Virus record (IMG/VR): IMGVR_UViG_3300024180_000003
Span: 1 to 64,000 of that record
Source of the DNA: a virus
Reading direction: 5' to 3' (one strand)
DNA: 64,000 nt
This document shows positions 1-64,000 of the stretch, in pieces; position 1 is the stretch's first letter; every line of letters begins with the position of its first letter. The notes under the pieces were generated by a model. That model did not search any database. It was given only the letters and a program-made list of their open reading frames with translations, and had not been told where the DNA came from. The position numbers and the translations under genes are program-made.

Positions 1-2325
1 CTTATTGGTTAAGGTTCCTGATACAGAAGCTCCGTCTATGTAAGCGCCGTAGTAGGTTGCTATTTCTGAACTTGTAGCTACCTCTGGTGCATCAATTCTT
101 AAACCGTATCCTTTAGCAACCGGGCCTGAACCTGCTGTGAATGTTGTAGTTACTTTACCGTGAAGAGCTGTTAAGGAACCACCAGCAGCAACTCCGCTGT
201 AAACGTTATCAACATCAATTGTAGCAAGTGATTTAACACCTATAAGGTCGGAATTTCCTATCCTATTGGCGTTGGAAACTTTAAAATTACCAGCTGTAGT
301 ATCTGAGTTGTACCACCCGCCTCTGATTGTTTCTACATCTAATCCAGTTCGAGTATTGCCGTTTGCTGCGACGTTACCGTTACTGTAGATCTTACTAGTT
401 GTAATATCTCCTGATGTTGGATTTTGAGAATCATAGACCTCTAGCTTAGAACTAGGGCTAGTAGTCCCAATACCTACGTTACCCGCGTTGGATATTGTCA
501 TCCTCGTAGAGTTGTTTGTTTTAAAGAACATAGGGTAATAAGCAGAGTTACTTAGCGAAGTTTCATTTCCGGACTCGTTAAGCAAAGTGTAACTACCTGC
601 TTTAAAACCTGTAGTAGCTTTTGCATAACCAACTACCTCTAACTTTTCAGCAGGACTAGTTGTTCCAATACCTACGTTACCTGCAGACTGAATAGTTACC
701 CTAGCATATGTAAAAGGATCAGAAGCAATACTAGTGTTGTTAGCAGCTAGGAATAAGTTACCGTTATAGTAACTGAATATACCAGCTCTAGTATCTGATG
801 TACTATTAACTGCATCTCCTCTTGTAGAAAATCCAATACCCCAAGATCCTGTGGAATTTAAGTTAGCATTACTAGGTCTATGAACTCTTAATGGAATGGT
901 TTCGTTAGAGTATATATCTAATTTGTGATTTGGATTAGTAGTTCCTAGACCTACGTTACCGCCAGACTTAATAAAAAGTCTTGTCTCACCTGAATTATTT
1001 TTAAGAGCTACTGTGTCAGTGCCAAAAAACATTCCAGTGCCTCCGTCTCCCCAATGTTGAATATCATTTCCAACATATATAGTTCCTTCAGCTATACCTG
1101 TTTCAAATCTAGCTGTACCTGCAATATCAAATAATTCGTCAGGTGTTGCTGTTCCAATACCTACCTTTGAACCTGATACTGTAAGTATATTATTTGTAGT
1201 TGTCGAACCTCCTACCTCTAAAGCTACTTTAAGAATTTCTGAGTCATTCGTTATTCTATAGTGCTTTGTAGTATTTGAAGGAGTAGTAGGGGCTAATCTA
1301 AATGAACTTTCCAGTATTAAAGGTCGTCCAAATATATGAGCTCCTCCTGCGGTATAGAAATGACTATGTCCGTTTCTTCCTCCATCTTCTATTGCTCTCT
1401 CTGTTTTAATATTAAATCCTGTTGATTTACTAACATGTAGTGCTACTGTTGGTGATGTTGTCCCAATCCCTACTCTCTCATCAGCTTCATCAAGATGCAT
1501 AATGGTTTTACCATTTAAGATAAACTGTGCATCACCTCCTGCTTGACCTGTGGTTGCTTTCCAAACACCGGAATAGTTTCTAAACGAACCTGCAGCGCTT
1601 GTGTATAAGTTAGAGGTTGAAGTAATACCTGCGGAATTAAATGCTCCTTTTATTCCTCCATCAACTACAATATTAAACTGCTTTGTGCTGCTATTGTAAT
1701 CGCCAAGGTATATACCTGTATTAGCAGAAGATGAAAAGTTTAGTGCTAAATCTGAAAGTACTCCATCTGGTAAGGTTAGTCCACCGCTTACTTGTAGACT
1801 ACCTGTAAAAGAGTGAGTATCGTCTAATGTATCTCCAAACTTAGTTGAGCCTGATTCGTACAAAATACTAGCTGATACAATTTCTGTATTAAATTCTTGT
1901 GCGGTTATGGTTCCAGTTACTACTAATGAACCTGTTACCCCTACATCACCTGTATAGGATTCTAAGTCCATTGGGATGTTTGTAATATCTGTACCGTCAC
2001 CAATAAATGTACCTACAAATGCTGATGCTGTAATTGCTCCTATAGTTGCGTTCGATAAATCTATAGTGTCTCCGACTTCTCCTAATACAAGTGTACTACC
2101 GTTTGGCGTAATTGTTCCTCCACCTAAAAAAGTAAAGTCTACTGCAGTACCTACAGCACCTACTTCAATATCATTAATTGCTCCGTCTTCTCCAATTATA
2201 ACAGTCCCTGAAGAATCTACTGGGTTAAGGATAAGATCAGATCCAGATACTTTAATTTCTGCTTTTTTATTATTAGAATCATCATAAAATTCTAATGGAT
2301 GTCCGTTGTAGATTCTTTGTTTCAT
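1..2325 (-). CDS. Tail fibre protein with VGIG repeats (C-terminus outside window)
   Basis: The frame opens at ATG 2325 (MKQRIYNGHPLEFYDDSNN) and stays open for 775 codons to base 1, so the C-terminus is missing. After an N-terminal domain of about 130 residues comes a segment with TAQEFNTEIVSASILYESGS and STKFGDT that recurs in the 2261-residue fibre. At least five beta-rich repeats follow, each with a core such as NVGIGTTSPSSKLEV. This repeat type is known from phage tail fibres and bacterial surface proteins, often ahead of an S74 chaperone domain. The role is inferred to be a distal fibre that contacts the host surface. It lies two bases after the stop of the 1369-residue protein, so the two are probably co-transcribed. 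Whether it ends in a self-cleaving chaperone cannot be seen here. Confidence 0.8.
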   Translation of the reverse strand, partial: MKQRIYNGHPLEFYDDSNNKKAEIKVSGSDLILNPVDSSGTVIIGEDGAINDIEVGAVGTAVDFTFLGGGTITPNGSTLVLGEVGDTIDLSNATIGAITASAFVGTFIGDGTDITNIPMDLESYTGDVGVTGSLVVTGTITAQEFNTEIVSASILYESGSTKFGDTLDDTHSFTGSLQVSGGLTLPDGVLSDLALNFSSSANTGIYLGDYNSSTKQFNIVVDGGIKGAFNSAGITSTSNLYTSAAGSFRNYSGVWKATTGQAGGDAQFILNGKTIMHLDEADERVGIGTTSPTVALHVSKSTGFNIKTERAIEDGGRNGHSHFYTAGGAHIFGRPLILESSFRLAPTTPSNTTKHYRITNDSEILKVALEVGGSTTTNNILTVSGSKVGIGTATPDELFDIAGTARFETGIAEGTIYVGNDIQHWGDGGTGMFFGTDTVALKNNSGETRLFIKSGGNVGLGTTNPNHKLDIYSNETIPLRVHRPSNANLNSTGSWGIGFSTRGDAVNSTSDTRAGIFSYYNGNLFLAANNTSIASDPFTYARVTIQSAGNVGIGTTSPAEKLEVVGYAKATTGFKAGSYTLLNESGNETSLSNSAYYPMFFKTNNSTRMTISNAGNVGIGTTSPSSKLEVYDSQNPTSGDITTSKIYSNGNVAANGNTRTGLDVETIRGGWYNSDTTAGNFKVSNANRIGNSDLIGVKSLATIDVDNVYSGVAAGGSLTALHGKVTTTFTAGSGPVAKGYGLRIDAPEVATSSEIATYYGAYIDGASVSGTLTNK

Positions 2326-2327
2326 AT

Positions 2328-5300
2328 TTAAAACTTAAATTTTCTTAATTTAACTGTTGTTCTTGAACCTAGTTTTTTAGGTACTTTCTGTTTACCTGAA
2401 TAATCTGCTAATGCTATTTTATCTGGTCTACGCAATACTTTGTGTTCTTTAAATAGATTCTGAGATATAAAAACCTTGTTTGGTATAGTACCTGTTACGT
2501 TAAAGCTCATATCTTTGAAAGTAAATAGTGTTTGGCAATATGCTCTATTTCTATTTAATAACATATATAAATAGTTACCTGGTTTGGCTGTAAATGAATA
2601 ATCGAAGGTAAAATCAGTAAAAGTTAATGATATCGGGGCTGCTTGTATAGTTACTGTTCTATCTTGATACAGCAGTACTCCTTTTATATCTTTATTAGTA
2701 CTTGTTGTTGAACCTAAGTAATTATCATAGTACTGTCCAAATGGTGTTTTATATGTCATTTTTTGCTGTACCCTGATTTCTTGTTCCTCATATACTGAAA
2801 AGTTAGCTGACATTATCATTGGTGCTGCTCTGTTTAGAGATATGTTAACCATGTCATACTGGTTCTTTTTGTCTTTATTCTGTATAATAAGTCTTCTTCC
2901 GTTGTCTACCAGAAGGTTTCTATTAGAAACGTAATCCTTACCTATAATTGGGCTCATCTCATGATAATCGGTACCCATAGATTGGTAGTCCAGTATATTT
3001 GCTTCTGAATACCATCTAAATCCATTTGGGTAAGTAAAGGGGTAGTATTTAGTACTTTCTATTCTATTATTTGGATTAGAATGTACACCGTAGTGGTCAT
3101 TGTATGTTCTTCTATACCCTGATCCTTGCCTTTCAACATTATCGTATATATTTGTATTATTCTTAGGTGCTGTTTCTCTACCGTGATCAGCTCCTAATTG
3201 GAAATTTACATAATCTTGAAATGTAAAATAGTTATTTCTTATAGTTAACCTATTGCTACCTCCTTCATACGGTGTTGAGTGGCTATTAATGTACATATAC
3301 CTTCCTGCATCAATTATATTACCTGAATAGTAATCACTTGTTGCGTGTACGTTTTTAAATTGGTAATTATAACTAGTGGAAATTTCACCATGTGTTTTAT
3401 GGTCACTGTGCATTCTAGAACCTCTATTACTAAAAGAACTAGCGTTTATCCATGCGTTATTTTTACGAACCATCCCTGAGTTGTTGAAGTATGGTGAGCC
3501 TGGTTCTATGTAGTGGAAAGCATTGTTAGAAACATTATACTTACCTACGTAAGGGTGTCTGTAAAAATACATTCTCTCTCTAGAATTTGAACCTAGGGAT
3601 AAGAATGAAGCATTTTCAATATTAATATAGCAGGGGTTACTAGTACTATCAGAGTAAAATCCTCCAAAAGGTATACAGTTGCTTATGCCTGCTTGACTTT
3701 TTACTGTTATCCCTCTATCTAATTTTACTACTAAGGTATCAGGATGTATTTCATACCCCTCTATAAGCCTATCTAATGTAATAACATTTCCTGTTTTAGC
3801 TGTGATGGTGTAGTGTAATGTAATTCCTCCCGGGTAATCACTTGCGGTTTTCGTACCTGCAAGAACTGCTGATCGGTAATTATTTCTATGATGTGATGCT
3901 ATGTATCCTCCAGCTCTTATTCCTTGCGGATTCATAAATGTAATAGTATCCCCAACTGCTAAATCTGATGTATTGTTTAGTTCTATACTGCTTCCTCTTC
4001 CATCAAATTTATAGAACCCCATAGCAACAATCCTATTATTAGAGGTATTACTTGCTCCATTAAGTCTAATTCTTAAAAATCTTGCAGTTATTTCTGAAAA
4101 TTGATATATTCGGTAGTCTGCTCCTTGGTTACTTAATCTTGTATCGTCTGCCTGTGCTCTTGCTACACTCCAGGTATGTCCATCTGTTGAGTATTCTATT
4201 CCAACACCTTTGGGATATGTAGCAGGATAGTGACTTGGTAGATTATAGAAATGTGCTAAACCAACAGCGTCTATATCCACTTCTTTCCCTAGGTTCAGAT
4301 CTATAAAAGACTGGTTTGATGAGTCTAGTCTTAAGTAATAATCATAGTGGTTAAGGTCTGAAAATAAACTGTCTAGTCTAGCTCTATCCGAAGATGTGCT
4401 ACTAGTTCTATATCTATTTTGGTTACCGTTATTAGACCAGAGTACCGGGACAACACAATCTGTTAAGTCTTTTCCTTTAGCAAATTTAGATGGGATATTT
4501 TCATACCCTCTCATATCTGTTATCGTTGATGCTATTTTTACTACTTCTTGCCCACTTGGGTGAAGTACCTCAGTTCCTGTTAGATGTACTTTAGAGCCTA
4601 CACTTATAGAATCTGTTGTATCTAATACCAGCTCTTGAACATATTCTTCAACAATTAGTTTTTTTATACTGGAGCCTTCTCTTCGTAGGTGTATTGCTAC
4701 TGAGCCTGCTTTTCTATTAATTACAGATGAGTTTAAATATTGACCTTGGTATGTAAAGTCTACATTCTCACGTAAAGCATTTATCTCTACAGTTACTTCT
4801 CCTTCTCTCATACCGCTACTAATATTAGGGGTATTAATTAAATCGTCTCCGTCTAATCTAGACCAGTGATCTACTCTAGATCCATAGTAAACATCATCTG
4901 AGTATATCCCTATATAAGATGCTTTTGCGTAAGTGTATCTATTATAGAATGAAAGTACTCTATCCCTATTGTAGGGCTCCTCACAAATACTTACTCCTGC
5001 CATCCTATCACCATTCCAATTTCCACTGTCGTCGACTTGACTACATGTTAATGTAACTTTTAAGTCTCTCAATTTCATATCTTTCATGAAAAGTGATTTA
5101 TAATAGTTACTTGTGCCTACTAAACTTCCAGACATCTGAAGCCCTGTAGAACCTGTTATAAATCCTGAGTTGCATTTTATTTCGTTAGTAGATCCTGAAC
5201 CAATAAATTCATCAACCCAGAAATCGTCTAGATTATCACCATTTACAAAGTCTACTGTTTTAAATGGTATTAATTTATCTGCTACCTCTAGTACCGTGTA

Positions 5301-6437
5301 TACACTATTGCCAATAGCTACCCTATCACCTGCTTTGTATTGGTTATTTTCAGATCTTACACTTATTGATGTTTTATTTCCTGTAAATCTACTTTTTGAT
5401 CTACCGTGGTCTTTTTGATAAACTCTTCTTGTAATTGCTCCTTGAGTATGTGTTACAGTTCCTACGGGAGTAAACTTCTTTTTAACTATTAAATTATTTC
5501 CATTTACTGCACAAACTTCAAAAGTTTCGTCTTCATCTTTGACTACGTTATTATGAAAGTACGGGTAAATTGATCCTGTTGTAGTGTAGTAGTATGGTTC
5601 ATAATCTGAGTTGGTGTTAATACCGTGTGTGCCTTGAACTTCTACATCATGTTTGCCGTATATTGATATATAATCTCCTGGTTCAAAATTACTTCCGTTT
5701 GCTACTGGTATAATTCCGCTTCCTGTATTAACTGATGTAGAAACTGTAGTTCTTGTTCTAAGGTCCGAAGATCCTGATATATTAATTGAGCAGTATACGT
5801 CGTCTTCTAAGTGTATTAAACTACTGTTTCTTTCTGTTGAACCTGTTAATATAGCATTTGATTGATCAAACATTTCAAAACATGCATCTGCTATTCCTAC
5901 AAAAGCATCTTCTGGATCAGAATCTAATGCTAAAGTTGCAGTATCTTTTACGGTAAATTTTGCGTGGTCTCTAAGATAAACTCTACCTACATGCCAGGTA
6001 CTGGAACCAGAAACATAAATATGTGTATGGTCCATTCTAAATACTGGGGCATCATTTTTTAAGTAGCCATATGCTTTATCGTCGTCAACACTTCCTGATT
6101 CAGAAGTAGACCATTCTCTAAAGCTGTGGTCTATAGAGCATGAGTTAAAGTAGTCATCTCCATTAATTGTATCATAATCTACTTTAATTATGTTTTGAGA
6201 TAAATAAGTGTACGTATAAAATGAACCAGAAGTAGCCGGGAATCCTGAGGTTGTATCTACTCTTATTTCCGACTTGGTACCTTCCCATGGGAGATATCCG
6301 TTTCCAAAATTAATTTGGGTAAAACTGGACTCTATATACGCTCTATCGGTTTTGCCGGGTACAACTCCTCCTACCCAAGCAGTAGGATCATCCCAGTGTT
6401 TTATTCCAGCGTTTTTTACTGTAAGTATTGTTGCCAT
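2328..6437 (-). CDS. Large virion/receptor-binding protein: G8-like, discoidin-like and beta-helix regions
   Basis: A 1369-residue protein starting MATILTVKNAGIKHWDDPT. Residues about 10-165 have a W-DDPTAW-GG-VP start and a hydrophobic/Gly rhythm like G8 domains. Around 250-320 there are segments of the type F-PGDYISIYG, as in proteins built on beta-solenoids. Residues about 700-810 look like an F5/8 type C (discoidin) carbohydrate-binding fold, with GVGIEYSTDGHTWS and ITARFLRIRLNG. Residues about 960-1180 are Asn/Gly/His-rich with short strands (RNNYFTFQ, NNTNIYDN), consistent with a right-handed beta-helix. G8 plus beta-helix is the architecture of CEMIP/TMEM2-type hyaluronidases, so glycan binding or cleavage is possible but unproven. 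It sits in the fibre locus between two VGIG fibres. Confidence 0.7.
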   Translation of the reverse strand: MATILTVKNAGIKHWDDPTAWVGGVVPGKTDRAYIESSFTQINFGNGYLPWEGTKSEIRVDTTSGFPATSGSFYTYTYLSQNIIKVDYDTINGDDYFNSCSIDHSFREWSTSESGSVDDDKAYGYLKNDAPVFRMDHTHIYVSGSSTWHVGRVYLRDHAKFTVKDTATLALDSDPEDAFVGIADACFEMFDQSNAILTGSTERNSSLIHLEDDVYCSINISGSSDLRTRTTVSTSVNTGSGIIPVANGSNFEPGDYISIYGKHDVEVQGTHGINTNSDYEPYYYTTTGSIYPYFHNNVVKDEDETFEVCAVNGNNLIVKKKFTPVGTVTHTQGAITRRVYQKDHGRSKSRFTGNKTSISVRSENNQYKAGDRVAIGNSVYTVLEVADKLIPFKTVDFVNGDNLDDFWVDEFIGSGSTNEIKCNSGFITGSTGLQMSGSLVGTSNYYKSLFMKDMKLRDLKVTLTCSQVDDSGNWNGDRMAGVSICEEPYNRDRVLSFYNRYTYAKASYIGIYSDDVYYGSRVDHWSRLDGDDLINTPNISSGMREGEVTVEINALRENVDFTYQGQYLNSSVINRKAGSVAIHLRREGSSIKKLIVEEYVQELVLDTTDSISVGSKVHLTGTEVLHPSGQEVVKIASTITDMRGYENIPSKFAKGKDLTDCVVPVLWSNNGNQNRYRTSSTSSDRARLDSLFSDLNHYDYYLRLDSSNQSFIDLNLGKEVDIDAVGLAHFYNLPSHYPATYPKGVGIEYSTDGHTWSVARAQADDTRLSNQGADYRIYQFSEITARFLRIRLNGASNTSNNRIVAMGFYKFDGRGSSIELNNTSDLAVGDTITFMNPQGIRAGGYIASHHRNNYRSAVLAGTKTASDYPGGITLHYTITAKTGNVITLDRLIEGYEIHPDTLVVKLDRGITVKSQAGISNCIPFGGFYSDSTSNPCYINIENASFLSLGSNSRERMYFYRHPYVGKYNVSNNAFHYIEPGSPYFNNSGMVRKNNAWINASSFSNRGSRMHSDHKTHGEISTSYNYQFKNVHATSDYYSGNIIDAGRYMYINSHSTPYEGGSNRLTIRNNYFTFQDYVNFQLGADHGRETAPKNNTNIYDNVERQGSGYRRTYNDHYGVHSNPNNRIESTKYYPFTYPNGFRWYSEANILDYQSMGTDYHEMSPIIGKDYVSNRNLLVDNGRRLIIQNKDKKNQYDMVNISLNRAAPMIMSANFSVYEEQEIRVQQKMTYKTPFGQYYDNYLGSTTSTNKDIKGVLLYQDRTVTIQAAPISLTFTDFTFDYSFTAKPGNYLYMLLNRNRAYCQTLFTFKDMSFNVTGTIPNKVFISQNLFKEHKVLRRPDKIALADYSGKQKVPKKLGSRTTVKLRKFKF

Positions 6438-6446
6438 TAAGTTTAC

Positions 6447-6725
6447 TTAGTTTAATTTTATTAACAGGTTTTTTAAAAGCTCTAAAGAGTCATTTAAATC
6501 TTGGATTTGATTAATACTTAGTTCCTCGTTTTCCCTTTCGACTTCACCTTCTAGTATATTTAATTCCGTCTCTATCATAGTTATTTTTTCTTCTATATCA
6601 CCTATATCATAAGCTATTGTTACATTAAGTGTTACGTTCTTATTAACTGAATCAATGGTATAGCTACTGTAGTTATCCATTATAATTTGAAGTGCTTGTT
6701 GTTTTTCTGAGATATATTTAATCAT
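6447..6725 (-). CDS. Small coiled-coil protein of the fibre locus
   Basis: A 92-residue acidic protein starting MIKYISEKQQALQII. The C-terminal half (about 45-92) has Leu/Ile heptads rich in Glu, consistent with a coiled coil. The start codon overlaps the stop of the preceding 2261-residue fibre gene by one base (TAATG), suggesting translational coupling. I do not recognise a family. Its position between two giant fibre genes makes a fibre-assembly chaperone or small trimerising component possible, but that is inference. Confidence 0.7.
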   Translation of the reverse strand: MIKYISEKQQALQIIMDNYSSYTIDSVNKNVTLNVTIAYDIGDIEEKITMIETELNILEGEVERENEELSINQIQDLNDSLELLKNLLIKLN

Positions 6726-9700
6726 TATGATAAAGATTTATAAGTTAAAACTGATCCTTGTGGGATATTCATCAATACTCTGATAGTAGTTGTTGTTACT
6801 TCTTCAAAGTCTATTGTTCTATTTAGTCTAATTCCATCTAAGAAGATTTCTAGGTATTCATATCCTCCTGATGATATTGTGTATGTTAGCGAGTTTGGTA
6901 ATGTTACAACGGCGTTTTCTGCTAAATCAGCAGCTAATGCGGAATACTCAACTTTTGGTGCAAATTTTACTATATTACTTTCTACTACATTTCCGTTAGT
7001 ATCAACTTGAAGAGTTTTAGTAGCTGTTCCTGTATGTGTTCCTGATCCGTACTGGTTAAATCTTGCTGCTCCAAGAGCATTGATACTAAATCTTTCAATT
7101 AACGTATTACCTGTATTTGCTGTTTTTAGTACAAAGTTTCCTCCGTTAGTATTATTACCATATGGTGCAGCATACATTGCTGCTTTTATTTGACTCTGTC
7201 CAGATGAATTAGTTGCGTTAAATCGTAAATCGTAGCTTGACTGAGAGTTTCCAGATGTATGGTTTAATTGAATGTTTCCTTGAACTGTTAATTTTTGAGG
7301 GGTTAAAGTAGTTCCAACTCCTACATTTCCTCCATTAGGTTGTAATGTTAATCCATAGTATGCAGATTGTGTTTTTGTAGAAGATTGAAGCCATGAGTTT
7401 CCGGATCCTAAAATACCAGCAAATAAACCATAACCCTCTTCGTTCTTTTGAATCGAGAATAATGCATCTGCTGCGGTGCTTGTATTACCTCCAGATATTT
7501 GAAATTTACTAGATGGTGTTCTTGTTCCAACTCCTAAATCTCCTCCGTAAGTCTGTAATGATAATGTTCCTGAATTACCACTACCTACGGTTGTTTGTAA
7601 TTGATAATGCCCATCTTGATCGTCAAATCTTCTAAGGTACATTCCATCATTGGTACCGTTAACTATTGAAACAGGACTGTTTCCAGCACTTATAGTTAGT
7701 TTAGCAGTACCTCCAACAGTGCTTAATGTTTCTGTTCCTATACCAACATTTCCTCCGTTGGCCATAAGGAACATATTTCCATTATCTTGTATCTTAAATG
7801 AAGAAGCACCACGTGTATAATCATGTATTGAATAATCGTTACCACTTGTTTTAAATAGTTCCCATTTTGCAGTACCATTGTCTGCAAGAATTATACCACT
7901 TTCTTCTCCTCCGGCTCCGTCTTGATTAGAGTCAATGTAAAGAAAAGCGTTATCAGTATTTGATGTAATTTTTAATGTCGTATTACCTGTTGCTTTATAC
8001 AACTGTAATAAACTATCTGGAGTTGTTGTCCCTATACCTACATTACCTTGGTAGTCTACTCTAAATTTTTCAGCAAGTGTAGTAGGTGTTGAACCACTGA
8101 CTGTGGCGGCGTTGTTTGTATATACTACAAAAGCACCAGAGCCTTCTTTTTCTTGACTATCAGCATTGGCGTTTCTTCCTACTTCTGCTCCAATTCTTAC
8201 TTGTGGTGTTTCATTGTCATTAGCATCTCTTAAGATAAAGTCAATAAAACTCTTTTGTTGCTGTAAATCGGATCCTACATTATTCTCTAAATTTAGTAAA
8301 GTTGTACCGGTAGAACTTGTTGAAGTGTTTGATTCTTTGTATATATGTAGTGGTGAAGTTGGTGTACTTATTCCAATACCTACGCTTCCTTGTGTAGTTA
8401 CAATACCTGAGTCTTTTACACCTAAAGTTAATGTGTTTGCTGTAGCTACATTACCTACAATTGTTGTAGTGTTAGAAGCATTCGTAACAGTAGTAACCAG
8501 GTGTCCATTATTATTAGTATCTCTTATAGTATCTGATATTACCCTAGTTGCTTTAACGTTACCGGTAACTTCTAGTTTTTCAGAAATAGCAGATGTTCCT
8601 GTACCAATACCAAGATTACCATCATCATCAAGAATCATTTTATAGTTAGAATCAGTGCTATTAAAAAATGCTAGACCTGCAGTTATTTTACCTATTATAA
8701 AATCATCTCCGTTTCCTACAAACTCTATTCCTGGAGCTCCTCCGGTAAGTTTTATTCCGTCAAAACCGTTACCTATATCTGCCCCATATTTAAAGCTGTC
8801 TGATCCGTCTATTATATGTAATTTATGTGTTGGTGTGGTAGTGCCAATTCCTAATGCTCCACTAGGTATTAGTACATCTCCATTTCCTCTAAATCTTAAT
8901 TCATCTCTACTATCAGTTAAGTTATAGAAACCTAAACCTGCGCTATGAGATAATGCTATTCTATATGAATCGTGGTTCTCTCTTTCTAATCTTATATGAT
9001 TAGCAGTAGAAGATGATAGGTGTAGTTTGTAGCTTGTGCCAGTTAAACTGTGATGACCTATCCCTACAGATGTATTAAATGTAACGGGTGCTGCTCCACT
9101 TCCGTTAATAAAGAAAGCGGCAGTATTTGATCCTCCTGCTGATTGTCCGAACCTTAATTGATTACCTAGGTTCCAAATCTGGAAGGTGTTATGTACTCCG
9201 CTGTAAGTATCTGTAAGATCTATTCTTGGGTACTTACGTTTACCATGAAATACTTTGTATGTATCATTATCTGCTGCACCTTCAACTAAAACATAGTTTG
9301 ATGTTGTAGATGTATCTCCTGATCTTATTATGCCGTTAACATCTAATTTATGGCTAGGTGTTTTTCCTATTCCTACACTAGAGCTTAATGCCATAATAAC
9401 ATCAGCTGATCCTGACATTATTGAAATAGACCCTGTTGACGGTATACCGAAGTTAATACCTTTGTTACCCAATAGCATCAACGCTTGTGAATTTGATCCT
9501 GGGAAATGGTATCCTGAGTTGTGCCATCCAATTCTACCTAAGCCTACAGAGCCAGAAAGGAATTTCATGGAACTATGTTCTGCTACCGAGCTTATTAATT
9601 CTAATGTATCGTATCCGGCATTACTAAGTCTTACCTTGTTACTAAAGTACTTAAGGTTACTAGTTGCCGTTACAGTATCTGTATCTGACCATATTGCTAG

Positions 9701-12700
9701 TGATTGAGATATACCTGATCCGTCTATACCGGCAGCAGTAGGTACTACCTCTATAACCTTACCTGAAGAATCAACTCCTAATGATTTTGCTAATGTGCCT
9801 GTGTGCGTACCTGATCCGTAGTCTGTAAGTGTTATACTGTTATTATCATTTACGCTAATACCCTCTCCTCCATCATTTACAACCTCAAGTCCGTTTCCAT
9901 CTCTAGCAGATATTTTCCTTGTTGATATAATGTACGAGTTAGCAGAGGTAGTTATATTTCCGGCTACTGTAAGACCTGTGTAAGGGGAAGTAGTACCTAT
10001 ACCTACATAACCTTCTGCAGAAATAGTCATTCTAGTTTGAGGAGTTGCATCAGTATTTTCAGAAGTCTTAAATCTCAGTTCTCCTTCAGGGCCTGATGCT
10101 GCTCCAGTCCCACTGTATGTTTCAATCTCTGTTAAAGCTCTTGCTCCTGGTGATGTAGTATCTGATGTGCTGAACTGTATTCTACTTACTGTTACATCGT
10201 CCCATTCTCCAACATTTAAGTTACGTTTATCTCTTAGTATTAATGTAGGTGTAGTATCTACAATTTCTAACTTAGCTTCTGGGCTATCTGTTCCTAGTCC
10301 TAATTGACCATCTTGATCTATTCTAGCTGTCTCTGTTCCTCTATTTTTAAATATTATATTTCTATACCCGTCTCCACTGTTTGAATCACTGTCTGCATTT
10401 AATGTTAAATTTACTATAGAGTTTATAGTATTAGCAGTGGTGCCAGTAAGTCTTATATTCCCATATACATCTGTATGGTTAAGTGATGAAGTTGCTGTAC
10501 TTATTGTTGTTGTTAATTGGGAAGAAGAGTTAAATAGTATTAATCTAGAATCATTAGTATACCCACCTGACAGTGTTGCGTAGTTTAAATCATCAAAGTT
10601 TTGACCAACGCCATTGTAACTGTCTTTAAAATTGACTACATGGGTATAATTACCTCCTTTAATTGTTAATTGAGCATTTTGTATTGATGCTGAATTGGAT
10701 GTGTAAATATAATTTTTATTAGCACCATTATTTAGTGCCAATCGTTGGTCGTAATTGGTGTTATTATAACCTACTTCTAAATCTCCTTCGGCTCTAATAT
10801 CCCCACTTGCACTTATATTTCCAGCTACATGAAGTTTTTCACTAGGACTATCCGTTCCGATCCCGACGTTACCTGAGCTAGAAATAAACATTCTAGCACT
10901 TGTTAGAGTCTTAAATGTTATACCGCCAGCACCTGTATTTTGAATAGTTTGTGTTGCTCCTGTGGAAGATATCCAGTTATTATAATTTATATAATTACTG
11001 CTATTATCTTTCCAAAGGTAAATCTTACCGCTATTTTTTAATCTTACATCTCCATCAATTCCAACACTACCTGTAAAGTCGTGATTATCATCTGATGTAT
11101 CTCCAAACTTAGTTGAACCTGATTCGTATATTATACTAGAAGATACAAATTCAGTGTGGAATTCCTGTGCTGTTACGGTGCCATCCACTGTTAAGTTTCC
11201 TGCTACTGTCTGATTTCCGTATACTTTAAATTCAGTTGAATTAAAGTGGGCTAGTATGTTATTATAATCTCCGTTACCGTCGCTATCTCTAAGTACATAT
11301 AGATGGTCACTATTTAATCCAATATGGTACCCTTCTGTATTTCCTTGATCTTTGAAGTATACAGCTGGGTTTTGAGCTTCTAAGTAAAGCGTTCTCCATT
11401 CTGCACCACCTGATATGTGTAGAGGTGCTAAAGGTGCTTGAACGCCCATACCAACGAATCCAGAATCTCCTTCTAATTTCATTACTCTAGATGAACTATA
11501 GTTGAATACTATATCACCTGTCATACTATGGTAGGTTGGATCTCCAGCTGTTATTACGACTGTTCCTTTGTCTGCTGCTGTGTCTGAGTCTCTTTGTCCT
11601 AGTTTTATAAATGACCCGTTTGAAGAATTTATATTTCTAGGTGCCATGTAAAGGTTTCCATCACCTGATCCTGCTCCGTGTGGGTAACCCCAAAGTCCAT
11701 ACCTATTACTATTACTCCCCTGTCCTATATTTACTCCAGCAAAGCCACGAGCATATATATTACCGTTACTTGTAAGGTCTTGAAAGAATCTAGAACCTGA
11801 TGCAGCAGTAGTGTATGTTGAAGAGTAATGTGCTCCGTGAGTTCTATATGTATGTACTCCATCGTCTTCTTGAGAGTAATGGTATAGAATTGTCCCATTA
11901 GCAGCAGACCCTATATTTACTGTTCCTGTTCCGTTAGGTACTAGTTCTAATGGCTGGTTTGAAGTTGTTCGTATACTACCGGTTTGGGATTGTGGTAGGA
12001 ATGTGAAAGAACCTGATAGTTGTATATTTTTACCGTAAGTAGAAGTTCCTCCTACCTTTATTACAGCATCTCTATAATCATTCTGAGTAGAAACTATCGA
12101 TATATCGTTGCCGCCGTTACCTTCGTGGGTTATATTTAGTGTACGGTTATTATCACCGGCGCTTACTGTAAATTTATGATCATCACCGTTTAAGAAGTTT
12201 ATTGCTGGGCTTGTCCCGGATCCGTCGTCTAGTGTTATTTGATTAGAAAATGTTTTTATACCAGATATTGTCTGATTAGTACTTTTGGTTACCATATCAG
12301 ATATATCAGCAGATGATATCCCTCCTATATCAGCTAGTACTTGAGATCCTGATCTATATTTTACAGTACCTGCATCTGAAACTAAGAATTTATCTGTATC
12401 AGATGTTGCATTGTCTACTGTATGTATTGTAACTGATCCGCTTGTTACTATATCTCCTTTTGAGTATATTCCATTTGTAGGGAAGCTATCTGAGAAGTCA
12501 TTGGTAACTCCTAATCCTCCTACTTTAATGTTTTTAGCAGATCCTCCAGATGCAAAAAATCCTAAGTAACTAGAATATGTTCTAATTCTTGTTTCACTAC
12601 CTCCAAGGTAAAAGTTATCTCCTCCTAGGTATAGGTTACCGCTACCGCTTATATTTCCTGCTACTGTTAGTTTTTCTGGGGCAAAACCAGATCCTATCTG

Positions 12701-13510
12701 TAATTTACCTTCAGAACTTAAAGTCATTTGAACTTCCGCTGACGTAGTGCTATTATCATTAGTTAAAAATTGTAATGCACTACTACCAAAATCTTGAGTA
12801 TCGGGACCTGTATCTCTTATACCTCTAATTCTACTACCACTATATTGGCTATTATGGTCTAAAATTAAATCTGAAGTTGCGTTTGCACCCCTAATTCTAA
12901 TATCACCACCATCAACATGTAATTTATCTATAGGTGTAGTTGTTCCTATACCTACTTTACCAGAATCTAATACAATATTTCCCGATCTAGCACGAAAAGC
13001 ATAATGGGTTGCGGATAAAGCGTTAGTAAGACCTGGGTCATAATCAATACCTGTGATTGATCCTGATTGGTTTGTCCCTGTTTGGTTTACAGTTCCGTCT
13101 ACCTTTATATAGGTGTAATCAGCAGCTAATGTATTTTGGTTGTAACCTCCATTTACATTTAATGCAGTGTAGTTTACAGTTCTTGCTTGATTTAAAAAGG
13201 CTTTAAGTCTAAATGCTGATGTATCAGAGGTATTTAGTGCTCCTCCTGCTGTGAATCTAAGAGTTCTGTTTGAACCTTCAGCGTGTATTGATTGCCCTGT
13301 CCAGGTTCCACCGGTAGCGTTGTTAACAACCTCTATATTACCGAGTCTTGCGACTCTTGAGTTTGTCCCTTCAGAGGCTATTAAAGATCCTCCTGTATAG
13401 GTGTCTGTTCCTATCCTAACTTGAGTTCCAAAGGAACCAGTTGAGTTGACTACAATCGAATTTAAGTTAGCATCAGACCCGCTAACTATGAGTTTTTTCC
13501 AGTTTGGCAT
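6725..13510 (-). CDS. Giant tail fibre with about 15 VGIG repeats
   Basis: A 2261-residue protein. The N-terminus MPNWKKLIVSGSDANLNS matches that of the 375-residue fibre (MANWKKIIVSGSQ), suggesting a shared virion-attachment domain. The body holds about 15 copies of a motif such as NVGIGTDSPSEKLHVAGNI, separated by about 60-200 residues of Gly/Ser/Asn/Thr-rich beta sequence. Around bases 11050-11180 lies a TAQEFHTEFVSSSIIYESGS cassette that reappears in the fibre at 1-2325. The last 80 residues form a distinct domain (YEYLEIFLDGIRLNRTIDF, then IPQGSVLTYKSLS) of the kind seen at phage fibre tips. It is probably a long tail fibre involved in host recognition. The leader at 13511-13595 carries a hairpin and a TATTTATA motif. 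Confidence 0.85.
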   Translation of the reverse strand: MPNWKKLIVSGSDANLNSIVVNSTGSFGTQVRIGTDTYTGGSLIASEGTNSRVARLGNIEVVNNATGGTWTGQSIHAEGSNRTLRFTAGGALNTSDTSAFRLKAFLNQARTVNYTALNVNGGYNQNTLAADYTYIKVDGTVNQTGTNQSGSITGIDYDPGLTNALSATHYAFRARSGNIVLDSGKVGIGTTTPIDKLHVDGGDIRIRGANATSDLILDHNSQYSGSRIRGIRDTGPDTQDFGSSALQFLTNDNSTTSAEVQMTLSSEGKLQIGSGFAPEKLTVAGNISGSGNLYLGGDNFYLGGSETRIRTYSSYLGFFASGGSAKNIKVGGLGVTNDFSDSFPTNGIYSKGDIVTSGSVTIHTVDNATSDTDKFLVSDAGTVKYRSGSQVLADIGGISSADISDMVTKSTNQTISGIKTFSNQITLDDGSGTSPAINFLNGDDHKFTVSAGDNNRTLNITHEGNGGNDISIVSTQNDYRDAVIKVGGTSTYGKNIQLSGSFTFLPQSQTGSIRTTSNQPLELVPNGTGTVNIGSAANGTILYHYSQEDDGVHTYRTHGAHYSSTYTTAASGSRFFQDLTSNGNIYARGFAGVNIGQGSNSNRYGLWGYPHGAGSGDGNLYMAPRNINSSNGSFIKLGQRDSDTAADKGTVVITAGDPTYHSMTGDIVFNYSSSRVMKLEGDSGFVGMGVQAPLAPLHISGGAEWRTLYLEAQNPAVYFKDQGNTEGYHIGLNSDHLYVLRDSDGNGDYNNILAHFNSTEFKVYGNQTVAGNLTVDGTVTAQEFHTEFVSSSIIYESGSTKFGDTSDDNHDFTGSVGIDGDVRLKNSGKIYLWKDNSSNYINYNNWISSTGATQTIQNTGAGGITFKTLTSARMFISSSGNVGIGTDSPSEKLHVAGNISASGDIRAEGDLEVGYNNTNYDQRLALNNGANKNYIYTSNSASIQNAQLTIKGGNYTHVVNFKDSYNGVGQNFDDLNYATLSGGYTNDSRLILFNSSSQLTTTISTATSSLNHTDVYGNIRLTGTTANTINSIVNLTLNADSDSNSGDGYRNIIFKNRGTETARIDQDGQLGLGTDSPEAKLEIVDTTPTLILRDKRNLNVGEWDDVTVSRIQFSTSDTTSPGARALTEIETYSGTGAASGPEGELRFKTSENTDATPQTRMTISAEGYVGIGTTSPYTGLTVAGNITTSANSYIISTRKISARDGNGLEVVNDGGEGISVNDNNSITLTDYGSGTHTGTLAKSLGVDSSGKVIEVVPTAAGIDGSGISQSLAIWSDTDTVTATSNLKYFSNKVRLSNAGYDTLELISSVAEHSSMKFLSGSVGLGRIGWHNSGYHFPGSNSQALMLLGNKGINFGIPSTGSISIMSGSADVIMALSSSVGIGKTPSHKLDVNGIIRSGDTSTTSNYVLVEGAADNDTYKVFHGKRKYPRIDLTDTYSGVHNTFQIWNLGNQLRFGQSAGGSNTAAFFINGSGAAPVTFNTSVGIGHHSLTGTSYKLHLSSSTANHIRLERENHDSYRIALSHSAGLGFYNLTDSRDELRFRGNGDVLIPSGALGIGTTTPTHKLHIIDGSDSFKYGADIGNGFDGIKLTGGAPGIEFVGNGDDFIIGKITAGLAFFNSTDSNYKMILDDDGNLGIGTGTSAISEKLEVTGNVKATRVISDTIRDTNNNGHLVTTVTNASNTTTIVGNVATANTLTLGVKDSGIVTTQGSVGIGISTPTSPLHIYKESNTSTSSTGTTLLNLENNVGSDLQQQKSFIDFILRDANDNETPQVRIGAEVGRNANADSQEKEGSGAFVVYTNNAATVSGSTPTTLAEKFRVDYQGNVGIGTTTPDSLLQLYKATGNTTLKITSNTDNAFLYIDSNQDGAGGEESGIILADNGTAKWELFKTSGNDYSIHDYTRGASSFKIQDNGNMFLMANGGNVGIGTETLSTVGGTAKLTISAGNSPVSIVNGTNDGMYLRRFDDQDGHYQLQTTVGSGNSGTLSLQTYGGDLGVGTRTPSSKFQISGGNTSTAADALFSIQKNEEGYGLFAGILGSGNSWLQSSTKTQSAYYGLTLQPNGGNVGVGTTLTPQKLTVQGNIQLNHTSGNSQSSYDLRFNATNSSGQSQIKAAMYAAPYGNNTNGGNFVLKTANTGNTLIERFSINALGAARFNQYGSGTHTGTATKTLQVDTNGNVVESNIVKFAPKVEYSALAADLAENAVVTLPNSLTYTISSGGYEYLEIFLDGIRLNRTIDFEEVTTTTIRVLMNIPQGSVLTYKSLS

Positions 13511-13575
13511 ATTCTAAACAATTACGGTTGGTTGCTCAATGTGAGTCCACTTCCCTTTCGGGCCTATAATATACG

Positions 13576-13583
13576 TATAAATA
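13576..13583 (-). promoter_or_regulatory. TATTTATA motif upstream of the giant fibre
   Basis: Motif on the coding strand, directly after the weak terminator hairpin and 65 bases upstream of ATG 13510. One copy of a recurring intergenic motif that may be the phage late promoter. Confidence 0.35.
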
Positions 13584-13585
13584 GC

Positions 13586-13610
13586 AAAGGAGACCTTAAG
13601 TCCCCTTTTT
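13586..13610 (-). terminator. Possible weak terminator at the end of the 61-residue gene
   Basis: GGGGACTTAAGGTCTCC on the minus strand forms a hairpin that includes the stop codon, flanked by A and T runs. The following T run is only three long, so termination may be partial. Confidence 0.35.
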
Positions 13611-13781
13611 GCTTTCTAAATAGTGTAATGTTTCTGTTAGCTTTACCCAAACATTGTAAAAGTGTTCAAATTCTTCTCCAGTGTATGTTGCAATTCTCAT
13701 TTTAGATAGAAGAAACTTAAGATCTTCTACTGTCAATTCTTGAGAACCTTTTGGTTTGGTAATTTTTGATAATATACCCAT
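13596..13781 (-). CDS. Small conserved phage protein, unknown function
   Basis: A 61-residue protein, MGILSKITKPKGSQELTVED, with a predicted helical body (LKFLLSKMRIATYTGEEF, then a helix ending HYLESKKGT). Short proteins of this pattern occur near fibre genes in marine T4-like phages, as I recall; no function is known to me. The stop codon lies inside a hairpin that may act as a terminator. It sits between the 375- and 2261-residue fibre genes, which suggests a fibre-associated or assembly role by inference only. Confidence 0.65.
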   Translation of the reverse strand: MGILSKITKPKGSQELTVEDLKFLLSKMRIATYTGEEFEHFYNVWVKLTETLHYLESKKGT

Positions 13782-13825
13782 ATAACTTATTTTTTTATTA
13801 TTTAATTAACTATTGTACTGTGTTA

Positions 13826-14953
13826 CTATGCCCAGATGTAAATGTCTCCACCTTCATGTTTAATGTTACCTACTTGTTCGTATACATCTGCTGTCATTGA
13901 TGCATCTATATCAACTACTACTGCTGCATATGCTTCAGGAGTTGCTGTAGTTGCTTCTTTACCTAAGTTGTTAGCAAGTGACCATCTATCTGCATTTCCA
14001 TCAAAGTAGAATGCTGATCCAGATCCTGCTGATCCAGATTCTACGATTATACCACCTTCTCCTACTGGAGATACTGATCCTGATCCTGCATTAACAAATA
14101 TGAATTTATCTTCTACCTGTAGGTTTGCTGTATTAACTGTGGTTGTGTCTCCGTTTACAATTAAATCCCCTGTTACTGTTAAATCTTGGGCGATTGTAAT
14201 ACTGTCTGTTAATTTAGATCCGTCTACTTTATTTGCTCCTATTGTTGCTACCCCTGCTGCAGAAATTGTAACATCTCCAGTAACTGTACCAAATGTAGAT
14301 CCTGTAATATAAGGAAGTAATGATCCTGAGTCAACACTAAATATTCTTGAATTTGCACCATCAAATGTTCCTGGTGCAGTTAAACCAGCTCCTGCTGATA
14401 AAGCATTAGGTACTTTTAATACAGATAATGTATTTGAAGAAACTTCTATTGTAGTGGTATCTGCAACGTTTGTATTTAACATTGTACCTTCTACTGCTCC
14501 TGCTCCAATTACGGATGCTCCTGCTGCTGAAATTGTTACGTCTCCGGCTACTTCGTCAAATATGTTTTTATATAACTGGCCGTAAGTAATTTTTTTCTCT
14601 GTTCCACCATCAGAAACTACAAATAAGTCACCGTCTACTAAACTGGTGTTACTCATACCTGTATTAGCTAAAGCATCAATATCTAATGCTATACCGGTTA
14701 AGCCAGATCCATCTCCTGTATGTTCTCCTGCGAAGGAACCTGTAAAGGAACCTGTTAGTGCTGAAGAGGCTCCAGTTGCAACTAAACTAGTTGCTCCAAA
14801 AGAGTATGTTGAAGAAGCGAATGTTATTCCACTGTTCTGAATTAACCCGCTAGTTCCACCTATCAGAACGGTTCCTGCTGTTAAATTGTCAGCTTTAACA
14901 TTCGCTAATATAGCTTGTGATCCGCTAACAATTATCTTTTTCCAATTTGCCAT
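13826..14953 (-). CDS. Tail fibre protein with shared WKKIIVSGS N-terminus
   Basis: A 375-residue protein. It starts MANWKKIIVSGSQAILANVK, the same N-terminal design as the 2261-residue fibre. It has a Ser/Gly/Thr-rich region (GEHTGDGSGLTGI), then two internal copies of a module (GDVTISAAGASVIGAGAVEG and GDVTISAAGVATIGANKVDG), then DLTVTGDLIVNGDTTTVNT and VEDKFIFVNAGSGS, motifs that recur in fibres of marine myoviruses. It ends GNIKHEGGDIYIWA. It is probably a structural fibre or connector. The internal duplication suggests length change by module copying. A TATTTATT motif lies 36 bases upstream of the ATG. Confidence 0.8.
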   Translation of the reverse strand: MANWKKIIVSGSQAILANVKADNLTAGTVLIGGTSGLIQNSGITFASSTYSFGATSLVATGASSALTGSFTGSFAGEHTGDGSGLTGIALDIDALANTGMSNTSLVDGDLFVVSDGGTEKKITYGQLYKNIFDEVAGDVTISAAGASVIGAGAVEGTMLNTNVADTTTIEVSSNTLSVLKVPNALSAGAGLTAPGTFDGANSRIFSVDSGSLLPYITGSTFGTVTGDVTISAAGVATIGANKVDGSKLTDSITIAQDLTVTGDLIVNGDTTTVNTANLQVEDKFIFVNAGSGSVSPVGEGGIIVESGSAGSGSAFYFDGNADRWSLANNLGKEATTATPEAYAAVVVDIDASMTADVYEQVGNIKHEGGDIYIWA

Positions 14954-14989
14954 GTTATAATTTTTTGTTTAAGTAATTGAGTCGTATAG

Positions 14990-14997
14990 TAATAAAT
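14990..14997 (-). promoter_or_regulatory. TATTTATT motif upstream of the 375-residue fibre
   Basis: Variant of the recurring motif, in the 49-base gap 36 bases upstream of ATG 14953. Confidence 0.3.
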
Positions 14998-15002
14998 ATG
15001 GG

Positions 15003-15308
15003 TTAATCTCTAAACCCTAAGAAAAAATCGTTTGAAGCTGAGTAAAATAAACCACCGGATACTGCGGTTGGTGTTGTTGTTTGAGCTTTCATTTGTAAAG
15101 TACCTTCTTCATTAATTCTTAACTTTTCTTCTCCACTTACATTAACACTAAAATAGTCTGCTGCTCCGTCGAAGTTCAAAGTAAATGACCCTGATGATTG
15201 TTCAACACTACCTGTCAGGTTTATACTCCCTGAGATACCTAGAGATCCTGTTAGAACTCTAGAACCTGTTAAATCGCCATCTATCTGTTTCCAATGTATT
15301 AAAGCCAT
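15003..15308 (-). CDS. Small fibre-like structural protein
   Basis: A 101-residue protein starting MALIHWKQIDGDLTGSRVLT. It has a WKQI element near the N-terminus like the WKKI element of the larger fibres, then Gly/Ser strands (LGISGSINLTGSVEQSSGS) and a C-terminal beta region (DYFSVNVSGEEKLRINEEGT, ending DFFLGFRD). It looks like a stripped-down fibre or an adaptor that shares the attachment design of its neighbours. Its start overlaps the stop of the gp15-like gene by one base, so it is translationally coupled to a tail-completion gene. Confidence 0.7.
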   Translation of the reverse strand: MALIHWKQIDGDLTGSRVLTGSLGISGSINLTGSVEQSSGSFTLNFDGAADYFSVNVSGEEKLRINEEGTLQMKAQTTTPTAVSGGLFYSASNDFFLGFRD

Positions 15309-16537
15309 TATGTTACGTTCTTTATTTTACCTGTAAAAATAATTTGATCTCCTGATCCTATGTTGTATCCCAGGTTAGTTACGTCAACACATATCTCTAT
15401 ATTACTACCTACCTCTACTACTGTGTAGTCTTGTGGGGCTATATGTTGTCCGTTAATATATAGTGAGAATCTTTCTTCTCCTGGTATAAATCCATTTGGT
15501 GCTGGTACGAATGCTAAGTTATTAAAGGTAATACAGTTGTTATTTAACGATCCTACTGTAGTAACTGTTAAATTTGTACCTATATAAGCTATTTCGTCGG
15601 GTGTCAGTGTTGATTGTGCCGGTATTCCACCTCCTGCTGAATCGATAAACCTTGTAGTTGTTTCTGCTTGAGATGTTCCTGCTTTTGCTGTTAACTCTTC
15701 TAAAGTACCTGCTGTTTCTAGTTTAAAGTTTACACTAGACTTAGAATAATACTTATTCATACCCGCAATATGTGATTGTATTGAGTCTGATATAATATAT
15801 CCGTGCATCTGTATAGTAAAAGTGGTCTTTACGGCCCTGTCTTCCCCCTGTGTTAGTTCTGTAGCTGTAGTATACGTGTCTATTTTAGCTCTAAAGCTAA
15901 ATTTTTCTTCATCTCCCCAATAAGAGTCAGAAGCATAGTTTATTGCTTCTATTATCTTATTCATTTGTTCAATGTAATCTGTGAATATTAAACAAGAGTA
16001 CGATAATGTAACATAATCCGGTACAATTACCCCGTATAGTTCATCTGATTTACTTCGATTGGTTAATACGCTAAATCTATCGTATATATTCTTTCTAGAA
16101 AAGCTTTTTTTAAAAATACCATACGTTAATGGGTTGTTTGGATCTACCTTATTGCCTAAACCTCTATTTTTTTCAACGCTATCGCGTTTAAACATAAGTA
16201 AAGGTGCTTGAATCTTACCATTCTTATCTCGGTAAAAGCCGTCTTTCTGTACTGCTTTCCATCTTTCCGGAGAACCGTATAATACCGGTACGTTCTTACG
16301 AGAGCCATTCTGTATTACAGAGGGTTTAATAACATTGTTAAAATAGTAGACTATTGTTTCATCTATATCCCTTAAACCAATGTGTAATCTTTTGGTGGTA
16401 TCGTTTTTTACAGATCTCTGTAGTTCTCTTTTTGTATTGTCAGCAATAGTTGGTTTAGGTCCAGACGCTTGTGAGCTAATTATGTTATTAGCTATTTCTT
16501 TCTGTGATTTTGGTATTGGTCTGTTTTTCTTTGCCAT
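15308..16537 (-). CDS. g15: Tail sheath stabiliser / tail terminator, T4 gp15-like
   Basis: A 409-residue protein. Residues about 55-270 follow the pattern I recall for T4 gp15: VPVLYGSPERWKAVQKDG near the start, PDYVTLSYSCLIFTDYIEQM in the middle, and AVKTTFTIQMHGYIISD after it. T4 gp15 forms the hexameric ring that caps the tail tube and sheath and joins the head-neck. The first 50 residues are basic and Ser/Lys-rich. The last 100 residues form an extra beta domain (RFSLYINGQHIAPQDYTVVE, then GSGDQIIFTGKI) that T4 gp15 (about 272 residues) does not have in my recollection. Its position directly after the gp13- and gp14-like genes supports the call. The assignment is by remembered motifs, not alignment. 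Confidence 0.65.
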   Translation of the reverse strand: MAKKNRPIPKSQKEIANNIISSQASGPKPTIADNTKRELQRSVKNDTTKRLHIGLRDIDETIVYYFNNVIKPSVIQNGSRKNVPVLYGSPERWKAVQKDGFYRDKNGKIQAPLLMFKRDSVEKNRGLGNKVDPNNPLTYGIFKKSFSRKNIYDRFSVLTNRSKSDELYGVIVPDYVTLSYSCLIFTDYIEQMNKIIEAINYASDSYWGDEEKFSFRAKIDTYTTATELTQGEDRAVKTTFTIQMHGYIISDSIQSHIAGMNKYYSKSSVNFKLETAGTLEELTAKAGTSQAETTTRFIDSAGGGIPAQSTLTPDEIAYIGTNLTVTTVGSLNNNCITFNNLAFVPAPNGFIPGEERFSLYINGQHIAPQDYTVVEVGSNIEICVDVTNLGYNIGSGDQIIFTGKIKNVT

Positions 16538-16539
16538 TA

Positions 16540-17025
16540 TTATAAGCTTTGTCTTGCTATTCCTACTCTATCTGCTCTTGTTAAATGAGTATCTAATACT
16601 ATTGATATTGAAGAACCAAATCCTGCTGTTCTTTCTACGTTATAGTCGTTGTTTCTTCCATAAAACAGCTCATTTTCTTTAACTGTATCTACTTCATAGT
16701 AATCTTCATGCCACATTACTATATCTCCTACCTCTGGAACTAATGATATATCTACTAAGTCTTGTTTAAGTAAAGCAAATGATGCATCCCTTCCTAAATC
16801 AGGTCCAAATTCATCTACATCTACTACCTGATCTCCTCTAGTTATCAAACAATTAAGTTTAACTGGTTGTAGATAAGTTTTTTGCATAGCTTCTCCGTAT
16901 ATATTAGTATTAGTATCTGCTAAATTCATCTTATAGATCAGAATTTCCTGTTCTATGACATCTTTAAGCAGTTCTCTATTAATATGAACTAGTAGGTTAA
17001 AATCTTTCTTACTTCCAAATAGCAT
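16540..17025 (-). CDS. g14: Neck protein, T4 gp14-like
   Basis: A 161-residue protein starting MLFGSKKDFNLLVHINREL. Residues 97-120 (PEVGDIVMWHEDYYEVDTVK) and the following FYGRNNDYNVE match the layout of the conserved C-terminal part of T4 gp14 (EGDLIYFP, then FEI and YQLGQN). Gp14 joins gp13 in the neck complex that seals the packaged head and receives the tail. It is shorter than T4 gp14 (256 residues). It lies between the gp13- and gp15-like genes, as in T4, and overlaps its upstream neighbour by one base. Confidence 0.6.
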   Translation of the reverse strand: MLFGSKKDFNLLVHINRELLKDVIEQEILIYKMNLADTNTNIYGEAMQKTYLQPVKLNCLITRGDQVVDVDEFGPDLGRDASFALLKQDLVDISLVPEVGDIVMWHEDYYEVDTVKENELFYGRNNDYNVERTAGFGSSISIVLDTHLTRADRVGIARQSL

Positions 17026-17324
17026 TACTTCTCTTGTATTGTTTCTTTCGCTGTTTCAATTTTAATTATATTAGGATACTTCTCCATAGCATTGCTTTTA
17101 AACAATTGAAATGCTTCAATTCCTTCTTTTTGAGTAATAACTTTTACTTTAAACGTCATTGTGCTCATTTCTGTAGATTGACCTGCATTTGTTACTGTTG
17201 TTACTCCTGGGAGTGCTCTTAGAAGTTCAGCTAAGTCTTCACTTTCACCGTCTTCGTAAAGGACTCTTATCATCCCTTCGTAGGTTTTGAACTGTATCTG
17301 CTCTAATATCCTTAATAGTTTCAT
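17025..17324 (-). CDS. Small neck-operon protein, unknown function
   Basis: A 99-residue protein starting MKLLRILEQIQFKTYEGMIR. The alternation of strands and helices (MIRVLYEDGES, then DLAELLRALPGVTTV, then MSTMTFKVKVITQKEG) suggests a small alpha/beta ferredoxin-like fold. It is coupled by one-base overlaps to the gp13-like and gp14-like genes, so a virion or neck-assembly role is likely by context. I recognise no family. The N-terminus (MKLLRILEQ) also resembles the MKLxxIIxE segments described under findings, though Glu is followed by Gln. Confidence 0.65.
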   Translation of the reverse strand: MKLLRILEQIQFKTYEGMIRVLYEDGESEDLAELLRALPGVTTVTNAGQSTEMSTMTFKVKVITQKEGIEAFQLFKSNAMEKYPNIIKIETAKETIQEK

Positions 17325-18466
17325 TATCCTACATGAATTGTTAGTGGAACTTGAGATAATGTCTGTCTTAGGAAGTCTGCTTCTTGAGCTTGTGCTTCCA
17401 TTTGAGAACCTCTTGATGCTTCTTCTAACATTTCTCTTAAATTAAGAAGTAGTTTGTCTTTTTCGTTTCTTGCATCTGTTAACAAATCTGCTTGATTAAG
17501 TGTTGCTTCAGCACCAGGTACTGGTACCGTTGCGTATTTTCCTCTTATGTATCCTAGCAATTCTTTAGCTAAGGCTAATGTGTATTGGAATATCCACTGT
17601 CTACCCACACTATTAATATGTGTGTATGTTGGGTTTTCATATGGTACTTCTGATACAGTTGTTATAAGGTTAACTGAGTTATTAAAGTTAACTGCTTCTT
17701 TATCTGTATTTTTATAGTACTCAAAGAATAGCTTTCCAGCTGTTTGAGGTATAGGGAATAGTTTTAACTTGTTATTCACTAATTCAAATGTAAATGTAGA
17801 TCTTCTAATTTGATCATTAAATTCTATTGCTTGCATCTTCATAACGTCGTATGATGCTGGCATTAACATAAAGTTTATACCTGGGCTGAATTGTCCAAAT
17901 CCAAATGAGTCCATTAGTGACTGTATTCCTGTCCCTGTTCCTGCATAAGGGTCAAAGTACCTTGTTATTGCTGGTGGTGCTTCATAAAATACTCTTCTAA
18001 TTTCTATTCCATCTGTTATTCCTTTTTCAGACGCCCATAAATCTAAATCGTATTCTTGTACTGAGCCGGTTAATTCTACTGAGCCAGAATATTTAGTTAC
18101 ATTTCCTCCTACTCCTGCTTCTGTACCGTAGTTCTTAGCTATGGTTACAAAACGAGTTATAGTCGGTTCAACTAATTGATTATTTAATGAACTACCGGTA
18201 GAAGCCCCTTCTAAGTTTAAGTAATTTTCTCTAATTTTAAATTGAAAAACTTCATTCCCGTAGACAGTTACAGCTTCTTCAAAGCAAGCGTAAAAAGATC
18301 CTGATTGTAGTTCAACATCCATTAACGGGTACCCTAGTCTTTGAGCACAAAATCTTGCTACTTTATCAGCATCAGTACTAAAGTCCGAGTCACTGTCGTA
18401 AAATCCGAATGGTGTTTGGCCAGAACCAAATGTAGATGTTCCTGCCCATATAGATATATTACTCAT
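17324..18466 (-). CDS. g13: Neck protein, T4 gp13-like
   Basis: A 380-residue protein. Residues 36-70 (VARFCAQRLGYPLMDVEL, then FEEAVTVYGNEV) give the signature of gp13-type neck proteins in T4-like phages: a short helix, R-LGYP, DVEL and an acidic helix. The middle holds strands and loops (EYDLDLWASEKGITDG, IEIRRVFYE). The end is helical and Gln/Ala-rich (REMLEEASRGSQMEAQAQEA). Gp13 with gp14 completes the packaged head. It begins a block (gp13, 99-residue protein, gp14, gp15, 101-residue protein) with one- to two-base junctions. A TATTTATA motif ends 14 bases upstream of the ATG. Confidence 0.7.
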   Translation of the reverse strand: MSNISIWAGTSTFGSGQTPFGFYDSDSDFSTDADKVARFCAQRLGYPLMDVELQSGSFYACFEEAVTVYGNEVFQFKIRENYLNLEGASTGSSLNNQLVEPTITRFVTIAKNYGTEAGVGGNVTKYSGSVELTGSVQEYDLDLWASEKGITDGIEIRRVFYEAPPAITRYFDPYAGTGTGIQSLMDSFGFGQFSPGINFMLMPASYDVMKMQAIEFNDQIRRSTFTFELVNNKLKLFPIPQTAGKLFFEYYKNTDKEAVNFNNSVNLITTVSEVPYENPTYTHINSVGRQWIFQYTLALAKELLGYIRGKYATVPVPGAEATLNQADLLTDARNEKDKLLLNLREMLEEASRGSQMEAQAQEADFLRQTLSQVPLTIHVG

Positions 18467-18480
18467 AGTTACAGTTTATA

Positions 18481-18488
18481 TATAAATA
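18481..18488 (-). promoter_or_regulatory. TATTTATA motif upstream of the gp13 neck block
   Basis: Exact motif, 14 bases upstream of ATG 18466 in a 26-base gap. Confidence 0.35.
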
Positions 18489-18492
18489 GTGA

Positions 18493-19179
18493 CTAATCTC
18501 TGAAGGTTTTATATACCTCTAATATTGGTGCTACTATTTTGTGTCTGTGGTTATGCAAAAGTGCATATGTTTTGAATCCACTTACCTTTTCTTCTATTCT
18601 AGATAAGAATGAAAACCCAGTTTCTCTTTTATCTTTAAGGTCTATCTGTGCCATATCGCCACATATTACCATTTTAGATCCTTTACCTAGTCTACCAACA
18701 ACTGTTTCCATTTGATTGTGGGTAACATTCTGTGCTTCATCTACTATGACGAAAGAATCAACAAATGTACGTCCTCTCATAAAAGCAAATGGTACAATCT
18801 CAATATTACCTGCTTCAACTTCTTTATCAACTTTCTCTTTATTATATAACATATAAAGGTTGTGGTATATTGGAGCTAACCATGGGTCCATTTTTTCTCT
18901 AATATCTCCTGGTAGAAATCCTATATCTTCTTTTGATACTGTTGGTCTTGTGATAACTATCTTATGTACCTGTTTAGTAAAGAGTAGATCTAACGCAACC
19001 TGTGTAGCTACTAATGTCTTTCCTGATCCTGCCATACCTTTTAGTACTGTGACAGGTGCGTCCATTATTATAGCTTTAGCTGCTTTTTGCTCTTCGTTAA
19101 GTTGAACTTGAAATTTTATTGGGCGTTTTGGTCTTCTCTTTTGGACGAATACTTCGTCAGTGTGGTGTTTTGAAGGCAT
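18493..19179 (-). CDS. phoH: PhoH-family ATPase
   Basis: A 228-residue PhoH-type P-loop ATPase. Walker A is GMAGSGKT at residues 48-55, the PhoH motif ITRPTVSKEDIGFLPGDI follows, then Walker B FVIVDEAQN near 145-153 and VICGDMAQIDL. The N-terminal 25 residues are basic. PhoH proteins are common in marine phages; RNA-related or phosphate-stress roles have been proposed but are not settled. A strong terminator lies upstream (19217-19244) and a TATTTATT motif follows it, so this gene probably has its own promoter after the capsid gene. It is transcribed towards the gp13 gene. Confidence 0.93.
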   Translation of the reverse strand: MPSKHHTDEVFVQKRRPKRPIKFQVQLNEEQKAAKAIIMDAPVTVLKGMAGSGKTLVATQVALDLLFTKQVHKIVITRPTVSKEDIGFLPGDIREKMDPWLAPIYHNLYMLYNKEKVDKEVEAGNIEIVPFAFMRGRTFVDSFVIVDEAQNVTHNQMETVVGRLGKGSKMVICGDMAQIDLKDKRETGFSFLSRIEEKVSGFKTYALLHNHRHKIVAPILEVYKTFRD

Positions 19180-19204
19180 TTATTAAAACGTTTTAATTTA
19201 TACT

Positions 19205-19212
19205 AATAAATA
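19205..19212 (-). promoter_or_regulatory. TATTTATT motif upstream of phoH
   Basis: Variant motif immediately after the capsid terminator and 25 bases upstream of the phoH ATG. A promoter is expected here because transcription is stopped just before. Confidence 0.45.
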
Positions 19213-19216
19213 GTAC

Positions 19217-19244
19217 AAAAAAAAAGAGGCCCGAAGGCCTCTCT
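19217..19244 (-). terminator. Intrinsic terminator after the major capsid gene
   Basis: On the minus strand a seven-base stem (AGAGGCC / GGCCTCT) with a TTCG loop is followed by nine T residues. It lies 22 bases after the capsid stop and before PhoH. Strongest terminator in the window. Confidence 0.9.
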
Positions 19245-19265
19245 TAATATAAATCTAGGTTAATA

Positions 19266-20870
19266 CTAGATAGTAGCTAATCCACTAACGTGTACTTTAC
19301 CGTAGAATTCTGGTCTGATCATTTTCTTCGCGTAACGAGTCATGATACCTTTTCTTGGTGTGAAAGATACTGGATCGTATACTAGAGGAGTCATGATTAA
19401 TGGTACATAAGGAGCATATACAGCACCGCTTTCTAAGAACTGACCACCTCTAAATCCACAAAGGATAGTGTTTTCAGTCATATAAGGGTTTTTGTATACC
19501 TTAAATCTACCGTTTAATTGACCTACTTTCTGTACTCCGAAAGCAAATTCTGCTGAGTCACCATCTGTATTAGCAGCATATCCTGGAATTGATTCTAAGA
19601 TTGTAGCTACTGTTGGAGAACATACTAGGAAGTTTGCACCACCTCTTAATGTTTTTTGGTGAATCTTGTTAGATACTTTTTGGATTTTAGTTCCTAAAGT
19701 TTGGAACCATTGTCCTTGAGTATTGTAGAAGTCTGATCCAGCATCTGCCCAAGCAGTACCGTTCCATACTCTGTTGTTTTGTGCAGACCATCTTTCAGTA
19801 GTAGCTGCACCACTGATCAACATGTCTAAGATCTCTAGATCAATTTCCATTGAGATGTACTCACTCAATAAAGAAGTAAGTTCTGCCTCAGCGTCAATTG
19901 AATGATAAGCATTAAGATCCTGAGCAAACTCTGGAGTCCATTGTGCTTTCAATTTTCTAGTTTTAGCAACTACTGCTTCAGATTTCAACTCTACGTTGAT
20001 TTCTGGAATAGCTAATGAAGAAACTGCTCCTGCTGCAGGTGCTGATGAATCTTCAAAGTCACCTCTTGAATTGTCTGCTGGTTGTGCGTGATAGTTAACT
20101 GATGCAGAGAATGGAGAAACTAAAGTTTTTCCAGCTGGTGCATCTTCTACTACGAATGTTACATCTGTTCCGTCAAACTTAGTAAGTTCTGGGTTAAGTG
20201 TAATATCTACTGAAGAAGATAAAAGTCTAAATGCTCTTACACCTTCTGCGTCAAATCCTGGTATAGTTGCTGCTGCAACTGTTACTTTTCTGTAGTTCGC
20301 TGGATCTTTAGCATCATCGTAATCGATAAGTGCTTCAGTAGCTGAACCAGTTACTTGAGCGTCTGCTGCTCCAGTTAACGCTTTAATAGAGTATCCGAAT
20401 TGACCTGCTCCGTAAAGTCCGTCTGCAGCATCAACATCTTTTGCCATTTTTGTTCCAGCTTCAGTCACGTTACCGTGCATGTTGTCGCCGTCTGCTCTAC
20501 CGATTGAATCAGCAGAACCGTATTTAAAGTCTAAGTAAAATACTAGACCTGAAGGTAAGTTCATTGGTTGAACTGATACAAAGTCTTTTGCAGAGATTTG
20601 AGCGAATACCTTACGTACTAAAGGTAAAGCTACTCCAGCCCACTGCTCATTACCTGAAGCAGTTGCACCGATTGCACCTGTACCTGTAGATGATTGTTCT
20701 GCTACGATTTGCTTAGCTTGATTTTCTAACATCATCGACATGTTTGCCGAATCTTTAGAGTTCAATCCTTCTAGCAATCCAGAAGCAGCCCATTTGTCAG
20801 CTAAACGTGATGCATCAGCAGCGAGTGCTTTGTATCCGTTAGCGCTTTCTAAAAGAGAATTAATTTCCAT
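19266..20870 (-). CDS. g23: Major capsid protein, T4 gp23-like
   Basis: A 534-residue protein (T4 gp23 is 521). Residues about 80-115 (WAGVALPLVRKVFAQISAK, then VSVQPMNLPSGLVFYLDFKYG) match the gp23 signature V-R, VQPMN-PTG-VF-L. The conserved C-terminal end includes PYVPLIMTPLVYDPVSFTPR and MTRYAKKMIRPEFYGKVHV. The N-terminal 65 or so residues are helical and probably removed by the gp21 protease during maturation; I cannot fix the site, though IVAEQSS near 55 is one candidate. Hundreds of copies form the head shell. It follows the gp22 scaffold gene and is closed by the best terminator in the window, consistent with very high expression. Confidence 0.95.
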   Translation of the reverse strand: MEINSLLESANGYKALAADASRLADKWAASGLLEGLNSKDSANMSMMLENQAKQIVAEQSSTGTGAIGATASGNEQWAGVALPLVRKVFAQISAKDFVSVQPMNLPSGLVFYLDFKYGSADSIGRADGDNMHGNVTEAGTKMAKDVDAADGLYGAGQFGYSIKALTGAADAQVTGSATEALIDYDDAKDPANYRKVTVAAATIPGFDAEGVRAFRLLSSSVDITLNPELTKFDGTDVTFVVEDAPAGKTLVSPFSASVNYHAQPADNSRGDFEDSSAPAAGAVSSLAIPEINVELKSEAVVAKTRKLKAQWTPEFAQDLNAYHSIDAEAELTSLLSEYISMEIDLEILDMLISGAATTERWSAQNNRVWNGTAWADAGSDFYNTQGQWFQTLGTKIQKVSNKIHQKTLRGGANFLVCSPTVATILESIPGYAANTDGDSAEFAFGVQKVGQLNGRFKVYKNPYMTENTILCGFRGGQFLESGAVYAPYVPLIMTPLVYDPVSFTPRKGIMTRYAKKMIRPEFYGKVHVSGLATI

Positions 20871-20905
20871 GATTGTTTGTTTTTTTAATTTTAATTTTTA
20901 AATAA

Positions 20906-21940
20906 TTAGTTTGTTATAATACCTGCTAACTTTTGCATTCTTCTAACTGCATCAGATACTTCGCTAATAACTTCTGGCTTACTTGCAGTAGTTCCAGTAG
21001 CTTTACTTGCCATACCTAATTTTGATTCTTTAATAGTAGTAGATGGTTTTTTAACTACAATACTATCAGAAACAGTTTCAAATACTAATTTAACTTCTTT
21101 TACTGTTTCGGCTTTGTCGAAAGCAGCGATTATGTTAACTTTCTGTGATTCGTTAAGGTTATTTGCCTTAAACACTTTATTCACATACATTAACTTAGCA
21201 TTAAGAAGGTTTACTTCTTGAAGTTGACTTTGTAAAGTTCCAATAGTCGATAAAGCTTCGTTTAACTCAGAGTCATCTTCGTTAACTTCTTCTTCTACAC
21301 CTTCCTCGTGAGGAGTGTTACAGTGTGCTTCTTCTACTTCTTCTTCTTCTAGTGTTTCTTCATTAGTAGCTTCTAGTTCTGCTAATAATTCATCTAGATC
21401 AATTTCTTCTTCAGATCCTGCAGCAGCGATGTCATCCATCTCTTCTCCAGCGTCCATGTCAGCATTGTCTAATTCTTCTGCACCATCTCCCATTTCTTGA
21501 GAAATAATGTCACGAATAAGATTTTTTAAGTCATCGACTTCCATGTCTTTAACTTCTACCTCTTCTTCGTCTTCGATTGCGTCGTCTTCAGATTCTTCTG
21601 AATCATCCTCAGCATCGTCAGCTTCTTCTTCAGCTTCTTCCATTTTTTTGTAGTCGCCTTCTGCAACGTCTTCTTCTACTTCCTCAAGTTGATCGTGTGG
21701 ATTCTCATCATGAGCATCTACATTACCTTGAGCTTCTGCTACTTCTTCTTCTACATCTTCAGATTCGGTAACCACTTCTTCTACAGTAGAATCTTCCATC
21801 TCTTGTAGTTTAGCAGCTAACATATCTTTTAGGTGAGGAGTTAAAGTCTCTTCTAAAGCTTCTTTAGCGTTGGTTATTGCGGCTTCTCTAATAGATTTTG
21901 CTTCAGCAATAGCTTGCTTGAATAAATCTTTGTTTGCCAT
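20906..21940 (-). CDS. g22: Prohead core scaffold, T4 gp22-like
   Basis: A 344-residue, extremely acidic protein. Residues about 50-230 are mostly Glu and Asp. The N-terminus (DLFKQAIAEAKSIREAAITN) and C-terminus (residues about 225-300 with NALLSTIGTLQSQL-like helices, ending AVRRMQKLAGIITN) are helical. The acidic, helical character and the position just before the major capsid gene match T4 gp22, the main internal scaffold that gp21 digests to small acidic peptides. Length exceeds T4 gp22 (269 residues) because of the acidic stretch. Identity rests on composition and synteny. A 183-base leader with a terminator, TATTTATA motif and two hairpins precedes it. Confidence 0.8.
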   Translation of the reverse strand: MANKDLFKQAIAEAKSIREAAITNAKEALEETLTPHLKDMLAAKLQEMEDSTVEEVVTESEDVEEEVAEAQGNVDAHDENPHDQLEEVEEDVAEGDYKKMEEAEEEADDAEDDSEESEDDAIEDEEEVEVKDMEVDDLKNLIRDIISQEMGDGAEELDNADMDAGEEMDDIAAAGSEEEIDLDELLAELEATNEETLEEEEVEEAHCNTPHEEGVEEEVNEDDSELNEALSTIGTLQSQLQEVNLLNAKLMYVNKVFKANNLNESQKVNIIAAFDKAETVKEVKLVFETVSDSIVVKKPSTTIKESKLGMASKATGTTASKPEVISEVSDAVRRMQKLAGIITN

Positions 21941-21960
21941 AATAAATTTTTTGGATTTCT

Positions 21961-22020
21961 ACGATTATTTAAATCGTAATAGGAAATTATAAAAAGTTAA
22001 TGCAGTATAAGGAACTGCAT
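21961..22020 (-). promoter_or_regulatory. Two hairpins in the gp22 leader
   Basis: Between the TATTTATA motif and ATG 21940 lie a seven-base stem ATGCAGT / ACTGCAT (22000-22020) and a six-base stem ACGATT / AATCGT (21961-21977). Leader hairpins could stabilise the scaffold-capsid mRNA. No known riboswitch is recognised. Confidence 0.4.
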
Positions 22021-22027
22021 ATTCCTA

Positions 22028-22035
22028 TATAAATA
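22028..22035 (-). promoter_or_regulatory. TATTTATA motif upstream of gp22
   Basis: Exact motif after the terminator at 22048-22080 and 87 bases upstream of ATG 21940. The terminator-motif order repeats that seen before phoH. Confidence 0.45.
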
Positions 22036-22047
22036 TATACTTTTTTC

Positions 22048-22080
22048 ATAAAACAAGAAAACCACCTAAAAAAGATGGTT
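22048..22080 (-). terminator. Intrinsic terminator upstream of the gp22 scaffold unit
   Basis: On the minus strand AACCATCT and AGGTGGTT pair (eight bases, one G-U) around a T-rich loop, followed by TTTCTTGTTTT. It closes the unit that ends with the 181-residue gene. Confidence 0.6.
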
Positions 22081-22123
22081 AACTTTCCTGCTCGTCGGTA
22101 GCGTCCGAGGAATTATCGTTACA

Positions 22124-22669
22124 TTAAGATACTAGATCTGATGCTGCCTGTTTAAGTAGAGAGGTTACTTCCACGCCTTTAATTAATGCTTTTGCGGAAA
22201 GACCTGCTGCTGCTGCCCATCTAGTAGTTTTAAGAGCTTGTAGAGCTCCTCCTCCTGCTTGACCTGCCATTAAGAAAATTAAGATACCGTATACTATTTT
22301 AGTTGCTGCTGATTTCTTCTTTTCATCTTTAGTAAACATGCCCACTATACGTTTGATAGGTGCCATAAACGCTGCTTCGTTCTTATGTGTGAAGTCTTCC
22401 CACCATTCAGCACTTTTGAGTATTCCGGGTTTATTATATTTCTTAGATAGCGATTTAGCAATCTTAGCAAGCATATGTGCTACTGTGTTAGATAGAAGTA
22501 TATATCCTATTATACCTACTACTCCAGCGACTTCGTTTGTATCTCCGTCTAATTCACCTTTATGCGGTCTTAGCTCTTTTTCTATTGCTTTTGCTATTTG
22601 GTCTGCCATTTGCCCCATTCCTGGTTCAGCATTACCTTCTGCTTCTAGAATAATACTTGCTAACTTCAT
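22124..22669 (-). CDS. Candidate internal head protein with membrane segments
   Basis: A 181-residue protein starting MKLASIILEAEGNAEPG. The first nine residues plus Ala fit a T4-like capsid-targeting sequence with a cleavable Glu-Ala bond. Residues about 46-70 (VAGVVGIIGYILLSNTVAH) and about 122-145 (ATKIVYGILIFLMAGQAGGG) are hydrophobic enough to span membranes, and a third Ala-rich segment follows (RWAAAAGLSAKALIKG). It sits between the prohead protease and the scaffold genes, where T4 keeps prohead core genes nearby. I infer a packaged protein that could act on the host membrane at infection. A plain hypothetical membrane protein is the alternative. Its start overlaps the gp21 stop by one base, and a terminator follows it. 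Confidence 0.7.
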   Translation of the reverse strand: MKLASIILEAEGNAEPGMGQMADQIAKAIEKELRPHKGELDGDTNEVAGVVGIIGYILLSNTVAHMLAKIAKSLSKKYNKPGILKSAEWWEDFTHKNEAAFMAPIKRIVGMFTKDEKKKSAATKIVYGILIFLMAGQAGGGALQALKTTRWAAAAGLSAKALIKGVEVTSLLKQAASDLVS

Positions 22670-23247
22670 TAAGCTCTTAGTATATCGTTTAAGATTGCAT
22701 CCAGCTTAATAAACTTAGATGCCTTACCTTTTCCTTCATTAAGTGAAATAGGATTCATAAATGCTCCATGAGTAGAAGGATTAGATACAAAATCCCAACA
22801 TACCAATTCAAAATCATCTTGCACTTCTAATGCTCCTTCATTTGTTTGTTGTACTGAGCCTGTTCCTCTAGATGATATCCCTATAGTGTGTCCTGCTTTA
22901 ATTATTTCTTTTACAATATTACCTGAAGGTGTATTTAGTAGTTCCACACGTCCCATAAGGTCGTTTCCCTTCCACCATAAGTCTTTTACTATGTGTGAAG
23001 CGTTCTTTAGAGAGACAATGGGAGACTCAGGGTGATCTAATTCTCCAAATGCATTACCGTTTGAAACAAATTCAGAGATATACTTCTTAGTTTCTCTTTC
23101 TAAAATAGCTTTACTATAAGTTCTACCATTTTGATTCTTTGCAGTTGCTCTTTGCATAACTCCTTCTACTTCGTATACTCCAGGTCTTTCTTTGGATTCT
23201 CTTAGAATAGGATTAAATGATGTAACTTCTATAAGTAATTGTGCCAT
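22669..23247 (-). CDS. g21: Prohead core protease, T4 gp21-like
   Basis: A 192-residue protein with the U9 serine protease layout of T4 gp21: GVYEVEGVMQRATAKNQNGR, then FGELDHPESP with candidate catalytic His72, then KDLWWKGNDLMGRVEL, then AGHTIGISSRGTGS with candidate catalytic Ser125/126, and a final WDFVSNPSTHGAFMNP. The protease cleaves capsid, scaffold and internal proteins after Glu at sites of the form (I/L)-x-E. Its presence makes the many short N-terminal segments ending in Glu in this window functionally suggestive. It lies between the 208-residue and 181-residue unknown genes and upstream of gp22 and gp23, as expected. Confidence 0.93.
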   Translation of the reverse strand: MAQLLIEVTSFNPILRESKERPGVYEVEGVMQRATAKNQNGRTYSKAILERETKKYISEFVSNGNAFGELDHPESPIVSLKNASHIVKDLWWKGNDLMGRVELLNTPSGNIVKEIIKAGHTIGISSRGTGSVQQTNEGALEVQDDFELVCWDFVSNPSTHGAFMNPISLNEGKGKASKFIKLDAILNDILRA

Positions 23248-23267
23248 GTTATTTTTGTTTTTTCAGA

Positions 23268-23894
23268 TTAAAGATTTAAATCATCTTTAGATGCTACTTT
23301 TATGATTTTATGCATCTCGTTATTTAAATGGTTAACAACATCTTCTGCGTAAAATAAATCGTCCTGTACTAAATCAGTGTAAAGTTCTTGAAAATAGTTT
23401 AAGAATTTAGCTTTTAATTGTTGGTTTAATAAACCTTCGATACGTTCCGCTACTTCTCTATCAACTCTAGCTTCATATATATTATCTGATGGTGAGTTTG
23501 AAATAGCATTTAGTATATCATCAGCTGTTTCTGGTTGGATCTGTCCGTCATCTAATAATTTAAATATTATTTTTCTAAGAGTTTCTGTTGATGCTGTCAT
23601 TTTTAAAGCTTCTTCAACTTCTCCATCTGCAGGATCAATATCTTTTAGTAAGTCAATTGCTCTTGCTATTTTAGGATTTTTAAGAATATTTTCGTTTTCT
23701 TTTTCCGCTAACTTATTTACCAGAGCAATGACTGCAGATGCCATTGTTTGTGGGTTTTTTATCTGGTTTGCAAAGTTATTAAGTACTGAGTCGGGTATTG
23801 TAGGAAGGTTAACTGCTTGTGCTTCTTCTAGCTTGCGTGCTTCTGTTAAACGTCTTTTTTGATTCCAACTATATATGTCAAAGTTATCTTTCAT
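23268..23894 (-). CDS. Putative head-core protein, unknown family
   Basis: A 208-residue mostly helical, acidic protein starting MKDNFDIYSWNQKRRLTEAR. The RRLTEARKLEEAQA segment (about residues 14-27) contains LTE-A and LEE-A bonds that fit the gp21 cleavage consensus. The rest has no motif I recognise; the C-terminal half (ERIEGLLNQQLKAKFLNYFQ and FYAEDVVNHLNNEM) looks like helical bundles. It lies immediately before the protease gene and its start overlaps the previous stop by one base. A role in the prohead core is likely from position and composition, but not shown by sequence. Confidence 0.65.
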   Translation of the reverse strand: MKDNFDIYSWNQKRRLTEARKLEEAQAVNLPTIPDSVLNNFANQIKNPQTMASAVIALVNKLAEKENENILKNPKIARAIDLLKDIDPADGEVEEALKMTASTETLRKIIFKLLDDGQIQPETADDILNAISNSPSDNIYEARVDREVAERIEGLLNQQLKAKFLNYFQELYTDLVQDDLFYAEDVVNHLNNEMHKIIKVASKDDLNL

Positions 23895-26347
23895 TATTTT
23901 CTTTTTTTATTTTCTTGTAAAGTTCCATTAACTGTAGGTCTTGAGTATACCGTTTCTTTTTCTACTTCTCCTAGAGGATTTTGTGTTTCAATATCTTTCT
24001 GTGATATCATTTTTACTTTAGGTTGTGTTAGTCCTTTTGTGAATCCACCTTTAATTGCTGGTCTTAAGTCCTTATTAAATGCTTGCTCTATTGCAGGAGC
24101 TAAAAATCCTCCTACTTTTAGACCTTCTTCATTCCTAATATCACCTAAAGTGTCATATACTTTCTGAATCTTACTTCTTGTTTTATCGTAGTATGCTTCA
24201 ATATCTGTTACAACATCTTGAAGATTTATAATTGATTGTTTCATTCCTTCATATCCTCCGTATGTTTCAGAGAAATCTGCTAATGCATTTGTTGCAGCTT
24301 CATTTACTACCCCTTCTTCTAATACCTTAACAATTATAGATTTAATATTTTCTTTAACTACCTTCTCCTTGCCCATTGCTTTTTTAATAGCAGCATCTTT
24401 ACTAGCCATATAATCATCTCCATCTACATCTCCATCTCCATCGTGATCTTTACCTTTAGCTTCTTCAAGATTTTCTACCATAAATTGAGTTTCTAGGTAT
24501 GTCAATACATCTTTTTTAGCAAACTCTACCATTCCTGGTTCTGTCATTGGACCCATTTTCCATTCTTCCCAAGCCTTGATTAGCATATTAACTCCTTTAT
24601 CAAATAAAGGTCCCATACTCTCAACATATCCTCCAGTTTCGTAGTCGTTTTCAGTTACTACTTTACCTCCTTTAGTCTTTCTTCTTCTACCTTCGTTAAT
24701 TGAATCATCTCCATGGAACAGTTGAGACTCTAATCCTGCTAGATTAAAATCATACTTATCAGCAATTGCTATCATCATTTCCATAGCAGCATCTTTCTCG
24801 CTAACATCTCCATCTGTGGCGATATCTTGAATTCCTTGAACGCATAAATCAAATGCTCCTCGACTTTCCTGTATATCACTATCCTCTGCTACTACTTTTC
24901 TTACCTTATCAGCTCCTTCGTCCATTTCTCCTAAAGTTTTACGTACTGCTTGTCTAAACATCTTTAAGTGATCTAAAGCTCCTTTTTTATCTCCATCTTG
25001 TATGTAGTCTATAGCATTACCTAAATGTCCGTTTTCTCTATGGTAATTTACATCTTCAAAAGAGTCATAAAGTTTTTGCATTTTATCTAAAGGAGTACTT
25101 ATTTTAAGTTTAAGCCCTGCTTTTAGCATTCCGTCGTAGTCAAAGTCTGTTGAAAATTTGTCTCCTAATTTATAAATTTTATCAATTGCTTTCATATCTG
25201 TATCTTTACCGTACTTAGCAATCTTTTTCATTTCATCATCAGTCATAGCTTCTGCTACAAATTGTGTTTTGGCTGCTTCAAGATCTCCTTTATATAGGTT
25301 ATCTACTACTTTTTTCCCTAAAATTTCTAAATCGCCGTTAGTTAGAGAATGAGGTCTATTAAAACCCTCTAAATATCCTCTACCTATAGCTATTAAAGTT
25401 TCATCTGGATTGTCAGTATCTTCAGGCTCTAGTGTTAAATCTTCTGCTTCTTGCATGTAGTCCCCAGGCATTTCGTAATTTACTGATAAGAACTCTTGAA
25501 AATTATCTAATGCATCTTGAGGTTCTTGATCTCTTGATTCAGGGTGTGTTGCGAAAAAGTCACCTATAATATCATCATCTATTAGACTTTTTCCTGTGTT
25601 GGGGTTAGAGTAGTACTTTATAATAAAATTTGCAATAGATTCTTCTTGATTACTTTCTTTGATATCTTCTACCATTACTAATCCTATATCTCTATAATCT
25701 ATTTCTTCTTCTTGTCCATCTAGGTCAACAGCAAATACAGTATCGTCATGCCACATTGCAGCATTATCATCATTATTAGAATTAGGATTATAAATTATAT
25801 ATTCTTTTCCGTTACCGGTTTGAATACGAGCATCGTCTGCGTCACCTAATTTTTTCAGTAACTTTTCTTTGGTATAGTTTTCTTTTAAATCAGCTTTTTT
25901 CATGCCGTTAAAAGTATCTACTTTATTCTTATCAGTTGGTTCTACCATTTTATCGTGCTTATCAACTTTTGCTGATTCTCCTGCTAGTATGTTAAGGTAG
26001 TGCATTCTATCTTTTTCAAGGTTTTTGATTGCAATTTTCTCTGCTTTATCTTTATCCTCTTTGGTTACAGTAGCAGCCGAATCTACTCCAGCTTTTTCTA
26101 ATTCAAAGTCTACCCCTCTTGTTAGGTCCTCTACCGAGTATTGAGATACTGGGCATTCGTACTCTAATGAAGCTTCTTTTTTAGCTTCAAAAAGAATCCC
26201 TTTACTTTTAAGGATTGATACTGTGTCTGGGAATCCGTTAAAGGGAGATAGGAATTGAGATAGCTCTCTCTTAGCATCTTTAAGGAATTGTTGTTTAGAG
26301 AATGTACCCTCTACAACTGCGTTATATTTTTCTTGTATTGTTTTCAT
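23894..26347 (-). CDS. Large acidic head-region protein with EF-hand-like loop
   Basis: An 817-residue acidic protein starting MKTIQEKYNAVVEGTFSKQQ. This start is strikingly like the T4 internal-protein signal MKTYQEFIAE. Most of the sequence is helical and Asp/Glu/Lys-rich with no enzyme motif seen. Near residues 620-650 lies DHDGDGDVDGDDYMASKDAA, a run of Asp-x-Asp-Gly that resembles a calcium-binding EF-hand/dockerin loop. Soon after comes NIKSIIVKVLEEGVVNEA, which resembles the short amphipathic Glu-ending segments found at the N-termini of other proteins here. The C-terminal 120 residues are more ordered (GLKVGGFLAPAIEQAFNKDL). It lies between portal and protease genes, so a core or packaged protein is plausible. 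Confidence 0.7.
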   Translation of the reverse strand: MKTIQEKYNAVVEGTFSKQQFLKDAKRELSQFLSPFNGFPDTVSILKSKGILFEAKKEASLEYECPVSQYSVEDLTRGVDFELEKAGVDSAATVTKEDKDKAEKIAIKNLEKDRMHYLNILAGESAKVDKHDKMVEPTDKNKVDTFNGMKKADLKENYTKEKLLKKLGDADDARIQTGNGKEYIIYNPNSNNDDNAAMWHDDTVFAVDLDGQEEEIDYRDIGLVMVEDIKESNQEESIANFIIKYYSNPNTGKSLIDDDIIGDFFATHPESRDQEPQDALDNFQEFLSVNYEMPGDYMQEAEDLTLEPEDTDNPDETLIAIGRGYLEGFNRPHSLTNGDLEILGKKVVDNLYKGDLEAAKTQFVAEAMTDDEMKKIAKYGKDTDMKAIDKIYKLGDKFSTDFDYDGMLKAGLKLKISTPLDKMQKLYDSFEDVNYHRENGHLGNAIDYIQDGDKKGALDHLKMFRQAVRKTLGEMDEGADKVRKVVAEDSDIQESRGAFDLCVQGIQDIATDGDVSEKDAAMEMMIAIADKYDFNLAGLESQLFHGDDSINEGRRRKTKGGKVVTENDYETGGYVESMGPLFDKGVNMLIKAWEEWKMGPMTEPGMVEFAKKDVLTYLETQFMVENLEEAKGKDHDGDGDVDGDDYMASKDAAIKKAMGKEKVVKENIKSIIVKVLEEGVVNEAATNALADFSETYGGYEGMKQSIINLQDVVTDIEAYYDKTRSKIQKVYDTLGDIRNEEGLKVGGFLAPAIEQAFNKDLRPAIKGGFTKGLTQPKVKMISQKDIETQNPLGEVEKETVYSRPTVNGTLQENKKRK

Positions 26348-26552
26348 CTAAGTAATCAAACATTTTAGTGTTATAAGGTCTTTTTTTATTTTTAACTTTT
26401 TTAAAACCTAGCTTTTCAGCTTGCTTTGTTGCTCTATTATCACCTTTCTTTTTACTAAAGGCAAATGGAGTTTGATACCCTCCTACTGCTGCTGAGGTGC
26501 TAAGTTCTTCTATTACTTCTTTTATAGCTTTTCTTATTGTGCTTTTTTTCAT
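26322..26552 (-). CDS. Small basic protein with amphipathic N-terminus
   Basis: A 76-residue basic protein. It starts MKKSTIRKAIKEVIEELSTS, an amphipathic helix of the second signal type noted in findings, then a basic tail (KQAEKLGFKKVKNKKRPYNT). It overlaps the next gene by 26 bases and the previous gene by four (ATGA), so it is tightly coupled. I know no function. If the N-terminal segment is a targeting signal, this would be a small basic protein carried with DNA in the head, which is inference. Confidence 0.6.
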   Translation of the reverse strand: MKKSTIRKAIKEVIEELSTSAAVGGYQTPFAFSKKKGDNRATKQAEKLGFKKVKNKKRPYNTKMFDYLDENNTRKI

Positions 26553-27403
26553 ACTGATTTCATCTCATTTACCAAATCATAATATTGCATAAGATTAACA
26601 AGGTGGTTATCTGTAATTTTTTCTGTCTTAGTTAAAGTCTTTATTGATTTAACTACTTCCTCTAATTTTATCCTTACTACTTCGTCCTTTACTTTAGAAG
26701 ATAGTTCACTAATAAGCTCTTTAATTTTTACTATCTCTTCATTAACTATGTTTCTAAGTCTAGTAGTTGAGTCAACTGAGGTTATAAACTCTTTAAGTAT
26801 GTATTTCTGTTCTGGTAGTAAATCTTTATAGTTGGAATTAAATTTCTCTAAAAGAATTTTATATGTAAGTAGTCTTAAATCCTTATCGTATTTAGCATAC
26901 TCTTCAATAAGTGTATCTTTTACTGCATCTTTATCTACTTTAGAAGAAGTTAGGTGCTCTAGAATAGTAAGTTTATTATTAATTAAAAATTCTGGTGCAA
27001 CTAATGTGCTAGAATTTTGTGCTTCTAATAAACAGTACATAGCTGCTAGTGCTTTATAATCTCTAACTTGTATACCGAAGAACTCTTCAATATTATAATG
27101 TTTCTTAACTTCTGAGATTAATCTATACTTCTGTTCTTTTAGTGCCTTTTGATTTAGCTTTCTAGAAATTTCAGTGATAGTTGATAAAACTGTTTCAGCT
27201 TTTACTTCAACTAAATTAGTATTTTTAAGTATATACTCATAAAGTTTCAATTCTTTGGCTAGTGTAGAGCTACCTGCAAAAAACTCTTTGAGTATACCTA
27301 AAGCTGGTGATTCACTTTTTGACAAAGTGTCTGCTGCTATCTGCTTTACTAATAGTTCGTAAATCAGGCCGGTATTTTTAAACTTTGAATGTTTTATCTT
27401 CAT
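26549..27403 (-). CDS. Helical protein between portal and core genes, unknown function
   Basis: A 284-residue Lys/Glu/Leu-rich protein, nearly all helical, starting MKIKHSKFKNTGLIYELLVK. The region LRNIVNEEIVKIKELISELS (about residues 217-236) looks like coiled coil. No catalytic motif is visible. It follows the portal gene directly and has its own TATTTATA motif 17 bases upstream of the ATG. Proteins of this sort are found beside portal genes in T4-like marine phages, as I recall, but without known function. A portal or head-assembly partner is the simplest idea. Confidence 0.65.
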   Translation of the reverse strand: MKIKHSKFKNTGLIYELLVKQIAADTLSKSESPALGILKEFFAGSSTLAKELKLYEYILKNTNLVEVKAETVLSTITEISRKLNQKALKEQKYRLISEVKKHYNIEEFFGIQVRDYKALAAMYCLLEAQNSSTLVAPEFLINNKLTILEHLTSSKVDKDAVKDTLIEEYAKYDKDLRLLTYKILLEKFNSNYKDLLPEQKYILKEFITSVDSTTRLRNIVNEEIVKIKELISELSSKVKDEVVRIKLEEVVKSIKTLTKTEKITDNHLVNLMQYYDLVNEMKSV

Positions 27404-27420
27404 AATGTACGGTTCCTATA

Positions 27421-27428
27421 TATAAATA
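27421..27428 (-). promoter_or_regulatory. TATTTATA motif after the portal gene
   Basis: Exact motif in a 29-base gap, 17 bases upstream of ATG 27403. Confidence 0.35.
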
Positions 27429-27432
27429 TGGG

Positions 27433-29322
27433 CTAGTTATCTAAATCTTTAAGTTGATTCTCGTCTAATAGTTTAGACTCATCTTTATTTTTTGTTTCAT
27501 ATACCATTTCTTTATCTTGTTTAAATGAATCTTTTATTTGATGGTATACTTTCTGTGTAAGAAGGTTGTTAGATTCCATTACGTTTTCATTATCTGAGTC
27601 ATACCCTCCATGCATTCCATGTACTCCTAATCTGTCTCTACCTCCTAATGGGTCATTATTAGTTCCGTAAACGGACATTTTTTCTCTTGGTCTTCCTCCT
27701 TCAGGTCCTATTTCGCTATACCCTGGAGGTACTTCTCCTGGGCCGTTTCCTTTTTCTGTTGATGTTGCTCTTCTACCGTACATAGATGCTAAGTCATGAG
27801 GAGTACCGTAAGAACGTCCAGATTTAGCTGGATCGTTTCCTTCTGCTTCTAATTGACCTAATCTAAAGATTCGTTTAGAGTCTTCTCTTACTAGATCTCT
27901 CATTTCGTTGTACTTATCTTCTGATAGGTTAAATATACTATCGTATATATAATCTGTTGAAAATAGTTTAGAGTCTTTCATTTGATTAGCTAAATCAACC
28001 TTCTCTTTAAGCAGTGCTACTTTTTCTTGTTCAAATATAATAGACGGATTAGTTAAAGATATTTCAAAGTTTGTTAAACTTTCTCCAGTAAATCCTTGTG
28101 TATATAAATGTACTAACGCAATCTTAGTTAATTCAGATTCTAATATTCTCTGTATTCTTTCTACAGTCCGAGCAAATCTTATATCTTCTGCTGCTAAAGT
28201 AGCTTTTCCTTGTAAATCCCCTTCATATCCAAAATATGCTTTAGGTACCTTAAGAGCGGCGAACATTTTAGACTGTAAGTAGTCTATATCGTTTGTTCCA
28301 TCATAATCCAGTCCTTTAGTTGTTTCTATTCTAGTAGAAGCATCCCCTCCCCTTACAGGAACGTAGAAGTCTTCCATCATATTCTGCATATTGAACTTTA
28401 AATTATACTGACCTGTTTTAGGGTCAACATAAGGTGTTTTCTTCATTGTGTTGATAGTCTTTTGCATAAACTGATCAACTTCTGCAGGAGGTATAGAACC
28501 TACGTTTACAAAGAAAGTTCTCTTTTCTGGTGCTCTCATTATACGATGTATTAACATCGCATCTTCCATTAATGTAAGTTGTTTAAATATTTTTCTAGCT
28601 GGTTCGATGTATGATCTACCATAAGGAAGGTAGTTAGTATCTGATAGTAACCTAAAGTGAGCTACTTCATAATTGTCTAATACTATCGCATTACTGTCTC
28701 TTTTAGGAACGTATGTAGGTTCATTTGAAGCCATAATACCGTCTGGGTCTATTGCGAATTGAACTTTTCCTGGGTCTTCCGGATCCAATCCTTCGTATCT
28801 TGCCATATTATAGACTGTATAAGGAAGGACGTTGTATACTCCAAATGTTTCAGCAACTTCTAGTTTTAGGAAAAAGTCTCCATATTTACACATGTTTCTA
28901 GTCCATGACCATAAGTTAAATTCTATATTTAGTACATCGTAGAATAGATTATAAAGAACTCTTTGTAGATTTTCATCTGATGATTTAATTGATAGAACTT
29001 CTCCTTGATCGCTTTTAAGTGTTGCTTCATCTGCTAAAATATCTAACGCTGATGCAATTATAGGATCAGTATCCATTGCTTCGTAATCAGAGTATAACTG
29101 TACTCTTAGAGTCTGGTAATTTAGATTTGGATTGTATATATTTTTATTGTTATATATGTGCAACCTACTAAATCTATCAACTAGTGAGTTTGTTTCAAAA
29201 TTTCCTGTTGTTTGAATCTTGTTTATATCAGCAACCTTAAGCTGGTCGCCACCTACATTTCTTATTATTACGTCCGAGGAGAAGAGAGTTCTTAATCTCC
29301 CAAATAGAGAAGTATCAGCCAT
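27433..29322 (-). CDS. g20: Portal vertex protein, T4 gp20-like
   Basis: A 629-residue protein (T4 gp20 is 524) with the gp20 hallmarks: residues about 70-100 (QLYSDYEAMDTDPIIASALD and ILADEATLKS), WSWTRNMCKYGDFFLKLEV near 138-156, PYGRSYIEPARKIFKQLTLM, EDAMLIHRIMRAPEKRTFFV, and KMFAALKVPKAYFGYEGDLQ. It forms the dodecameric ring through which DNA is packaged and which nucleates the prohead. The extra C-terminal 90 residues are Gly/Asp/Glu-rich (YGTNNDPLGGRDRLGVHG). It follows TerL, and a TATTTATA motif lies 28 bases upstream of the ATG. Confidence 0.95.
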   Translation of the reverse strand: MADTSLFGRLRTLFSSDVIIRNVGGDQLKVADINKIQTTGNFETNSLVDRFSRLHIYNNKNIYNPNLNYQTLRVQLYSDYEAMDTDPIIASALDILADEATLKSDQGEVLSIKSSDENLQRVLYNLFYDVLNIEFNLWSWTRNMCKYGDFFLKLEVAETFGVYNVLPYTVYNMARYEGLDPEDPGKVQFAIDPDGIMASNEPTYVPKRDSNAIVLDNYEVAHFRLLSDTNYLPYGRSYIEPARKIFKQLTLMEDAMLIHRIMRAPEKRTFFVNVGSIPPAEVDQFMQKTINTMKKTPYVDPKTGQYNLKFNMQNMMEDFYVPVRGGDASTRIETTKGLDYDGTNDIDYLQSKMFAALKVPKAYFGYEGDLQGKATLAAEDIRFARTVERIQRILESELTKIALVHLYTQGFTGESLTNFEISLTNPSIIFEQEKVALLKEKVDLANQMKDSKLFSTDYIYDSIFNLSEDKYNEMRDLVREDSKRIFRLGQLEAEGNDPAKSGRSYGTPHDLASMYGRRATSTEKGNGPGEVPPGYSEIGPEGGRPREKMSVYGTNNDPLGGRDRLGVHGMHGGYDSDNENVMESNNLLTQKVYHQIKDSFKQDKEMVYETKNKDESKLLDENQLKDLDN

Positions 29323-29350
29323 TAATGCTCTGTTTTATTAGTATCTATAT

Positions 29351-29358
29351 TATAAATA
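29351..29358 (-). promoter_or_regulatory. TATTTATA motif upstream of the portal gene
   Basis: Exact motif in a 42-base gap, 28 bases upstream of ATG 29322. Confidence 0.35.
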
Positions 29359-29364
29359 GCTCGT

Positions 29365-30936
29365 TTAAAGTAACCAAGAAATATCTTCGGGTCCATAGCC
29401 ATTATCTACAATATACGGATTATTTTGCTGGTTTCCAACTGATCTCATGACTCCTTTGTTTTGAGCGTTTAAATTTTGGAATGATGATAGTTGAGCTCTG
29501 GCTAGATCCATTCCTTGCTGTCTTAACCTTAGTGCTGTATCTCTTACATAAAGTGCTGTAGCACATGCTATAAGTAAGTCATCATTGTAATTAATTTGTG
29601 CTTGTGGTTTACCATTTTTCCATACAAAGACTCTCATCTCACCTATTAACCTTTTAGACTGTATTGTAACTCCTTTTTCTCTGATGTATTCAATCATCTT
29701 AGCTATTACTAATGGTCTAGTTCTTACCGACATTGTAAACCCGGGTACTAGTTTATCTCTTTCGTACTTAGTCATGTAGGACTCTACTGTTTCCATTTGT
29801 GATTTAGAGCTGTAGTATAGGTTTTTATATTCTCTTTCTAGTATCTGTTCTATTGTAGCCCAACCTATGTTAGCGTTTTCTACTACTAATAGAGCATCGT
29901 TGAATTCTGATGCTATACCTACTAGTACGTTTCCGTAATCTTTAGGTGAAAGTTTACCTTTATATTCTCCTACTTGTACACAGTTTTCAATATCAAATAT
30001 ATGAAATGCAGAATAATCTGCAGAGTCTCCTCTCGCAACATCTGCTACTACCATATAGGTTTTAGAGTAATCTACTCCTTCCCATATCCATAAATTACCG
30101 TCGACTCCTCTTTTTTCCAGTGGATCTTTTTGGTATGTTTGTTCGTAAAATAACATATCATCAGGTTCAAATACTGTATCCCCAGATGCCAAGAAATCAC
30201 AATCACATTCCTGTCCTGCCATTCTTGCTCCTAGATCTGCATCTTGCTGTATTCTCCACTCCTCATTCCTTTCAGGGTGAACTGTCCAAGGTAGTCTAAT
30301 AGGTACAAAACTGTTTTCTCCTGATTCAGCTTTATCCCATGTTTGATGAAACCAGTTACCTATTCCGTTAGGAGTTGATAATGCCATACACTGTCCACCT
30401 GTTGCTAAGGTTTGTTGTGCTGCTGTAAACGTTTCTTGAATGTTGTCAATAAAGGCTGCCTCATCGATAAGCAGTAGTGATACTGCCTCTGACCTTGCAG
30501 CATCGGCGTTAGAAGATTTAGCTGTAATTTTTGATCCATTCTTCAGTCTTAAAGATAGTTTATTTTTCTCTAAAGCAGGTAGCTTCAACCATTTTGGCAA
30601 TTGATCATACATAAACATAGTTTTAGAAACTAAGTTTCTTGCAGTAGCTTGAGTTGTTGCTAGAGCAAGTACGTTCTTATCTTTATGAAATAACATAAGC
30701 CACAGAGAGTAACCTGCTGCTAGGGTAGATATACCTAACTGTCTAGACTTAAGAGTAATTAAGTATTGATGATCTCTAAATAAATGTAATACTTTGTCCT
30801 GAAATGGGTATAGGTTAAATAAGATACGTCCTCTAGTAGGGTGCTGTATATAACAATATTTCCGCATAAAGTATGCTGGATCTTTAGCACACTTGATATA
30901 CTCTTGTGCTATTATTTTTTTTATGTCTTTTGCCAT
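29365..30936 (-). CDS. terL: Large terminase subunit, T4 gp17-like
   Basis: A 523-residue packaging motor. The ATPase domain has the adenine-binding YPFQ at 43-46, Walker A SRQLGIST at 64-71, Walker B LLLIDEAAF at 154-162 and the coupling motif LSTPNGIGNWF. The nuclease domain (RNase H-like) has VVADVARGDSADYSAFHIFD near 293-312, VVENANIGW, and the final acidic NYNDDLLIACATALY. It translocates DNA into the prohead through the portal and cuts concatemers. Length is close to T4 gp17 minus its C-terminal extension (610 residues). No small subunit is recognised in the window. The gene is two bases after a possible nuclease gene. Confidence 0.95.
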   Translation of the reverse strand: MAKDIKKIIAQEYIKCAKDPAYFMRKYCYIQHPTRGRILFNLYPFQDKVLHLFRDHQYLITLKSRQLGISTLAAGYSLWLMLFHKDKNVLALATTQATARNLVSKTMFMYDQLPKWLKLPALEKNKLSLRLKNGSKITAKSSNADAARSEAVSLLLIDEAAFIDNIQETFTAAQQTLATGGQCMALSTPNGIGNWFHQTWDKAESGENSFVPIRLPWTVHPERNEEWRIQQDADLGARMAGQECDCDFLASGDTVFEPDDMLFYEQTYQKDPLEKRGVDGNLWIWEGVDYSKTYMVVADVARGDSADYSAFHIFDIENCVQVGEYKGKLSPKDYGNVLVGIASEFNDALLVVENANIGWATIEQILEREYKNLYYSSKSQMETVESYMTKYERDKLVPGFTMSVRTRPLVIAKMIEYIREKGVTIQSKRLIGEMRVFVWKNGKPQAQINYNDDLLIACATALYVRDTALRLRQQGMDLARAQLSSFQNLNAQNKGVMRSVGNQQNNPYIVDNGYGPEDISWLL

Positions 30937-30938
30937 AA

Positions 30939-32339
30939 CTACATTACTTTTAGGTACACAGCAGAAATAGAGCTTCTTGAACCAGCATAATTTACTATGT
31001 CTGTTAATGCTGCTTCTACTTTATCCTTGCTACCTGTTTTTAAAACCTTTGCTACTTTTAATGCTTGGTACTTTGAATTTAACCAATCAGTAGTTTTTGA
31101 ATTTAATTCTTCTTCAGTTATACTGAAGTATTCATTACATAATTCGAGTAATTCGTTAACAAATGAGGGTGTGTACTCTATAGCTAACTTAGCAGATTCT
31201 TTCTGAGTTGGTATAGGTCCTAATCCTTGTTTATCTAAAAACGTTTTGAGTACACCTCCACCTATTTTTCCTTGAGCGGCAGTTTTACCTTTCAATTCTC
31301 CTTGAAACGAATTACCACCGGTTGTTCTAAGTTGTAATATTTTTCCTGATTTAGTGTTTACATAAGCATCTTTAGAACCGCCTGAAGAAATTATACTATC
31401 TAAAACTTCTATTTCTGAAACTCTTTCTTTATTTACTGTTTTTACAGTTGGAGATTTACCAAGTTTCTTTAGCGAAATACCTATTAAAGTTCTACTATTG
31501 AATAAATCTAACAGTTGGTTGTTATATTCTTCTAATGTTTCACTATCTAATTTAATATTTTTTCCTGTTGGTTTTACTGCCCAAATATCCGATGGATTCC
31601 ATTTATCATCTTTGATACTCCATTTATTTTTTTTCTTTATTTTTTTCCACACTTCGTATATAGAATCTACAAATGATGAACCTCGATGGAATTCGTACCC
31701 TTTATCTAAATAGCCAGATAATAAAGAAGCTGTGTTAACAAATGTAGAAGCCCAGCCGGGAGAATTAGTAATATAATCTACTATTTCCTCTACGCTTGAT
31801 GTAGTCTCTATATCTTTGGAAATACTTTTTATATTTTCTGAGGTAAGATCTTTCTCTTCTAATTTGCCTTGTTTCTGGTATAAAGCTAAAACTGCACACA
31901 TACTTGATTCTTGTATATCTGTTTGTGCTGATCCTGCTCCAGATCCTGCTCCACCTCCAAAATCTGCTGATTTTGCTAATTTAGATGTTGTAATAGAATT
32001 TCCTTCTCTGTTAAAAAGAGTCACTGCCTTTTTAGATACATCCCATTTTTCTAATTCACTTACTTTTTCACCTCTTGGATCATATACTAAAAAAGTATCT
32101 TCTGAATCATCTATAGCTAGAGGTTCTTTGTTCTTAATTTTTCTTATTAGTATATCAATTCTATTTTCTTTTGTATTAGAATTTACTTTATCTAATTCAG
32201 CTGGTGTAAGAGGTGTTTCATTAAGGTTAAAACCGAATATAGATTCAAACAAATCCATATCCTCTTGACTGTTAATGTCAGGATACCCTTTTTTGGTCTT
32301 ATAGGACCATTCTAATAAAACTTTATCTATAAGATTCAT
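30939..32339 (-). CDS. Possible PD-(D/E)XK-like nuclease beside the terminase
   Basis: A 466-residue protein starting MNLIDKVLLEWSYKTKKG, another N-terminal segment ending in LLE. The centre carries a Gly-rich loop (ADFGGGAGSGAGSAQTDIQE), then KWNPSDIWAVK near 247-257 and TLIGISLKKLGKS near 286-298. The D followed by a hydrophobic-x-S-x-K-K strand resembles the D...(E/S)xK core of restriction-endonuclease-like folds. I recall similar WNP-DIW proteins in other large phages, not characterised. A nuclease that trims packaged DNA or attacks host DNA is possible, but weakly supported. It lies directly upstream of TerL, with a two-base gap. Confidence 0.55.
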   Translation of the reverse strand: MNLIDKVLLEWSYKTKKGYPDINSQEDMDLFESIFGFNLNETPLTPAELDKVNSNTKENRIDILIRKIKNKEPLAIDDSEDTFLVYDPRGEKVSELEKWDVSKKAVTLFNREGNSITTSKLAKSADFGGGAGSGAGSAQTDIQESSMCAVLALYQKQGKLEEKDLTSENIKSISKDIETTSSVEEIVDYITNSPGWASTFVNTASLLSGYLDKGYEFHRGSSFVDSIYEVWKKIKKKNKWSIKDDKWNPSDIWAVKPTGKNIKLDSETLEEYNNQLLDLFNSRTLIGISLKKLGKSPTVKTVNKERVSEIEVLDSIISSGGSKDAYVNTKSGKILQLRTTGGNSFQGELKGKTAAQGKIGGGVLKTFLDKQGLGPIPTQKESAKLAIEYTPSFVNELLELCNEYFSITEEELNSKTTDWLNSKYQALKVAKVLKTGSKDKVEAALTDIVNYAGSRSSISAVYLKVM

Positions 32340-32358
32340 TCTATGCTAGTTACTATTA

Positions 32359-32721
32359 CTATGCTTTTTCTCCTCCTGAGATTTCTTCATTCCAAGCTTT
32401 CATCCAGTCGTTAACAAATTGTTCTAATTCTTGACCTTCAAGTTCAACAACGTATTTACCTATTCTATGTCCTTCGTCTTTAGCTTGTTCTTTATTTAAC
32501 TCGGCAGCATTTTTATAGTTCTTCAGTGAGTAAGGTTCAGGGATCTGGTAGCCTGCTTTAACTTGCAGTTTGTAAGATTCGTACCCGTTATCGCTATAAT
32601 TTTTACCTCCTTTATCAAGGTCCGGTACTAGATCTAACGCTTCTTCATCACTATGATCTTGGTTTTCAATAACTGTTTTTTTATTTTCAGCTAAAAATTT
32701 TCTTAAGTCAAAATTGTCCAT
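32359..32721 (-). CDS. Small acidic protein with FLAE-type N-terminus
   Basis: A 120-residue acidic protein starting MDNFDLRKFLAENKKTVIEN. The first 12 residues match the shape of the T4 capsid-targeting sequence (MKTYQEFIAE), with a possible cut after Glu12. The rest (YESYKLQVKAGYQIPEPYSL, then FVNDWMKAWNEEISGGEKA) is unfamiliar. It lies between the 822-residue unknown protein and the possible nuclease. It is probably a packaged or head-core protein if the signal works; otherwise function is unknown. Confidence 0.65.
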   Translation of the reverse strand: MDNFDLRKFLAENKKTVIENQDHSDEEALDLVPDLDKGGKNYSDNGYESYKLQVKAGYQIPEPYSLKNYKNAAELNKEQAKDEGHRIGKYVVELEGQELEQFVNDWMKAWNEEISGGEKA

Positions 32722-32750
32722 TGTATTTGTTTTATTTTTTTATTTTTTTA

Positions 32751-35219
32751 TTATGCTTCTGGTTCTTCTGCTGGTTCTTCAAAATCAACAGGTTCATCTG
32801 TTAAATCAGCTCCTTCTTCTTCTCCTGCATCTGCTGTATCATCTCCATCTGGGGTATCTTCTCCGGAATCTCCTCCTCCTTCTTCTCCAGGAAAATCTCC
32901 GCCACTTCCGCTTGATGATCCACTATCTGTTTCTGGGGCTGGTTCTGCTGGTTCTTCTGGTTCTCCCATTGGACCTTCCTTATATAAAATTGCTAACTTA
33001 TCCAATGCTTGTTGAAATTCATTTATCTTATTTAAGAAGTATCTTTTACCCAGTATCTGAGCTTCAAAGCCTTTACCTGTCCACTTCAAAATGTAATCCT
33101 GTCCATTGGTTAAGTTAATTCTAAATTCCGTTGGTCTCGGTGATATCCAATCAATCTTGTTAACAAATTCTTTAAAGTCTTCTGTTTGAAGTCTTATTAA
33201 CACTGCTTTTAGTGTAGGAAATTTTTCTAACATTATATCCGTAGCATCTTCTAAAATTGTTTCTGATCCTATCTCTTCATTGATTCCGTCAATAGTTCTC
33301 TTATCGTATTCAGCTGATAAGAAGTCATTAAAGTAACTGTTCATATTAAAGTTACTAGGTAACTTTGTATTAGCATCTTGATCTTCTATTCTTTTATGCA
33401 TGTAGTTAATAAAGTTAGCTTCAACTTTATCGTCTACTATTGCAGATGCTTTATCATCAACATCCATTTTATCCAAAAACGTATTGGTTGTTTTACCATC
33501 TTGTTTTTTAGCTAAAGCTCTAATAACATCTATACCTGTTTTTACGTTTCCTATCCCAGGTATAAAACCTATTGCTGCATCTAGTGCTCCACCTACTTTT
33601 TTTGCTACTATTTTAGTTTTAGTAAGTTTTATAAATTTCTGTAGGTCTCCAAAAGTTTGTATTTTATTTAGCTTTCCTGAGTCGCTGTTTTCTTCTTCCT
33701 TTAATATTTCATCCATCTCTGTGGAAGAATCTACTACAGTTATATCGTTAGCTCCTAAGTCCATTACTACATCGTAAACGAATGCTTGTGGATCTTCGTC
33801 TGGTTCTTGATAAAATTCTGAATCTGGGTTTTCTGAGTCATCATACATGTCGTCGAAACCGGCTTCATGTTTAAATATAAAGTAGATAATAACATTACCG
33901 TTTCCGTCATTGTCAACAACCTCCATCTTAACATAAGTTGGATCTACGTTTTGATCTAAGATAGCCATAGCTTTCTTATAATCGTGTAATTTTACTTTAA
34001 TGTAGTGATGATCATCTCCTTCACCTTCACTTAGGTTAGCTGCTTTTATCTTTTCAATATCGTCTTTATCTAGGAACTCTGAAGCTAATGCTGGATCGTT
34101 AGCAATCTTATTAGCTGCATCTGCTCTTACAGTGTGGTCAGCATCTTCTGCTTCTTCCTCAGACCATCCAAGGTATTCCATTGCAACTTCTGATGTTCCC
34201 ATATCATCTAGTAACTCTTCTATATGAGCAACTACGCTATCTCTATGCTTATCAATAAACGTACTATCAGCAAATATCTCAGTAACTTTACCAACTGCTT
34301 GGTCGTAGGTCATTCTCTTATTGTATATGCCTGCTGCTTTTTCAATAGCATTGTCAATTTTATTTAATTGATCTCCGTACATATCTGATACTGGACCACC
34401 TTGAGGTTCGGTACCTGGATCGTTTTCCATTTCTCTTTCTACTTGTGCTCTTTTGATTTTTAACTTACGAACTATCTCTCTAGCTTTTTGTTCTTTTCTT
34501 TCTGCACTAGCTTGTGTTCTTACAGCAGCTCTACCTTCAGGGGATTTTGAATAAGCATCTAATTTTTTCATTTTATCTGAATGCATCTTAGCTTGCCTTA
34601 TCTTTACCATAACCGGGTCATTCATATCAGTTACTTCTCTTAAGTGGTTCATGTAAGGTTCTTCTGTACCGTCTACAAAAGTTACTGTCCAGTCTTCGGG
34701 GTCTAGGCCTACTTTATTTATTCTAGCTACCTCTTTACTCCCTATTGATAACCTATATTCCTTTAGAGCTGATATGTTCTCCTCTAAAGACCTAGTTGAT
34801 TTCATAAGTTCATATTGATCTGGTCTTTCTGTTCTGAGGTATTTTTGTATCTGTCTAAAATTAGATTTGATCAGTTCAAATAACTCTCTTGCAGCTTTAT
34901 CACTTCTAACATCGGCACTGTTCATTAACTGTCTTACATCATCTATTATATCTGAGTATCCGAAATATAGGCTTTGAAAAGAAGGGAGATCATATACTTT
35001 GTGATCAACCGAGTTTGTTTCTTTATTAATTTTATGAGTAAAGTAGTATGTCTCTAAGTTTGCACTAACAAAATCCTGTTCAGGATCTACCGATTTACCG
35101 TATCTCTTTTCTAGTGCTTTCCTCATTACAGGAGTTAAGTCGTCTAAGCGAAGCACTTTTTTGTCCTCTCTTAAAACTTCAGCATAGCTTTCTAGTATTA
35201 GTTTTTCTAATTTATGCAT
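32751..35219 (-). CDS. Large acidic unknown protein with LILE N-terminus
   Basis: An 822-residue protein starting MHKLEKLILESYAEVLRED. Residues about 85-250 are helical and charged. Residues about 380-500 contain a strand-rich segment (HHYIKVKLHDYKKAMAILDQ, then FVYDVVMDLGANDITVVDSS). Residues about 530-570 have a Gly/hydrophobic segment (GGALDAAIGFIPGIGNVKTG) that could insert in a membrane. A helical part with MDVDDKASAIVDDKVEANF follows. The last 75 residues are a Gly/Asp/Glu/Pro/Ser-rich acidic tail beginning GPMGEPEEPAEP. No family is recognised. The N-terminal segment fits the packaged-protein signal. A large internal head protein, perhaps ejected, is my inference from the signal and the membrane-like segment. 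Confidence 0.65.
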   Translation of the reverse strand: MHKLEKLILESYAEVLREDKKVLRLDDLTPVMRKALEKRYGKSVDPEQDFVSANLETYYFTHKINKETNSVDHKVYDLPSFQSLYFGYSDIIDDVRQLMNSADVRSDKAARELFELIKSNFRQIQKYLRTERPDQYELMKSTRSLEENISALKEYRLSIGSKEVARINKVGLDPEDWTVTFVDGTEEPYMNHLREVTDMNDPVMVKIRQAKMHSDKMKKLDAYSKSPEGRAAVRTQASAERKEQKAREIVRKLKIKRAQVEREMENDPGTEPQGGPVSDMYGDQLNKIDNAIEKAAGIYNKRMTYDQAVGKVTEIFADSTFIDKHRDSVVAHIEELLDDMGTSEVAMEYLGWSEEEAEDADHTVRADAANKIANDPALASEFLDKDDIEKIKAANLSEGEGDDHHYIKVKLHDYKKAMAILDQNVDPTYVKMEVVDNDGNGNVIIYFIFKHEAGFDDMYDDSENPDSEFYQEPDEDPQAFVYDVVMDLGANDITVVDSSTEMDEILKEEENSDSGKLNKIQTFGDLQKFIKLTKTKIVAKKVGGALDAAIGFIPGIGNVKTGIDVIRALAKKQDGKTTNTFLDKMDVDDKASAIVDDKVEANFINYMHKRIEDQDANTKLPSNFNMNSYFNDFLSAEYDKRTIDGINEEIGSETILEDATDIMLEKFPTLKAVLIRLQTEDFKEFVNKIDWISPRPTEFRINLTNGQDYILKWTGKGFEAQILGKRYFLNKINEFQQALDKLAILYKEGPMGEPEEPAEPAPETDSGSSSGSGGDFPGEEGGGDSGEDTPDGDDTADAGEEEGADLTDEPVDFEEPAEEPEA

Positions 35220-35222
35220 ATC

Positions 35223-37418
35223 TTATTTGCTAGTATTATTTTTATTGTCGTCTATGCCCTGGTAGTTTATATCTTTGAATTCCATTGCAGATTTTACTGC
35301 ACCTTGTGCAAATCTCTTTACTTCTCTTCCGGGGATTTGTATATAGTCAAAACCACTGCCATTTAATTTCGGCACTGTAATCTGTAAGCTAGGTCCGTTT
35401 ACTTTGCCTCCTGCATATCTTGTGAATGTAAAATAAGAATCTTGATAAAGGTCTGTAGACTCTTTTAGTTTCTTTCCTTTTACTTCATTGTAGTAATCTT
35501 CTTCTTCTTCGTCATTATATCCCCAAGGATCATCATCGTAATCATCTTCATCATCTTCAAATTCAGGTTCATAATCAAATATATCACCTACGTTATTAGG
35601 AGTATATTTACCTTGTCTAGATTCAATATAATCTAAAATCATATCTAAAGCATCTTTGAGCATTCTTTCATAAGAACTATCTCCAGAGGGTTCATCTAAT
35701 ACTTTAATCATTGCTGATTTTAAAGGATGATTGGCATTAACTAAAAATGAGTGGGCAGGTCCTGCAGTTTCTGTCCCATACCCTTGAAAGTATTTATCTC
35801 CATCATTGTAGAAACGGTAAGCTATTCTATTTATAGCTCGTAGCATTTCACCTTCTACTGTTTCTGATTTACCTTGCCCTGCTACTAATGCATCATATAA
35901 AGGTTCGTTTCTATCTTCTAATTCTTTGCCTACAAATTCCTTTAACATACTACCTTCAGCTATATCAGCATCTAATTCAAACTTCTTAAATTTATCTACG
36001 TCATTAATGCTTTTAATATGAACCCTCTTACCGTCTTTATCTAATCCGTATACTTTAGAACCATCATTTCCAGGTTTCTTTAGCTCTGCTTTAGCTCTAC
36101 GTTTAGATACTGATGAACCTATTCCTAAGTCCTTTCTAGTAGCTTCGAATAAATCTTTAGCTTTTAATACTTTTTCTAAGTCAAATATAGCATTATGCAT
36201 TGAATCTAATTTAACCTTTAAGTCTTTATCTTTAGCAGCGATCATCTTTAATGGATTTGAATGTCTAAACTTAAACATTGCTCCATTAATATCTGCTACT
36301 GCTTTCTTTACTAAAGCTTTTGAGTTATCAGCATCTAATTCGTTTAAATTTTCACTAACTCTTTTACCTAATCCAGGTAAATTTCTAAGATCTTGAACGT
36401 ACTCATCTGTCTTAACAATTATAGTACCTAGATTAGTATCTTCTCCATCTGGGTCTTTAAATAAAGTAATTTTAGATACTCCAGGGTTAAAGTTAGGATC
36501 TTTGTCTTTAAAGTTACTGTTATAGTACTGTGTTTGATGCATTTGGTATTTTTCACCTTCGTGCTCTAAATTATGATACTGAACGTGTACAAACATTGGT
36601 GCATACCTTCCCATTCTAGCTTTAATAGGACTCTTATCATGAGCTTTTAAAGCTTCTACGGCAGCATTTTCACTTGCTACTCCTTTAGGAAGTAAGTCAG
36701 CAAATACACCTTTACCGAACATATCAGGCCCTCTTTCGTTAGCATCATCTATTACTTCTGATCCTTTAAAGCTGTGGTCTGTAAATTCTTTTAGTATATT
36801 TTTAGTTTCATTTACCGATGCAACTGATTTAAAGTGTTTAATAAGTTCGTTTTTTAATACATCTTGATTTATAAATGCTTCACCGGATGGTTTCACTCCT
36901 ATATCAACTAATTTTTTGTTAAAAGAAAAATCAGCTAAATGAAGATTACCGTTTTGAATATGAAATGCAAATTCATCTTCTCCTTGTTCACCTTTATATG
37001 TAACATGTATATCAAATGAATTTTCTTCTAAACGATGTGCTTTAATTCTTGCAACTTCATCTCCTAGTGTTTTTAGACATTTAGTTAGTGATCTACCTAC
37101 TTGAGTTATCATACTTCTCATATCGTCAACTGAGAAGTTTACATTGTTCTCTTCGTTTTCTTCTATTTTATCTACTAAGTCTACATTAACTCCCTGTTTA
37201 GTAAGCTTCTCTGCTTTTCTTTCATCATCTGTGCGGACTGTTCCATCTTCTTCTTTTAGTAGTGAGAGTTTATTAAGAATGGATTCTTTAAGGGTTGTGA
37301 GTTTAACTGTTGTTTCCTTAACAAATGTAGTGGAGTGCTTTAAATCTGTGTTTGTATTCAAATCTTTTAAAGCAGTTTCTACCTTAATTAAGCGTTTTTT
37401 AAGCTCTTTATAGGTCAT
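35223..37418 (-). CDS. Large unknown protein upstream of the packaging genes
   Basis: A 731-residue acidic protein starting MTYKELKKRLIKVETALKDL. The N-terminal 90 residues are coiled-coil-like. A strand-rich part near 150-180 (SFDIHVTYKGEQGEDEFAFH) follows, then a long mixed region, then a very acidic run near 605-640 (FEDDEDDYDDDPWGYNDEEE) and a C-terminal beta part (DSYFTFTRYAGGKVNGPSLQ). I recognise no family. It is the first of a block (731, 822, 120, 466, TerL) and has a TATTTATA motif 26 bases upstream. Size and position suggest an abundant virion or core component, without direct proof. Confidence 0.65.
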   Translation of the reverse strand: MTYKELKKRLIKVETALKDLNTNTDLKHSTTFVKETTVKLTTLKESILNKLSLLKEEDGTVRTDDERKAEKLTKQGVNVDLVDKIEENEENNVNFSVDDMRSMITQVGRSLTKCLKTLGDEVARIKAHRLEENSFDIHVTYKGEQGEDEFAFHIQNGNLHLADFSFNKKLVDIGVKPSGEAFINQDVLKNELIKHFKSVASVNETKNILKEFTDHSFKGSEVIDDANERGPDMFGKGVFADLLPKGVASENAAVEALKAHDKSPIKARMGRYAPMFVHVQYHNLEHEGEKYQMHQTQYYNSNFKDKDPNFNPGVSKITLFKDPDGEDTNLGTIIVKTDEYVQDLRNLPGLGKRVSENLNELDADNSKALVKKAVADINGAMFKFRHSNPLKMIAAKDKDLKVKLDSMHNAIFDLEKVLKAKDLFEATRKDLGIGSSVSKRRAKAELKKPGNDGSKVYGLDKDGKRVHIKSINDVDKFKKFELDADIAEGSMLKEFVGKELEDRNEPLYDALVAGQGKSETVEGEMLRAINRIAYRFYNDGDKYFQGYGTETAGPAHSFLVNANHPLKSAMIKVLDEPSGDSSYERMLKDALDMILDYIESRQGKYTPNNVGDIFDYEPEFEDDEDDYDDDPWGYNDEEEEDYYNEVKGKKLKESTDLYQDSYFTFTRYAGGKVNGPSLQITVPKLNGSGFDYIQIPGREVKRFAQGAVKSAMEFKDINYQGIDDNKNNTSK

Positions 37419-37444
37419 GTTAATGTTTTTTAATTTTATAGCTA

Positions 37445-37452
37445 TATAAATA
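37445..37452 (-). promoter_or_regulatory. TATTTATA motif upstream of the 731-residue gene
   Basis: Exact motif in a 62-base gap, 26 bases upstream of ATG 37418, at the head of the block leading to the terminase. Confidence 0.35.
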
Positions 37453-37480
37453 AATAGATTCTTTTTATTAAATCTCTGTA

Positions 37481-37681
37481 TTACTGACAGTGGTAGTTTA
37501 AGTACCTCTGTAATGCTTTTGCAAAATGTGTTCCTTTATCTTTTAATTTACTTTTTTCTTTACGTACTTTTGAACAAGATAGTTTTCCAATCCTCTTTTT
37601 TAATATACCCGGTTTTACCGGATCGTGTGGACCTTCATATAGCACCTCAAGTATTACATCTTTTAAATCGTTCCTATTCAT
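37481..37681 (-). CDS. Small basic protein with amphipathic N-terminus
   Basis: A 66-residue basic protein. The start MNRNDLKDVILEVLYEGPHD is amphipathic and Glu-rich like other candidate signals here, and the rest is Lys-rich (LKKRIGKLSCSKVRKEKSKL) with two Cys. If the N-terminal part is removed, a very basic 50-residue peptide would remain, suited to DNA binding inside the head. That is inference. It is separated by five bases from its upstream neighbour, another short basic protein. Confidence 0.55.
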   Translation of the reverse strand: MNRNDLKDVILEVLYEGPHDPVKPGILKKRIGKLSCSKVRKEKSKLKDKGTHFAKALQRYLNYHCQ

Positions 37682-37686
37682 GTTAG

Positions 37687-37884
37687 TTATATTGCATTTC
37701 TTTTTTTAAGTTCCAAACTAATTACTTTTCTTTTTCTCTTCATAGAAGGGCTATCGAGATGCTTTAACAGCTCCTTTGTTGATGTACTTGCAACTGTATA
37801 GTGCTTCCATTCCCATTTGCTGGTCATTCTACCGTTACGGTCTTTTTTATATTCTTTAGAACTTGGTTTTAGTTTTGGTGCCAT
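37687..37884 (-). CDS. Small basic protein, unknown function
   Basis: A 65-residue protein, strongly basic (KLKPSSKEYKKDRNGRMTSK, then MKRKRKVISLELKKRNAI). No domain is recognised and no targeting-like N-terminus is present. It lies between the 226-residue basic protein and another short basic protein in a tightly packed block. Nucleic-acid binding is the only suggestion the composition allows. Confidence 0.5.
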   Translation of the reverse strand: MAPKLKPSSKEYKKDRNGRMTSKWEWKHYTVASTSTKELLKHLDSPSMKRKRKVISLELKKRNAI

Positions 37885-37897
37885 TTTAATATTACTG

Positions 37898-38578
37898 TTA
37901 TTTCTCTTTCCATATATCCCCTCGTCTACATCTTACCACTGCTCCTGAGGCATAAGCTGATGGCCATGTGTCGTATTTCTGTTTTGCTAATCTAGTACAT
38001 CTATCGTCTTTCTTCTCGTTTAAATTACCGTCAGTATAAGCATCGTATCTATCTTCATCGCTTTGTGCATAATTTAACATATCGTTCAAATCGTAATCAC
38101 TATGAAGTTTTGGATTCAAAATAGTTACAGCGTTAGGTAAATCGTCTCCTCTTCCTATATGGAGTTCATAATCTACGCCAGGTTTGTATTTACTTCTTAA
38201 GTGGTTAACAACGTCCTCAATAGCGTCTAAATCGTATCCAAAGCTAATTAAGTTTTGAGGGTTTTTTATTTCGTTTACCATCCCTACTACTAGGTTTGTT
38301 AAATCTTCTTTTGTTACCTTTGCTTTTTTTGTATTCTTCACGACTGTCTTTCCTTTACTTCCTGCTTTCTTTTTCTTTGCTGCAGTAGCGGCTCTTTGGC
38401 CTTTTGTTAAACTCTGTGCTTTTGATTTCGGCAAGCACCTATCCGGATTTTTTTTATTCTTTGAAGTACCACAGTCTCCTGCTATGTTACCAGAAGATGA
38501 TATTCTTACCCATTTTTCTTTTTTAAACCAATCTCTTAATGACTCTTTAACTATATCTCTTACTGTACTTTGTTTCAT
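37898..38578 (-). CDS. Basic Cys-containing phage protein with two conserved modules
   Basis: A 226-residue protein. It starts MKQSTVRDIVKESLRDWFKK (amphipathic signal-like helix). Residues about 23-75 are a basic module (WVRISSSGNIAGDCGTSKNK, then CLPKSKAQSLTKGQRAATAA) that I recall from many large phages. Residues about 90-110 repeat a helix of the N-terminal kind (TKEDLTNLVVGMVNEIKN). The last 30 residues (CTRLAKQKYDTWPSAYASGA, then VVRCRRGD) are another widespread phage or virus module, often at protein C-termini. Function of both modules is unknown to me; Cys and Lys/Arg content fits DNA or metal binding. It is coupled by a one-base overlap to the 118-residue gene. Confidence 0.65.
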   Translation of the reverse strand: MKQSTVRDIVKESLRDWFKKEKWVRISSSGNIAGDCGTSKNKKNPDRCLPKSKAQSLTKGQRAATAAKKKKAGSKGKTVVKNTKKAKVTKEDLTNLVVGMVNEIKNPQNLISFGYDLDAIEDVVNHLRSKYKPGVDYELHIGRGDDLPNAVTILNPKLHSDYDLNDMLNYAQSDEDRYDAYTDGNLNEKKDDRCTRLAKQKYDTWPSAYASGAVVRCRRGDIWKEK

Positions 38579-38934
38579 TACTGTATACGTATTACTTCTG
38601 ATAATAGTTTAATTACTACACCAGCGAGAACTGTAAATATAATCCAAAGAGCTTTCTGTACACTATCTTTCCATTTTTTTAAATCTTGTATTTCTTGAAG
38701 TTTATTGAAAAAATCTTTTTCATTATCTTCCATCCTTTTACGGAAAGCTGAGTTTTGATTGGTTTTAACTATAGTACCGTCTTCTGGGTTTAGTAATGTA
38801 TACTTGAGATCCGACATATCATCTTTCAGTCCTTTAACGTCTTTCAGCATAATTTTTAGTTCACCGTTAGGCATATGCTTTTTTATGTGAACTAATTCTT
38901 TAAGTACTGATTCAAGTAAATCTTTTTGTGTCAT
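38578..38934 (-). CDS. Coiled-coil protein with C-terminal membrane segment (XhlA-like)
   Basis: A 118-residue protein starting MTQKDLLESVLKELVHIKKH. Residues about 20-90 are coiled-coil-like and end in DLKKWKDSVQK; residues about 94-113 (ALWIIFTVLAGVVIKLLSEV) form a single transmembrane helix near the C-terminus. That order is typical of XhlA-type haemolysin/holin-associated proteins. It may help lysis or anchor something at the membrane. No endolysin or canonical holin is visible next to it, so the lysis role is uncertain. The N-terminus also resembles the amphipathic signals in findings. A TATTTATA motif lies 31 bases upstream. Confidence 0.55.
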   Translation of the reverse strand: MTQKDLLESVLKELVHIKKHMPNGELKIMLKDVKGLKDDMSDLKYTLLNPEDGTIVKTNQNSAFRKRMEDNEKDFFNKLQEIQDLKKWKDSVQKALWIIFTVLAGVVIKLLSEVIRIQ

Positions 38935-38965
38935 ATTAACTATGCTAGAATTTGTATATATATCT

Positions 38966-38973
38966 TATAAATA
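38966..38973 (-). promoter_or_regulatory. TATTTATA motif upstream of the 118-residue gene
   Basis: Exact motif in a 43-base gap, 31 bases upstream of ATG 38934. Confidence 0.35.
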
Positions 38974-38977
38974 TAGT

Positions 38978-39553
38978 CTATTCTAGCTTAAGTTTTAAAA
39001 ATTCTATATACTCCTGTAATTCTTTAGTAATTTTTCTTTTTGTTTCCGTTTCATTACTTTTCCAGTCCTCTATATCTCCTTGCTCTGTTACAAATGTTTG
39101 CTTAGATGAGTTGTTTATATGCTCAATTTTTTGCTCAAATGCTTTGATAAAGTATTTAATATTACCCTTGTTAACACTTCTAATGTAGTCTTCAAATAAT
39201 CCGTTTTTCCTGAGCTCTTCCGTATATGTCATATAACAGTTAAAACACATTTTTGATTTCTTATATGTCTCTTTACTCAGGTAGTAATTCATTGGTCCGC
39301 TGCATTTAGGACAGGTAAGAGGAGTCTGCATTGCTTTTTTTGCTGCGTCAAACTTGGTAACGTTTTGTTTTATCCCGTTCTTTATTACCCATTGTTTTCC
39401 ATTTTCTTCCCAAACTTCACCTTCTTTATGTACTGTGTATGTTTTTTTATACCCTATCTGTGACTTAGTAGATGCAGTATAATCTTTTTTAATAAGATTT
39501 CTCATGCGCTCTACATCAGCTTTTTTAAACTCTTTTTTTAGTTTATTACTCAT
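38978..39553 (-). CDS. Zinc-ribbon protein, unknown function
   Basis: A 191-residue protein with a CPKC pair at 81/84 and a CFNC pair at 103/106, spaced as a zinc ribbon. The surrounding sequence is basic and helical (KEFKKADVERMRNLIKKDY at the start, TKRKITKELQEYIEFLKLKL at the end). A treble-clef or zinc-ribbon protein that binds nucleic acid or RNA polymerase is plausible; the specific job is unknown. It overlaps the HAD phosphatase gene by eight bases. Confidence 0.7.
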   Translation of the reverse strand: MSNKLKKEFKKADVERMRNLIKKDYTASTKSQIGYKKTYTVHKEGEVWEENGKQWVIKNGIKQNVTKFDAAKKAMQTPLTCPKCSGPMNYYLSKETYKKSKMCFNCYMTYTEELRKNGLFEDYIRSVNKGNIKYFIKAFEQKIEHINNSSKQTFVTEQGDIEDWKSNETETKRKITKELQEYIEFLKLKLE

Positions 39554-40136
39554 ATCCTAACTCTTTAAGACCGTTTAGTGCTTCTGTTATGTCTCCTCCT
39601 TTAACTCTAAACGCTATACCGCCTTTTGCTCTCCACTCTTCTATGTTTGACTTTTTATCATCAATGAGTATAGCATTAGGGTTAGCATAGTTTTGTTTAT
39701 ATGCTGAGTATGCAAATATTACTTTAGGTTTTGGAGTAAGTTGATTCTTAACCCAGAGGTTTTTACCTAATCTGGATGTGTTATCTCTTGATGGTGAAGT
39801 AAGAAGCGATGGATTGTATTTAGATATAAAGCTCCAGAGTTCTTTTCCTCTTGGCATCCAGTCCATTCCTACCCAGAATGATACACCAACTATTTGGTCT
39901 ATAAATTTCCAGAATTCAGTCATGCCGAATATTGCCTCAAAATCTTTTGGCTTAATTACTTTTTTTATGTCCTTAAGTGGGTAGTGATCAGGACCAACCT
40001 CATTTACTTTATCAAAGAATCTTTTTTCGAAGTCTGTTAATACTCCGTCCATATCGCAATATATCTTATACTTTGATGTTTTTTCTGCTACTGTTGGTGG
40101 GTGTGCATCTAATAAATCTATTATACTTGTATTCAT
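39546..40136 (-). CDS. HAD-superfamily phosphatase (nucleotidase-like)
   Basis: A 196-residue HAD hydrolase. Motif I is CDMDGVLTDFE with nucleophile Asp28 and acid/base Asp30. Motif II is LLTSPSRD near 108-115. Motif IV is AILIDDKKSNIEEW near 155-168. This layout resembles 5'(3')-deoxyribonucleotidases and other phage HAD phosphatases. It would dephosphorylate nucleotides or nucleic-acid ends in the cytoplasm; the exact substrate cannot be read. The first 20 residues (MNTSIIDLLDAHPPTVAEK) precede the domain. A 76-base AT-rich gap separates it from the upstream fusion protein. Confidence 0.8.
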   Translation of the reverse strand: MNTSIIDLLDAHPPTVAEKTSKYKIYCDMDGVLTDFEKRFFDKVNEVGPDHYPLKDIKKVIKPKDFEAIFGMTEFWKFIDQIVGVSFWVGMDWMPRGKELWSFISKYNPSLLTSPSRDNTSRLGKNLWVKNQLTPKPKVIFAYSAYKQNYANPNAILIDDKKSNIEEWRAKGGIAFRVKGGDITEALNGLKELGYE

Positions 40137-40212
40137 AACCTTTTTTTAGTTTATACTATTCTTTCTTAATATACGAATTTTTTTTCTAACTACCAACTGT
40201 TTACTGTTATTT

Positions 40213-41781
40213 CTATATAGTGTAAACCGGTGTAGATGTTTTGAAGTCTTTCTTTCTCATTATAGTCTTTGCGTACATATCTATACCATCATCTGTAACA
40301 TCAATTGCAAAAGGAACGTTAATATCATTGTTGAAATCTTTTACTACTGCGTTAATATCCGTATCTAATCTTGAAAGAGGTTTACCATGTTTTCTATGTA
40401 ACCTCTTAAACATACCAATTAGTTCTGGTACTGTTATTGTTTTACCGTTCCGGTCATCGTTAGCTCTGTCCAAAAAGTGTTTTGTAAACTCTATATCTAT
40501 CCCTAACTTTATAAAAAGTTTATCTGCGTATTTTTCTATTGCGTTTAATTCTGTTTTTGTAATATTTTCACCTACAATTGATTCCTTTTTAGTCTTTTCT
40601 AAAGAGTCTCCTGCTTTTTTAGCAGCTTTATACGCTTTTGAGTTTTTATGAGAAGCTTTCTTTCCTTTCTTTTTCTTAGCATTAATATTAGCCCAGAGAC
40701 CTTCTTCTAAACCTTTTAAACTATCCTCCCAGTTACGGAAAGTTATGTTGCCTAATAGGTACGCTTCTTTTTCTATCTCCATTAAGTACTCATCTTCATT
40801 TGTATTTGAAGTACCTATACGCCCTAACCTACCTTCTATGTTCTGAATATGGTGAATCATTTCGTGAGCAAAAGATCTAACGATATCTTTATCGTGTCTT
40901 CCTTCTGCGAAAAGTACTATCTCTTTTAATGATGGACTGTAATATGCAGTTCTGCCGAAAAAGTTACTTGCTTCTATTGGGTCCCTTTTAATTTTTATTT
41001 CCGGTAAAGGTAATATGTTCATTTTACGGTCTAACATATATTCAGTCAAAGATGTTATATAATCTTTTAATTCTAGTTTCTTACCTGCTTCTTCATTTAT
41101 TTCTACCTCTAATTGTTCTACTTCGTTATTTTCGTTAAGAGCAAAATATTCATCTATAATTCCGCTGAGACTTGAGCTTATTACTTCTGCTACTATTTTA
41201 TCTTTCAAACCTGTAAGTATTGATAGTATTTCTTCTCTAGATAACTCTTTAGGGAAAAAATCTAAAATCTTATCTAAGTTACCCGATAGTATATTGTTTC
41301 TAAAATCTGTTGCTCTAATTGTTGACCCAGGTTTTGCTGCGAGTGCTAATCCTTTAACATTGGGAGCGTTTTTATAAGTAGTAACTCTCCTTAAATCTAC
41401 AAAATCTTTCTCACCTCTTATTCCTGTTACTGATGCGAATTCTTGTTCAGGGTTAGCTTGTGCATAATCTTTGGCTGCAAACATTGGGTTGCTCCCTCCG
41501 TCTTTTATCTCAACATTACCTAAGTATTTAGCATAAGTATTCCATATAGACATTGATTCATCTTTAGATATACCGTTTCTCTCACCTGCTCCTACGAAAA
41601 CTATAACCTTGTCTATATTCGGTTTTTCACCGTTGCTGCCACCTAGAAGTGAAGCACCAGTTTCTTTGTAATTATCTTTATTATATATTGAACCGTTATA
41701 TGAGCCGTCTAATAATGACTTTACTACGTTGTAATGTCCTCTATGAGGAGGTTTATATGCGCCTGGGTATAATGCTATCAT
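40213..41781 (-). CDS. Three-part fusion: nucleotidyltransferase, HExxH protease, phage C-terminal domain
   Basis: A 522-residue protein. Residues 1-165 form a cytidylyltransferase-like domain: YPGAYKPPHRGHYNVV (HRGH at 13-16, the HxGH motif), VFVGAGERNGIS, and GSTIRATDFR near 152-161, as in NMN or pantetheine-phosphate adenylyltransferases. Residues about 240-345 carry FAHEMIHHIQNIEGR with HExxH at 306-310 and Glu residues downstream, as in zinc metallopeptidases. A basic linker (KKKKGKKASHKN) follows. Residues about 432-519 form a compact domain (FTKHFLDRANDDRNGKTIT, ending AKTIMRKKDFKTSTPVYT) that I recall from other T4-like marine phage proteins, of unknown function. The substrate of each part is unknown. 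It overlaps the P-loop kinase gene by four bases. Confidence 0.75.
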   Translation of the reverse strand: MIALYPGAYKPPHRGHYNVVKSLLDGSYNGSIYNKDNYKETGASLLGGSNGEKPNIDKVIVFVGAGERNGISKDESMSIWNTYAKYLGNVEIKDGGSNPMFAAKDYAQANPEQEFASVTGIRGEKDFVDLRRVTTYKNAPNVKGLALAAKPGSTIRATDFRNNILSGNLDKILDFFPKELSREEILSILTGLKDKIVAEVISSSLSGIIDEYFALNENNEVEQLEVEINEEAGKKLELKDYITSLTEYMLDRKMNILPLPEIKIKRDPIEASNFFGRTAYYSPSLKEIVLFAEGRHDKDIVRSFAHEMIHHIQNIEGRLGRIGTSNTNEDEYLMEIEKEAYLLGNITFRNWEDSLKGLEEGLWANINAKKKKGKKASHKNSKAYKAAKKAGDSLEKTKKESIVGENITKTELNAIEKYADKLFIKLGIDIEFTKHFLDRANDDRNGKTITVPELIGMFKRLHRKHGKPLSRLDTDINAVVKDFNNDINVPFAIDVTDDGIDMYAKTIMRKKDFKTSTPVYTI

Positions 41782-42719
41782 GCTAAAAATGATTGTACTT
41801 TAGAGTCTATTTCTCCTACTGAGGAGTGATTTAATTTTTCTTGAAATGTTGGATTGTATATCATATCTACAATATTATCTAGAACTTCATCTGCTTTTCC
41901 TTTTCTTTTTATATTGCTGTCTCTATACTTTTGAACTGCTGCTTTAAGCTTATCCTGTCCTGGGCCTGCTCCGTTCTTTCTGTAAGCTTTTAGAAATGCA
42001 GTTTTAATTGCTTTGTCTTCTGATCTATTTTCTTTATCCCAATCTATACTACCAACATCTTTTATAAATTGTTGCTCTTCTTCAGGTGTCATCTCTACTG
42101 GTACAAAGAAGGAAGAGCCGCCGACATTATTATCTTGATTAAATTTCTCTAAATAATCTTTTACTCCACTTAAGCCACTTTTAGCAGCTTTATCAAATCC
42201 TTCAACTTCTTTTTTATATTTACCGCCTCTATCACTTACAAAGATAGATAAGTTACCTTTTAACTGTCTGTTAAAGTCTTCTATTTTAGTATACACATTT
42301 CTCCAGGTAGCAAATACAGAATCGCCAGGAATATTTCTTTCCCTAGCCATAAAGTTAGAAACGTAAGAAATCATAGGGTGAGCATACACCATAACCATAT
42401 AGACCTGGTAGCCTGTTGCAAGTAATTTATCTAGATTTTTTTGGAAGCCTGCTCCGGATGCAGTAGTATCCCAAACAAAGCTAGTTTTTTCTTCTGCTGC
42501 TGCCATTGCGTCTTTGGACGTTTGATTGGCTGCTGGTCCTAGTTTGTTGTAATACGGGTGGTCTTTGTCCTCCACGTACTTGTCTGGGTTGAATTGTACT
42601 AGGCTGTCTAGTCCTAATTGGTTGAGTAGGTACGTTTTCCCTGATCCTGCTCCTCCCGCCATTATTATTGCTTTGGGTGCGGATCTGTCCTCTAGTATTA
42701 GTGTTGATAATTTTATCAT
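41778..42719 (-). CDS. P-loop kinase (zeta-toxin-like) with LILE N-terminus
   Basis: A 313-residue P-loop protein starting MIKLSTLILEDRSAPK. Walker A is GGAGSGKT at 22-29, followed by NPDKYVEDKDHPYY and FVWDTTASGAG, the order found in zeta-toxin/polynucleotide-kinase-type P-loop kinases; ARERNIPGDSVFATWRNVY supplies Arg residues of a lid. The C-terminal 120 residues are helical and unfamiliar. It may phosphorylate a nucleotide sugar, nucleotide or nucleic-acid end. The ten residues before the domain fit a capsid-targeting signal with Glu10. Its first 239 bases overlap the lipoprotein gene in another frame. I chose ATG 42719 because the P-loop begins only 21 residues later. Confidence 0.8.
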   Translation of the reverse strand: MIKLSTLILEDRSAPKAIIMAGGAGSGKTYLLNQLGLDSLVQFNPDKYVEDKDHPYYNKLGPAANQTSKDAMAAAEEKTSFVWDTTASGAGFQKNLDKLLATGYQVYMVMVYAHPMISYVSNFMARERNIPGDSVFATWRNVYTKIEDFNRQLKGNLSIFVSDRGGKYKKEVEGFDKAAKSGLSGVKDYLEKFNQDNNVGGSSFFVPVEMTPEEEQQFIKDVGSIDWDKENRSEDKAIKTAFLKAYRKNGAGPGQDKLKAAVQKYRDSNIKRKGKADEVLDNIVDMIYNPTFQEKLNHSSVGEIDSKVQSFLA

Positions 42720-43317
42720 CTGTCGTGTTATTTGTTCTTCGGTTTCTTACTTCTAGTTTAATTATATCTGCAATCTCGTCTACTGTTTGAGTTCTTCTTG
42801 TAGTTTGTCTTAATCTTCTACCTGAAGGAACTATATTAACACTTCTTCTACCGTACATGTATGTTGCATTCCATCCTCTATTATAATTAGGATAATAGTT
42901 CCAATTGTGCCATCCGTAGTAGTTATTCCAACCGTAGTTATTATACCCCCATCTGTCGTATCCAAATGGTGACCATCTATGAGGTGTGATACCCCATGCC
43001 CAATCGTTCCACATTTGAGTTCTGTTCCAATAGGGACTATAACCTAACCCGTAGTATGGATTATACCTATTGTACCTGTTACCTAGAATACGATTATTCC
43101 AATCAAATGATATGGGTTGACTTAACGCATATTGAGCAAAGTCAAATCTAAAATTAAAATCTGTTCTTAATAGTCGTTGAAGTTCAAACTCATTATCTAT
43201 TACTATTATTTCTGCATCTGATCCTTGTATGCTATAGTTAGGATCGTGATTTAAGGTGCTTACCTGTAAAGAAGAGCATCCTGTTAATAATACTAGTAAA
43301 AATAATAACTTTTTCAT
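42481..43317 (-). CDS. Phage-borne lipoprotein with Tyr/Trp/Asn-rich middle and basic overprinted tail
   Basis: A 278-residue protein with a clear lipoprotein signal: MKKLLFLLVLLTGCSSLQVS, lipobox LTGC with Cys14. Residues about 75-150 are very rich in Tyr, Trp, Asn and Gly (YNPYYGLGYSPYWNR, NNYGWNNYYGWHNW). Similar lipoproteins are common in Flavobacteriia, so a host origin is likely. The last 80 residues are Arg/Gln/Thr/Ser-rich and lie entirely over the start of the P-loop kinase gene in a different frame. It would sit on the periplasmic side of a membrane; superinfection exclusion or envelope change is a guess. It starts three bases after the nuclease gene, with a TATTTATA motif 32 bases upstream of the ATG. 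Confidence 0.75.
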   Translation of the reverse strand: MKKLLFLLVLLTGCSSLQVSTLNHDPNYSIQGSDAEIIVIDNEFELQRLLRTDFNFRFDFAQYALSQPISFDWNNRILGNRYNRYNPYYGLGYSPYWNRTQMWNDWAWGITPHRWSPFGYDRWGYNNYGWNNYYGWHNWNYYPNYNRGWNATYMYGRRSVNIVPSGRRLRQTTRRTQTVDEIADIIKLEVRNRRTNNTTDDKIINTNTRGQIRTQSNNNGGRSRIRENVPTQPIRTRQPSTIQPRQVRGGQRPPVLQQTRTSSQSNVQRRNGSSRRKN

Positions 43318-43320
43318 ACA

Positions 43321-44103
43321 TTATAATTTTAGAGTTGTAGGGTAACTATTATAAATAGGTTCTGTATTAGGGTTCTCTAATGAATATAGTTTATATATCA
43401 TTTTAAACAATTCAAAATTTTCCTCTATTTCATCTATTTGTAATACTTTCCACCCTTTACCTTGTATTACGTTTTTCTGTTTTGATGGACCTCTAGAATG
43501 AGCTTTTAACCATATTATCCCTGTACGTTGTATTTTTATTCCTTTTGCTTCTTCTAAACCTTTTGCATAAGCTGAAAGCTGTAAATCAAAAGACTTGTGG
43601 ACTGAATTGGATGTTTTAATATCCAGTAGCCATATTTCTCCGTGCATCTTTACTACCAAGTCTGCTGTTCCTGCATATTTGTGTTCATCTGACCATACAA
43701 AATCTTCAGCAGATATTAATTCCGGCTTATGTGTTCTCCAGAAATCAGCAAACTTTAATATCATTTCCCAAACTATTTGAGAGTATTTTGCATTGCCGTA
43801 ATCATCCATCCAGGTAACTTCTTTACCTAGAACTAATTGTTCACATGCTTCATGTACCTGTGTTCCTTGTTTTCCTGCTCGTCTCATAATAAGATCGGCG
43901 TTATGCCCAACATCCTTGAGCCAAGACTCAAAAAATTTGTTTTTGGGCATATACTGAAGTATGGTTGTTACGGACGGGTAATATACTCCTTCGCCTCTCT
44001 TATAAACTCTTCTATCTAAGAAATTAATCTGCTTTAGTTGGGGATTAAAATCTAATCTTTTCTTTTCATTCTGTTCAAGAATATTCATTCCTTGCTTTAT
44101 CAT
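43321..44103 (-). CDS. PD-(D/E)XK exonuclease, RecB/Cas4-like
   Basis: A 260-residue nuclease. GTQVHEACEQL (H84, E85) precedes the core EHKYAGTADLVV (Asp148), EIWLLDIKTSNS (Asp161, Lys163) and the QLSAYAKGLEEA motif (Gln175, Tyr179). This H-E, D, DxK, QxxxY set is the RecB-family nuclease signature found in Cas4 and phage exonucleases. It probably processes DNA ends in replication or recombination. Its start overlaps the primase stop by four bases (ATGA), tying it to DNA replication. An in-frame Met6 is an alternative start. Confidence 0.85.
   Translation of the reverse strand: MIKQGMNILEQNEKKRLDFNPQLKQINFLDRRVYKRGEGVYYPSVTTILQYMPKNKFFESWLKDVGHNADLIMRRAGKQGTQVHEACEQLVLGKEVTWMDDYGNAKYSQIVWEMILKFADFWRTHKPELISAEDFVWSDEHKYAGTADLVVKMHGEIWLLDIKTSNSVHKSFDLQLSAYAKGLEEAKGIKIQRTGIIWLKAHSRGPSKQKNVIQGKGWKVLQIDEIEENFELFKMIYKLYSLENPNTEPIYNSYPTTLKL
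43350..43357 (-). promoter_or_regulatory. TATTTATA motif upstream of the lipoprotein
   Basis: Exact motif inside the 3' end of the nuclease gene, 32 bases upstream of the lipoprotein ATG 43317. It could also be chance because it lies in coding sequence. Confidence 0.25.
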
Positions 44104-45023
44104 AGGTTTAATTTTTGCAGCATTATTTTAGAAAAGTCTAGTTCTGCTGCGTTCTGTACTAATTTAGTAAAGTTTTTAAACCCTAACTGTGATGGGTCTT
44201 TACCTTTTAGCTCTATTAAATAAACTTTAAATCCTGCTGCTATAAATTTTTCAGCTATTTTTAAAGCTGCGTCTTGAGCATCTTCGTCTAATGCGATATA
44301 TATGTCTGTAAGACGGCTTGTTATTATTTTTTTATATAGTTCAGTTGATACACTTTTACCAAGAAGCGGTATGGCGTTTCTTTTAATTGCCATTGCATCA
44401 AACACTCCTTCACATAGTATGATTGGAGCATTCCAGTTAATAAGGTTTTCGTAAAATATTATGTCTTTAGAAACTTCAGGATTTTTGTATTTAAAGAAGT
44501 TTCCATCATAGCTTCTTCCAACAAAATAGTTGAGCCTATTGGACTCAGTATAACTTGGCAAAATAACTCGTCCTCCATACTCACCAGTTGTGCAGTATCC
44601 AATACTATATTTAATAAAATCATTGTCGGTAAGTCCTCGTTCATATAGGTAGTTTTTAACTATATTAGCTACAACTGATGTGTTTGATGCTTTATATAGT
44701 AGTTGATACTCTTTTGGTAGCTCTACTATAGATAGCTGTTTATATTCTATATTTGAACCTTTAGGTAGGTACTTTAGAACTAATGCTGCTTCTTCCTTTG
44801 GTGTTCTTAGCTGTTTTAGTAATGAGCGTATAGTACGGCCTCTTGTCTGACATACCCAGCACTCCCAAGGGTTATGTCCCTCCTCGTTAGTTTCCATGTT
44901 TATCTCTAACTTGGGTTTTCTATGGTTGCAAAATGGACAGTGAAAAGCGTGGTTTCCTCTAGCTCTCTTATGAGATTTACCCAAGAGGTTTTCAATAGAA
45001 CCTAATAAAAAAGAATATTCCAT
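44100..45023 (-). CDS. DNA primase (CHC2 zinc finger plus TOPRIM)
   Basis: A 307-residue primase. The N-terminal zinc finger has CPFC at 29-32 and CWVC at 55-58. A TOPRIM domain follows, with IILCEGVFDAMAI (Glu205) and IYIALDEDAQDAAL (Asp246, Asp248). Residues about 130-180 (YSIGYCTTGEYGGRVILPSY, then FVGRSY) match the RNA-polymerase core of DnaG/gp61-type primases. It makes RNA primers on the lagging strand. Length is like T4 gp61 (342 residues). A replicative helicase is not seen in the window. It is coupled to the downstream nuclease. Confidence 0.9.
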   Translation of the reverse strand: MEYSFLLGSIENLLGKSHKRARGNHAFHCPFCNHRKPKLEINMETNEEGHNPWECWVCQTRGRTIRSLLKQLRTPKEEAALVLKYLPKGSNIEYKQLSIVELPKEYQLLYKASNTSVVANIVKNYLYERGLTDNDFIKYSIGYCTTGEYGGRVILPSYTESNRLNYFVGRSYDGNFFKYKNPEVSKDIIFYENLINWNAPIILCEGVFDAMAIKRNAIPLLGKSVSTELYKKIITSRLTDIYIALDEDAQDAALKIAEKFIAAGFKVYLIELKGKDPSQLGFKNFTKLVQNAAELDFSKIMLQKLNL

Positions 45024-45067
45024 GTAGTTGTCCGTAACTATTATCTTATAATATAAGAAAAATAATT

Positions 45068-45496
45068 CTAAATATCAACTAATTTCAGTTTATTTTTTTG
45101 ATTTACCATTACATTTGATGGTCTTATATCTAGTTCTTCTGGGTCGAGTCCCATCCTTTGTGCTTCAGCTTCAGTTGCTTCAATCCATTCTTCAGGAATA
45201 TCTCCTTTAAATTCTCCTAGCACTTCCATTTGAATTATTCCTAACTTTTCATTAATCTCTTCTACATCGTATATAAAAGCAAAGTTATTTGTTTTTTTAC
45301 CTTTAAGTATATGTGCATGTTCTAACTCTATTGAATCAGTTGTTACTTTATAAACTCTACCGTTTAGAAGATATGCAGAGCCGTAATCTCCTGAGCCTAG
45401 ATACTTCCCTCCAAGTTCTTTTACTTTCTCTACTTCTTTTTCAAACCCGGGATCGTAGTAAAGAATCTCTCCTAATATTACGTGTGATAGTCTCAT
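45068..45496 (-). CDS. Miniature protein-kinase-like protein
   Basis: A 142-residue protein. It starts MRLSHVILGEILYYD, a signal-like N-terminus. A kinase core follows in compressed form: glycine loop LGSGDYGSAYLL at 33-44, VYKVTT with Lys50, Glu57/Glu59, a hinge-like region (FAFIYDVEEINEKLGIIQME), then LDIRPSNVMVN with Asp123 and Asn128, and KLKLVDI with Asp141 as the DFG Asp equivalent. The chain ends right after it, so the usual C-lobe is missing. Such short kinase-like proteins occur in large phages; activity on host proteins or small molecules is possible. If the N-terminal signal is real, the kinase would be delivered with the DNA. Confidence 0.7.
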   Translation of the reverse strand: MRLSHVILGEILYYDPGFEKEVEKVKELGGKYLGSGDYGSAYLLNGRVYKVTTDSIELEHAHILKGKKTNNFAFIYDVEEINEKLGIIQMEVLGEFKGDIPEEWIEATEAEAQRMGLDPEELDIRPSNVMVNQKNKLKLVDI

Positions 45497-45501
45497 ATCT
45501 T

Positions 45502-45933
45502 TTAATCTAATGAACCATGTTTACCGGAATGCATATCATCTCCAAATTTACGAGCTTGTTTTGTAAGTACACTTATGTAAATTGGATGGTCGTCAGATCC
45601 TTTAGGACCAGTTCCGTAATAGGAGTTAATTCTTATACCTTCTAAATCATCTCCTTTATCCATATGGGCTTTTACTACTTTACCGACTGTTGTGATAACA
45701 TCACTTTTCCAAGAACCTTCCGGTTTAATTGTTTGTGTATCTTTGCTGGTCTTAAAGATGGTTGTATTAGTAGGTATACTTATAGATTTTATAGTACTAG
45801 GCATTCTATCTATTGCTTTTTTAAAATCTTCTAAAGTATCAGCTGTGCCTAGCCAGTTAACAGAGTATTTTTTTCCGTTTATAGTTGAAGCGTCTTCTCT
45901 AAAGCCTTCGAATATGATATTAGTTAATTTCAT
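45502..45933 (-). CDS. Unknown protein with MKLTNIIFE N-terminus
   Basis: A 143-residue protein starting MKLTNIIFEGFREDAS, with Glu9 followed by Gly as a possible processing site. The rest is alpha/beta (KKYSVNWLGTADTLEDFKKA, then SWKSDVITTVGKVVKAHMDK, then PIYISVLTKQARKFGDD). No family is recognised. It is overlapped by four bases with the cupin-like gene upstream and followed after five bases by the kinase-like gene, so the three are co-expressed. Confidence 0.6.
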   Translation of the reverse strand: MKLTNIIFEGFREDASTINGKKYSVNWLGTADTLEDFKKAIDRMPSTIKSISIPTNTTIFKTSKDTQTIKPEGSWKSDVITTVGKVVKAHMDKGDDLEGIRINSYYGTGPKGSDDHPIYISVLTKQARKFGDDMHSGKHGSLD

Positions 45934-46205
45934 TTGCGTTCTATTTTAAGGGTTAAGTCTCCTGTGCCTTTTATTAGCCGGTGGTACACTTCCTTTGGTA
46001 TAAATAGCTTGTTATCATCTAAAGAAACGGGAAGGTTATTATCAAATTGAAATTGCCAGTCTGTTTTATGCATTGCTACAACATACCGATCCTCTCGGTC
46101 TTTGTGCCAAACAAATTCATCTTCATCTGTGTTTTGATTGAAGAATCTAATATCACCGTCATCTAAGTACGGTCTACCAATATCCTGAGAAGTTTCTTTT
46201 TCCAC
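45930..46205 (-). CDS. Small cupin-like protein
   Basis: A 91-residue acidic protein. Residues about 31-90 (FVWHKDREDRYVVAM, WQFQFDNNLPVSL, KLFIPKEVYHRLIKGTGDL) follow the two-motif pattern of a small cupin beta-barrel, with His34, His46 and His75 as possible metal ligands. I recall similar small proteins in other phages, without known function. Its first 32 bases overlap the end of the 389-residue gene in another frame, and its end overlaps the next gene by four bases. Confidence 0.65.
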   Translation of the reverse strand: MEKETSQDIGRPYLDDGDIRFFNQNTDEDEFVWHKDREDRYVVAMHKTDWQFQFDNNLPVSLDDNKLFIPKEVYHRLIKGTGDLTLKIERK

Positions 46206-47343
46206 CTAATGATTTCCAATAACGTCCAATATTACAAGCCCAGTATCCTGGTTTTGTTTTGTCTTTTTTAGTTGCACATTTATGACGTGCAGCAAATGAT
46301 GATCTTGCTCCAGGTTCATCTATCTTAACATTTAAACCTGTTGTACCTCCGAAAGATACTTTTACAACATTCCCTTTTTTATTCTTTGTGTATACGTAGA
46401 ATTTTTTAGAACCTCCACGTTTTGGTTTATTTAGAGGTACATCTTTACCTTTGTATTCTGCTTCATCTAATTGACCTTTTATAGGTAGTTTTCTTTTAGC
46501 TATGGCCAGCAAAGCGCTTCTTAACTGTCTTTTCATATTACCTGCTTCCCATTCCCAGTATCCTATGTCTCCTTCTTTCCAAAAAATCATGTAGTCCTGA
46601 TCTCTACCTTGTCCAGCTATTTTAATTTTAAATTCACTGTTTCTTAGTTTATGGAAAGGGAATTTTGATTTACGGTGATCGTCTTTAGTTACAATATACT
46701 CAGGTATAGATTTAGCTTCTTTAACTGGTTCTTTTAGGTTTTTAAACCATTTCATTAACTCATCATAAGACATATCGTATGCTGGGTGATTATCGGTGTC
46801 ATCAAAGGCTTTTAATTCTGTAGGTTTTGCCTTTAGTAAGGATCGTATAGCTTTGTACCTATTATTAGTTGCATTTATAGTTTTAGTTGCATTAAATAAA
46901 TTGTCTTTAGGCAACTTCCATTTTACATCCCAATCTTTTTGAGAAAATGATTCATCTAATGATTTTTCTAAATCTTTTATTTTTTGGGTTAAAAAAGGCA
47001 CATTCCCTCCATCATTTGGGTCGGCTATTCTCGCTTTTAATCTATCAATTGTTTGTTGAATAGTTTCTTCCTTATCATATTTAGATTCTTCTAACATAGG
47101 TAAATCTAATGGTACTTTTATTCCTTCATATACTCCATATAGCCCTATATCTGTTGTTTCTATTAACTTTAAATCTTCTTCGTTAAGTTGAATTTTACCG
47201 TCTCTATAAGCGTCTCTTGCTTCAGCAAATAATTGTATAAAGCTATCGCTAGAATAACGGTAGACATTCTCATATAAAGAGAGACTGTTATCTATATGGT
47301 ACTTAAGTGATGGTTTTCCTATTATTTCAGTTAATCTAATCAT
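46174..47343 (-). CDS. Phage protein with conserved C-terminal ARHxC/YWAC module
   Basis: A 389-residue protein starting MIRLTEIIGKPSLKYH. The middle is charged and Lys-rich (FPFHKLRNSEFKIKIAGQGR, then DYMIFWKEGDIGYWEWEAG). The last 75 residues are a module I recall from many marine phage proteins: KFYVYTKNKKGNVVKVSFGG, then SSFAARHKCATKKDKTKPGY and WACNIGRYW, with paired Cys. Its function is unknown; metal or DNA binding is possible. The N-terminus fits the signal pattern except that Glu is replaced late in the segment (EIIG). It is followed by the overlapping cupin-like gene. Confidence 0.6.
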   Translation of the reverse strand: MIRLTEIIGKPSLKYHIDNSLSLYENVYRYSSDSFIQLFAEARDAYRDGKIQLNEEDLKLIETTDIGLYGVYEGIKVPLDLPMLEESKYDKEETIQQTIDRLKARIADPNDGGNVPFLTQKIKDLEKSLDESFSQKDWDVKWKLPKDNLFNATKTINATNNRYKAIRSLLKAKPTELKAFDDTDNHPAYDMSYDELMKWFKNLKEPVKEAKSIPEYIVTKDDHRKSKFPFHKLRNSEFKIKIAGQGRDQDYMIFWKEGDIGYWEWEAGNMKRQLRSALLAIAKRKLPIKGQLDEAEYKGKDVPLNKPKRGGSKKFYVYTKNKKGNVVKVSFGGTTGLNVKIDEPGARSSFAARHKCATKKDKTKPGYWACNIGRYWKSLGGKRNFSGYW

Positions 47344-47349
47344 ATTATA

Positions 47350-47766
47350 TTACTTTTTATTTCTTTCTTGCCACTCTTGTGATATTGAATCTTTTTCAAT
47401 TGGACCTCCTTTAGCCCAAGTTCTACAGCTTCTTGCGGAATGACATTTAAAATGATGCATCCAACAGTAACCTAGTCTTCCATCCTCATCAGATGTAACT
47501 CCAGGCATACATTCATCCATCCTCTTGGAGATATCAAAAGCGACGCAGTTACTACAGTTAGTACCTTTTGCTGCTTTTTCTTCTGTATTCCAGTACTTTG
47601 CTATTTCTTTCCAGTAATTACCAGGTTCGTTTACATTTAACGGACCGTATTGAATATGGGGTGCTTTTATTGCTGAGTCTCTATTTTTTGTGTTTAATAT
47701 TAAATCTTGAGTTGCAGCAGGGCACGATTCATTACCCTCTTTAAGTAGAATATCTCTTAATTTCAT
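47350..47766 (-). CDS. Cys-rich protein, possible iron-sulphur or zinc binder
   Basis: A 138-residue protein starting MKLRDILLKEGNESCPAATQ. Seven Cys lie at 15, 71, 74, 86, 101, 108 and 114, in TNCSNCVAFDIS, MDECMPGV, LGYCWMHHFKCHSARSCRTW. The sequence RDSAIKAPHIQYGPLN is a block I recall as conserved in homologues in other marine phages, where the Cys set suggests a HiPIP-like cluster or zinc site. The role is unknown. The N-terminus fits the candidate capsid-targeting pattern (Glu10). Its start overlaps the nuclease-like gene by four bases. Confidence 0.65.
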   Translation of the reverse strand: MKLRDILLKEGNESCPAATQDLILNTKNRDSAIKAPHIQYGPLNVNEPGNYWKEIAKYWNTEEKAAKGTNCSNCVAFDISKRMDECMPGVTSDEDGRLGYCWMHHFKCHSARSCRTWAKGGPIEKDSISQEWQERNKK

Positions 47767-48242
47767 AATGTAAAGTCTTTTCTGTAGAATTTTCCTAGGA
47801 TATTATCATTAATATATGCATCCTGGTTCTCCAGTACTTCGTTTATAAATAGGTATTTACATTCATAGTATGTAAGTAACTTCTTATTGGGTACAAAACA
47901 TAGTATACGTCTTTCAAAGTCCATTGGGGAACCTTCTTTAACGTACTTTAAAATATCTTTATGTGATCCGTAATAAGTCTTCCAATCTGATTCTGTTATT
48001 ATTTTTTGTTTTAACGGTGTTCTTCCTCCAATTCCTTTTGCTTTTCTTTCTTCTCTTAAGGCCTCTAAAGCTCTCTTCCCTAGTCTTTTATTACGTTCAA
48101 AGAATAGAACTTTTTTACCTAAGTACTTTTTACCCGAAGGTTTATGAAATGTTTCGTAAATAAACCCATAAGAGCCTGTTGGCATTTCGCTTATGTCAGT
48201 AATGAGTTTTGAATTGTATGTCCAGCCTGGGGTTGTTACCAT
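47763..48242 (-). CDS. GIY-YIG-like endonuclease
   Basis: A 159-residue protein. Residues 25-44 (YGFIYETFHKPSGKKYLGKK) give the GIY and YIG elements in the form GFIY and YLG. A basic helix (RKAKGIGGRTPLKQK) and DWKTYYGSHKDI follow, then FERRIL with Glu110 and late NDNILGKF with Asn145. This is the pattern of Seg-type and related free-standing homing endonucleases of T4-like phages. It would cut DNA and may move into homing sites in related phages; it could also serve packaging or host DNA attack. It lies between the tail-fibre gene and the accessory block, a typical site for such elements. Confidence 0.6.
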   Translation of the reverse strand: MVTTPGWTYNSKLITDISEMPTGSYGFIYETFHKPSGKKYLGKKVLFFERNKRLGKRALEALREERKAKGIGGRTPLKQKIITESDWKTYYGSHKDILKYVKEGSPMDFERRILCFVPNKKLLTYYECKYLFINEVLENQDAYINDNILGKFYRKDFTL

Positions 48243-48277
48243 TTGTTAAATATAAGAATAATTTTACAGAATTACAA

Positions 48278-49999
48278 CTATCCAGTATACATAATATATG
48301 CTAAAGCAAAGTAAGGAGGTATGTTACTATCGGTTGTAATACTGTGGTTATGACTTCCTGCACCACCGGTGTAGTATGATACTCCGTTTCTATAGTATAC
48401 GTACTGATTATCATTATCGCTATCTCCACTTCCTTTATAAGGTCCTCCGGCTATCGGTCCGTCTACTCCTGATATTGCTTTATGTTGACCTACTCCTGGG
48501 TCATTTATCTCAATATAGTATGAATCTTTATAATCATGTTTGTGAGAAGGTATTTGATTTGTTGTCAGTGTTGTATCTCCTGTGCTTCCTCCGTGATTAT
48601 GAGTTATGCTTCCTCCTGTAGATTGAGCTCCGCTGCCTTGTACTGTTGTGGTTGGTGTACCTGTTGTATTATTAGACCCTATAACAAACTTATTCCTTAA
48701 ATCCGGTGTTGTTATTGAGTTTTGAGTTTGTCCATTACATAAAGCCCATCCTGAAGGAAGTGTCTGAACTACTCCAGACCACATTATAATTCCTCCTTGA
48801 GGTATTGGTGCTGCATTTACTTGTTTAGTTACTGCACCGTTTGACTCTCTAACTAAGTAATTATAGTTAGTAGCACTAGTAGCATTTGCGACACTGTTTA
48901 AAGTAAGTGTATCATCCAGTGTAGTACTTTGACTCACATATAAAGATCCAGATATTTCTGTATCGTCTTCTATTGTTGCGGTTCCTGTTACATCTATAAA
49001 AGATCCTGATATTCCTCCTGCAACTGTTAGTTTATACGTACCGCCTCCTACTGCATCTGTTCCTATCCCTACCTGTCCATTACCTTTAAACATTGCTACT
49101 AACTTGTTGTAAGTTACATCGAAGTTAGATGATGTAGGTGGTCCTGATAGTATTGAGAATGTTTGTGATGTAGTAGCAGTACCGAATGATTTAAGTCCCA
49201 CTATTACGTGTCCTTTATCTGGTCCGTCTAGCATAAACCCTCTTTGGTTACCTACGTTATTCATTGCGCTAGTAAAAGGAACTGTAGTATTGTTTGAATC
49301 AACATATGCAACTCTAAACTTTGCATTTATATTATTATTGTTACCATCCACAACCAATGAACCGGAAAGGTTATTATCACCGTGAGATGAATTAGCGTTT
49401 CTTGTACTAATTGATCCATCTCCGTTTATACTTAAAGCAGGGGTTGTTTTGTATCTGTTTACTATAAAATGTATACCTGCAGATTGAGGTGTTGCTGTTG
49501 GTGTTGAATGATGGTTAGTAATATTAAAACTACCGTCTCCTGTTTCATTTAACTTAAAACTGCTGCTGTAGTTTGTACCTCCATCATCAAACTGTATTGT
49601 TAATTCTGGTTCGGATGCTGCGGAAGTTCTTTGAATTTTAATTCCTCCGTCTCTTATTGATAGTCTATTATCTGATTCTGGTTGAGCATTTGCACCTAGT
49701 AGAATTGTATTCGTACCTGCATTCCATCTAAAATCGTCATCTCCACCAAATGATCCACCGTTATTATACTGTACTGTGCTTGAGTTACCTCCTACTGGTG
49801 GGGTTGACCCAGTGTATGGATTCAATGGTATTTGTATCTGTGTTGCTGAAACCCCTAAACCACTACTTCCTGTGTAATGAAGGTTTAAATACTCTTGGTT
49901 ACTACTCACTGATGCAGAATAAAAAAATGAGATAAAGTTATTATCTACCTCCGAGTATGTTAGTGCTGTTGTTTTGTCTGCTCTTAATACTATAGCCAT
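48278..49999 (-). CDS. Tail fibre with collar domain (T4 gp12-like C-terminus)
   Basis: A 573-residue protein. The N-terminus (MAIVLRADKTTALTYSEVDN) is followed by Gly/Ser/Asn-rich strands and one VGIG repeat (GQVGIGTDAVGGGTYKLTVA, near 310-330). Residues about 402-450 (PIPQGGIIMWSGVVQTLPSG, WALCNGQTQNS, TTPDLRNKFVIGS) are a tail-collar domain, as in T4 gp12 and fibre proteins. The C-terminus contains paired His (SHKHDY, GSHNHSI) that in gp12 bind metal in the receptor tip, and ends IPPYFALAYIMYTG. It is probably a short tail fibre or receptor-binding protein. It follows the 352-residue structural gene by one base. Confidence 0.85.
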   Translation of the reverse strand: MAIVLRADKTTALTYSEVDNNFISFFYSASVSSNQEYLNLHYTGSSGLGVSATQIQIPLNPYTGSTPPVGGNSSTVQYNNGGSFGGDDDFRWNAGTNTILLGANAQPESDNRLSIRDGGIKIQRTSAASEPELTIQFDDGGTNYSSSFKLNETGDGSFNITNHHSTPTATPQSAGIHFIVNRYKTTPALSINGDGSISTRNANSSHGDNNLSGSLVVDGNNNNINAKFRVAYVDSNNTTVPFTSAMNNVGNQRGFMLDGPDKGHVIVGLKSFGTATTSQTFSILSGPPTSSNFDVTYNKLVAMFKGNGQVGIGTDAVGGGTYKLTVAGGISGSFIDVTGTATIEDDTEISGSLYVSQSTTLDDTLTLNSVANATSATNYNYLVRESNGAVTKQVNAAPIPQGGIIMWSGVVQTLPSGWALCNGQTQNSITTPDLRNKFVIGSNNTTGTPTTTVQGSGAQSTGGSITHNHGGSTGDTTLTTNQIPSHKHDYKDSYYIEINDPGVGQHKAISGVDGPIAGGPYKGSGDSDNDNQYVYYRNGVSYYTGGAGSHNHSITTDSNIPPYFALAYIMYTG

Positions 50000-50000
50000 G

Positions 50001-51059
50001 TTATATATCTAGTTTTACTACTACCGTCATTTCTGTATTCTCAGAAACCGGTACAGGTTTGGCCATTTTAGCAATGGCGATTAATTCATTTGTCTCATTA
50101 TATAGCCCTACTGATGTAAAATATGGTTGAAATTCACTTCCTGAAACATTATCTGCTATTGACCCGGATGTGTCTTTTTTTGCAGATGGATGTTGTGAAA
50201 AGTTAAATTCATTCTCTTTTATATTACAGTGGTAGTTATGTGTATAAATAGGGTGCGATGCCCTCCATGTTATACTTCCAGAGAAGTAAGTAGAGTAATA
50301 GTCTGCTATAGTCGGGTTAGTTAATATAATTAATCCGTGAGAATATATTACATTTCCTACTACTCTTCTATAGTCTCCTGCTGATCCGCTTAATAATATG
50401 TTTCCATTCCCGTCATCAATTAATTCTACACCCCAAGGTATGTTGTATGTTGATCCGGAAGATGTTAAATCAGTATCTGTACTATTTAGATACGTACCTT
50501 TATACTTTGTAGGATCTAGTGCAGCGTTTGAACTGTCACCTCCTTGGTAGGTTTCATCATTATCTTCAAAATAACCTTGGGCGTCACTACTCTGTGTTGA
50601 TCCGGTAGCGTAATTATCCGTAGCATAATCGGGTATGTTTCCAGGTTGTAGTAGTATACTGCTGGGTTGTATATTAGTTCCTATAAGGTTTCTCGGTATA
50701 GAGATAACGGTAAATTGTCCTTCGTCTCTCCTTTGTTGAGAAGTATAGCTACTTTGTAAGTAATTTTCTACAGAAGATCCTGATATGTCGTAGCTACTGG
50801 TTGAAGGTTCTGCATTTTCAAATCCAGAGTAATATAGGTGTTTAATACTTCTATAAACTAAATCTTCGTAATGTTCATAGTCGGTACCTACTAACCTCTT
50901 ATTACTTCCTGTAATATTAAAAGCTGTTGATCCTGATATACCTACATATGTTTCAACTCCAAGTTCGTCGTGTTGTGAACCAGATGCTAAAAATAGTTTA
51001 TGCGCTGTATAGGATGTTATAAATGAATCCTGTTTGTTTAATTTCTTGTAGCCGCTCAT
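50001..51059 (-). CDS. Virion structural protein, paralogue of its upstream neighbour
   Basis: A 352-residue protein starting MSGYKKLNKQDSFITSYT. The C-terminus (YFTSVGLYNETNELIAIAKM, then AKPVPVSENTEMTVVVKLDI) matches the end of the 333-residue protein (TVGLYNDTNDCLGVAKLSKP, then ALVRIKLDY), so the two are duplicated. Such C-termini are typical of baseplate or tail structural proteins of T4-like marine phages. The body is Ser/Tyr/Gly-rich. The exact place in the tail is unknown. Confidence 0.75.
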   Translation of the reverse strand: MSGYKKLNKQDSFITSYTAHKLFLASGSQHDELGVETYVGISGSTAFNITGSNKRLVGTDYEHYEDLVYRSIKHLYYSGFENAEPSTSSYDISGSSVENYLQSSYTSQQRRDEGQFTVISIPRNLIGTNIQPSSILLQPGNIPDYATDNYATGSTQSSDAQGYFEDNDETYQGGDSSNAALDPTKYKGTYLNSTDTDLTSSGSTYNIPWGVELIDDGNGNILLSGSAGDYRRVVGNVIYSHGLIILTNPTIADYYSTYFSGSITWRASHPIYTHNYHCNIKENEFNFSQHPSAKKDTSGSIADNVSGSEFQPYFTSVGLYNETNELIAIAKMAKPVPVSENTEMTVVVKLDI

Positions 51060-51062
51060 TCA

Positions 51063-52064
51063 TTAATAATCAAGTTTAATTCTAACCAATGCTTCTTTTG
51101 TAAAGTCTTTTAATAAAGGTTTAGAAAGTTTTGCTACTCCTAAACAATCATTTGTATCGTTGTATAACCCTACTGTTGTAATATATGACTGAGGATTGTT
51201 TATCATAGAGTTATGTCTAAGTTCTCCTGAGCCGGATATATTAGAAGGGTTATTTGAATAGTTAAATTCACTGTTTCTAACTCTAACGAAAATGTAATTT
51301 GAAGAAACCGTTTCTTCCGCATTCATTTTAAAAGAACCACCAGCTCTAATTGCTTCAAAAAGTATACCGTTATTTGCTCCATTGTTATCATTTGATCCTG
51401 TTAGAACTGCTAATGGAACTATTTCAGACTCAAGCACTTGTGCATTTAGTATTATTAATCCAACATCTGGTAAAAACTTACCGTAAGATCCTGCTGTTGG
51501 GATACCTGTTCCTCCATCGTGACTCACACCGTTAGATCCTGATATGATTTCGTATTCTCTTCCTGCATCAGTATATGTTACTGTGGATATCATTCCGCTA
51601 TTGTCTGTTAACACTCTAGTAGAAGATCCAGAAATTAAAGTAAGGTTAAATGTACCCGGTAGTAACTTTTCTTTGTATCTAGCTCTATCTAACGATATAG
51701 CGTATATACCTTTTTGTGAAACTTTTCCGTCAAATTTAAAGTCTAATTCTTCATCTCCTAGTACTAATGAGCGATATTGTCCGTAGACTGTTGCTGAAGG
51801 AGATTTTCCTGATACGTTTGAATTAAATAGTGATGCTCCTGCTCCATCTTTATGTCCATAAGCTATTGAGTACTGTACTTCTGCATTATTAAGGTCGGAG
51901 CCAGTTTGGTATACGTTTAAGTAGTAGTCCCCACTTGTAGAGGAGTCTTGGGTGGATGAAGTAAATGCTGCTGTTAGGTTGTAGGTTCCTGTTGACCATA
52001 ACACTGATGAGATAGAATCTGCACTTACTACTATATCCTCGTTATCAAATTTTTTAAATGACAT
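51063..52064 (-). CDS. Virion structural protein, paralogue of the next gene
   Basis: A 333-residue protein starting MSFKKFDNEDIVVSADSIS. It shares the C-terminal signature TVGLYNDTNDCLGVAKLSKP and KLDY with the 352-residue protein three bases downstream. The preceding strand (YIFVRVRNSEFNYSNNPSNI) is also mirrored there (NIKENEFNFSQHPS). The N-terminal parts differ, so the pair duplicated and diverged. It is probably a tail or baseplate protein. It lies six bases after the 219-residue gene. Confidence 0.75.
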   Translation of the reverse strand: MSFKKFDNEDIVVSADSISSVLWSTGTYNLTAAFTSSTQDSSTSGDYYLNVYQTGSDLNNAEVQYSIAYGHKDGAGASLFNSNVSGKSPSATVYGQYRSLVLGDEELDFKFDGKVSQKGIYAISLDRARYKEKLLPGTFNLTLISGSSTRVLTDNSGMISTVTYTDAGREYEIISGSNGVSHDGGTGIPTAGSYGKFLPDVGLIILNAQVLESEIVPLAVLTGSNDNNGANNGILFEAIRAGGSFKMNAEETVSSNYIFVRVRNSEFNYSNNPSNISGSGELRHNSMINNPQSYITTVGLYNDTNDCLGVAKLSKPLLKDFTKEALVRIKLDY

Positions 52065-52070
52065 ATCTTA

Positions 52071-52730
52071 TTAGTTTGTTTTAGTAATTGTTATTGGAAT
52101 AGTAATTCTAGCTCCACTGTCTCTTCCTATAATTGAAATAGTACTTGAAAGAGATGAATTGGATGTACCGAATAATGTGTTTATAGTTGTACCAGTTAAG
52201 TTAATCGATGTACCTACTACTGTTTTAGATACGTTAGTACCTAAAGTAGTACTCGCATTTAATCTATCTGCTTCTGCACTATTAATACCTACTCCTGTAA
52301 AGTTTGATAGAAGTCTAACATCTGCAATAGTAACAGTATAACCGCTAGATTCGAATGCTTGTGATGCTCCAAGATAGTTAAGTGTTTGTGGAGTAATGGT
52401 TAATGCTGCTCCTTGTTTTAATGTTATAGAGGCAAAACCTGCTTCTAATATCGGCAGTTTAGCAGTTCCTCTAGGTAGAGTGGCAAGTTTATATTTCATT
52501 ACTTGAGTTTCATCTGCAAATGCTTCTAGTAGAGGCATATTTTCTACTGCTTCACCGTAGAATGCTGAGCCGGATGGATGAGAGGGATTATAAAGTGTGT
52601 AATCTATTTCATCATCAGCTAAAGCAAATTGTGTAATTTTAAAAGAGCCATCTCCTCTAGCTAGTAACTCTCTTCCTTTTTTTGTAAGTATTGCATCGAC
52701 TGTTACGACACCGTTGTTTAAATATCCCAT
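52071..52730 (-). CDS. Virion structural protein
   Basis: A 219-residue protein starting MGYLNNGVVTVDAILTKKGR. The N-terminal half (ELLARGDGSFKITQFALADD) followed by EIDYTLYNPSHPSGSAFYGE is a pattern I know from tail or baseplate proteins of marine T4-like phages. The C-terminal half is Ser/Thr/Ile-rich and strand-like (TSINLTGTTINTLFG). Function within the tail is not known. A TATTTATA motif lies 17 bases upstream of the ATG. Confidence 0.75.
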   Translation of the reverse strand: MGYLNNGVVTVDAILTKKGRELLARGDGSFKITQFALADDEIDYTLYNPSHPSGSAFYGEAVENMPLLEAFADETQVMKYKLATLPRGTAKLPILEAGFASITLKQGAALTITPQTLNYLGASQAFESSGYTVTIADVRLLSNFTGVGINSAEADRLNASTTLGTNVSKTVVGTSINLTGTTINTLFGTSNSSLSSTISIIGRDSGARITIPITITKTN

Positions 52731-52747
52731 TTGTTAATGTTGTTTAT

Positions 52748-52755
52748 TATAAATA
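52748..52755 (-). promoter_or_regulatory. TATTTATA motif upstream of the 219-residue structural gene
   Basis: Exact motif in a 59-base gap, 17 bases upstream of ATG 52730. Confidence 0.35.
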
Positions 52756-52789
52756 TATTAATTTAATCTTTTCTACCTAGTCTTAATGT

Positions 52790-54601
52790 TTAAAGTGTAC
52801 CGTCTTGTGATCCTGATATGTATGTGTTAAATATAAACCCTTGGTTGTTAGTTTCTACTATAACCATATCATCAGGAGCATCTTTTACTTTATCTGGGTT
52901 TAGTACAAATATTGCATTAGAAAAAGGTATAACTCTATTCCCTTCTATGTCTATTAACCTATCTCCTGATGCTAGTGAAATTATGTGGTTACCGTTTGCT
53001 ACTTTTCCTGCGGTGTTATTTGCGTTTCCATCTGGTCCTCTACCTCTTAGCACCTGTACTGTTAATACTTCCCTTATTACTGTTCCGCCGGCATCGTACT
53101 TTGTAGCTACGGATACAATTTGCATATACTCTTTTATATCTGCTCCGGCTGAACTTTCGGAAACAAACGAAAGTAGATCTCCTGGTAGTATTTTTTGACC
53201 GTACCCTTCTTTCCATATATCAAAATGGTTTGTTGTAGACGATTCTATTTCATAAGCGTTTCCACCAGTATAAAACTCACCTACGTTTCCAACTCTTGTT
53301 GCTGGTTTATCTCTAAGGCCTGTAAATGATATCTCTTCAATTGCATTTTCATACTCTTTTCTTAATCCGTCTGAACCTGATATCCCGTTTAATAACATGT
53401 TTATATTAAACCATGATCTACCGTAAGATGGTGTGTTATCAAAGGAACTAGATATGGAACCTTCAGTTAACCTTAATACTTTAATAGTTTGGGCGTTTAT
53501 AGCAGAATCTATTCCACTGAATTCTTCTTTGGAAGTTTTAGATCCTCTGTACCTTGCATTAGATATACCTGTTGATGTATAGTTAGAATCTTGAACTTCA
53601 GCGTGTTCTGCGTAAGGTGTAAACTCTGGTGTTGCATATCTTACTTCGGTGTAGTTTGTTGTTCTGTCTAACGATGTTAACGTTCCTATAATTTTTTTAG
53701 GTGGTGTTAGACCAGGGTAACTAAGTCCTGGATTGTTTATTACTTTTATTCTGGTATGTACAAAATCACCGTAGCTACCAGATGGGATTACTTGTCTATA
53801 AGGAAAAACAGTCTTTAAATATCTACCGTCAATATACTCTACTTGTGCTAATGTATGTGCTACACCAACACCAGTAAAGTCACTTTCTGGGTTAATTTCA
53901 AGTTTAACTGCAAAAAGGTGGTTGTACTTATCCGTGGGGTCTTCTAATATTACTGCACCGTTTACGTTTCCTAGTGCGTTTACAATTGAGTCCCTAGTTA
54001 CAGAGACTTCTATGTCTATATCGTTTCTAAATGGAGCTGGTGCTGTAACGACAGTACCTGCGCCTCCACTTGTGCTAAATACTGTGTTATTAAGAAATGT
54101 GTTATGATCCTCGTCATTAAATCCGATCCTGTTAACTTCTATTCCGACTGCAGCGTTAAAGTTAGAAGGGTGTACAGTGCCTGCAGATCTATTTAACTTA
54201 TACCTTTTAGTACCTGTTCGAATCTCTTCTGAATTACTTATTAATACGTTGTAATCATTGTTATAGAAGTTTTCTGACATAAATGGGTCAAATGTAACAG
54301 ATGATGATAAGCTTGAAGATATATCAGCAAACGTAAGATCTACGTTATCAATGAAGAAGTAATTGCCTTTTTTTGTTGCTGATATCTTTTTAAATGAGCT
54401 GAAATCTCCTGAGCTTGTTATTCTCATTTTTAAACTCTGTAGGTTTTGTAGTGTAGGCACTACGTCAATCCCTCCAATAGCATTTTCATGTACCGTAAGA
54501 GCTCGTACTATATGGTCTCCAGACAATGAATCTACATTATAGAATGCTCTAATTTCTCCATTATTTGGGTTTGTGTTTGCAAATTGTGTTATGTTAGCCA
54601 T
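52790..54601 (-). CDS. Large virion structural protein
   Basis: A 603-residue protein starting MANITQFANTNPNNGEIRAF. It is strand-rich throughout, with segments such as YEIESSTTNHFDIWKEGYGQ and QKILPGDLLSFVSESSAGAD that resemble baseplate or tail proteins of marine myoviruses. No enzyme motif is seen. It lies 24 bases after the giant 1925-residue protein and before the 219-residue protein in the tail cluster. Specific identity is not assigned. Confidence 0.75.
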   Translation of the reverse strand: MANITQFANTNPNNGEIRAFYNVDSLSGDHIVRALTVHENAIGGIDVVPTLQNLQSLKMRITSSGDFSSFKKISATKKGNYFFIDNVDLTFADISSSLSSSVTFDPFMSENFYNNDYNVLISNSEEIRTGTKRYKLNRSAGTVHPSNFNAAVGIEVNRIGFNDEDHNTFLNNTVFSTSGGAGTVVTAPAPFRNDIDIEVSVTRDSIVNALGNVNGAVILEDPTDKYNHLFAVKLEINPESDFTGVGVAHTLAQVEYIDGRYLKTVFPYRQVIPSGSYGDFVHTRIKVINNPGLSYPGLTPPKKIIGTLTSLDRTTNYTEVRYATPEFTPYAEHAEVQDSNYTSTGISNARYRGSKTSKEEFSGIDSAINAQTIKVLRLTEGSISSSFDNTPSYGRSWFNINMLLNGISGSDGLRKEYENAIEEISFTGLRDKPATRVGNVGEFYTGGNAYEIESSTTNHFDIWKEGYGQKILPGDLLSFVSESSAGADIKEYMQIVSVATKYDAGGTVIREVLTVQVLRGRGPDGNANNTAGKVANGNHIISLASGDRLIDIEGNRVIPFSNAIFVLNPDKVKDAPDDMVIVETNNQGFIFNTYISGSQDGTL

Positions 54602-54625
54602 ATTACTATTCTATATTATTTATCT

Positions 54626-57600
54626 TTACTTTGTATTATGAGATAGTATACCGTTACTTATATATGTACGACATTTTTCTACTGTTAGGCTTACTACCTT
54701 TTGTTTCGCCCCTTCTTTTATACTTCTTATTATCTTTCCTGATGCTTTTTGTTCTACTTTTATATCCCTTAAGGCAATAAATTTATTTTCTTCTTCTATA
54801 TATACCCTATGTCCTGGAGTGGCTATAAGTACTGTCCCATCTTCAAATTCAATTTCTAATGTTTCTTTTTCTGCTGATGAGATTTCCTTACGTATAATTA
54901 TATCTTCAAACCATTCTAATGTATCTTCATGTTGAGTTCTAATAATATCTCCGACCTGTAATTCTTCAGCTAGTTTTTGTTTACCGGTTTTCATTAGAAT
55001 ATTGGTGTCCATACTAACACAGAGTTCATCCTGTGACCAGCCTTGGCTAGGACCCATTATGTAAGTGTATCCGTCTTTAACAATTTTTTTCCTGTAGGCT
55101 CCATATCGTGTGTTAGTTCCAGAATTTTCTGTAACGATAGCTGTGAAAACATTACTATTTCCTTTACCGTAAGTTCTATTTCCCAAATACGAATAGTATG
55201 GGTTATATGCTTGAAGAAAGTTACCAGGTGACAGCGATTGCATTTCGTAGTCAGTATTTCCTACGTATCCTCCGTTCTGTTTTGCTCTTACATAGGTTGA
55301 ACCTGTTTGTGCGTAACCGGTTAGATTAATATAAGTTGGTGGGGTTCCTGCGCCAGTTGCGTTTTCCCAATCATAATCATATTCTGGTTTATGTGTTACA
55401 GATGCTGTGTGGTATGCTCCTACGTTACCGAAGGTGTCAGTAAGGTATACATATCCATAGACAGTATTACCGTAAGTAGGGCTTGAGAAATCTTGACTTG
55501 CAAAGTCGTTTATAAAGACACTTGATGTTCCTGGAGTTGCTGATGAAGCACTTATATATGTTGAGGTTGCTGTTCGTTGAGTTGCTCCAGTGTGGTTTCC
55601 GTCAAAAATTACTGAGACTGTACCGTTAAAGTCTACAGAGTGATGCACTTGTACTTTGTATGCAGCAGTGTAGTTTATAGACTGTGTTAGAAGTAACATA
55701 GCGCTTTCTTTAACTGCAAAGTATCCTGAGTACCCTGAAGGAACTGCTACTTGTTTAGGAATCACTTTCCCATGGTGGTGTGCTGCTGTGTGTACTGTTG
55801 ATTCTGGTGATACATTACCTACTGCGTCTCTTAGTTTAACACTTAGTGTGATATCGTCTCCATCTGATAAGGTAGAACAGTTTATACTTCCAAAAACGGA
55901 TGTATTAACAACGCCAAGGCTAGAATAAGCTTCATTACTACTTTCATCTGATGCAGTTACTATCATTGTAGTACCTACTTCACAGTTATATGCTCTGAAG
56001 GGAACGGCAGAAACGTTATTAGATGTTATCGAAGAATTATACCATGCTGATGAAGGAGCAAGAGGAGCGGTACTGTCTAGTGTACCACAGTTCGTTATAC
56101 TAAGGATAGTTCCATCTGTCTCTATCTCCATTGCAAATTTTTCAACTGTATTACCTGTTTGTATTGCTGTACTATAGAAATCTCCTGTTCCATTTCCTGC
56201 AAAAACTGTAGCACCGTTGATATCTAAATAAACTTTATCACTTCCGTTTGCTAAAGGTGGAGATGTAGTCCCATCATGGTAGAATTGATATGCATCTGAT
56301 ATTAATGTAAAAGCACCACACGCAGCAATATTAGTGTTATACTCCGTAGGATTACTGCTGTCCATTATGAATAGTGATTCTAATACATCAGCACTACTTT
56401 GCTCTACTGGGGTTATATTAAATTTTGTTACTGGGTGAGATAAGTATTTAAATGGGTTATTAACATTTAATTCTCCGTCTGTTATAGTAATAGTAGAGCC
56501 TGATAGCTCTCCATTATACTTCGGAGATTCATCTGCTATGTTTTTTGTAACAGAACCACTTATAGTCTTCACTTCCTCGTTATAGAACGTAGTAGCATTA
56601 TGTCTTATATTAGTTCTTGACTTATTCTTTCCTCCACTCCAGTTAGGTATTGGATATGAATTACTATTTAACATGTAGGTCGGCATAACCGAGTTAAGTG
56701 TAGAAGGGTTAGAGGCTATGTTTCCTGATGTTCCTAGCTGTTTTTGTGATATTCTTAACGTATCTCCTTCTTCAAATTTAGTTACTATATCTAAGTTAAA
56801 TCTAAACTTCTGTCCATTAGGGCTATCTATAGCTTCTTTAAATGCTAATGCTTTTGTTGCTGCTGAACTACTGTATGGTATTATTACTCCAACTTGACTA
56901 CTGTAAATATCCCCAGGTGTTCCTGAGCGTCGTACTACGTAGTGTTTTGTTAAAAGAGGTAGTACATTAGATGTAAGAATTAAACTAGTTGTAGCCTGTG
57001 TAGGAGAGTAGTCAGAGTATTTAAATGTAATGTCTACAAATGCTGCTGTAGGTTCTTCAATAATAAAACCGTTTAACGGGGTGTAAAATTTATGTATTTC
57101 TTTCTTAACACCTATAGAACCTGATTGTTCAAATGCTGATAGAATTACATCGTTCGGTAGTGGATCAAAAGAGTGGTAATCGCTACTGTCATTAAATCTA
57201 GCAGACCATCTGCTACTTGAGTTCTGTAGGTTGTAAGCTATACATACTAAATTCGGGTGGTGTATATCGGCATCAAATGAAGTATTCCCTGGGAACCTAT
57301 TGTCTATTGATTCAGAACTAAACATTATGTAGAAGTCTTGATGTAGACTTGCAATAGAACCTGTAGGGTGTATTTCGTAGGGTGTGCCTACAAACTTATC
57401 TTTTATAACTGGATCTACTCCTATTACATTACCTGGTTTATATACTTCTTCTATATTGTACTCAGTTCCATCTGGATGGTAAAATACTGTACCCTGTGGG
57501 ACTATTTCACCAAAGTCTGCTGATCCAGTAGCAAAATTTATATGAAAATTAATATCTGAATGTCCCCCTACCTTACCTGGGCTGAAATTAACAGGTAGCC

Positions 57601-60403
57601 CTTTTAGGTGTTTATTTTCCGGTAATACCTTATCATTGTACGCTCCTGCTGAAGAACCTGTTACAAAAGCTGTATCTATACTTGCTGAGTAAGTATTATC
57701 AGTTCCTTCGACTGAGGGTGATTTAATTTTGGATCGTTCTAAACTATGTGGCTGTATGATAATACCTACATCTAAATTTGCATTAGAGGGTACAAAATCT
57801 TTAATCATTTTAAAGAGTACGTTATCGTAGAATTTAAAAATACGTACAAAATCTTTTAGATTGTAATTTAAATACTCTTTTCCTAAATCCGGAAAAATAT
57901 TGTACTTCAGTCTCTCTAGCGTATACTTAAACTTATAATCAGGTGATTCATAAACATCTTTATTAAGATCTCTAGGATCTCCAATCCAATGATCTAGACT
58001 AAACTGTGCTTGTGTGTAGTTTGCTCTTATTAAGTCTGCTTGTTCATTAATGTACTTATTTAACACTGTTGAAGGTGAAAACCCTACTTCTACTTTTCTT
58101 GACTTATATATGTTAGTAGATTGTCTATTTCCTTGTGGATTTTCTAATGTTATTGATCTATTACCAGTTAGTACTTTTCCATCTTCTGGGATGGATGGTA
58201 TTACTGTTACGCTGTTTAAAGAAGATGTATAGGCATTTTCCGGTCCAAAATATATCGAGTCTTCATGCTGCCCGAATGTTTTAATTGTTAAAAAGTCTTT
58301 AGGTATACCAAAGCAGTTTATAAGTGCTCTTAGTCCCCGTTCTGTACCTTTTGATTTAAGTAAAAGTGGTATGTTGTGGTAGAGTCTTTTATATACACTT
58401 GCTTCATAATCTTTTGTAGATATAGATTTGCCGGTAGAAGTGGTGCCACCTGTAAATGCAGTTGACATTCCTCCGGATAGTTGACCTGCTCCATAAAAGC
58501 TAGAACCTGTTATCCATGCTATATTTCCTTGCGGTCCTGCTATTGTTTGTTTTATTACTATCTCTCCAGCTATAGATGTTGATTCATAAGTAAATTCTCC
58601 ACCGTGTCCATTACTACTTTTTATAGCATTATTAAATCGATACTCTCTTGCAACTGCTCCAGTGTAAACACCTGCATTTCCTATATAAAATAATGTATTA
58701 CCTGTTGCTGCATCTATAGTAGATGTTTTTGATACATCGTTAGTAGCTTGGTATGTAATTGTTGTTCCTTGTACAGAAGTTAAAGTAATTGTCATATTAC
58801 TATCTGCAGTATTTGAATCACTTCTAAATCTTATAAAGCCACTTGCAAATTCTGCTTCAGTAAAAGGACCTGCGTAGTGATTTATTACTTCGCTTTGACT
58901 ACCGCTATCGTATGTATCCTGTATAATGTAACTGAATAAGTCGTTTGTGCCTTCAACAGAATTATACAGTTTTATTCCCATACTCTTTACTGCCTCCTGT
59001 ACTAAGTCTTTAGATATACCGTAATCTAACCTGTTATCTGTATCGTACTTATCTGTTAGAGCTTTAGTGTATATCCATAAGTTATCGTAATGCTGACCGA
59101 GCATATGAGTAAATGTAATAGCTGCTTTATTATTATCATCGTCTGCTATATATTCTGGTAGAAATCCGGTCAATACATCTAGATTTCTTGCATCATAAGA
59201 AGATGCAGATGTTATCTGTTCGTCAAACCACGCTACCGATGCTGTATTACTTATCTCTAAATTTACATAAGGTTTATCATCATTAGACTTAGGCCACGAC
59301 TTAGATCCACTTTCATAGTATAGGAACCTTTCATAGTGATCAAAATTATTTACTATACCATCTATTAGGTTCCTTGTTGCTACTATACTTCCGCTTGCTG
59401 CTACTGTGTTAGGATTGTTAATTCCTTGTTCTGTAAGTAGGTCACTCTCATATGCTTCTAGTAGACTTACTTTATATTTAAAGTTTCTAAGTCTTTCTTC
59501 AGCAGAAGAAAAGTGAATAAAGTTTTCATACTCTCTATGGTCTATGCCGATGTTGGCACTCTTTTCATTTATGAGTGAAAATAATTCTTTATTAGAGTTA
59601 TTAGATTCATAACTAAATAAATCATTTAATTTAAAGTACTCTGTAGGTGTACTGTCTTGAGTCTCTAATTCTACAGAAAAGTTTGCTTGTCTTAGCTTTG
59701 GAGCCTGTCTTTCTTCTTCCTCTATATCAGGTATAACTAAAGTAGCTATTGAATCTGATACTTTTTCTACTAGTTGAACATCACTCTTAATATCATATTT
59801 ATCAGGTAATGGTTCATACAGTCTAAGTGCAACTGTGTATTTGTTATCTAGTTGGAATGTATCTATATTTGTTACTATCAGAAGATCATTATCTCCCATG
59901 TTAAGGGAAAGTTCTTCAAAGTAACTCTTACTCTTTATCTTTTCTTTTAGTTCGTCTGTTCTATTAATTAACTCGTTAACTTTTATCTTATCGGAATAAA
60001 GTAAAACTTCTTTACGGTCTGTTGATATACTGTGTATGTATAAATCTTGCTTACCGTTACCTATTGTGAATACATCGTTTAAAAAGTGAAATAGTACCTT
60101 TACTTTAGTACGTGCAAATCCTTGCTGTATGGCTAGTTCAGCAGGTTTTAATTCTATTTCTGTTGATTTTTGATCTTCTGTGGGTATACTTAGGTTTGGA
60201 ACCGGAAGTGAGTAGTTATACGAAGAGTACAGTCTATAATTATTTACCGTATAGAAGTGAGTCTCAATATAATGCTTATTAAAGTCAAACTCCTTGTTAA
60301 CTTTAAAATTGTCTATTAAATTAAGATCCTTACTTGAGTATTTCTCTACATCAGGTAAGCTATTAGCAATAATATCTTGTGAAGTGTATGTTACTTTAGC
60401 CAT
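54626..60403 (-). CDS. Giant tail/baseplate protein with C-terminal intein-like domain
   Basis: A 1925-residue protein starting MAKVTYTSQDIIANSLPDVE. The N-terminal 1000 residues contain blocks I recall from large structural proteins of T4-like marine phages (YHNIPLLLKSKGTERGLRAL, INCFGIPKDFLTIKTFGQHE). Residues about 1446-1670 hold two Ig-like modules with DAVGNVS and DTFGNVG. Residues 1795-1923 form a Hint/intein domain, leaving only Thr-Lys after it. I infer a long multi-domain structural protein of the baseplate or tail. The intein is described separately. The gene is followed after 24 bases by the 603-residue protein. Confidence 0.8.
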   Translation of the reverse strand: MAKVTYTSQDIIANSLPDVEKYSSKDLNLIDNFKVNKEFDFNKHYIETHFYTVNNYRLYSSYNYSLPVPNLSIPTEDQKSTEIELKPAELAIQQGFARTKVKVLFHFLNDVFTIGNGKQDLYIHSISTDRKEVLLYSDKIKVNELINRTDELKEKIKSKSYFEELSLNMGDNDLLIVTNIDTFQLDNKYTVALRLYEPLPDKYDIKSDVQLVEKVSDSIATLVIPDIEEEERQAPKLRQANFSVELETQDSTPTEYFKLNDLFSYESNNSNKELFSLINEKSANIGIDHREYENFIHFSSAEERLRNFKYKVSLLEAYESDLLTEQGINNPNTVAASGSIVATRNLIDGIVNNFDHYERFLYYESGSKSWPKSNDDKPYVNLEISNTASVAWFDEQITSASSYDARNLDVLTGFLPEYIADDDNNKAAITFTHMLGQHYDNLWIYTKALTDKYDTDNRLDYGISKDLVQEAVKSMGIKLYNSVEGTNDLFSYIIQDTYDSGSQSEVINHYAGPFTEAEFASGFIRFRSDSNTADSNMTITLTSVQGTTITYQATNDVSKTSTIDAATGNTLFYIGNAGVYTGAVAREYRFNNAIKSSNGHGGEFTYESTSIAGEIVIKQTIAGPQGNIAWITGSSFYGAGQLSGGMSTAFTGGTTSTGKSISTKDYEASVYKRLYHNIPLLLKSKGTERGLRALINCFGIPKDFLTIKTFGQHEDSIYFGPENAYTSSLNSVTVIPSIPEDGKVLTGNRSITLENPQGNRQSTNIYKSRKVEVGFSPSTVLNKYINEQADLIRANYTQAQFSLDHWIGDPRDLNKDVYESPDYKFKYTLERLKYNIFPDLGKEYLNYNLKDFVRIFKFYDNVLFKMIKDFVPSNANLDVGIIIQPHSLERSKIKSPSVEGTDNTYSASIDTAFVTGSSAGAYNDKVLPENKHLKGLPVNFSPGKVGGHSDINFHINFATGSADFGEIVPQGTVFYHPDGTEYNIEEVYKPGNVIGVDPVIKDKFVGTPYEIHPTGSIASLHQDFYIMFSSESIDNRFPGNTSFDADIHHPNLVCIAYNLQNSSSRWSARFNDSSDYHSFDPLPNDVILSAFEQSGSIGVKKEIHKFYTPLNGFIIEEPTAAFVDITFKYSDYSPTQATTSLILTSNVLPLLTKHYVVRRSGTPGDIYSSQVGVIIPYSSSAATKALAFKEAIDSPNGQKFRFNLDIVTKFEEGDTLRISQKQLGTSGNIASNPSTLNSVMPTYMLNSNSYPIPNWSGGKNKSRTNIRHNATTFYNEEVKTISGSVTKNIADESPKYNGELSGSTITITDGELNVNNPFKYLSHPVTKFNITPVEQSSADVLESLFIMDSSNPTEYNTNIAACGAFTLISDAYQFYHDGTTSPPLANGSDKVYLDINGATVFAGNGTGDFYSTAIQTGNTVEKFAMEIETDGTILSITNCGTLDSTAPLAPSSAWYNSSITSNNVSAVPFRAYNCEVGTTMIVTASDESSNEAYSSLGVVNTSVFGSINCSTLSDGDDITLSVKLRDAVGNVSPESTVHTAAHHHGKVIPKQVAVPSGYSGYFAVKESAMLLLTQSINYTAAYKVQVHHSVDFNGTVSVIFDGNHTGATQRTATSTYISASSATPGTSSVFINDFASQDFSSPTYGNTVYGYVYLTDTFGNVGAYHTASVTHKPEYDYDWENATGAGTPPTYINLTGYAQTGSTYVRAKQNGGYVGNTDYEMQSLSPGNFLQAYNPYYSYLGNRTYGKGNSNVFTAIVTENSGTNTRYGAYRKKIVKDGYTYIMGPSQGWSQDELCVSMDTNILMKTGKQKLAEELQVGDIIRTQHEDTLEWFEDIIIRKEISSAEKETLEIEFEDGTVLIATPGHRVYIEEENKFIALRDIKVEQKASGKIIRSIKEGAKQKVVSLTVEKCRTYISNGILSHNTK
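54635..55021 (-). other. Mini-intein / Hint domain at the end of the giant structural protein
   Basis: Residues 1795-1923 of the 1925-residue protein. Block A begins CVSMDTNILMKTGKQKL with Cys1, followed by ELQVGDII. Block B is LIATPGHRVYI with TxxH. Blocks F and G are VVSLTVEKCRTYISNG and ILSHN, with the penultimate His and final Asn. The next residue is Thr, a residue that supports splicing, then Lys and stop. At 129 residues there is no room for a homing endonuclease. All catalytic residues for protein splicing are present, so it could splice to leave Thr-Lys or act as a bacterial-intein-like cleavage domain. Confidence 0.85.
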
Positions 60404-60434
60404 TTACTTTTTTTATTTTAATCTATTTACTACT

Positions 60435-61424
60435 TTATAATAACCTATATCCAACTTCGTTTTCAGCATCAGGATCGTTAAATGTTATAAGCCTAAAAGA
60501 TACTTTGTTATTCATACTTCCTGTTTTGTTTGCTGCTTCAACAATTGCATCAGCTTTATACCCTGCTTGTTTTAACTCTTCTACAAAAAAGTCTAATGTC
60601 ATTTCCTTTGATTCCCTCGGTGTTGCAGGTATAAAGTAGGAACTATCTCCGCCTCTTCTTGAATTCCAGTCTCCTTTATCTGATGAATCTTTTCCGAACA
60701 TCCAGTAGAATTTATTTTTATAGTTATTTGCTATCGCTCTAACCCATGTAGGTCCTCTATGCCAGTGAAAAATATTAATGGTATTGTTATGTTTCATATA
60801 ATTATATGCTCGACCTAATACCTGGTTACCGTCTTTGAATATACTAATAAGTTCATCTACATCTGCTTGGGAAGATGCTGCTTGTGCTTCTGCTTCTGCT
60901 GCTTGTGCATCTGCTGTAGCTTGTGCTTCTGCTTGGGCGGCGTTTGCTTCTTGTGCTGCTTCTGCTGCACTGTTAGCTATTGTGTTTGCAGTTTCTAGTG
61001 CAACTATATTTGCATTTGCTGCTGCTAGATCTGCTTGTAATAAAGCAACTTTTTCTACATCCTCGTAAGATATTTCGTTACCTGTTGCTAATTGTATTTC
61101 TAATTCAGCAATTCGTCTATTTCCATCTAATATCTGCTGTCGCAATTGTGCTACTTCATCAAGTAGTGGTTGAATTGATTCTAACTGCCTATCAATTTGG
61201 TACAGTTCTGAACTTTTTTCTACTAGGTACTGATGACTATCTCTTTCTCCTTCTACGGGTATTAGCAAATATAGTTTCGAGTACAGTCTAAAGAGCTCTT
61301 CTATTGTGTCAGGGTCTACAATAGGTTCGGGTTCTTTAAAAAAAGTAAACTTACTATCGATAGTGTTCCTAAATGAACTCTTATCAAATACTGTTTTTGA
61401 TATTTTTACTTTTTTACTATCCAT
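60435..61424 (-). CDS. Structural protein with Ala-rich coiled coil
   Basis: A 329-residue protein starting MDSKKVKISKTVFDKSSFRN. Residues about 65-190 are a long coiled coil; the second half is Ala/Glu/Gln-rich (AAQEANAAQAEAQATADAQA). Residues about 195-329 form a compact domain with many aromatics (FHWHRGPTWVRAIANNY, FYWMFGKDSSDKGDW). A trimeric stalk plus tip, as in a tail spike or baseplate protein, would fit. The start of this gene overlaps the end of the DNRLRE-like gene by eight bases. Confidence 0.7.
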   Translation of the reverse strand: MDSKKVKISKTVFDKSSFRNTIDSKFTFFKEPEPIVDPDTIEELFRLYSKLYLLIPVEGERDSHQYLVEKSSELYQIDRQLESIQPLLDEVAQLRQQILDGNRRIAELEIQLATGNEISYEDVEKVALLQADLAAANANIVALETANTIANSAAEAAQEANAAQAEAQATADAQAAEAEAQAASSQADVDELISIFKDGNQVLGRAYNYMKHNNTINIFHWHRGPTWVRAIANNYKNKFYWMFGKDSSDKGDWNSRRGGDSSYFIPATPRESKEMTLDFFVEELKQAGYKADAIVEAANKTGSMNNKVSFRLITFNDPDAENEVGYRLL

Positions 61425-62475
61425 TTCTTACAATCTTAAAGATTTGGTCATTATCTATTACTACATCTGTTCCGTCTATTTCTGATTTTATTAATACCTT
61501 ATAAAATCTCTCTGGTTGAAGACCGTCTAAGTATATATCAAAATAGTTAGATTTACTATCACAGCTTAGTTTAGTAAACGTAGTATCAAAGTCAACTATC
61601 ATTTCCTCTGTAAACTCATCTCTAAGTCCCCAGTACGATGCAGTTGGTAGAGCATAATTAACAGTATATGCAGACGATGTAGTAAAGGTTCTAGTTGGAT
61701 AGTTTGGTCTTGAATTTACTCTAAACCTTACCTTTCCTTCATCTGCGTATTTACCTTTATTATTTTTTAAAGTAATAACTGCATCTGCATCTGTTAATGT
61801 TGGTAGTGAACCAGAATTATGACTAAAATCATCCCATTTTATTTCTAAATATGGTGGGTAGATTGTGTTGGTGTCGCTGGAATAGTATTTTAATCTTATA
61901 GATGCTGATGTAAAGTTTTCGTAAGCATCTTCTACTTTGAGTAGTAACCCATTGTTAGCTAGTGGACTGACATCTTTAGTCCATTCATTAACTGCGTTAG
62001 TTATATTTAAATCCAAGTCATAAGGTGTAGTTTTATCTAATGACTTAGATGCACTAACAATAACACCACTATTTGTACCTACATAATCTCCTCCTGCAGA
62101 TGACCAGTTAGTACCTGAGTCACTTGCTGTCCAAGAGCATCCACCTTTGCTTTCTGGGTTATCTCCAAGCTTACCTAATCCTTCTCCCCATGCTCTTGTA
62201 ATTACATGACTTTCTACTTTAAAGCTACTAGGTATTTCAGATGCAAAGTTTAAGAAACATTTTAAGCTAGCAGAAAAGTCTGAGCCTCCTGCTTTATCTG
62301 TTAATACTTCTTGTATATCTTCTGTTTTAAACTCAATTAATGCTCTAGCAGTAAACCCTGTTCCAGAAGATGGAAATCCACCTATTTCTAGTAACTCATC
62401 TCTACCGGTATTCTTATACGGGTATTGAGAGTATATTGTTGAGTCTTGAGTAGGAAAAATTCTGTATAGTGCCAT
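61417..62475 (-). CDS. Structural protein with DNRLRE-like domain
   Basis: A 352-residue protein starting MALYRIFPTQDSTIYSQYPY. The opening (F-PTQDSTIYSQYP, NTGRDELLEIGGF) and later VNEWTKDV and GLLLKVEDAYENFTSASIRL match the pattern of DNRLRE/CBM96-like beta-sandwich domains, often found in secreted and phage surface proteins. The C-terminal third is a second beta domain (GKVRFRVNSRPNYPTRTF). It is probably a baseplate or tail surface protein. It begins three bases after the gp6-like gene. Confidence 0.7.
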   Translation of the reverse strand: MALYRIFPTQDSTIYSQYPYKNTGRDELLEIGGFPSSGTGFTARALIEFKTEDIQEVLTDKAGGSDFSASLKCFLNFASEIPSSFKVESHVITRAWGEGLGKLGDNPESKGGCSWTASDSGTNWSSAGGDYVGTNSGVIVSASKSLDKTTPYDLDLNITNAVNEWTKDVSPLANNGLLLKVEDAYENFTSASIRLKYYSSDTNTIYPPYLEIKWDDFSHNSGSLPTLTDADAVITLKNNKGKYADEGKVRFRVNSRPNYPTRTFTTSSAYTVNYALPTASYWGLRDEFTEEMIVDFDTTFTKLSCDSKSNYFDIYLDGLQPERFYKVLIKSEIDGTDVVIDNDQIFKIVRNG

Positions 62476-62477
62476 TT

Positions 62478-64000
62478 TTATAATGTTGTTATTCTACCTT
62501 GAATATCGTTGTCTGGGTATTTTAATTCAAATATCATAGGATCTAATGAAGGGAAAATAATATTGTCTTTCATTGCTCCCGGTATATCGTAATCGTACTC
62601 AGAATAGCTACCTCCGGTTTTAGTTGTTATCTTAATATTCTGTATTGTTTGAACTCCTTTTATTCTATCTAATAATGTATATACTGTTGATAAGTTTATC
62701 GGTTGATTAATTAATCGATTCGATGTTCTAAAGTAATTCTTTAATGCTAAAGAGCAGTTGAATAGAACTTCTCTAGAATTGTAATTAGGTAGTGATATTA
62801 TATCATAATTAATACCTATGTTTATAATGTAAGCATCTTTAATATCAAGAGAATCGGTTAACATCATATACGGTGCAAGGTATTCTTTTAGATTATTTTT
62901 AAGTTGTGTTGAACCTTCTGTTAGTTTATAATCCTTATCATACGCTAAAACATACAAACATACATTAGTACTGTCAATTCTATCATAGCTTTTGGCATTA
63001 CTTGTTGTAACTATGTCTGGTGTTGTCACAAATGATTTAGCTATTGCTCCTAGATTAGGTGTCATAGTCAAGGCTCTAAATGCATAATCTTGCTTAGTTA
63101 CTAGTCTACCTTGCTCTGCAAAAGCTTTAAGAGAGTTTTGTCTTACTTCTTCTGCTGAATCTCCGTCTTTACCTCCCGTTGCAGGTTTTGGATTATTATA
63201 AGTTAACGTACCTGAATAGGTATTATCTATTGCTGTATATGTAGCATTTGTTGAAGTTGTAAGTGTGTTTGCTTCTACATTTGATGCAACTCCTCCACCT
63301 CGTAGATACCTAACTGTCAGTACGGTGCTAGATGGTGCTATACCGTAACTGTCTGTATATAAGAAGTTAGAAGGATCATATGCATAATCTAGTCTACTTA
63401 TACCTCCAGTGAATGGAGAACCAATATTTGTCGGGTTAGGTACAACAGCTGTATTCTCTGTTGTTGGTGCTCCTGATCCGAATTGAACTTGCATTTGGTT
63501 GTTAGACCTTAATCTTGTTACAAATCTTCTCGGAACATTGATTAATGTTAATAGGTCTTCTGACCCTGTGATGTTTGTAGTTTCATATACTGTTTCTTGA
63601 CCTAAGTACGGTACTTCGTACCATTTATCTCCATTGCTGTCTACTATATCAAGTACTCCTATTATATTAATGTCATCTATTTCAAAAGTAAAGTTTTGCT
63701 GGTGTCCTATTACTTCTACTGTTTTAGTAGCTATCTCTCCTGCTGATGCTGTTGCCTTTTTTGTAAGTATGAATTCCGAAGGATTATCTCCCATTAATGA
63801 AAAAATTGTAACATCTGTAGGGTCATAAGAACTGGAAAATTTAAAATCAACTGGTTGATTAATTACAAATTTTTGTTTACCGTATTCTAATTGAACATTG
63901 CCGTTTACAGATAAGGCTTGATCCCAATCTGGTGTATAGGATGCTCCTGATGCGGCTACACGTTGTGATACTTCGATTTCTACTGATGATGCTCTTGTTG
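62478..64000 (-). CDS. g6: Baseplate wedge protein, T4 gp6-like (5' end outside window)
   Basis: The frame remains open from 62478 to the right edge of the window, so the true start lies beyond base 64000. Residues encoded upstream of ATG 63794 read as normal protein (DWDQALSVNGNVQLEYGKQK, then NQPVDFKFSSSYDPTDVTIF), so that ATG is internal. The strongest signature is DGDSAEEVRQNSLKAFAEQG followed by RLVTKQDYAFRALTM, typical of gp6/gpJ baseplate wedge proteins, and a late LSTVYTLLDRIKGVQTIQNI. Gp6 forms the ring that holds the baseplate wedges together. At least 507 residues are present (T4 gp6 is 660). Confidence 0.85.
   Translation of the reverse strand, partial: TRASSVEIEVSQRVAASGASYTPDWDQALSVNGNVQLEYGKQKFVINQPVDFKFSSSYDPTDVTIFSLMGDNPSEFILTKKATASAGEIATKTVEVIGHQQNFTFEIDDINIIGVLDIVDSNGDKWYEVPYLGQETVYETTNITGSEDLLTLINVPRRFVTRLRSNNQMQVQFGSGAPTTENTAVVPNPTNIGSPFTGGISRLDYAYDPSNFLYTDSYGIAPSSTVLTVRYLRGGGVASNVEANTLTTSTNATYTAIDNTYSGTLTYNNPKPATGGKDGDSAEEVRQNSLKAFAEQGRLVTKQDYAFRALTMTPNLGAIAKSFVTTPDIVTTSNAKSYDRIDSTNVCLYVLAYDKDYKLTEGSTQLKNNLKEYLAPYMMLTDSLDIKDAYIINIGINYDIISLPNYNSREVLFNCSLALKNYFRTSNRLINQPINLSTVYTLLDRIKGVQTIQNIKITTKTGGSYSEYDYDIPGAMKDNIIFPSLDPMIFELKYPDNDIQGRITTL

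Follow-up and report, generated by a model that had tools for sequence, protein, structure and literature searches.

The internal head proteins of phage T4 and its Alt protein carry a capsid targeting sequence that is processed by gp21 (PMC9026906, PMC12373910), and in the passages cited Ip1–3 have only this leader in common. For T4 IPIII, replacement of the leader Glu by Asp is reported to prevent cleavage, although the protein may still get into the head (PMC9026906). In phage P1 an N-terminal signal takes the anti-restriction protein DarB into the capsid, and the first 30 residues of DarB bring a fused reporter with them (PMC9024508); the passages cited make no mention of a family of shared leaders. 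The prohead protease of SPN3US and phiKZ is distantly related to gp21 and cuts after Glu, with nine cleaved head-protein substrates in SPN3US and at least 19 each in phiKZ and 201phi2-1 (PMC10052503). In SPN3US, six of the eight N-terminal propeptides are long (111–254 residues) and the other two are of 20 and 24 residues, and the passages cited from this source describe no shared leader. The locus studied here resembles T4 in that a short N-terminal leader stands on unrelated proteins, the protease is homologous and the hydrophobic residues and Glu have the T4 spacing. It differs from T4 in having other leader sequences (the types F, R and K below), several to a genome and interchangeable, one of which equals the tail of the putative scaffold, and in having far more tagged families and a different cargo.

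The window is a stretch of 64,000 nucleotides of virus record IMGVR_UViG_3300024180_000003, and all of the window genes described below lie on its minus strand. The earlier note, made from the sequence alone, reported that unrelated proteins begin alike, and the 13 N-termini that it quoted were all recovered, each beginning with ATG on the minus strand at the position given. Since bare [LI]xE gives little signal, occurring on 23 of the 122 genes of the 104,848-base contig when 12.4 are expected, we adopted a stricter pattern, [LIVMFYW]xx[LIVMFYW][LI]xE with the Glu at residue 7–14, which was defined after inspection of the window and has a spacing that is also that of the T4 IPIII leader. Eight of the 13 N-termini match it; three more (beginning at 26552, 45496 and 47766) have [LI]xE at this position, and two, MKTIQEKYNAVVEG at 26347 and MKQSTVRDIVKESLRD at 38578, have neither. 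With these two exceptions, a T4-type short leader ending in [L/I]-x-Glu is common to the unrelated proteins quoted. The strict pattern also holds in T4 and in relatives of the window phage.

Fourteen of the 122 contig genes (of at least 60 aa) carry the strict pattern, as compared with a mean of 1.6 and a maximum of seven when residues 2–20 were shuffled; 14 was reached in none of 1000 shuffles. Within 22124–48242 the pattern is found on nine of 27 genes versus five of 95 in the remaining contig (Fisher p = 3.5e-4), and elsewhere in the window on one of 22. Likely tagged genes that were absent from the earlier list include 17025–17324, 23268–23894 and 39546–40136. Among homologues of below 90% identity, nine motif genes have a mean of 70% of members that keep the strict pattern, versus 6% for 55 other genes, this comparison covering the 64 of 122 contig genes with at least three homologues. 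Each of the group's seven contigs, among which the phage of the window is represented twice, is enriched in the pattern. At the leader site the ratio of Glu to Asp is 155:5, compared with 545:456 inside proteins. An initial count of 298:14, which included loci fetched by a Glu-requiring pattern, was discarded; these loci are excluded from the count of 155:5. The depletion of [LI]xE in the bodies of tagged proteins (0.91 versus 1.20) is non-specific, as [LI]xxE behaves similarly (0.90 versus 1.09). The sequence evidence supports the view that the N-termini form a real, selected leader family.

The same scan of T4 gave 11 matches, among them ipII, ipIII, alt, gene 24 and gene 2. Six of the 11 are other proteins, DNA ligase included, so that single genes with the S pattern can be due to chance. 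Four phages without a gp21-type protease lack an excess of the strict pattern, as do Syn19 (3/181) and phiM12 (6/316), in which the protease is present.

We distinguish four types of leader, for which the labels were coined in this analysis: S (MKLxxIILE), K (KKSxLRxIIKEEL), F (MxNFDLKKFLxENKLTxNS) and R (RMQxLAGIIxE). The same leaders of 10–25 residues are found on unrelated protein bodies, with F on at least 47 and R on at least 78 body families, and among the matches listed they are N-terminal in 134 of 139 cases for F and 127 of 134 for R. A single protein can also exchange its leader, as in the family of 22124–22669, which bears S, K, F and R. Because single-linkage body families chain (one cluster has 121 members), the swaps named here rest on direct pair comparisons and the family counts for the mixed set come from greedy clusters. 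The leader cores have high DNA identity, partly by construction because the loci were fetched by pattern, and the informative part is the contrast with the flanks. In 50,697 phage records the F and R leaders matched only the cultured Flavobacterium phage immuto (host Flavobacterium sp. LMO8), which bears all four types, and the F leader is virtually absent from the bacterial genomes searched. Candidate tagged genes of immuto include those at 102294, 102880, 103366, 103806, 111675, 117631 and 118632. The T4-like viruses that bear the leaders are from aquatic bacteria. We recognised no paper in the open-access literature that describes these leaders or virion proteomics of immuto or of its group.

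A gp21 homologue in the window had been proposed, and the gene at 22669–23247 matches Peptidase_S77 (PF03420, E 6.5e-36) and is 40% identical to T4 gp21 over 156 residues; the phage that bears the leaders thus encodes a gp21-type prohead protease, which presumably makes the cut behind the Glu of the leader. As raw counts uncorrected for background, PF03420 is present on 12 of 14 F-leader and eight of 18 R-leader contigs; it is missing from the other two F contigs, one of which is 124 kb, and from ten R contigs. The putative scaffold (20906–21940), gp22-like by position only, has a C-terminal tail, RMQKLAGIITN, which equals the R leader, and 58 of 62 C-terminal tails of this kind are on proteins with scaffold-like N-termini. 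The gp23-like major capsid protein (19266–20870), the immuto counterpart of which is annotated Gp23, begins MEINSLLES, the same kind of site, and [LI]xE is found at residues 8–14 in 40 of 40 homologues.

Leaders are found on many of the genes that flank the protease gene. The hydrophobic protein encoded at 22124–22669 (MKLASIILE/AEG) has the pattern in 95% of 38 homologues; the suggestion that it is membrane-active has its hydrophobic stretches as its sole basis, and the quality of the predicted structure is low (mean pLDDT 56.3). The protease-adjoining gene at 23268–23894, which begins MKDNFDIYSWNQKRRLTEARK with a loose F-like leader, and that at 23894–26347, which fails the strict pattern and has a further N-terminal type adjoining the protease in relatives, both likely encode core proteins. 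The K-type leader MKKSTIRKAIKEVIEE begins the gene at 26322–26552, for which only 15% of 41 homologues have the strict pattern and 27% have [LI]xE. A small protein by the neck genes (17025–17324, MKLLRILE/QI) is likely S-tagged, with the strict pattern in 53% and [LI]xE in 91% of 34 homologues.

The remaining tagged genes of the window are more varied. At 30939–32339 an S-type leader runs into a longer shared segment (MNLIDKVLLE/WSYKTKKGYPDI; pattern in 67% of six homologues), the gene at 32359–32721 has an F leader (MDNFDLRKFLAE/NKK), and that at 32751–35219 (S leader, MHKLEKLILE/SYAE) encodes a large product, acidic at its C-terminus, that may be a core protein. They are followed by genes with an S/K-type leader (37481–37681, MNRNDLKDVILE/VLYE; strict pattern in 25% of four homologues) and a K-type leader that fails the strict pattern (37898–38578, MKQSTVRDIVKE/SLRD), and by 38578–38934 (MTQKDLLESVLKE/LVH), which has the pattern in 67% of six homologues and weakly matches a 'hemolysin' family of phage proteins (E 0.0006). 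The deoxyribonucleotidase-like protein of 39546–40136 (phrog_2643, E 4.6e-22) has Asp in the window copy (MNTSIIDLLDA), yet [LI]xE occurs there in 89% of 27 homologues. The 143 aa protein of 45502–45933 (S leader, MKLTNIIFE/GFRE) has no homologue in the comparison set other than that of G001. A Cys-rich protein (47350–47766, MKLRDILLKE/GN) has the pattern in five of five homologues; relatives bear F leaders and its body matches the F-tagged protein L168_9808 (E 4e-64).

The predicted P-loop kinase is supported: 41778–42719 (MIKLSTLILE/DRSA; pattern in 14 of 14 homologues) matches Zeta_toxin (PF06414, E 4e-12) at 46.4 bits, above the Pfam curated cut-off of 22.3, and scores 15.2 against NCBIfam PezT, far under the cut-off of 470. 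The kinase-like protein is likewise supported by the model of a mini protein kinase of 142 aa (45068–45496, MRLSHVILGE/IL), which matches PDB kinases (Foldseek E 9e-6); residues 1–12 are below pLDDT 50, the remainder is confident and E10 is invariant in 16 of 16 sequences. Nuclease-like proteins had also been claimed, but no nuclease family was matched among the tagged window proteins searched (E 0.01). The tagged proteins also include one GNAT and, in one relative, an enzyme (L404:584–1144) that holds two HxT motifs and is named Acb1-like only, as it scores 26.8 bits against a Pfam curated cut-off of 27; PDB sequence searches with L404 and L406 gave no match at 0.1. With such exceptions the tagged cargo is mostly unmatched to known families: Pfam searches of 66 representatives with F, S and K leaders gave no family at 1e-3, and the T4 internal protein families (IPI–III, Alt) were not found among the tagged proteins searched by Pfam.

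In our judgement, these N-termini are probably capsid-targeting propeptides of the T4 type with gp21 processing, greatly expanded, by which a set of cargo proteins would be loaded into the head. We infer that, while the head is being assembled, the leader would attach the protein that bears it to the prohead core, and that cleavage behind the Glu by the gp21-type protease would then release the mature protein within the head. Cargo enzymes would presumably be ejected with the DNA and tagged core proteins presumably cut up. Carriers of R may enter the head through scaffold mimicry, as their leader equals the putative scaffold's C-terminal tail, and the leaders seem to travel between genes as short DNA cassettes. 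This reading is supported by the enrichment in seven contigs, the T4 matches, the swapping and Glu preference, the spread of F and R and their N-terminal placement, the tagged genes flanking the protease, the co-occurrence with PF03420, the invariance of E10, the disordered leader in the mini-kinase model and the near-absence of F from bacterial genomes. Counted against it are Syn19 and phiM12, the other T4 matches, the low persistence at 26322–26552, the contigs lacking PF03420 and the non-specific [LI]xE depletion.

The leaders could instead mark prohead-core proteins only, which would build the scaffold, be cut up and leave the head with no delivery of effectors. The tagged genes beside the protease, the identity of the R leader with the putative scaffold's tail and several large tagged proteins that are acidic at their ends fit this account, but the Zeta-type kinase, mini-kinase, GNAT and Acb1-like protein have no obvious scaffold role and leaders stand on a great many small families with no relation to one another; we consider it unlikely. 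Docking on another phage-made structure or the host membrane, with the Glu as part of a binding helix and the head uninvolved, appears more improbable still: the leaders may resemble short amphipathic helices and direct head evidence is limited to T4, but the strong preference for Glu over Asp fits a Glu-specific protease, known head proteins are among the T4 matches and the leaders co-occur with the protease. Chance, or a general gene-start bias in AT-rich phages, could account for the commonness of bare [LI]xE but is already contradicted by the strict-pattern count, its persistence in homologues, the identical leaders on unrelated bodies, the swapping and the four protease-lacking phages without excess, and we give it almost no weight. 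The proposal of the earlier note that a large effector set would be packaged is supported in part, by the leader family, the gp21-type protease, the recovery of T4 cargo and the tagged genes that flank the protease. It is narrowed by several tagged proteins encoded close to the protease, which may belong to the prohead core; a part of the tagged set probably consists of core proteins rather than effectors.

The principle of capsid targeting is known from T4; what looks new is the tags themselves, the fact that they can be exchanged and the number of proteins that bear them. Because immuto is cultured and bears all four leader types, a direct test is possible. A broader proposal, which we regard as evenly poised between right and wrong, is that T4-like phages of Bacteroidota possess an open-ended cargo system in which any gene gaining one of at least four leader cassettes, the R cassette copying the scaffold tail, becomes head cargo, delivering a large and fast-changing counter-defence and takeover set at infection (kinases, the Acb1-like enzyme and many others). 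The leader that equals the scaffold tail suggests a route for the origin of a packaging signal. If the capsid-targeting reading is true, a short peptide would predict head-carried phage proteins from sequence alone, portable packaging tags would be offered beyond the phages of E. coli, and more than 100 mostly uncharacterised phage gene families would become candidate injected anti-defence or takeover proteins.

The window spans positions 1 to 64,000 of a virus record of 104,848 bases and comes from a T4-like phage; the minus strand carries 125 of the 130 called genes. The gp21 homologue claimed in the earlier note lies at 22669-23247, where we found a match to Peptidase_S77 (PF03420) and 40% identity to T4 gp21 over 156 residues. 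Among the named phages of the collection, Flavobacterium phage immuto is the closest to it, through one portal-gene stretch (76% identical). A 167,696-base contig, G001, encodes a protease and a capsid protein 100% identical to those of the window; it is the window's phage again, and its counts are therefore not independent of those of the window's own contig.

All 13 N-termini that the earlier note had quoted as alike are present in the sequence. According to an extract of the review PMC9026906, gp21 of T4 cleaves after the Glu of [L/I]-x-E, while targeting of IPIII depends on residues 4 and 7 and its processing on residues 8 and 10. A strict pattern modelled on the T4 rule ([LIVMFYW]xx[LIVMFYW][LI]xE, with the Glu at residue 7-14) was counted in genes with ATG starts and at least 60 residues, using one gene caller across all genomes, and compared with shuffles. 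It occurs in 14 of the 122 genes of the own contig, a number that none of 1000 shuffles reached (mean 1.6), and is clustered at 22124-48242 (9 of 27 genes versus 5 of 95 elsewhere). No shuffle reached the counts for G001 (14/182), for the related contigs G002 (12/194) and G005 (8/58) or for immuto (14/213); those for G003 (10/189) and G004 (7/71) were reached by two and one of 1000 shuffles, respectively. The motif search in related phages that had been proposed as a check thus finds the pattern enriched in G002-G005 and immuto.

T4 itself, as a control, has the pattern in 11 of 242 genes (shuffle mean 3.8; reached by 2 of 1000 shuffles). Five of the carriers are, by their deposited names, ipII, ipIII, alt, gene 24, whose annotation mentions cleavage by gp21, and the DNA end protector, gene 2; the remaining six include DNA ligase, the one of them that was looked up. 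No excess was found in phages without PF03420 (phi14:2, 1/107; phi4:1, 3/171; SPO1, 3/178; phi38:1, 1/83), nor in Syn19 (3/181) and phiM12 (6/316), which do have the protease, so that many leaders are not implied by the protease alone. Lone genes with the S pattern (MKLxxIILE) can be chance, as 1.6 of the own contig's 14 are expected, and for the K-type gene at 26322-26552 the pattern is kept in few homologues.

A motif-free comparison of the first 24 residues of proteins with non-matching bodies, the body being what follows the leader (955 proteins, six genomes), yielded an F leader, MxNFDLKKFLVENKLTxNS, and K-type starts, KKSxLRxIIKEEL. It also yielded a 'ILEWSYKTKKGYPDI' segment and picked up ordinary secretion signals and tail-fibre starts. 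An N-terminal segment, 'ILEWSYKTKKGYPDIN', is common to the window gene at 30939-32339 and the genes at the same place in G002-G005 and immuto, the bodies of which have no match to each other in this comparison. As a DNA pattern, FDLKKFLxEN has at least 139 matches in at least 120 viral loci; of the 139 listed, 134 sit 3-4 residues after an ATG. The F leader stands on at least 47 body families, defined by single-linkage clustering of BLASTP matches from residue 33 onwards (E 1e-2), among the 104 complete unique proteins of at least 60 residues in the matches listed. In bacteria and archaea (genomes of 84,980 species) there were 13 matches in 12 stretches, and for only two of them, both on contig L450, is there an ATG 3-4 residues ahead. 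This contig, 104,613 bases long and from a bacterial bin, is filed under an uncultured bacterium and carries two F-leader genes; it is probably a phage contig within the bin. Typed queries for the F and R leaders (E 1) against 50,697 phage records matched only the four immuto records, at four and two places each.

The R leader, RMQxLAGIIxE, leads back to the putative scaffold at 20906-21940, which we infer to be gp22-like from its position between the protease and capsid genes, and which ends in RMQKLAGIITN. In 2,984 proteins a motif like this end stands at 62 C-termini and four N-termini, and 58 of the 62 proteins start like the window's putative scaffold. RMQxLAGIIxE has at least 134 matches in at least 120 loci. 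Among those listed, 127 of 134 are no more than 30 residues from the farthest ATG, one lacks an ATG and six lie deeper; of these six, two have scaffold-tail-like ends and four a closer ATG, at a distance of 5-11 residues. Complete unique proteins among the listed matches number 113 and represent at least 78 body families. In G015, the protein at 82462 has a scaffold-tail or R-like motif at both ends, and that at 168019 has an S leader and a scaffold-type tail.

Leaders are also exchanged between related bodies. Proteins with an F, S or K start, 314 in number and selected by regular expressions of which that for S is loose, form 107 greedy body families, and 9 of these families were found with at least two leader types. 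The body of the window protein at 22124 matches a K version in immuto (E 7e-19) and an F version (E 3e-16), and its family carries all four leaders, since an R protein of locus L360 matches its F, S and K members; the body at 47350 matches an F version (E 4e-64). Among the matches listed, 19 of the 113 R proteins have a body homologue under another leader (best pair, 77% identity over 167 residues). In DNA comparisons of different leader genes within a locus (27 F and 15 R pairs), the leader cores are mostly 85-100% identical (extremes 67% and 79%), an identity for which the search pattern itself is partly responsible. The same pairs are 20-48% identical upstream of the start (60-78% in three pairs) and 19-50% identical at +90 to +180, and the leader therefore looks like a short cassette beginning near the start codon.

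Most of the genes listed as flanking the protease in its 80 loci start with the S, F, K or MRTxTEKYxAVxEG type, and a few start otherwise. Four consecutive immuto genes (102294-104354) have K, K, S and F leaders, and in locus L152 four F-leader frames, of which one lacks an ATG, come after the mini-kinase. By raw count, PF03420 was found in 12 of 14 F-leader contigs chosen for length (6 of 7 above 100 kb) and in 8 of 18 R-leader contigs (5 of 5 above 100 kb, 3 of 13 shorter).

The leader is real and under selection. In 1,359 proteins taken without regard to leaders from G001-G005 and the protease loci, we counted which residue follows the hydrophobic core at positions 8-14: 155 of 429 are Glu and 5 are Asp, versus 545 Glu and 456 Asp inside proteins. 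Weighted by family, the Glu:Asp ratios are 15.6:2.4 and 84.4:69.6 (p 0.005 in a Fisher test of the rounded values). All 16 aligned mini-kinases share E10, with variable residues before it, and the Zeta-type kinase keeps the strict pattern in 14 of 14 homologues. The 22124-22669 protein has a second invariant Glu, E46 (31/31), just before its hydrophobic part and often in an LNE or VNE setting; it is a possible second protease site.

That Zeta-type enzyme, in the window's tagged set, accounts for the P-loop kinase of the earlier note. The kinase-like protein of that note also holds up: the very short product of 45068-45496 (142 residues), the window's mini-kinase, has a model that is confident apart from residues 1-12 and that resembles PDB protein kinases (Foldseek, best E 9e-6; TM about 0.5). 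Around the presumed catalytic loop the window copy departs from its other homologues, and its activity is therefore uncertain. A deoxyribonucleotidase-like tagged protein has, in the window copy, Asp at the site. The untagged gene at 40213-41781 starts like a nicotinamide-nucleotide adenylyltransferase (weak NCBIfam match, E 0.0014), and the immuto gene at the matching place is annotated NadR. Of 66 representatives with F, S or K leaders from relatives, none was assigned a Pfam family at 1e-3; 73 of the 113 listed R proteins gave one GNAT (5.4e-8), one DUF6576 (6.2e-9) and one Acb1-like match (4.8e-6; 26.8 bits, just below the cut-off of 27). The last, a 2H phosphoesterase-type protein (L404:584-1144) on a 173,789-base contig with PF03420, is by its sequence a candidate packaged anti-CBASS enzyme. 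In the R-tagged L406:4079-4687, a 'TLYHFTYIPALREIL' stretch recalls ADP-ribosyltransferase-type folds; Pfam, PHROGs and PDB sequence searches gave no match supporting this.

In our view the T4 mechanism most likely applies to these leaders, each step beyond their reality and selection being one that we infer. The leader would bind the prohead core, the protease would cleave after its Glu, and the cut protein would remain in the head and then exit with the DNA. Those tagged proteins that are large and encoded close to the protease may belong to the core, and the tagged cargo would serve counter-defence. In T4, as an extract of PMC12373910 describes, the leader is the only part shared by Ip1-3, which block different GmrSD enzymes. 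What is unlike T4, and new here, is that the leaders of this lineage are interchangeable and that one of them is identical to the tail of the putative scaffold.
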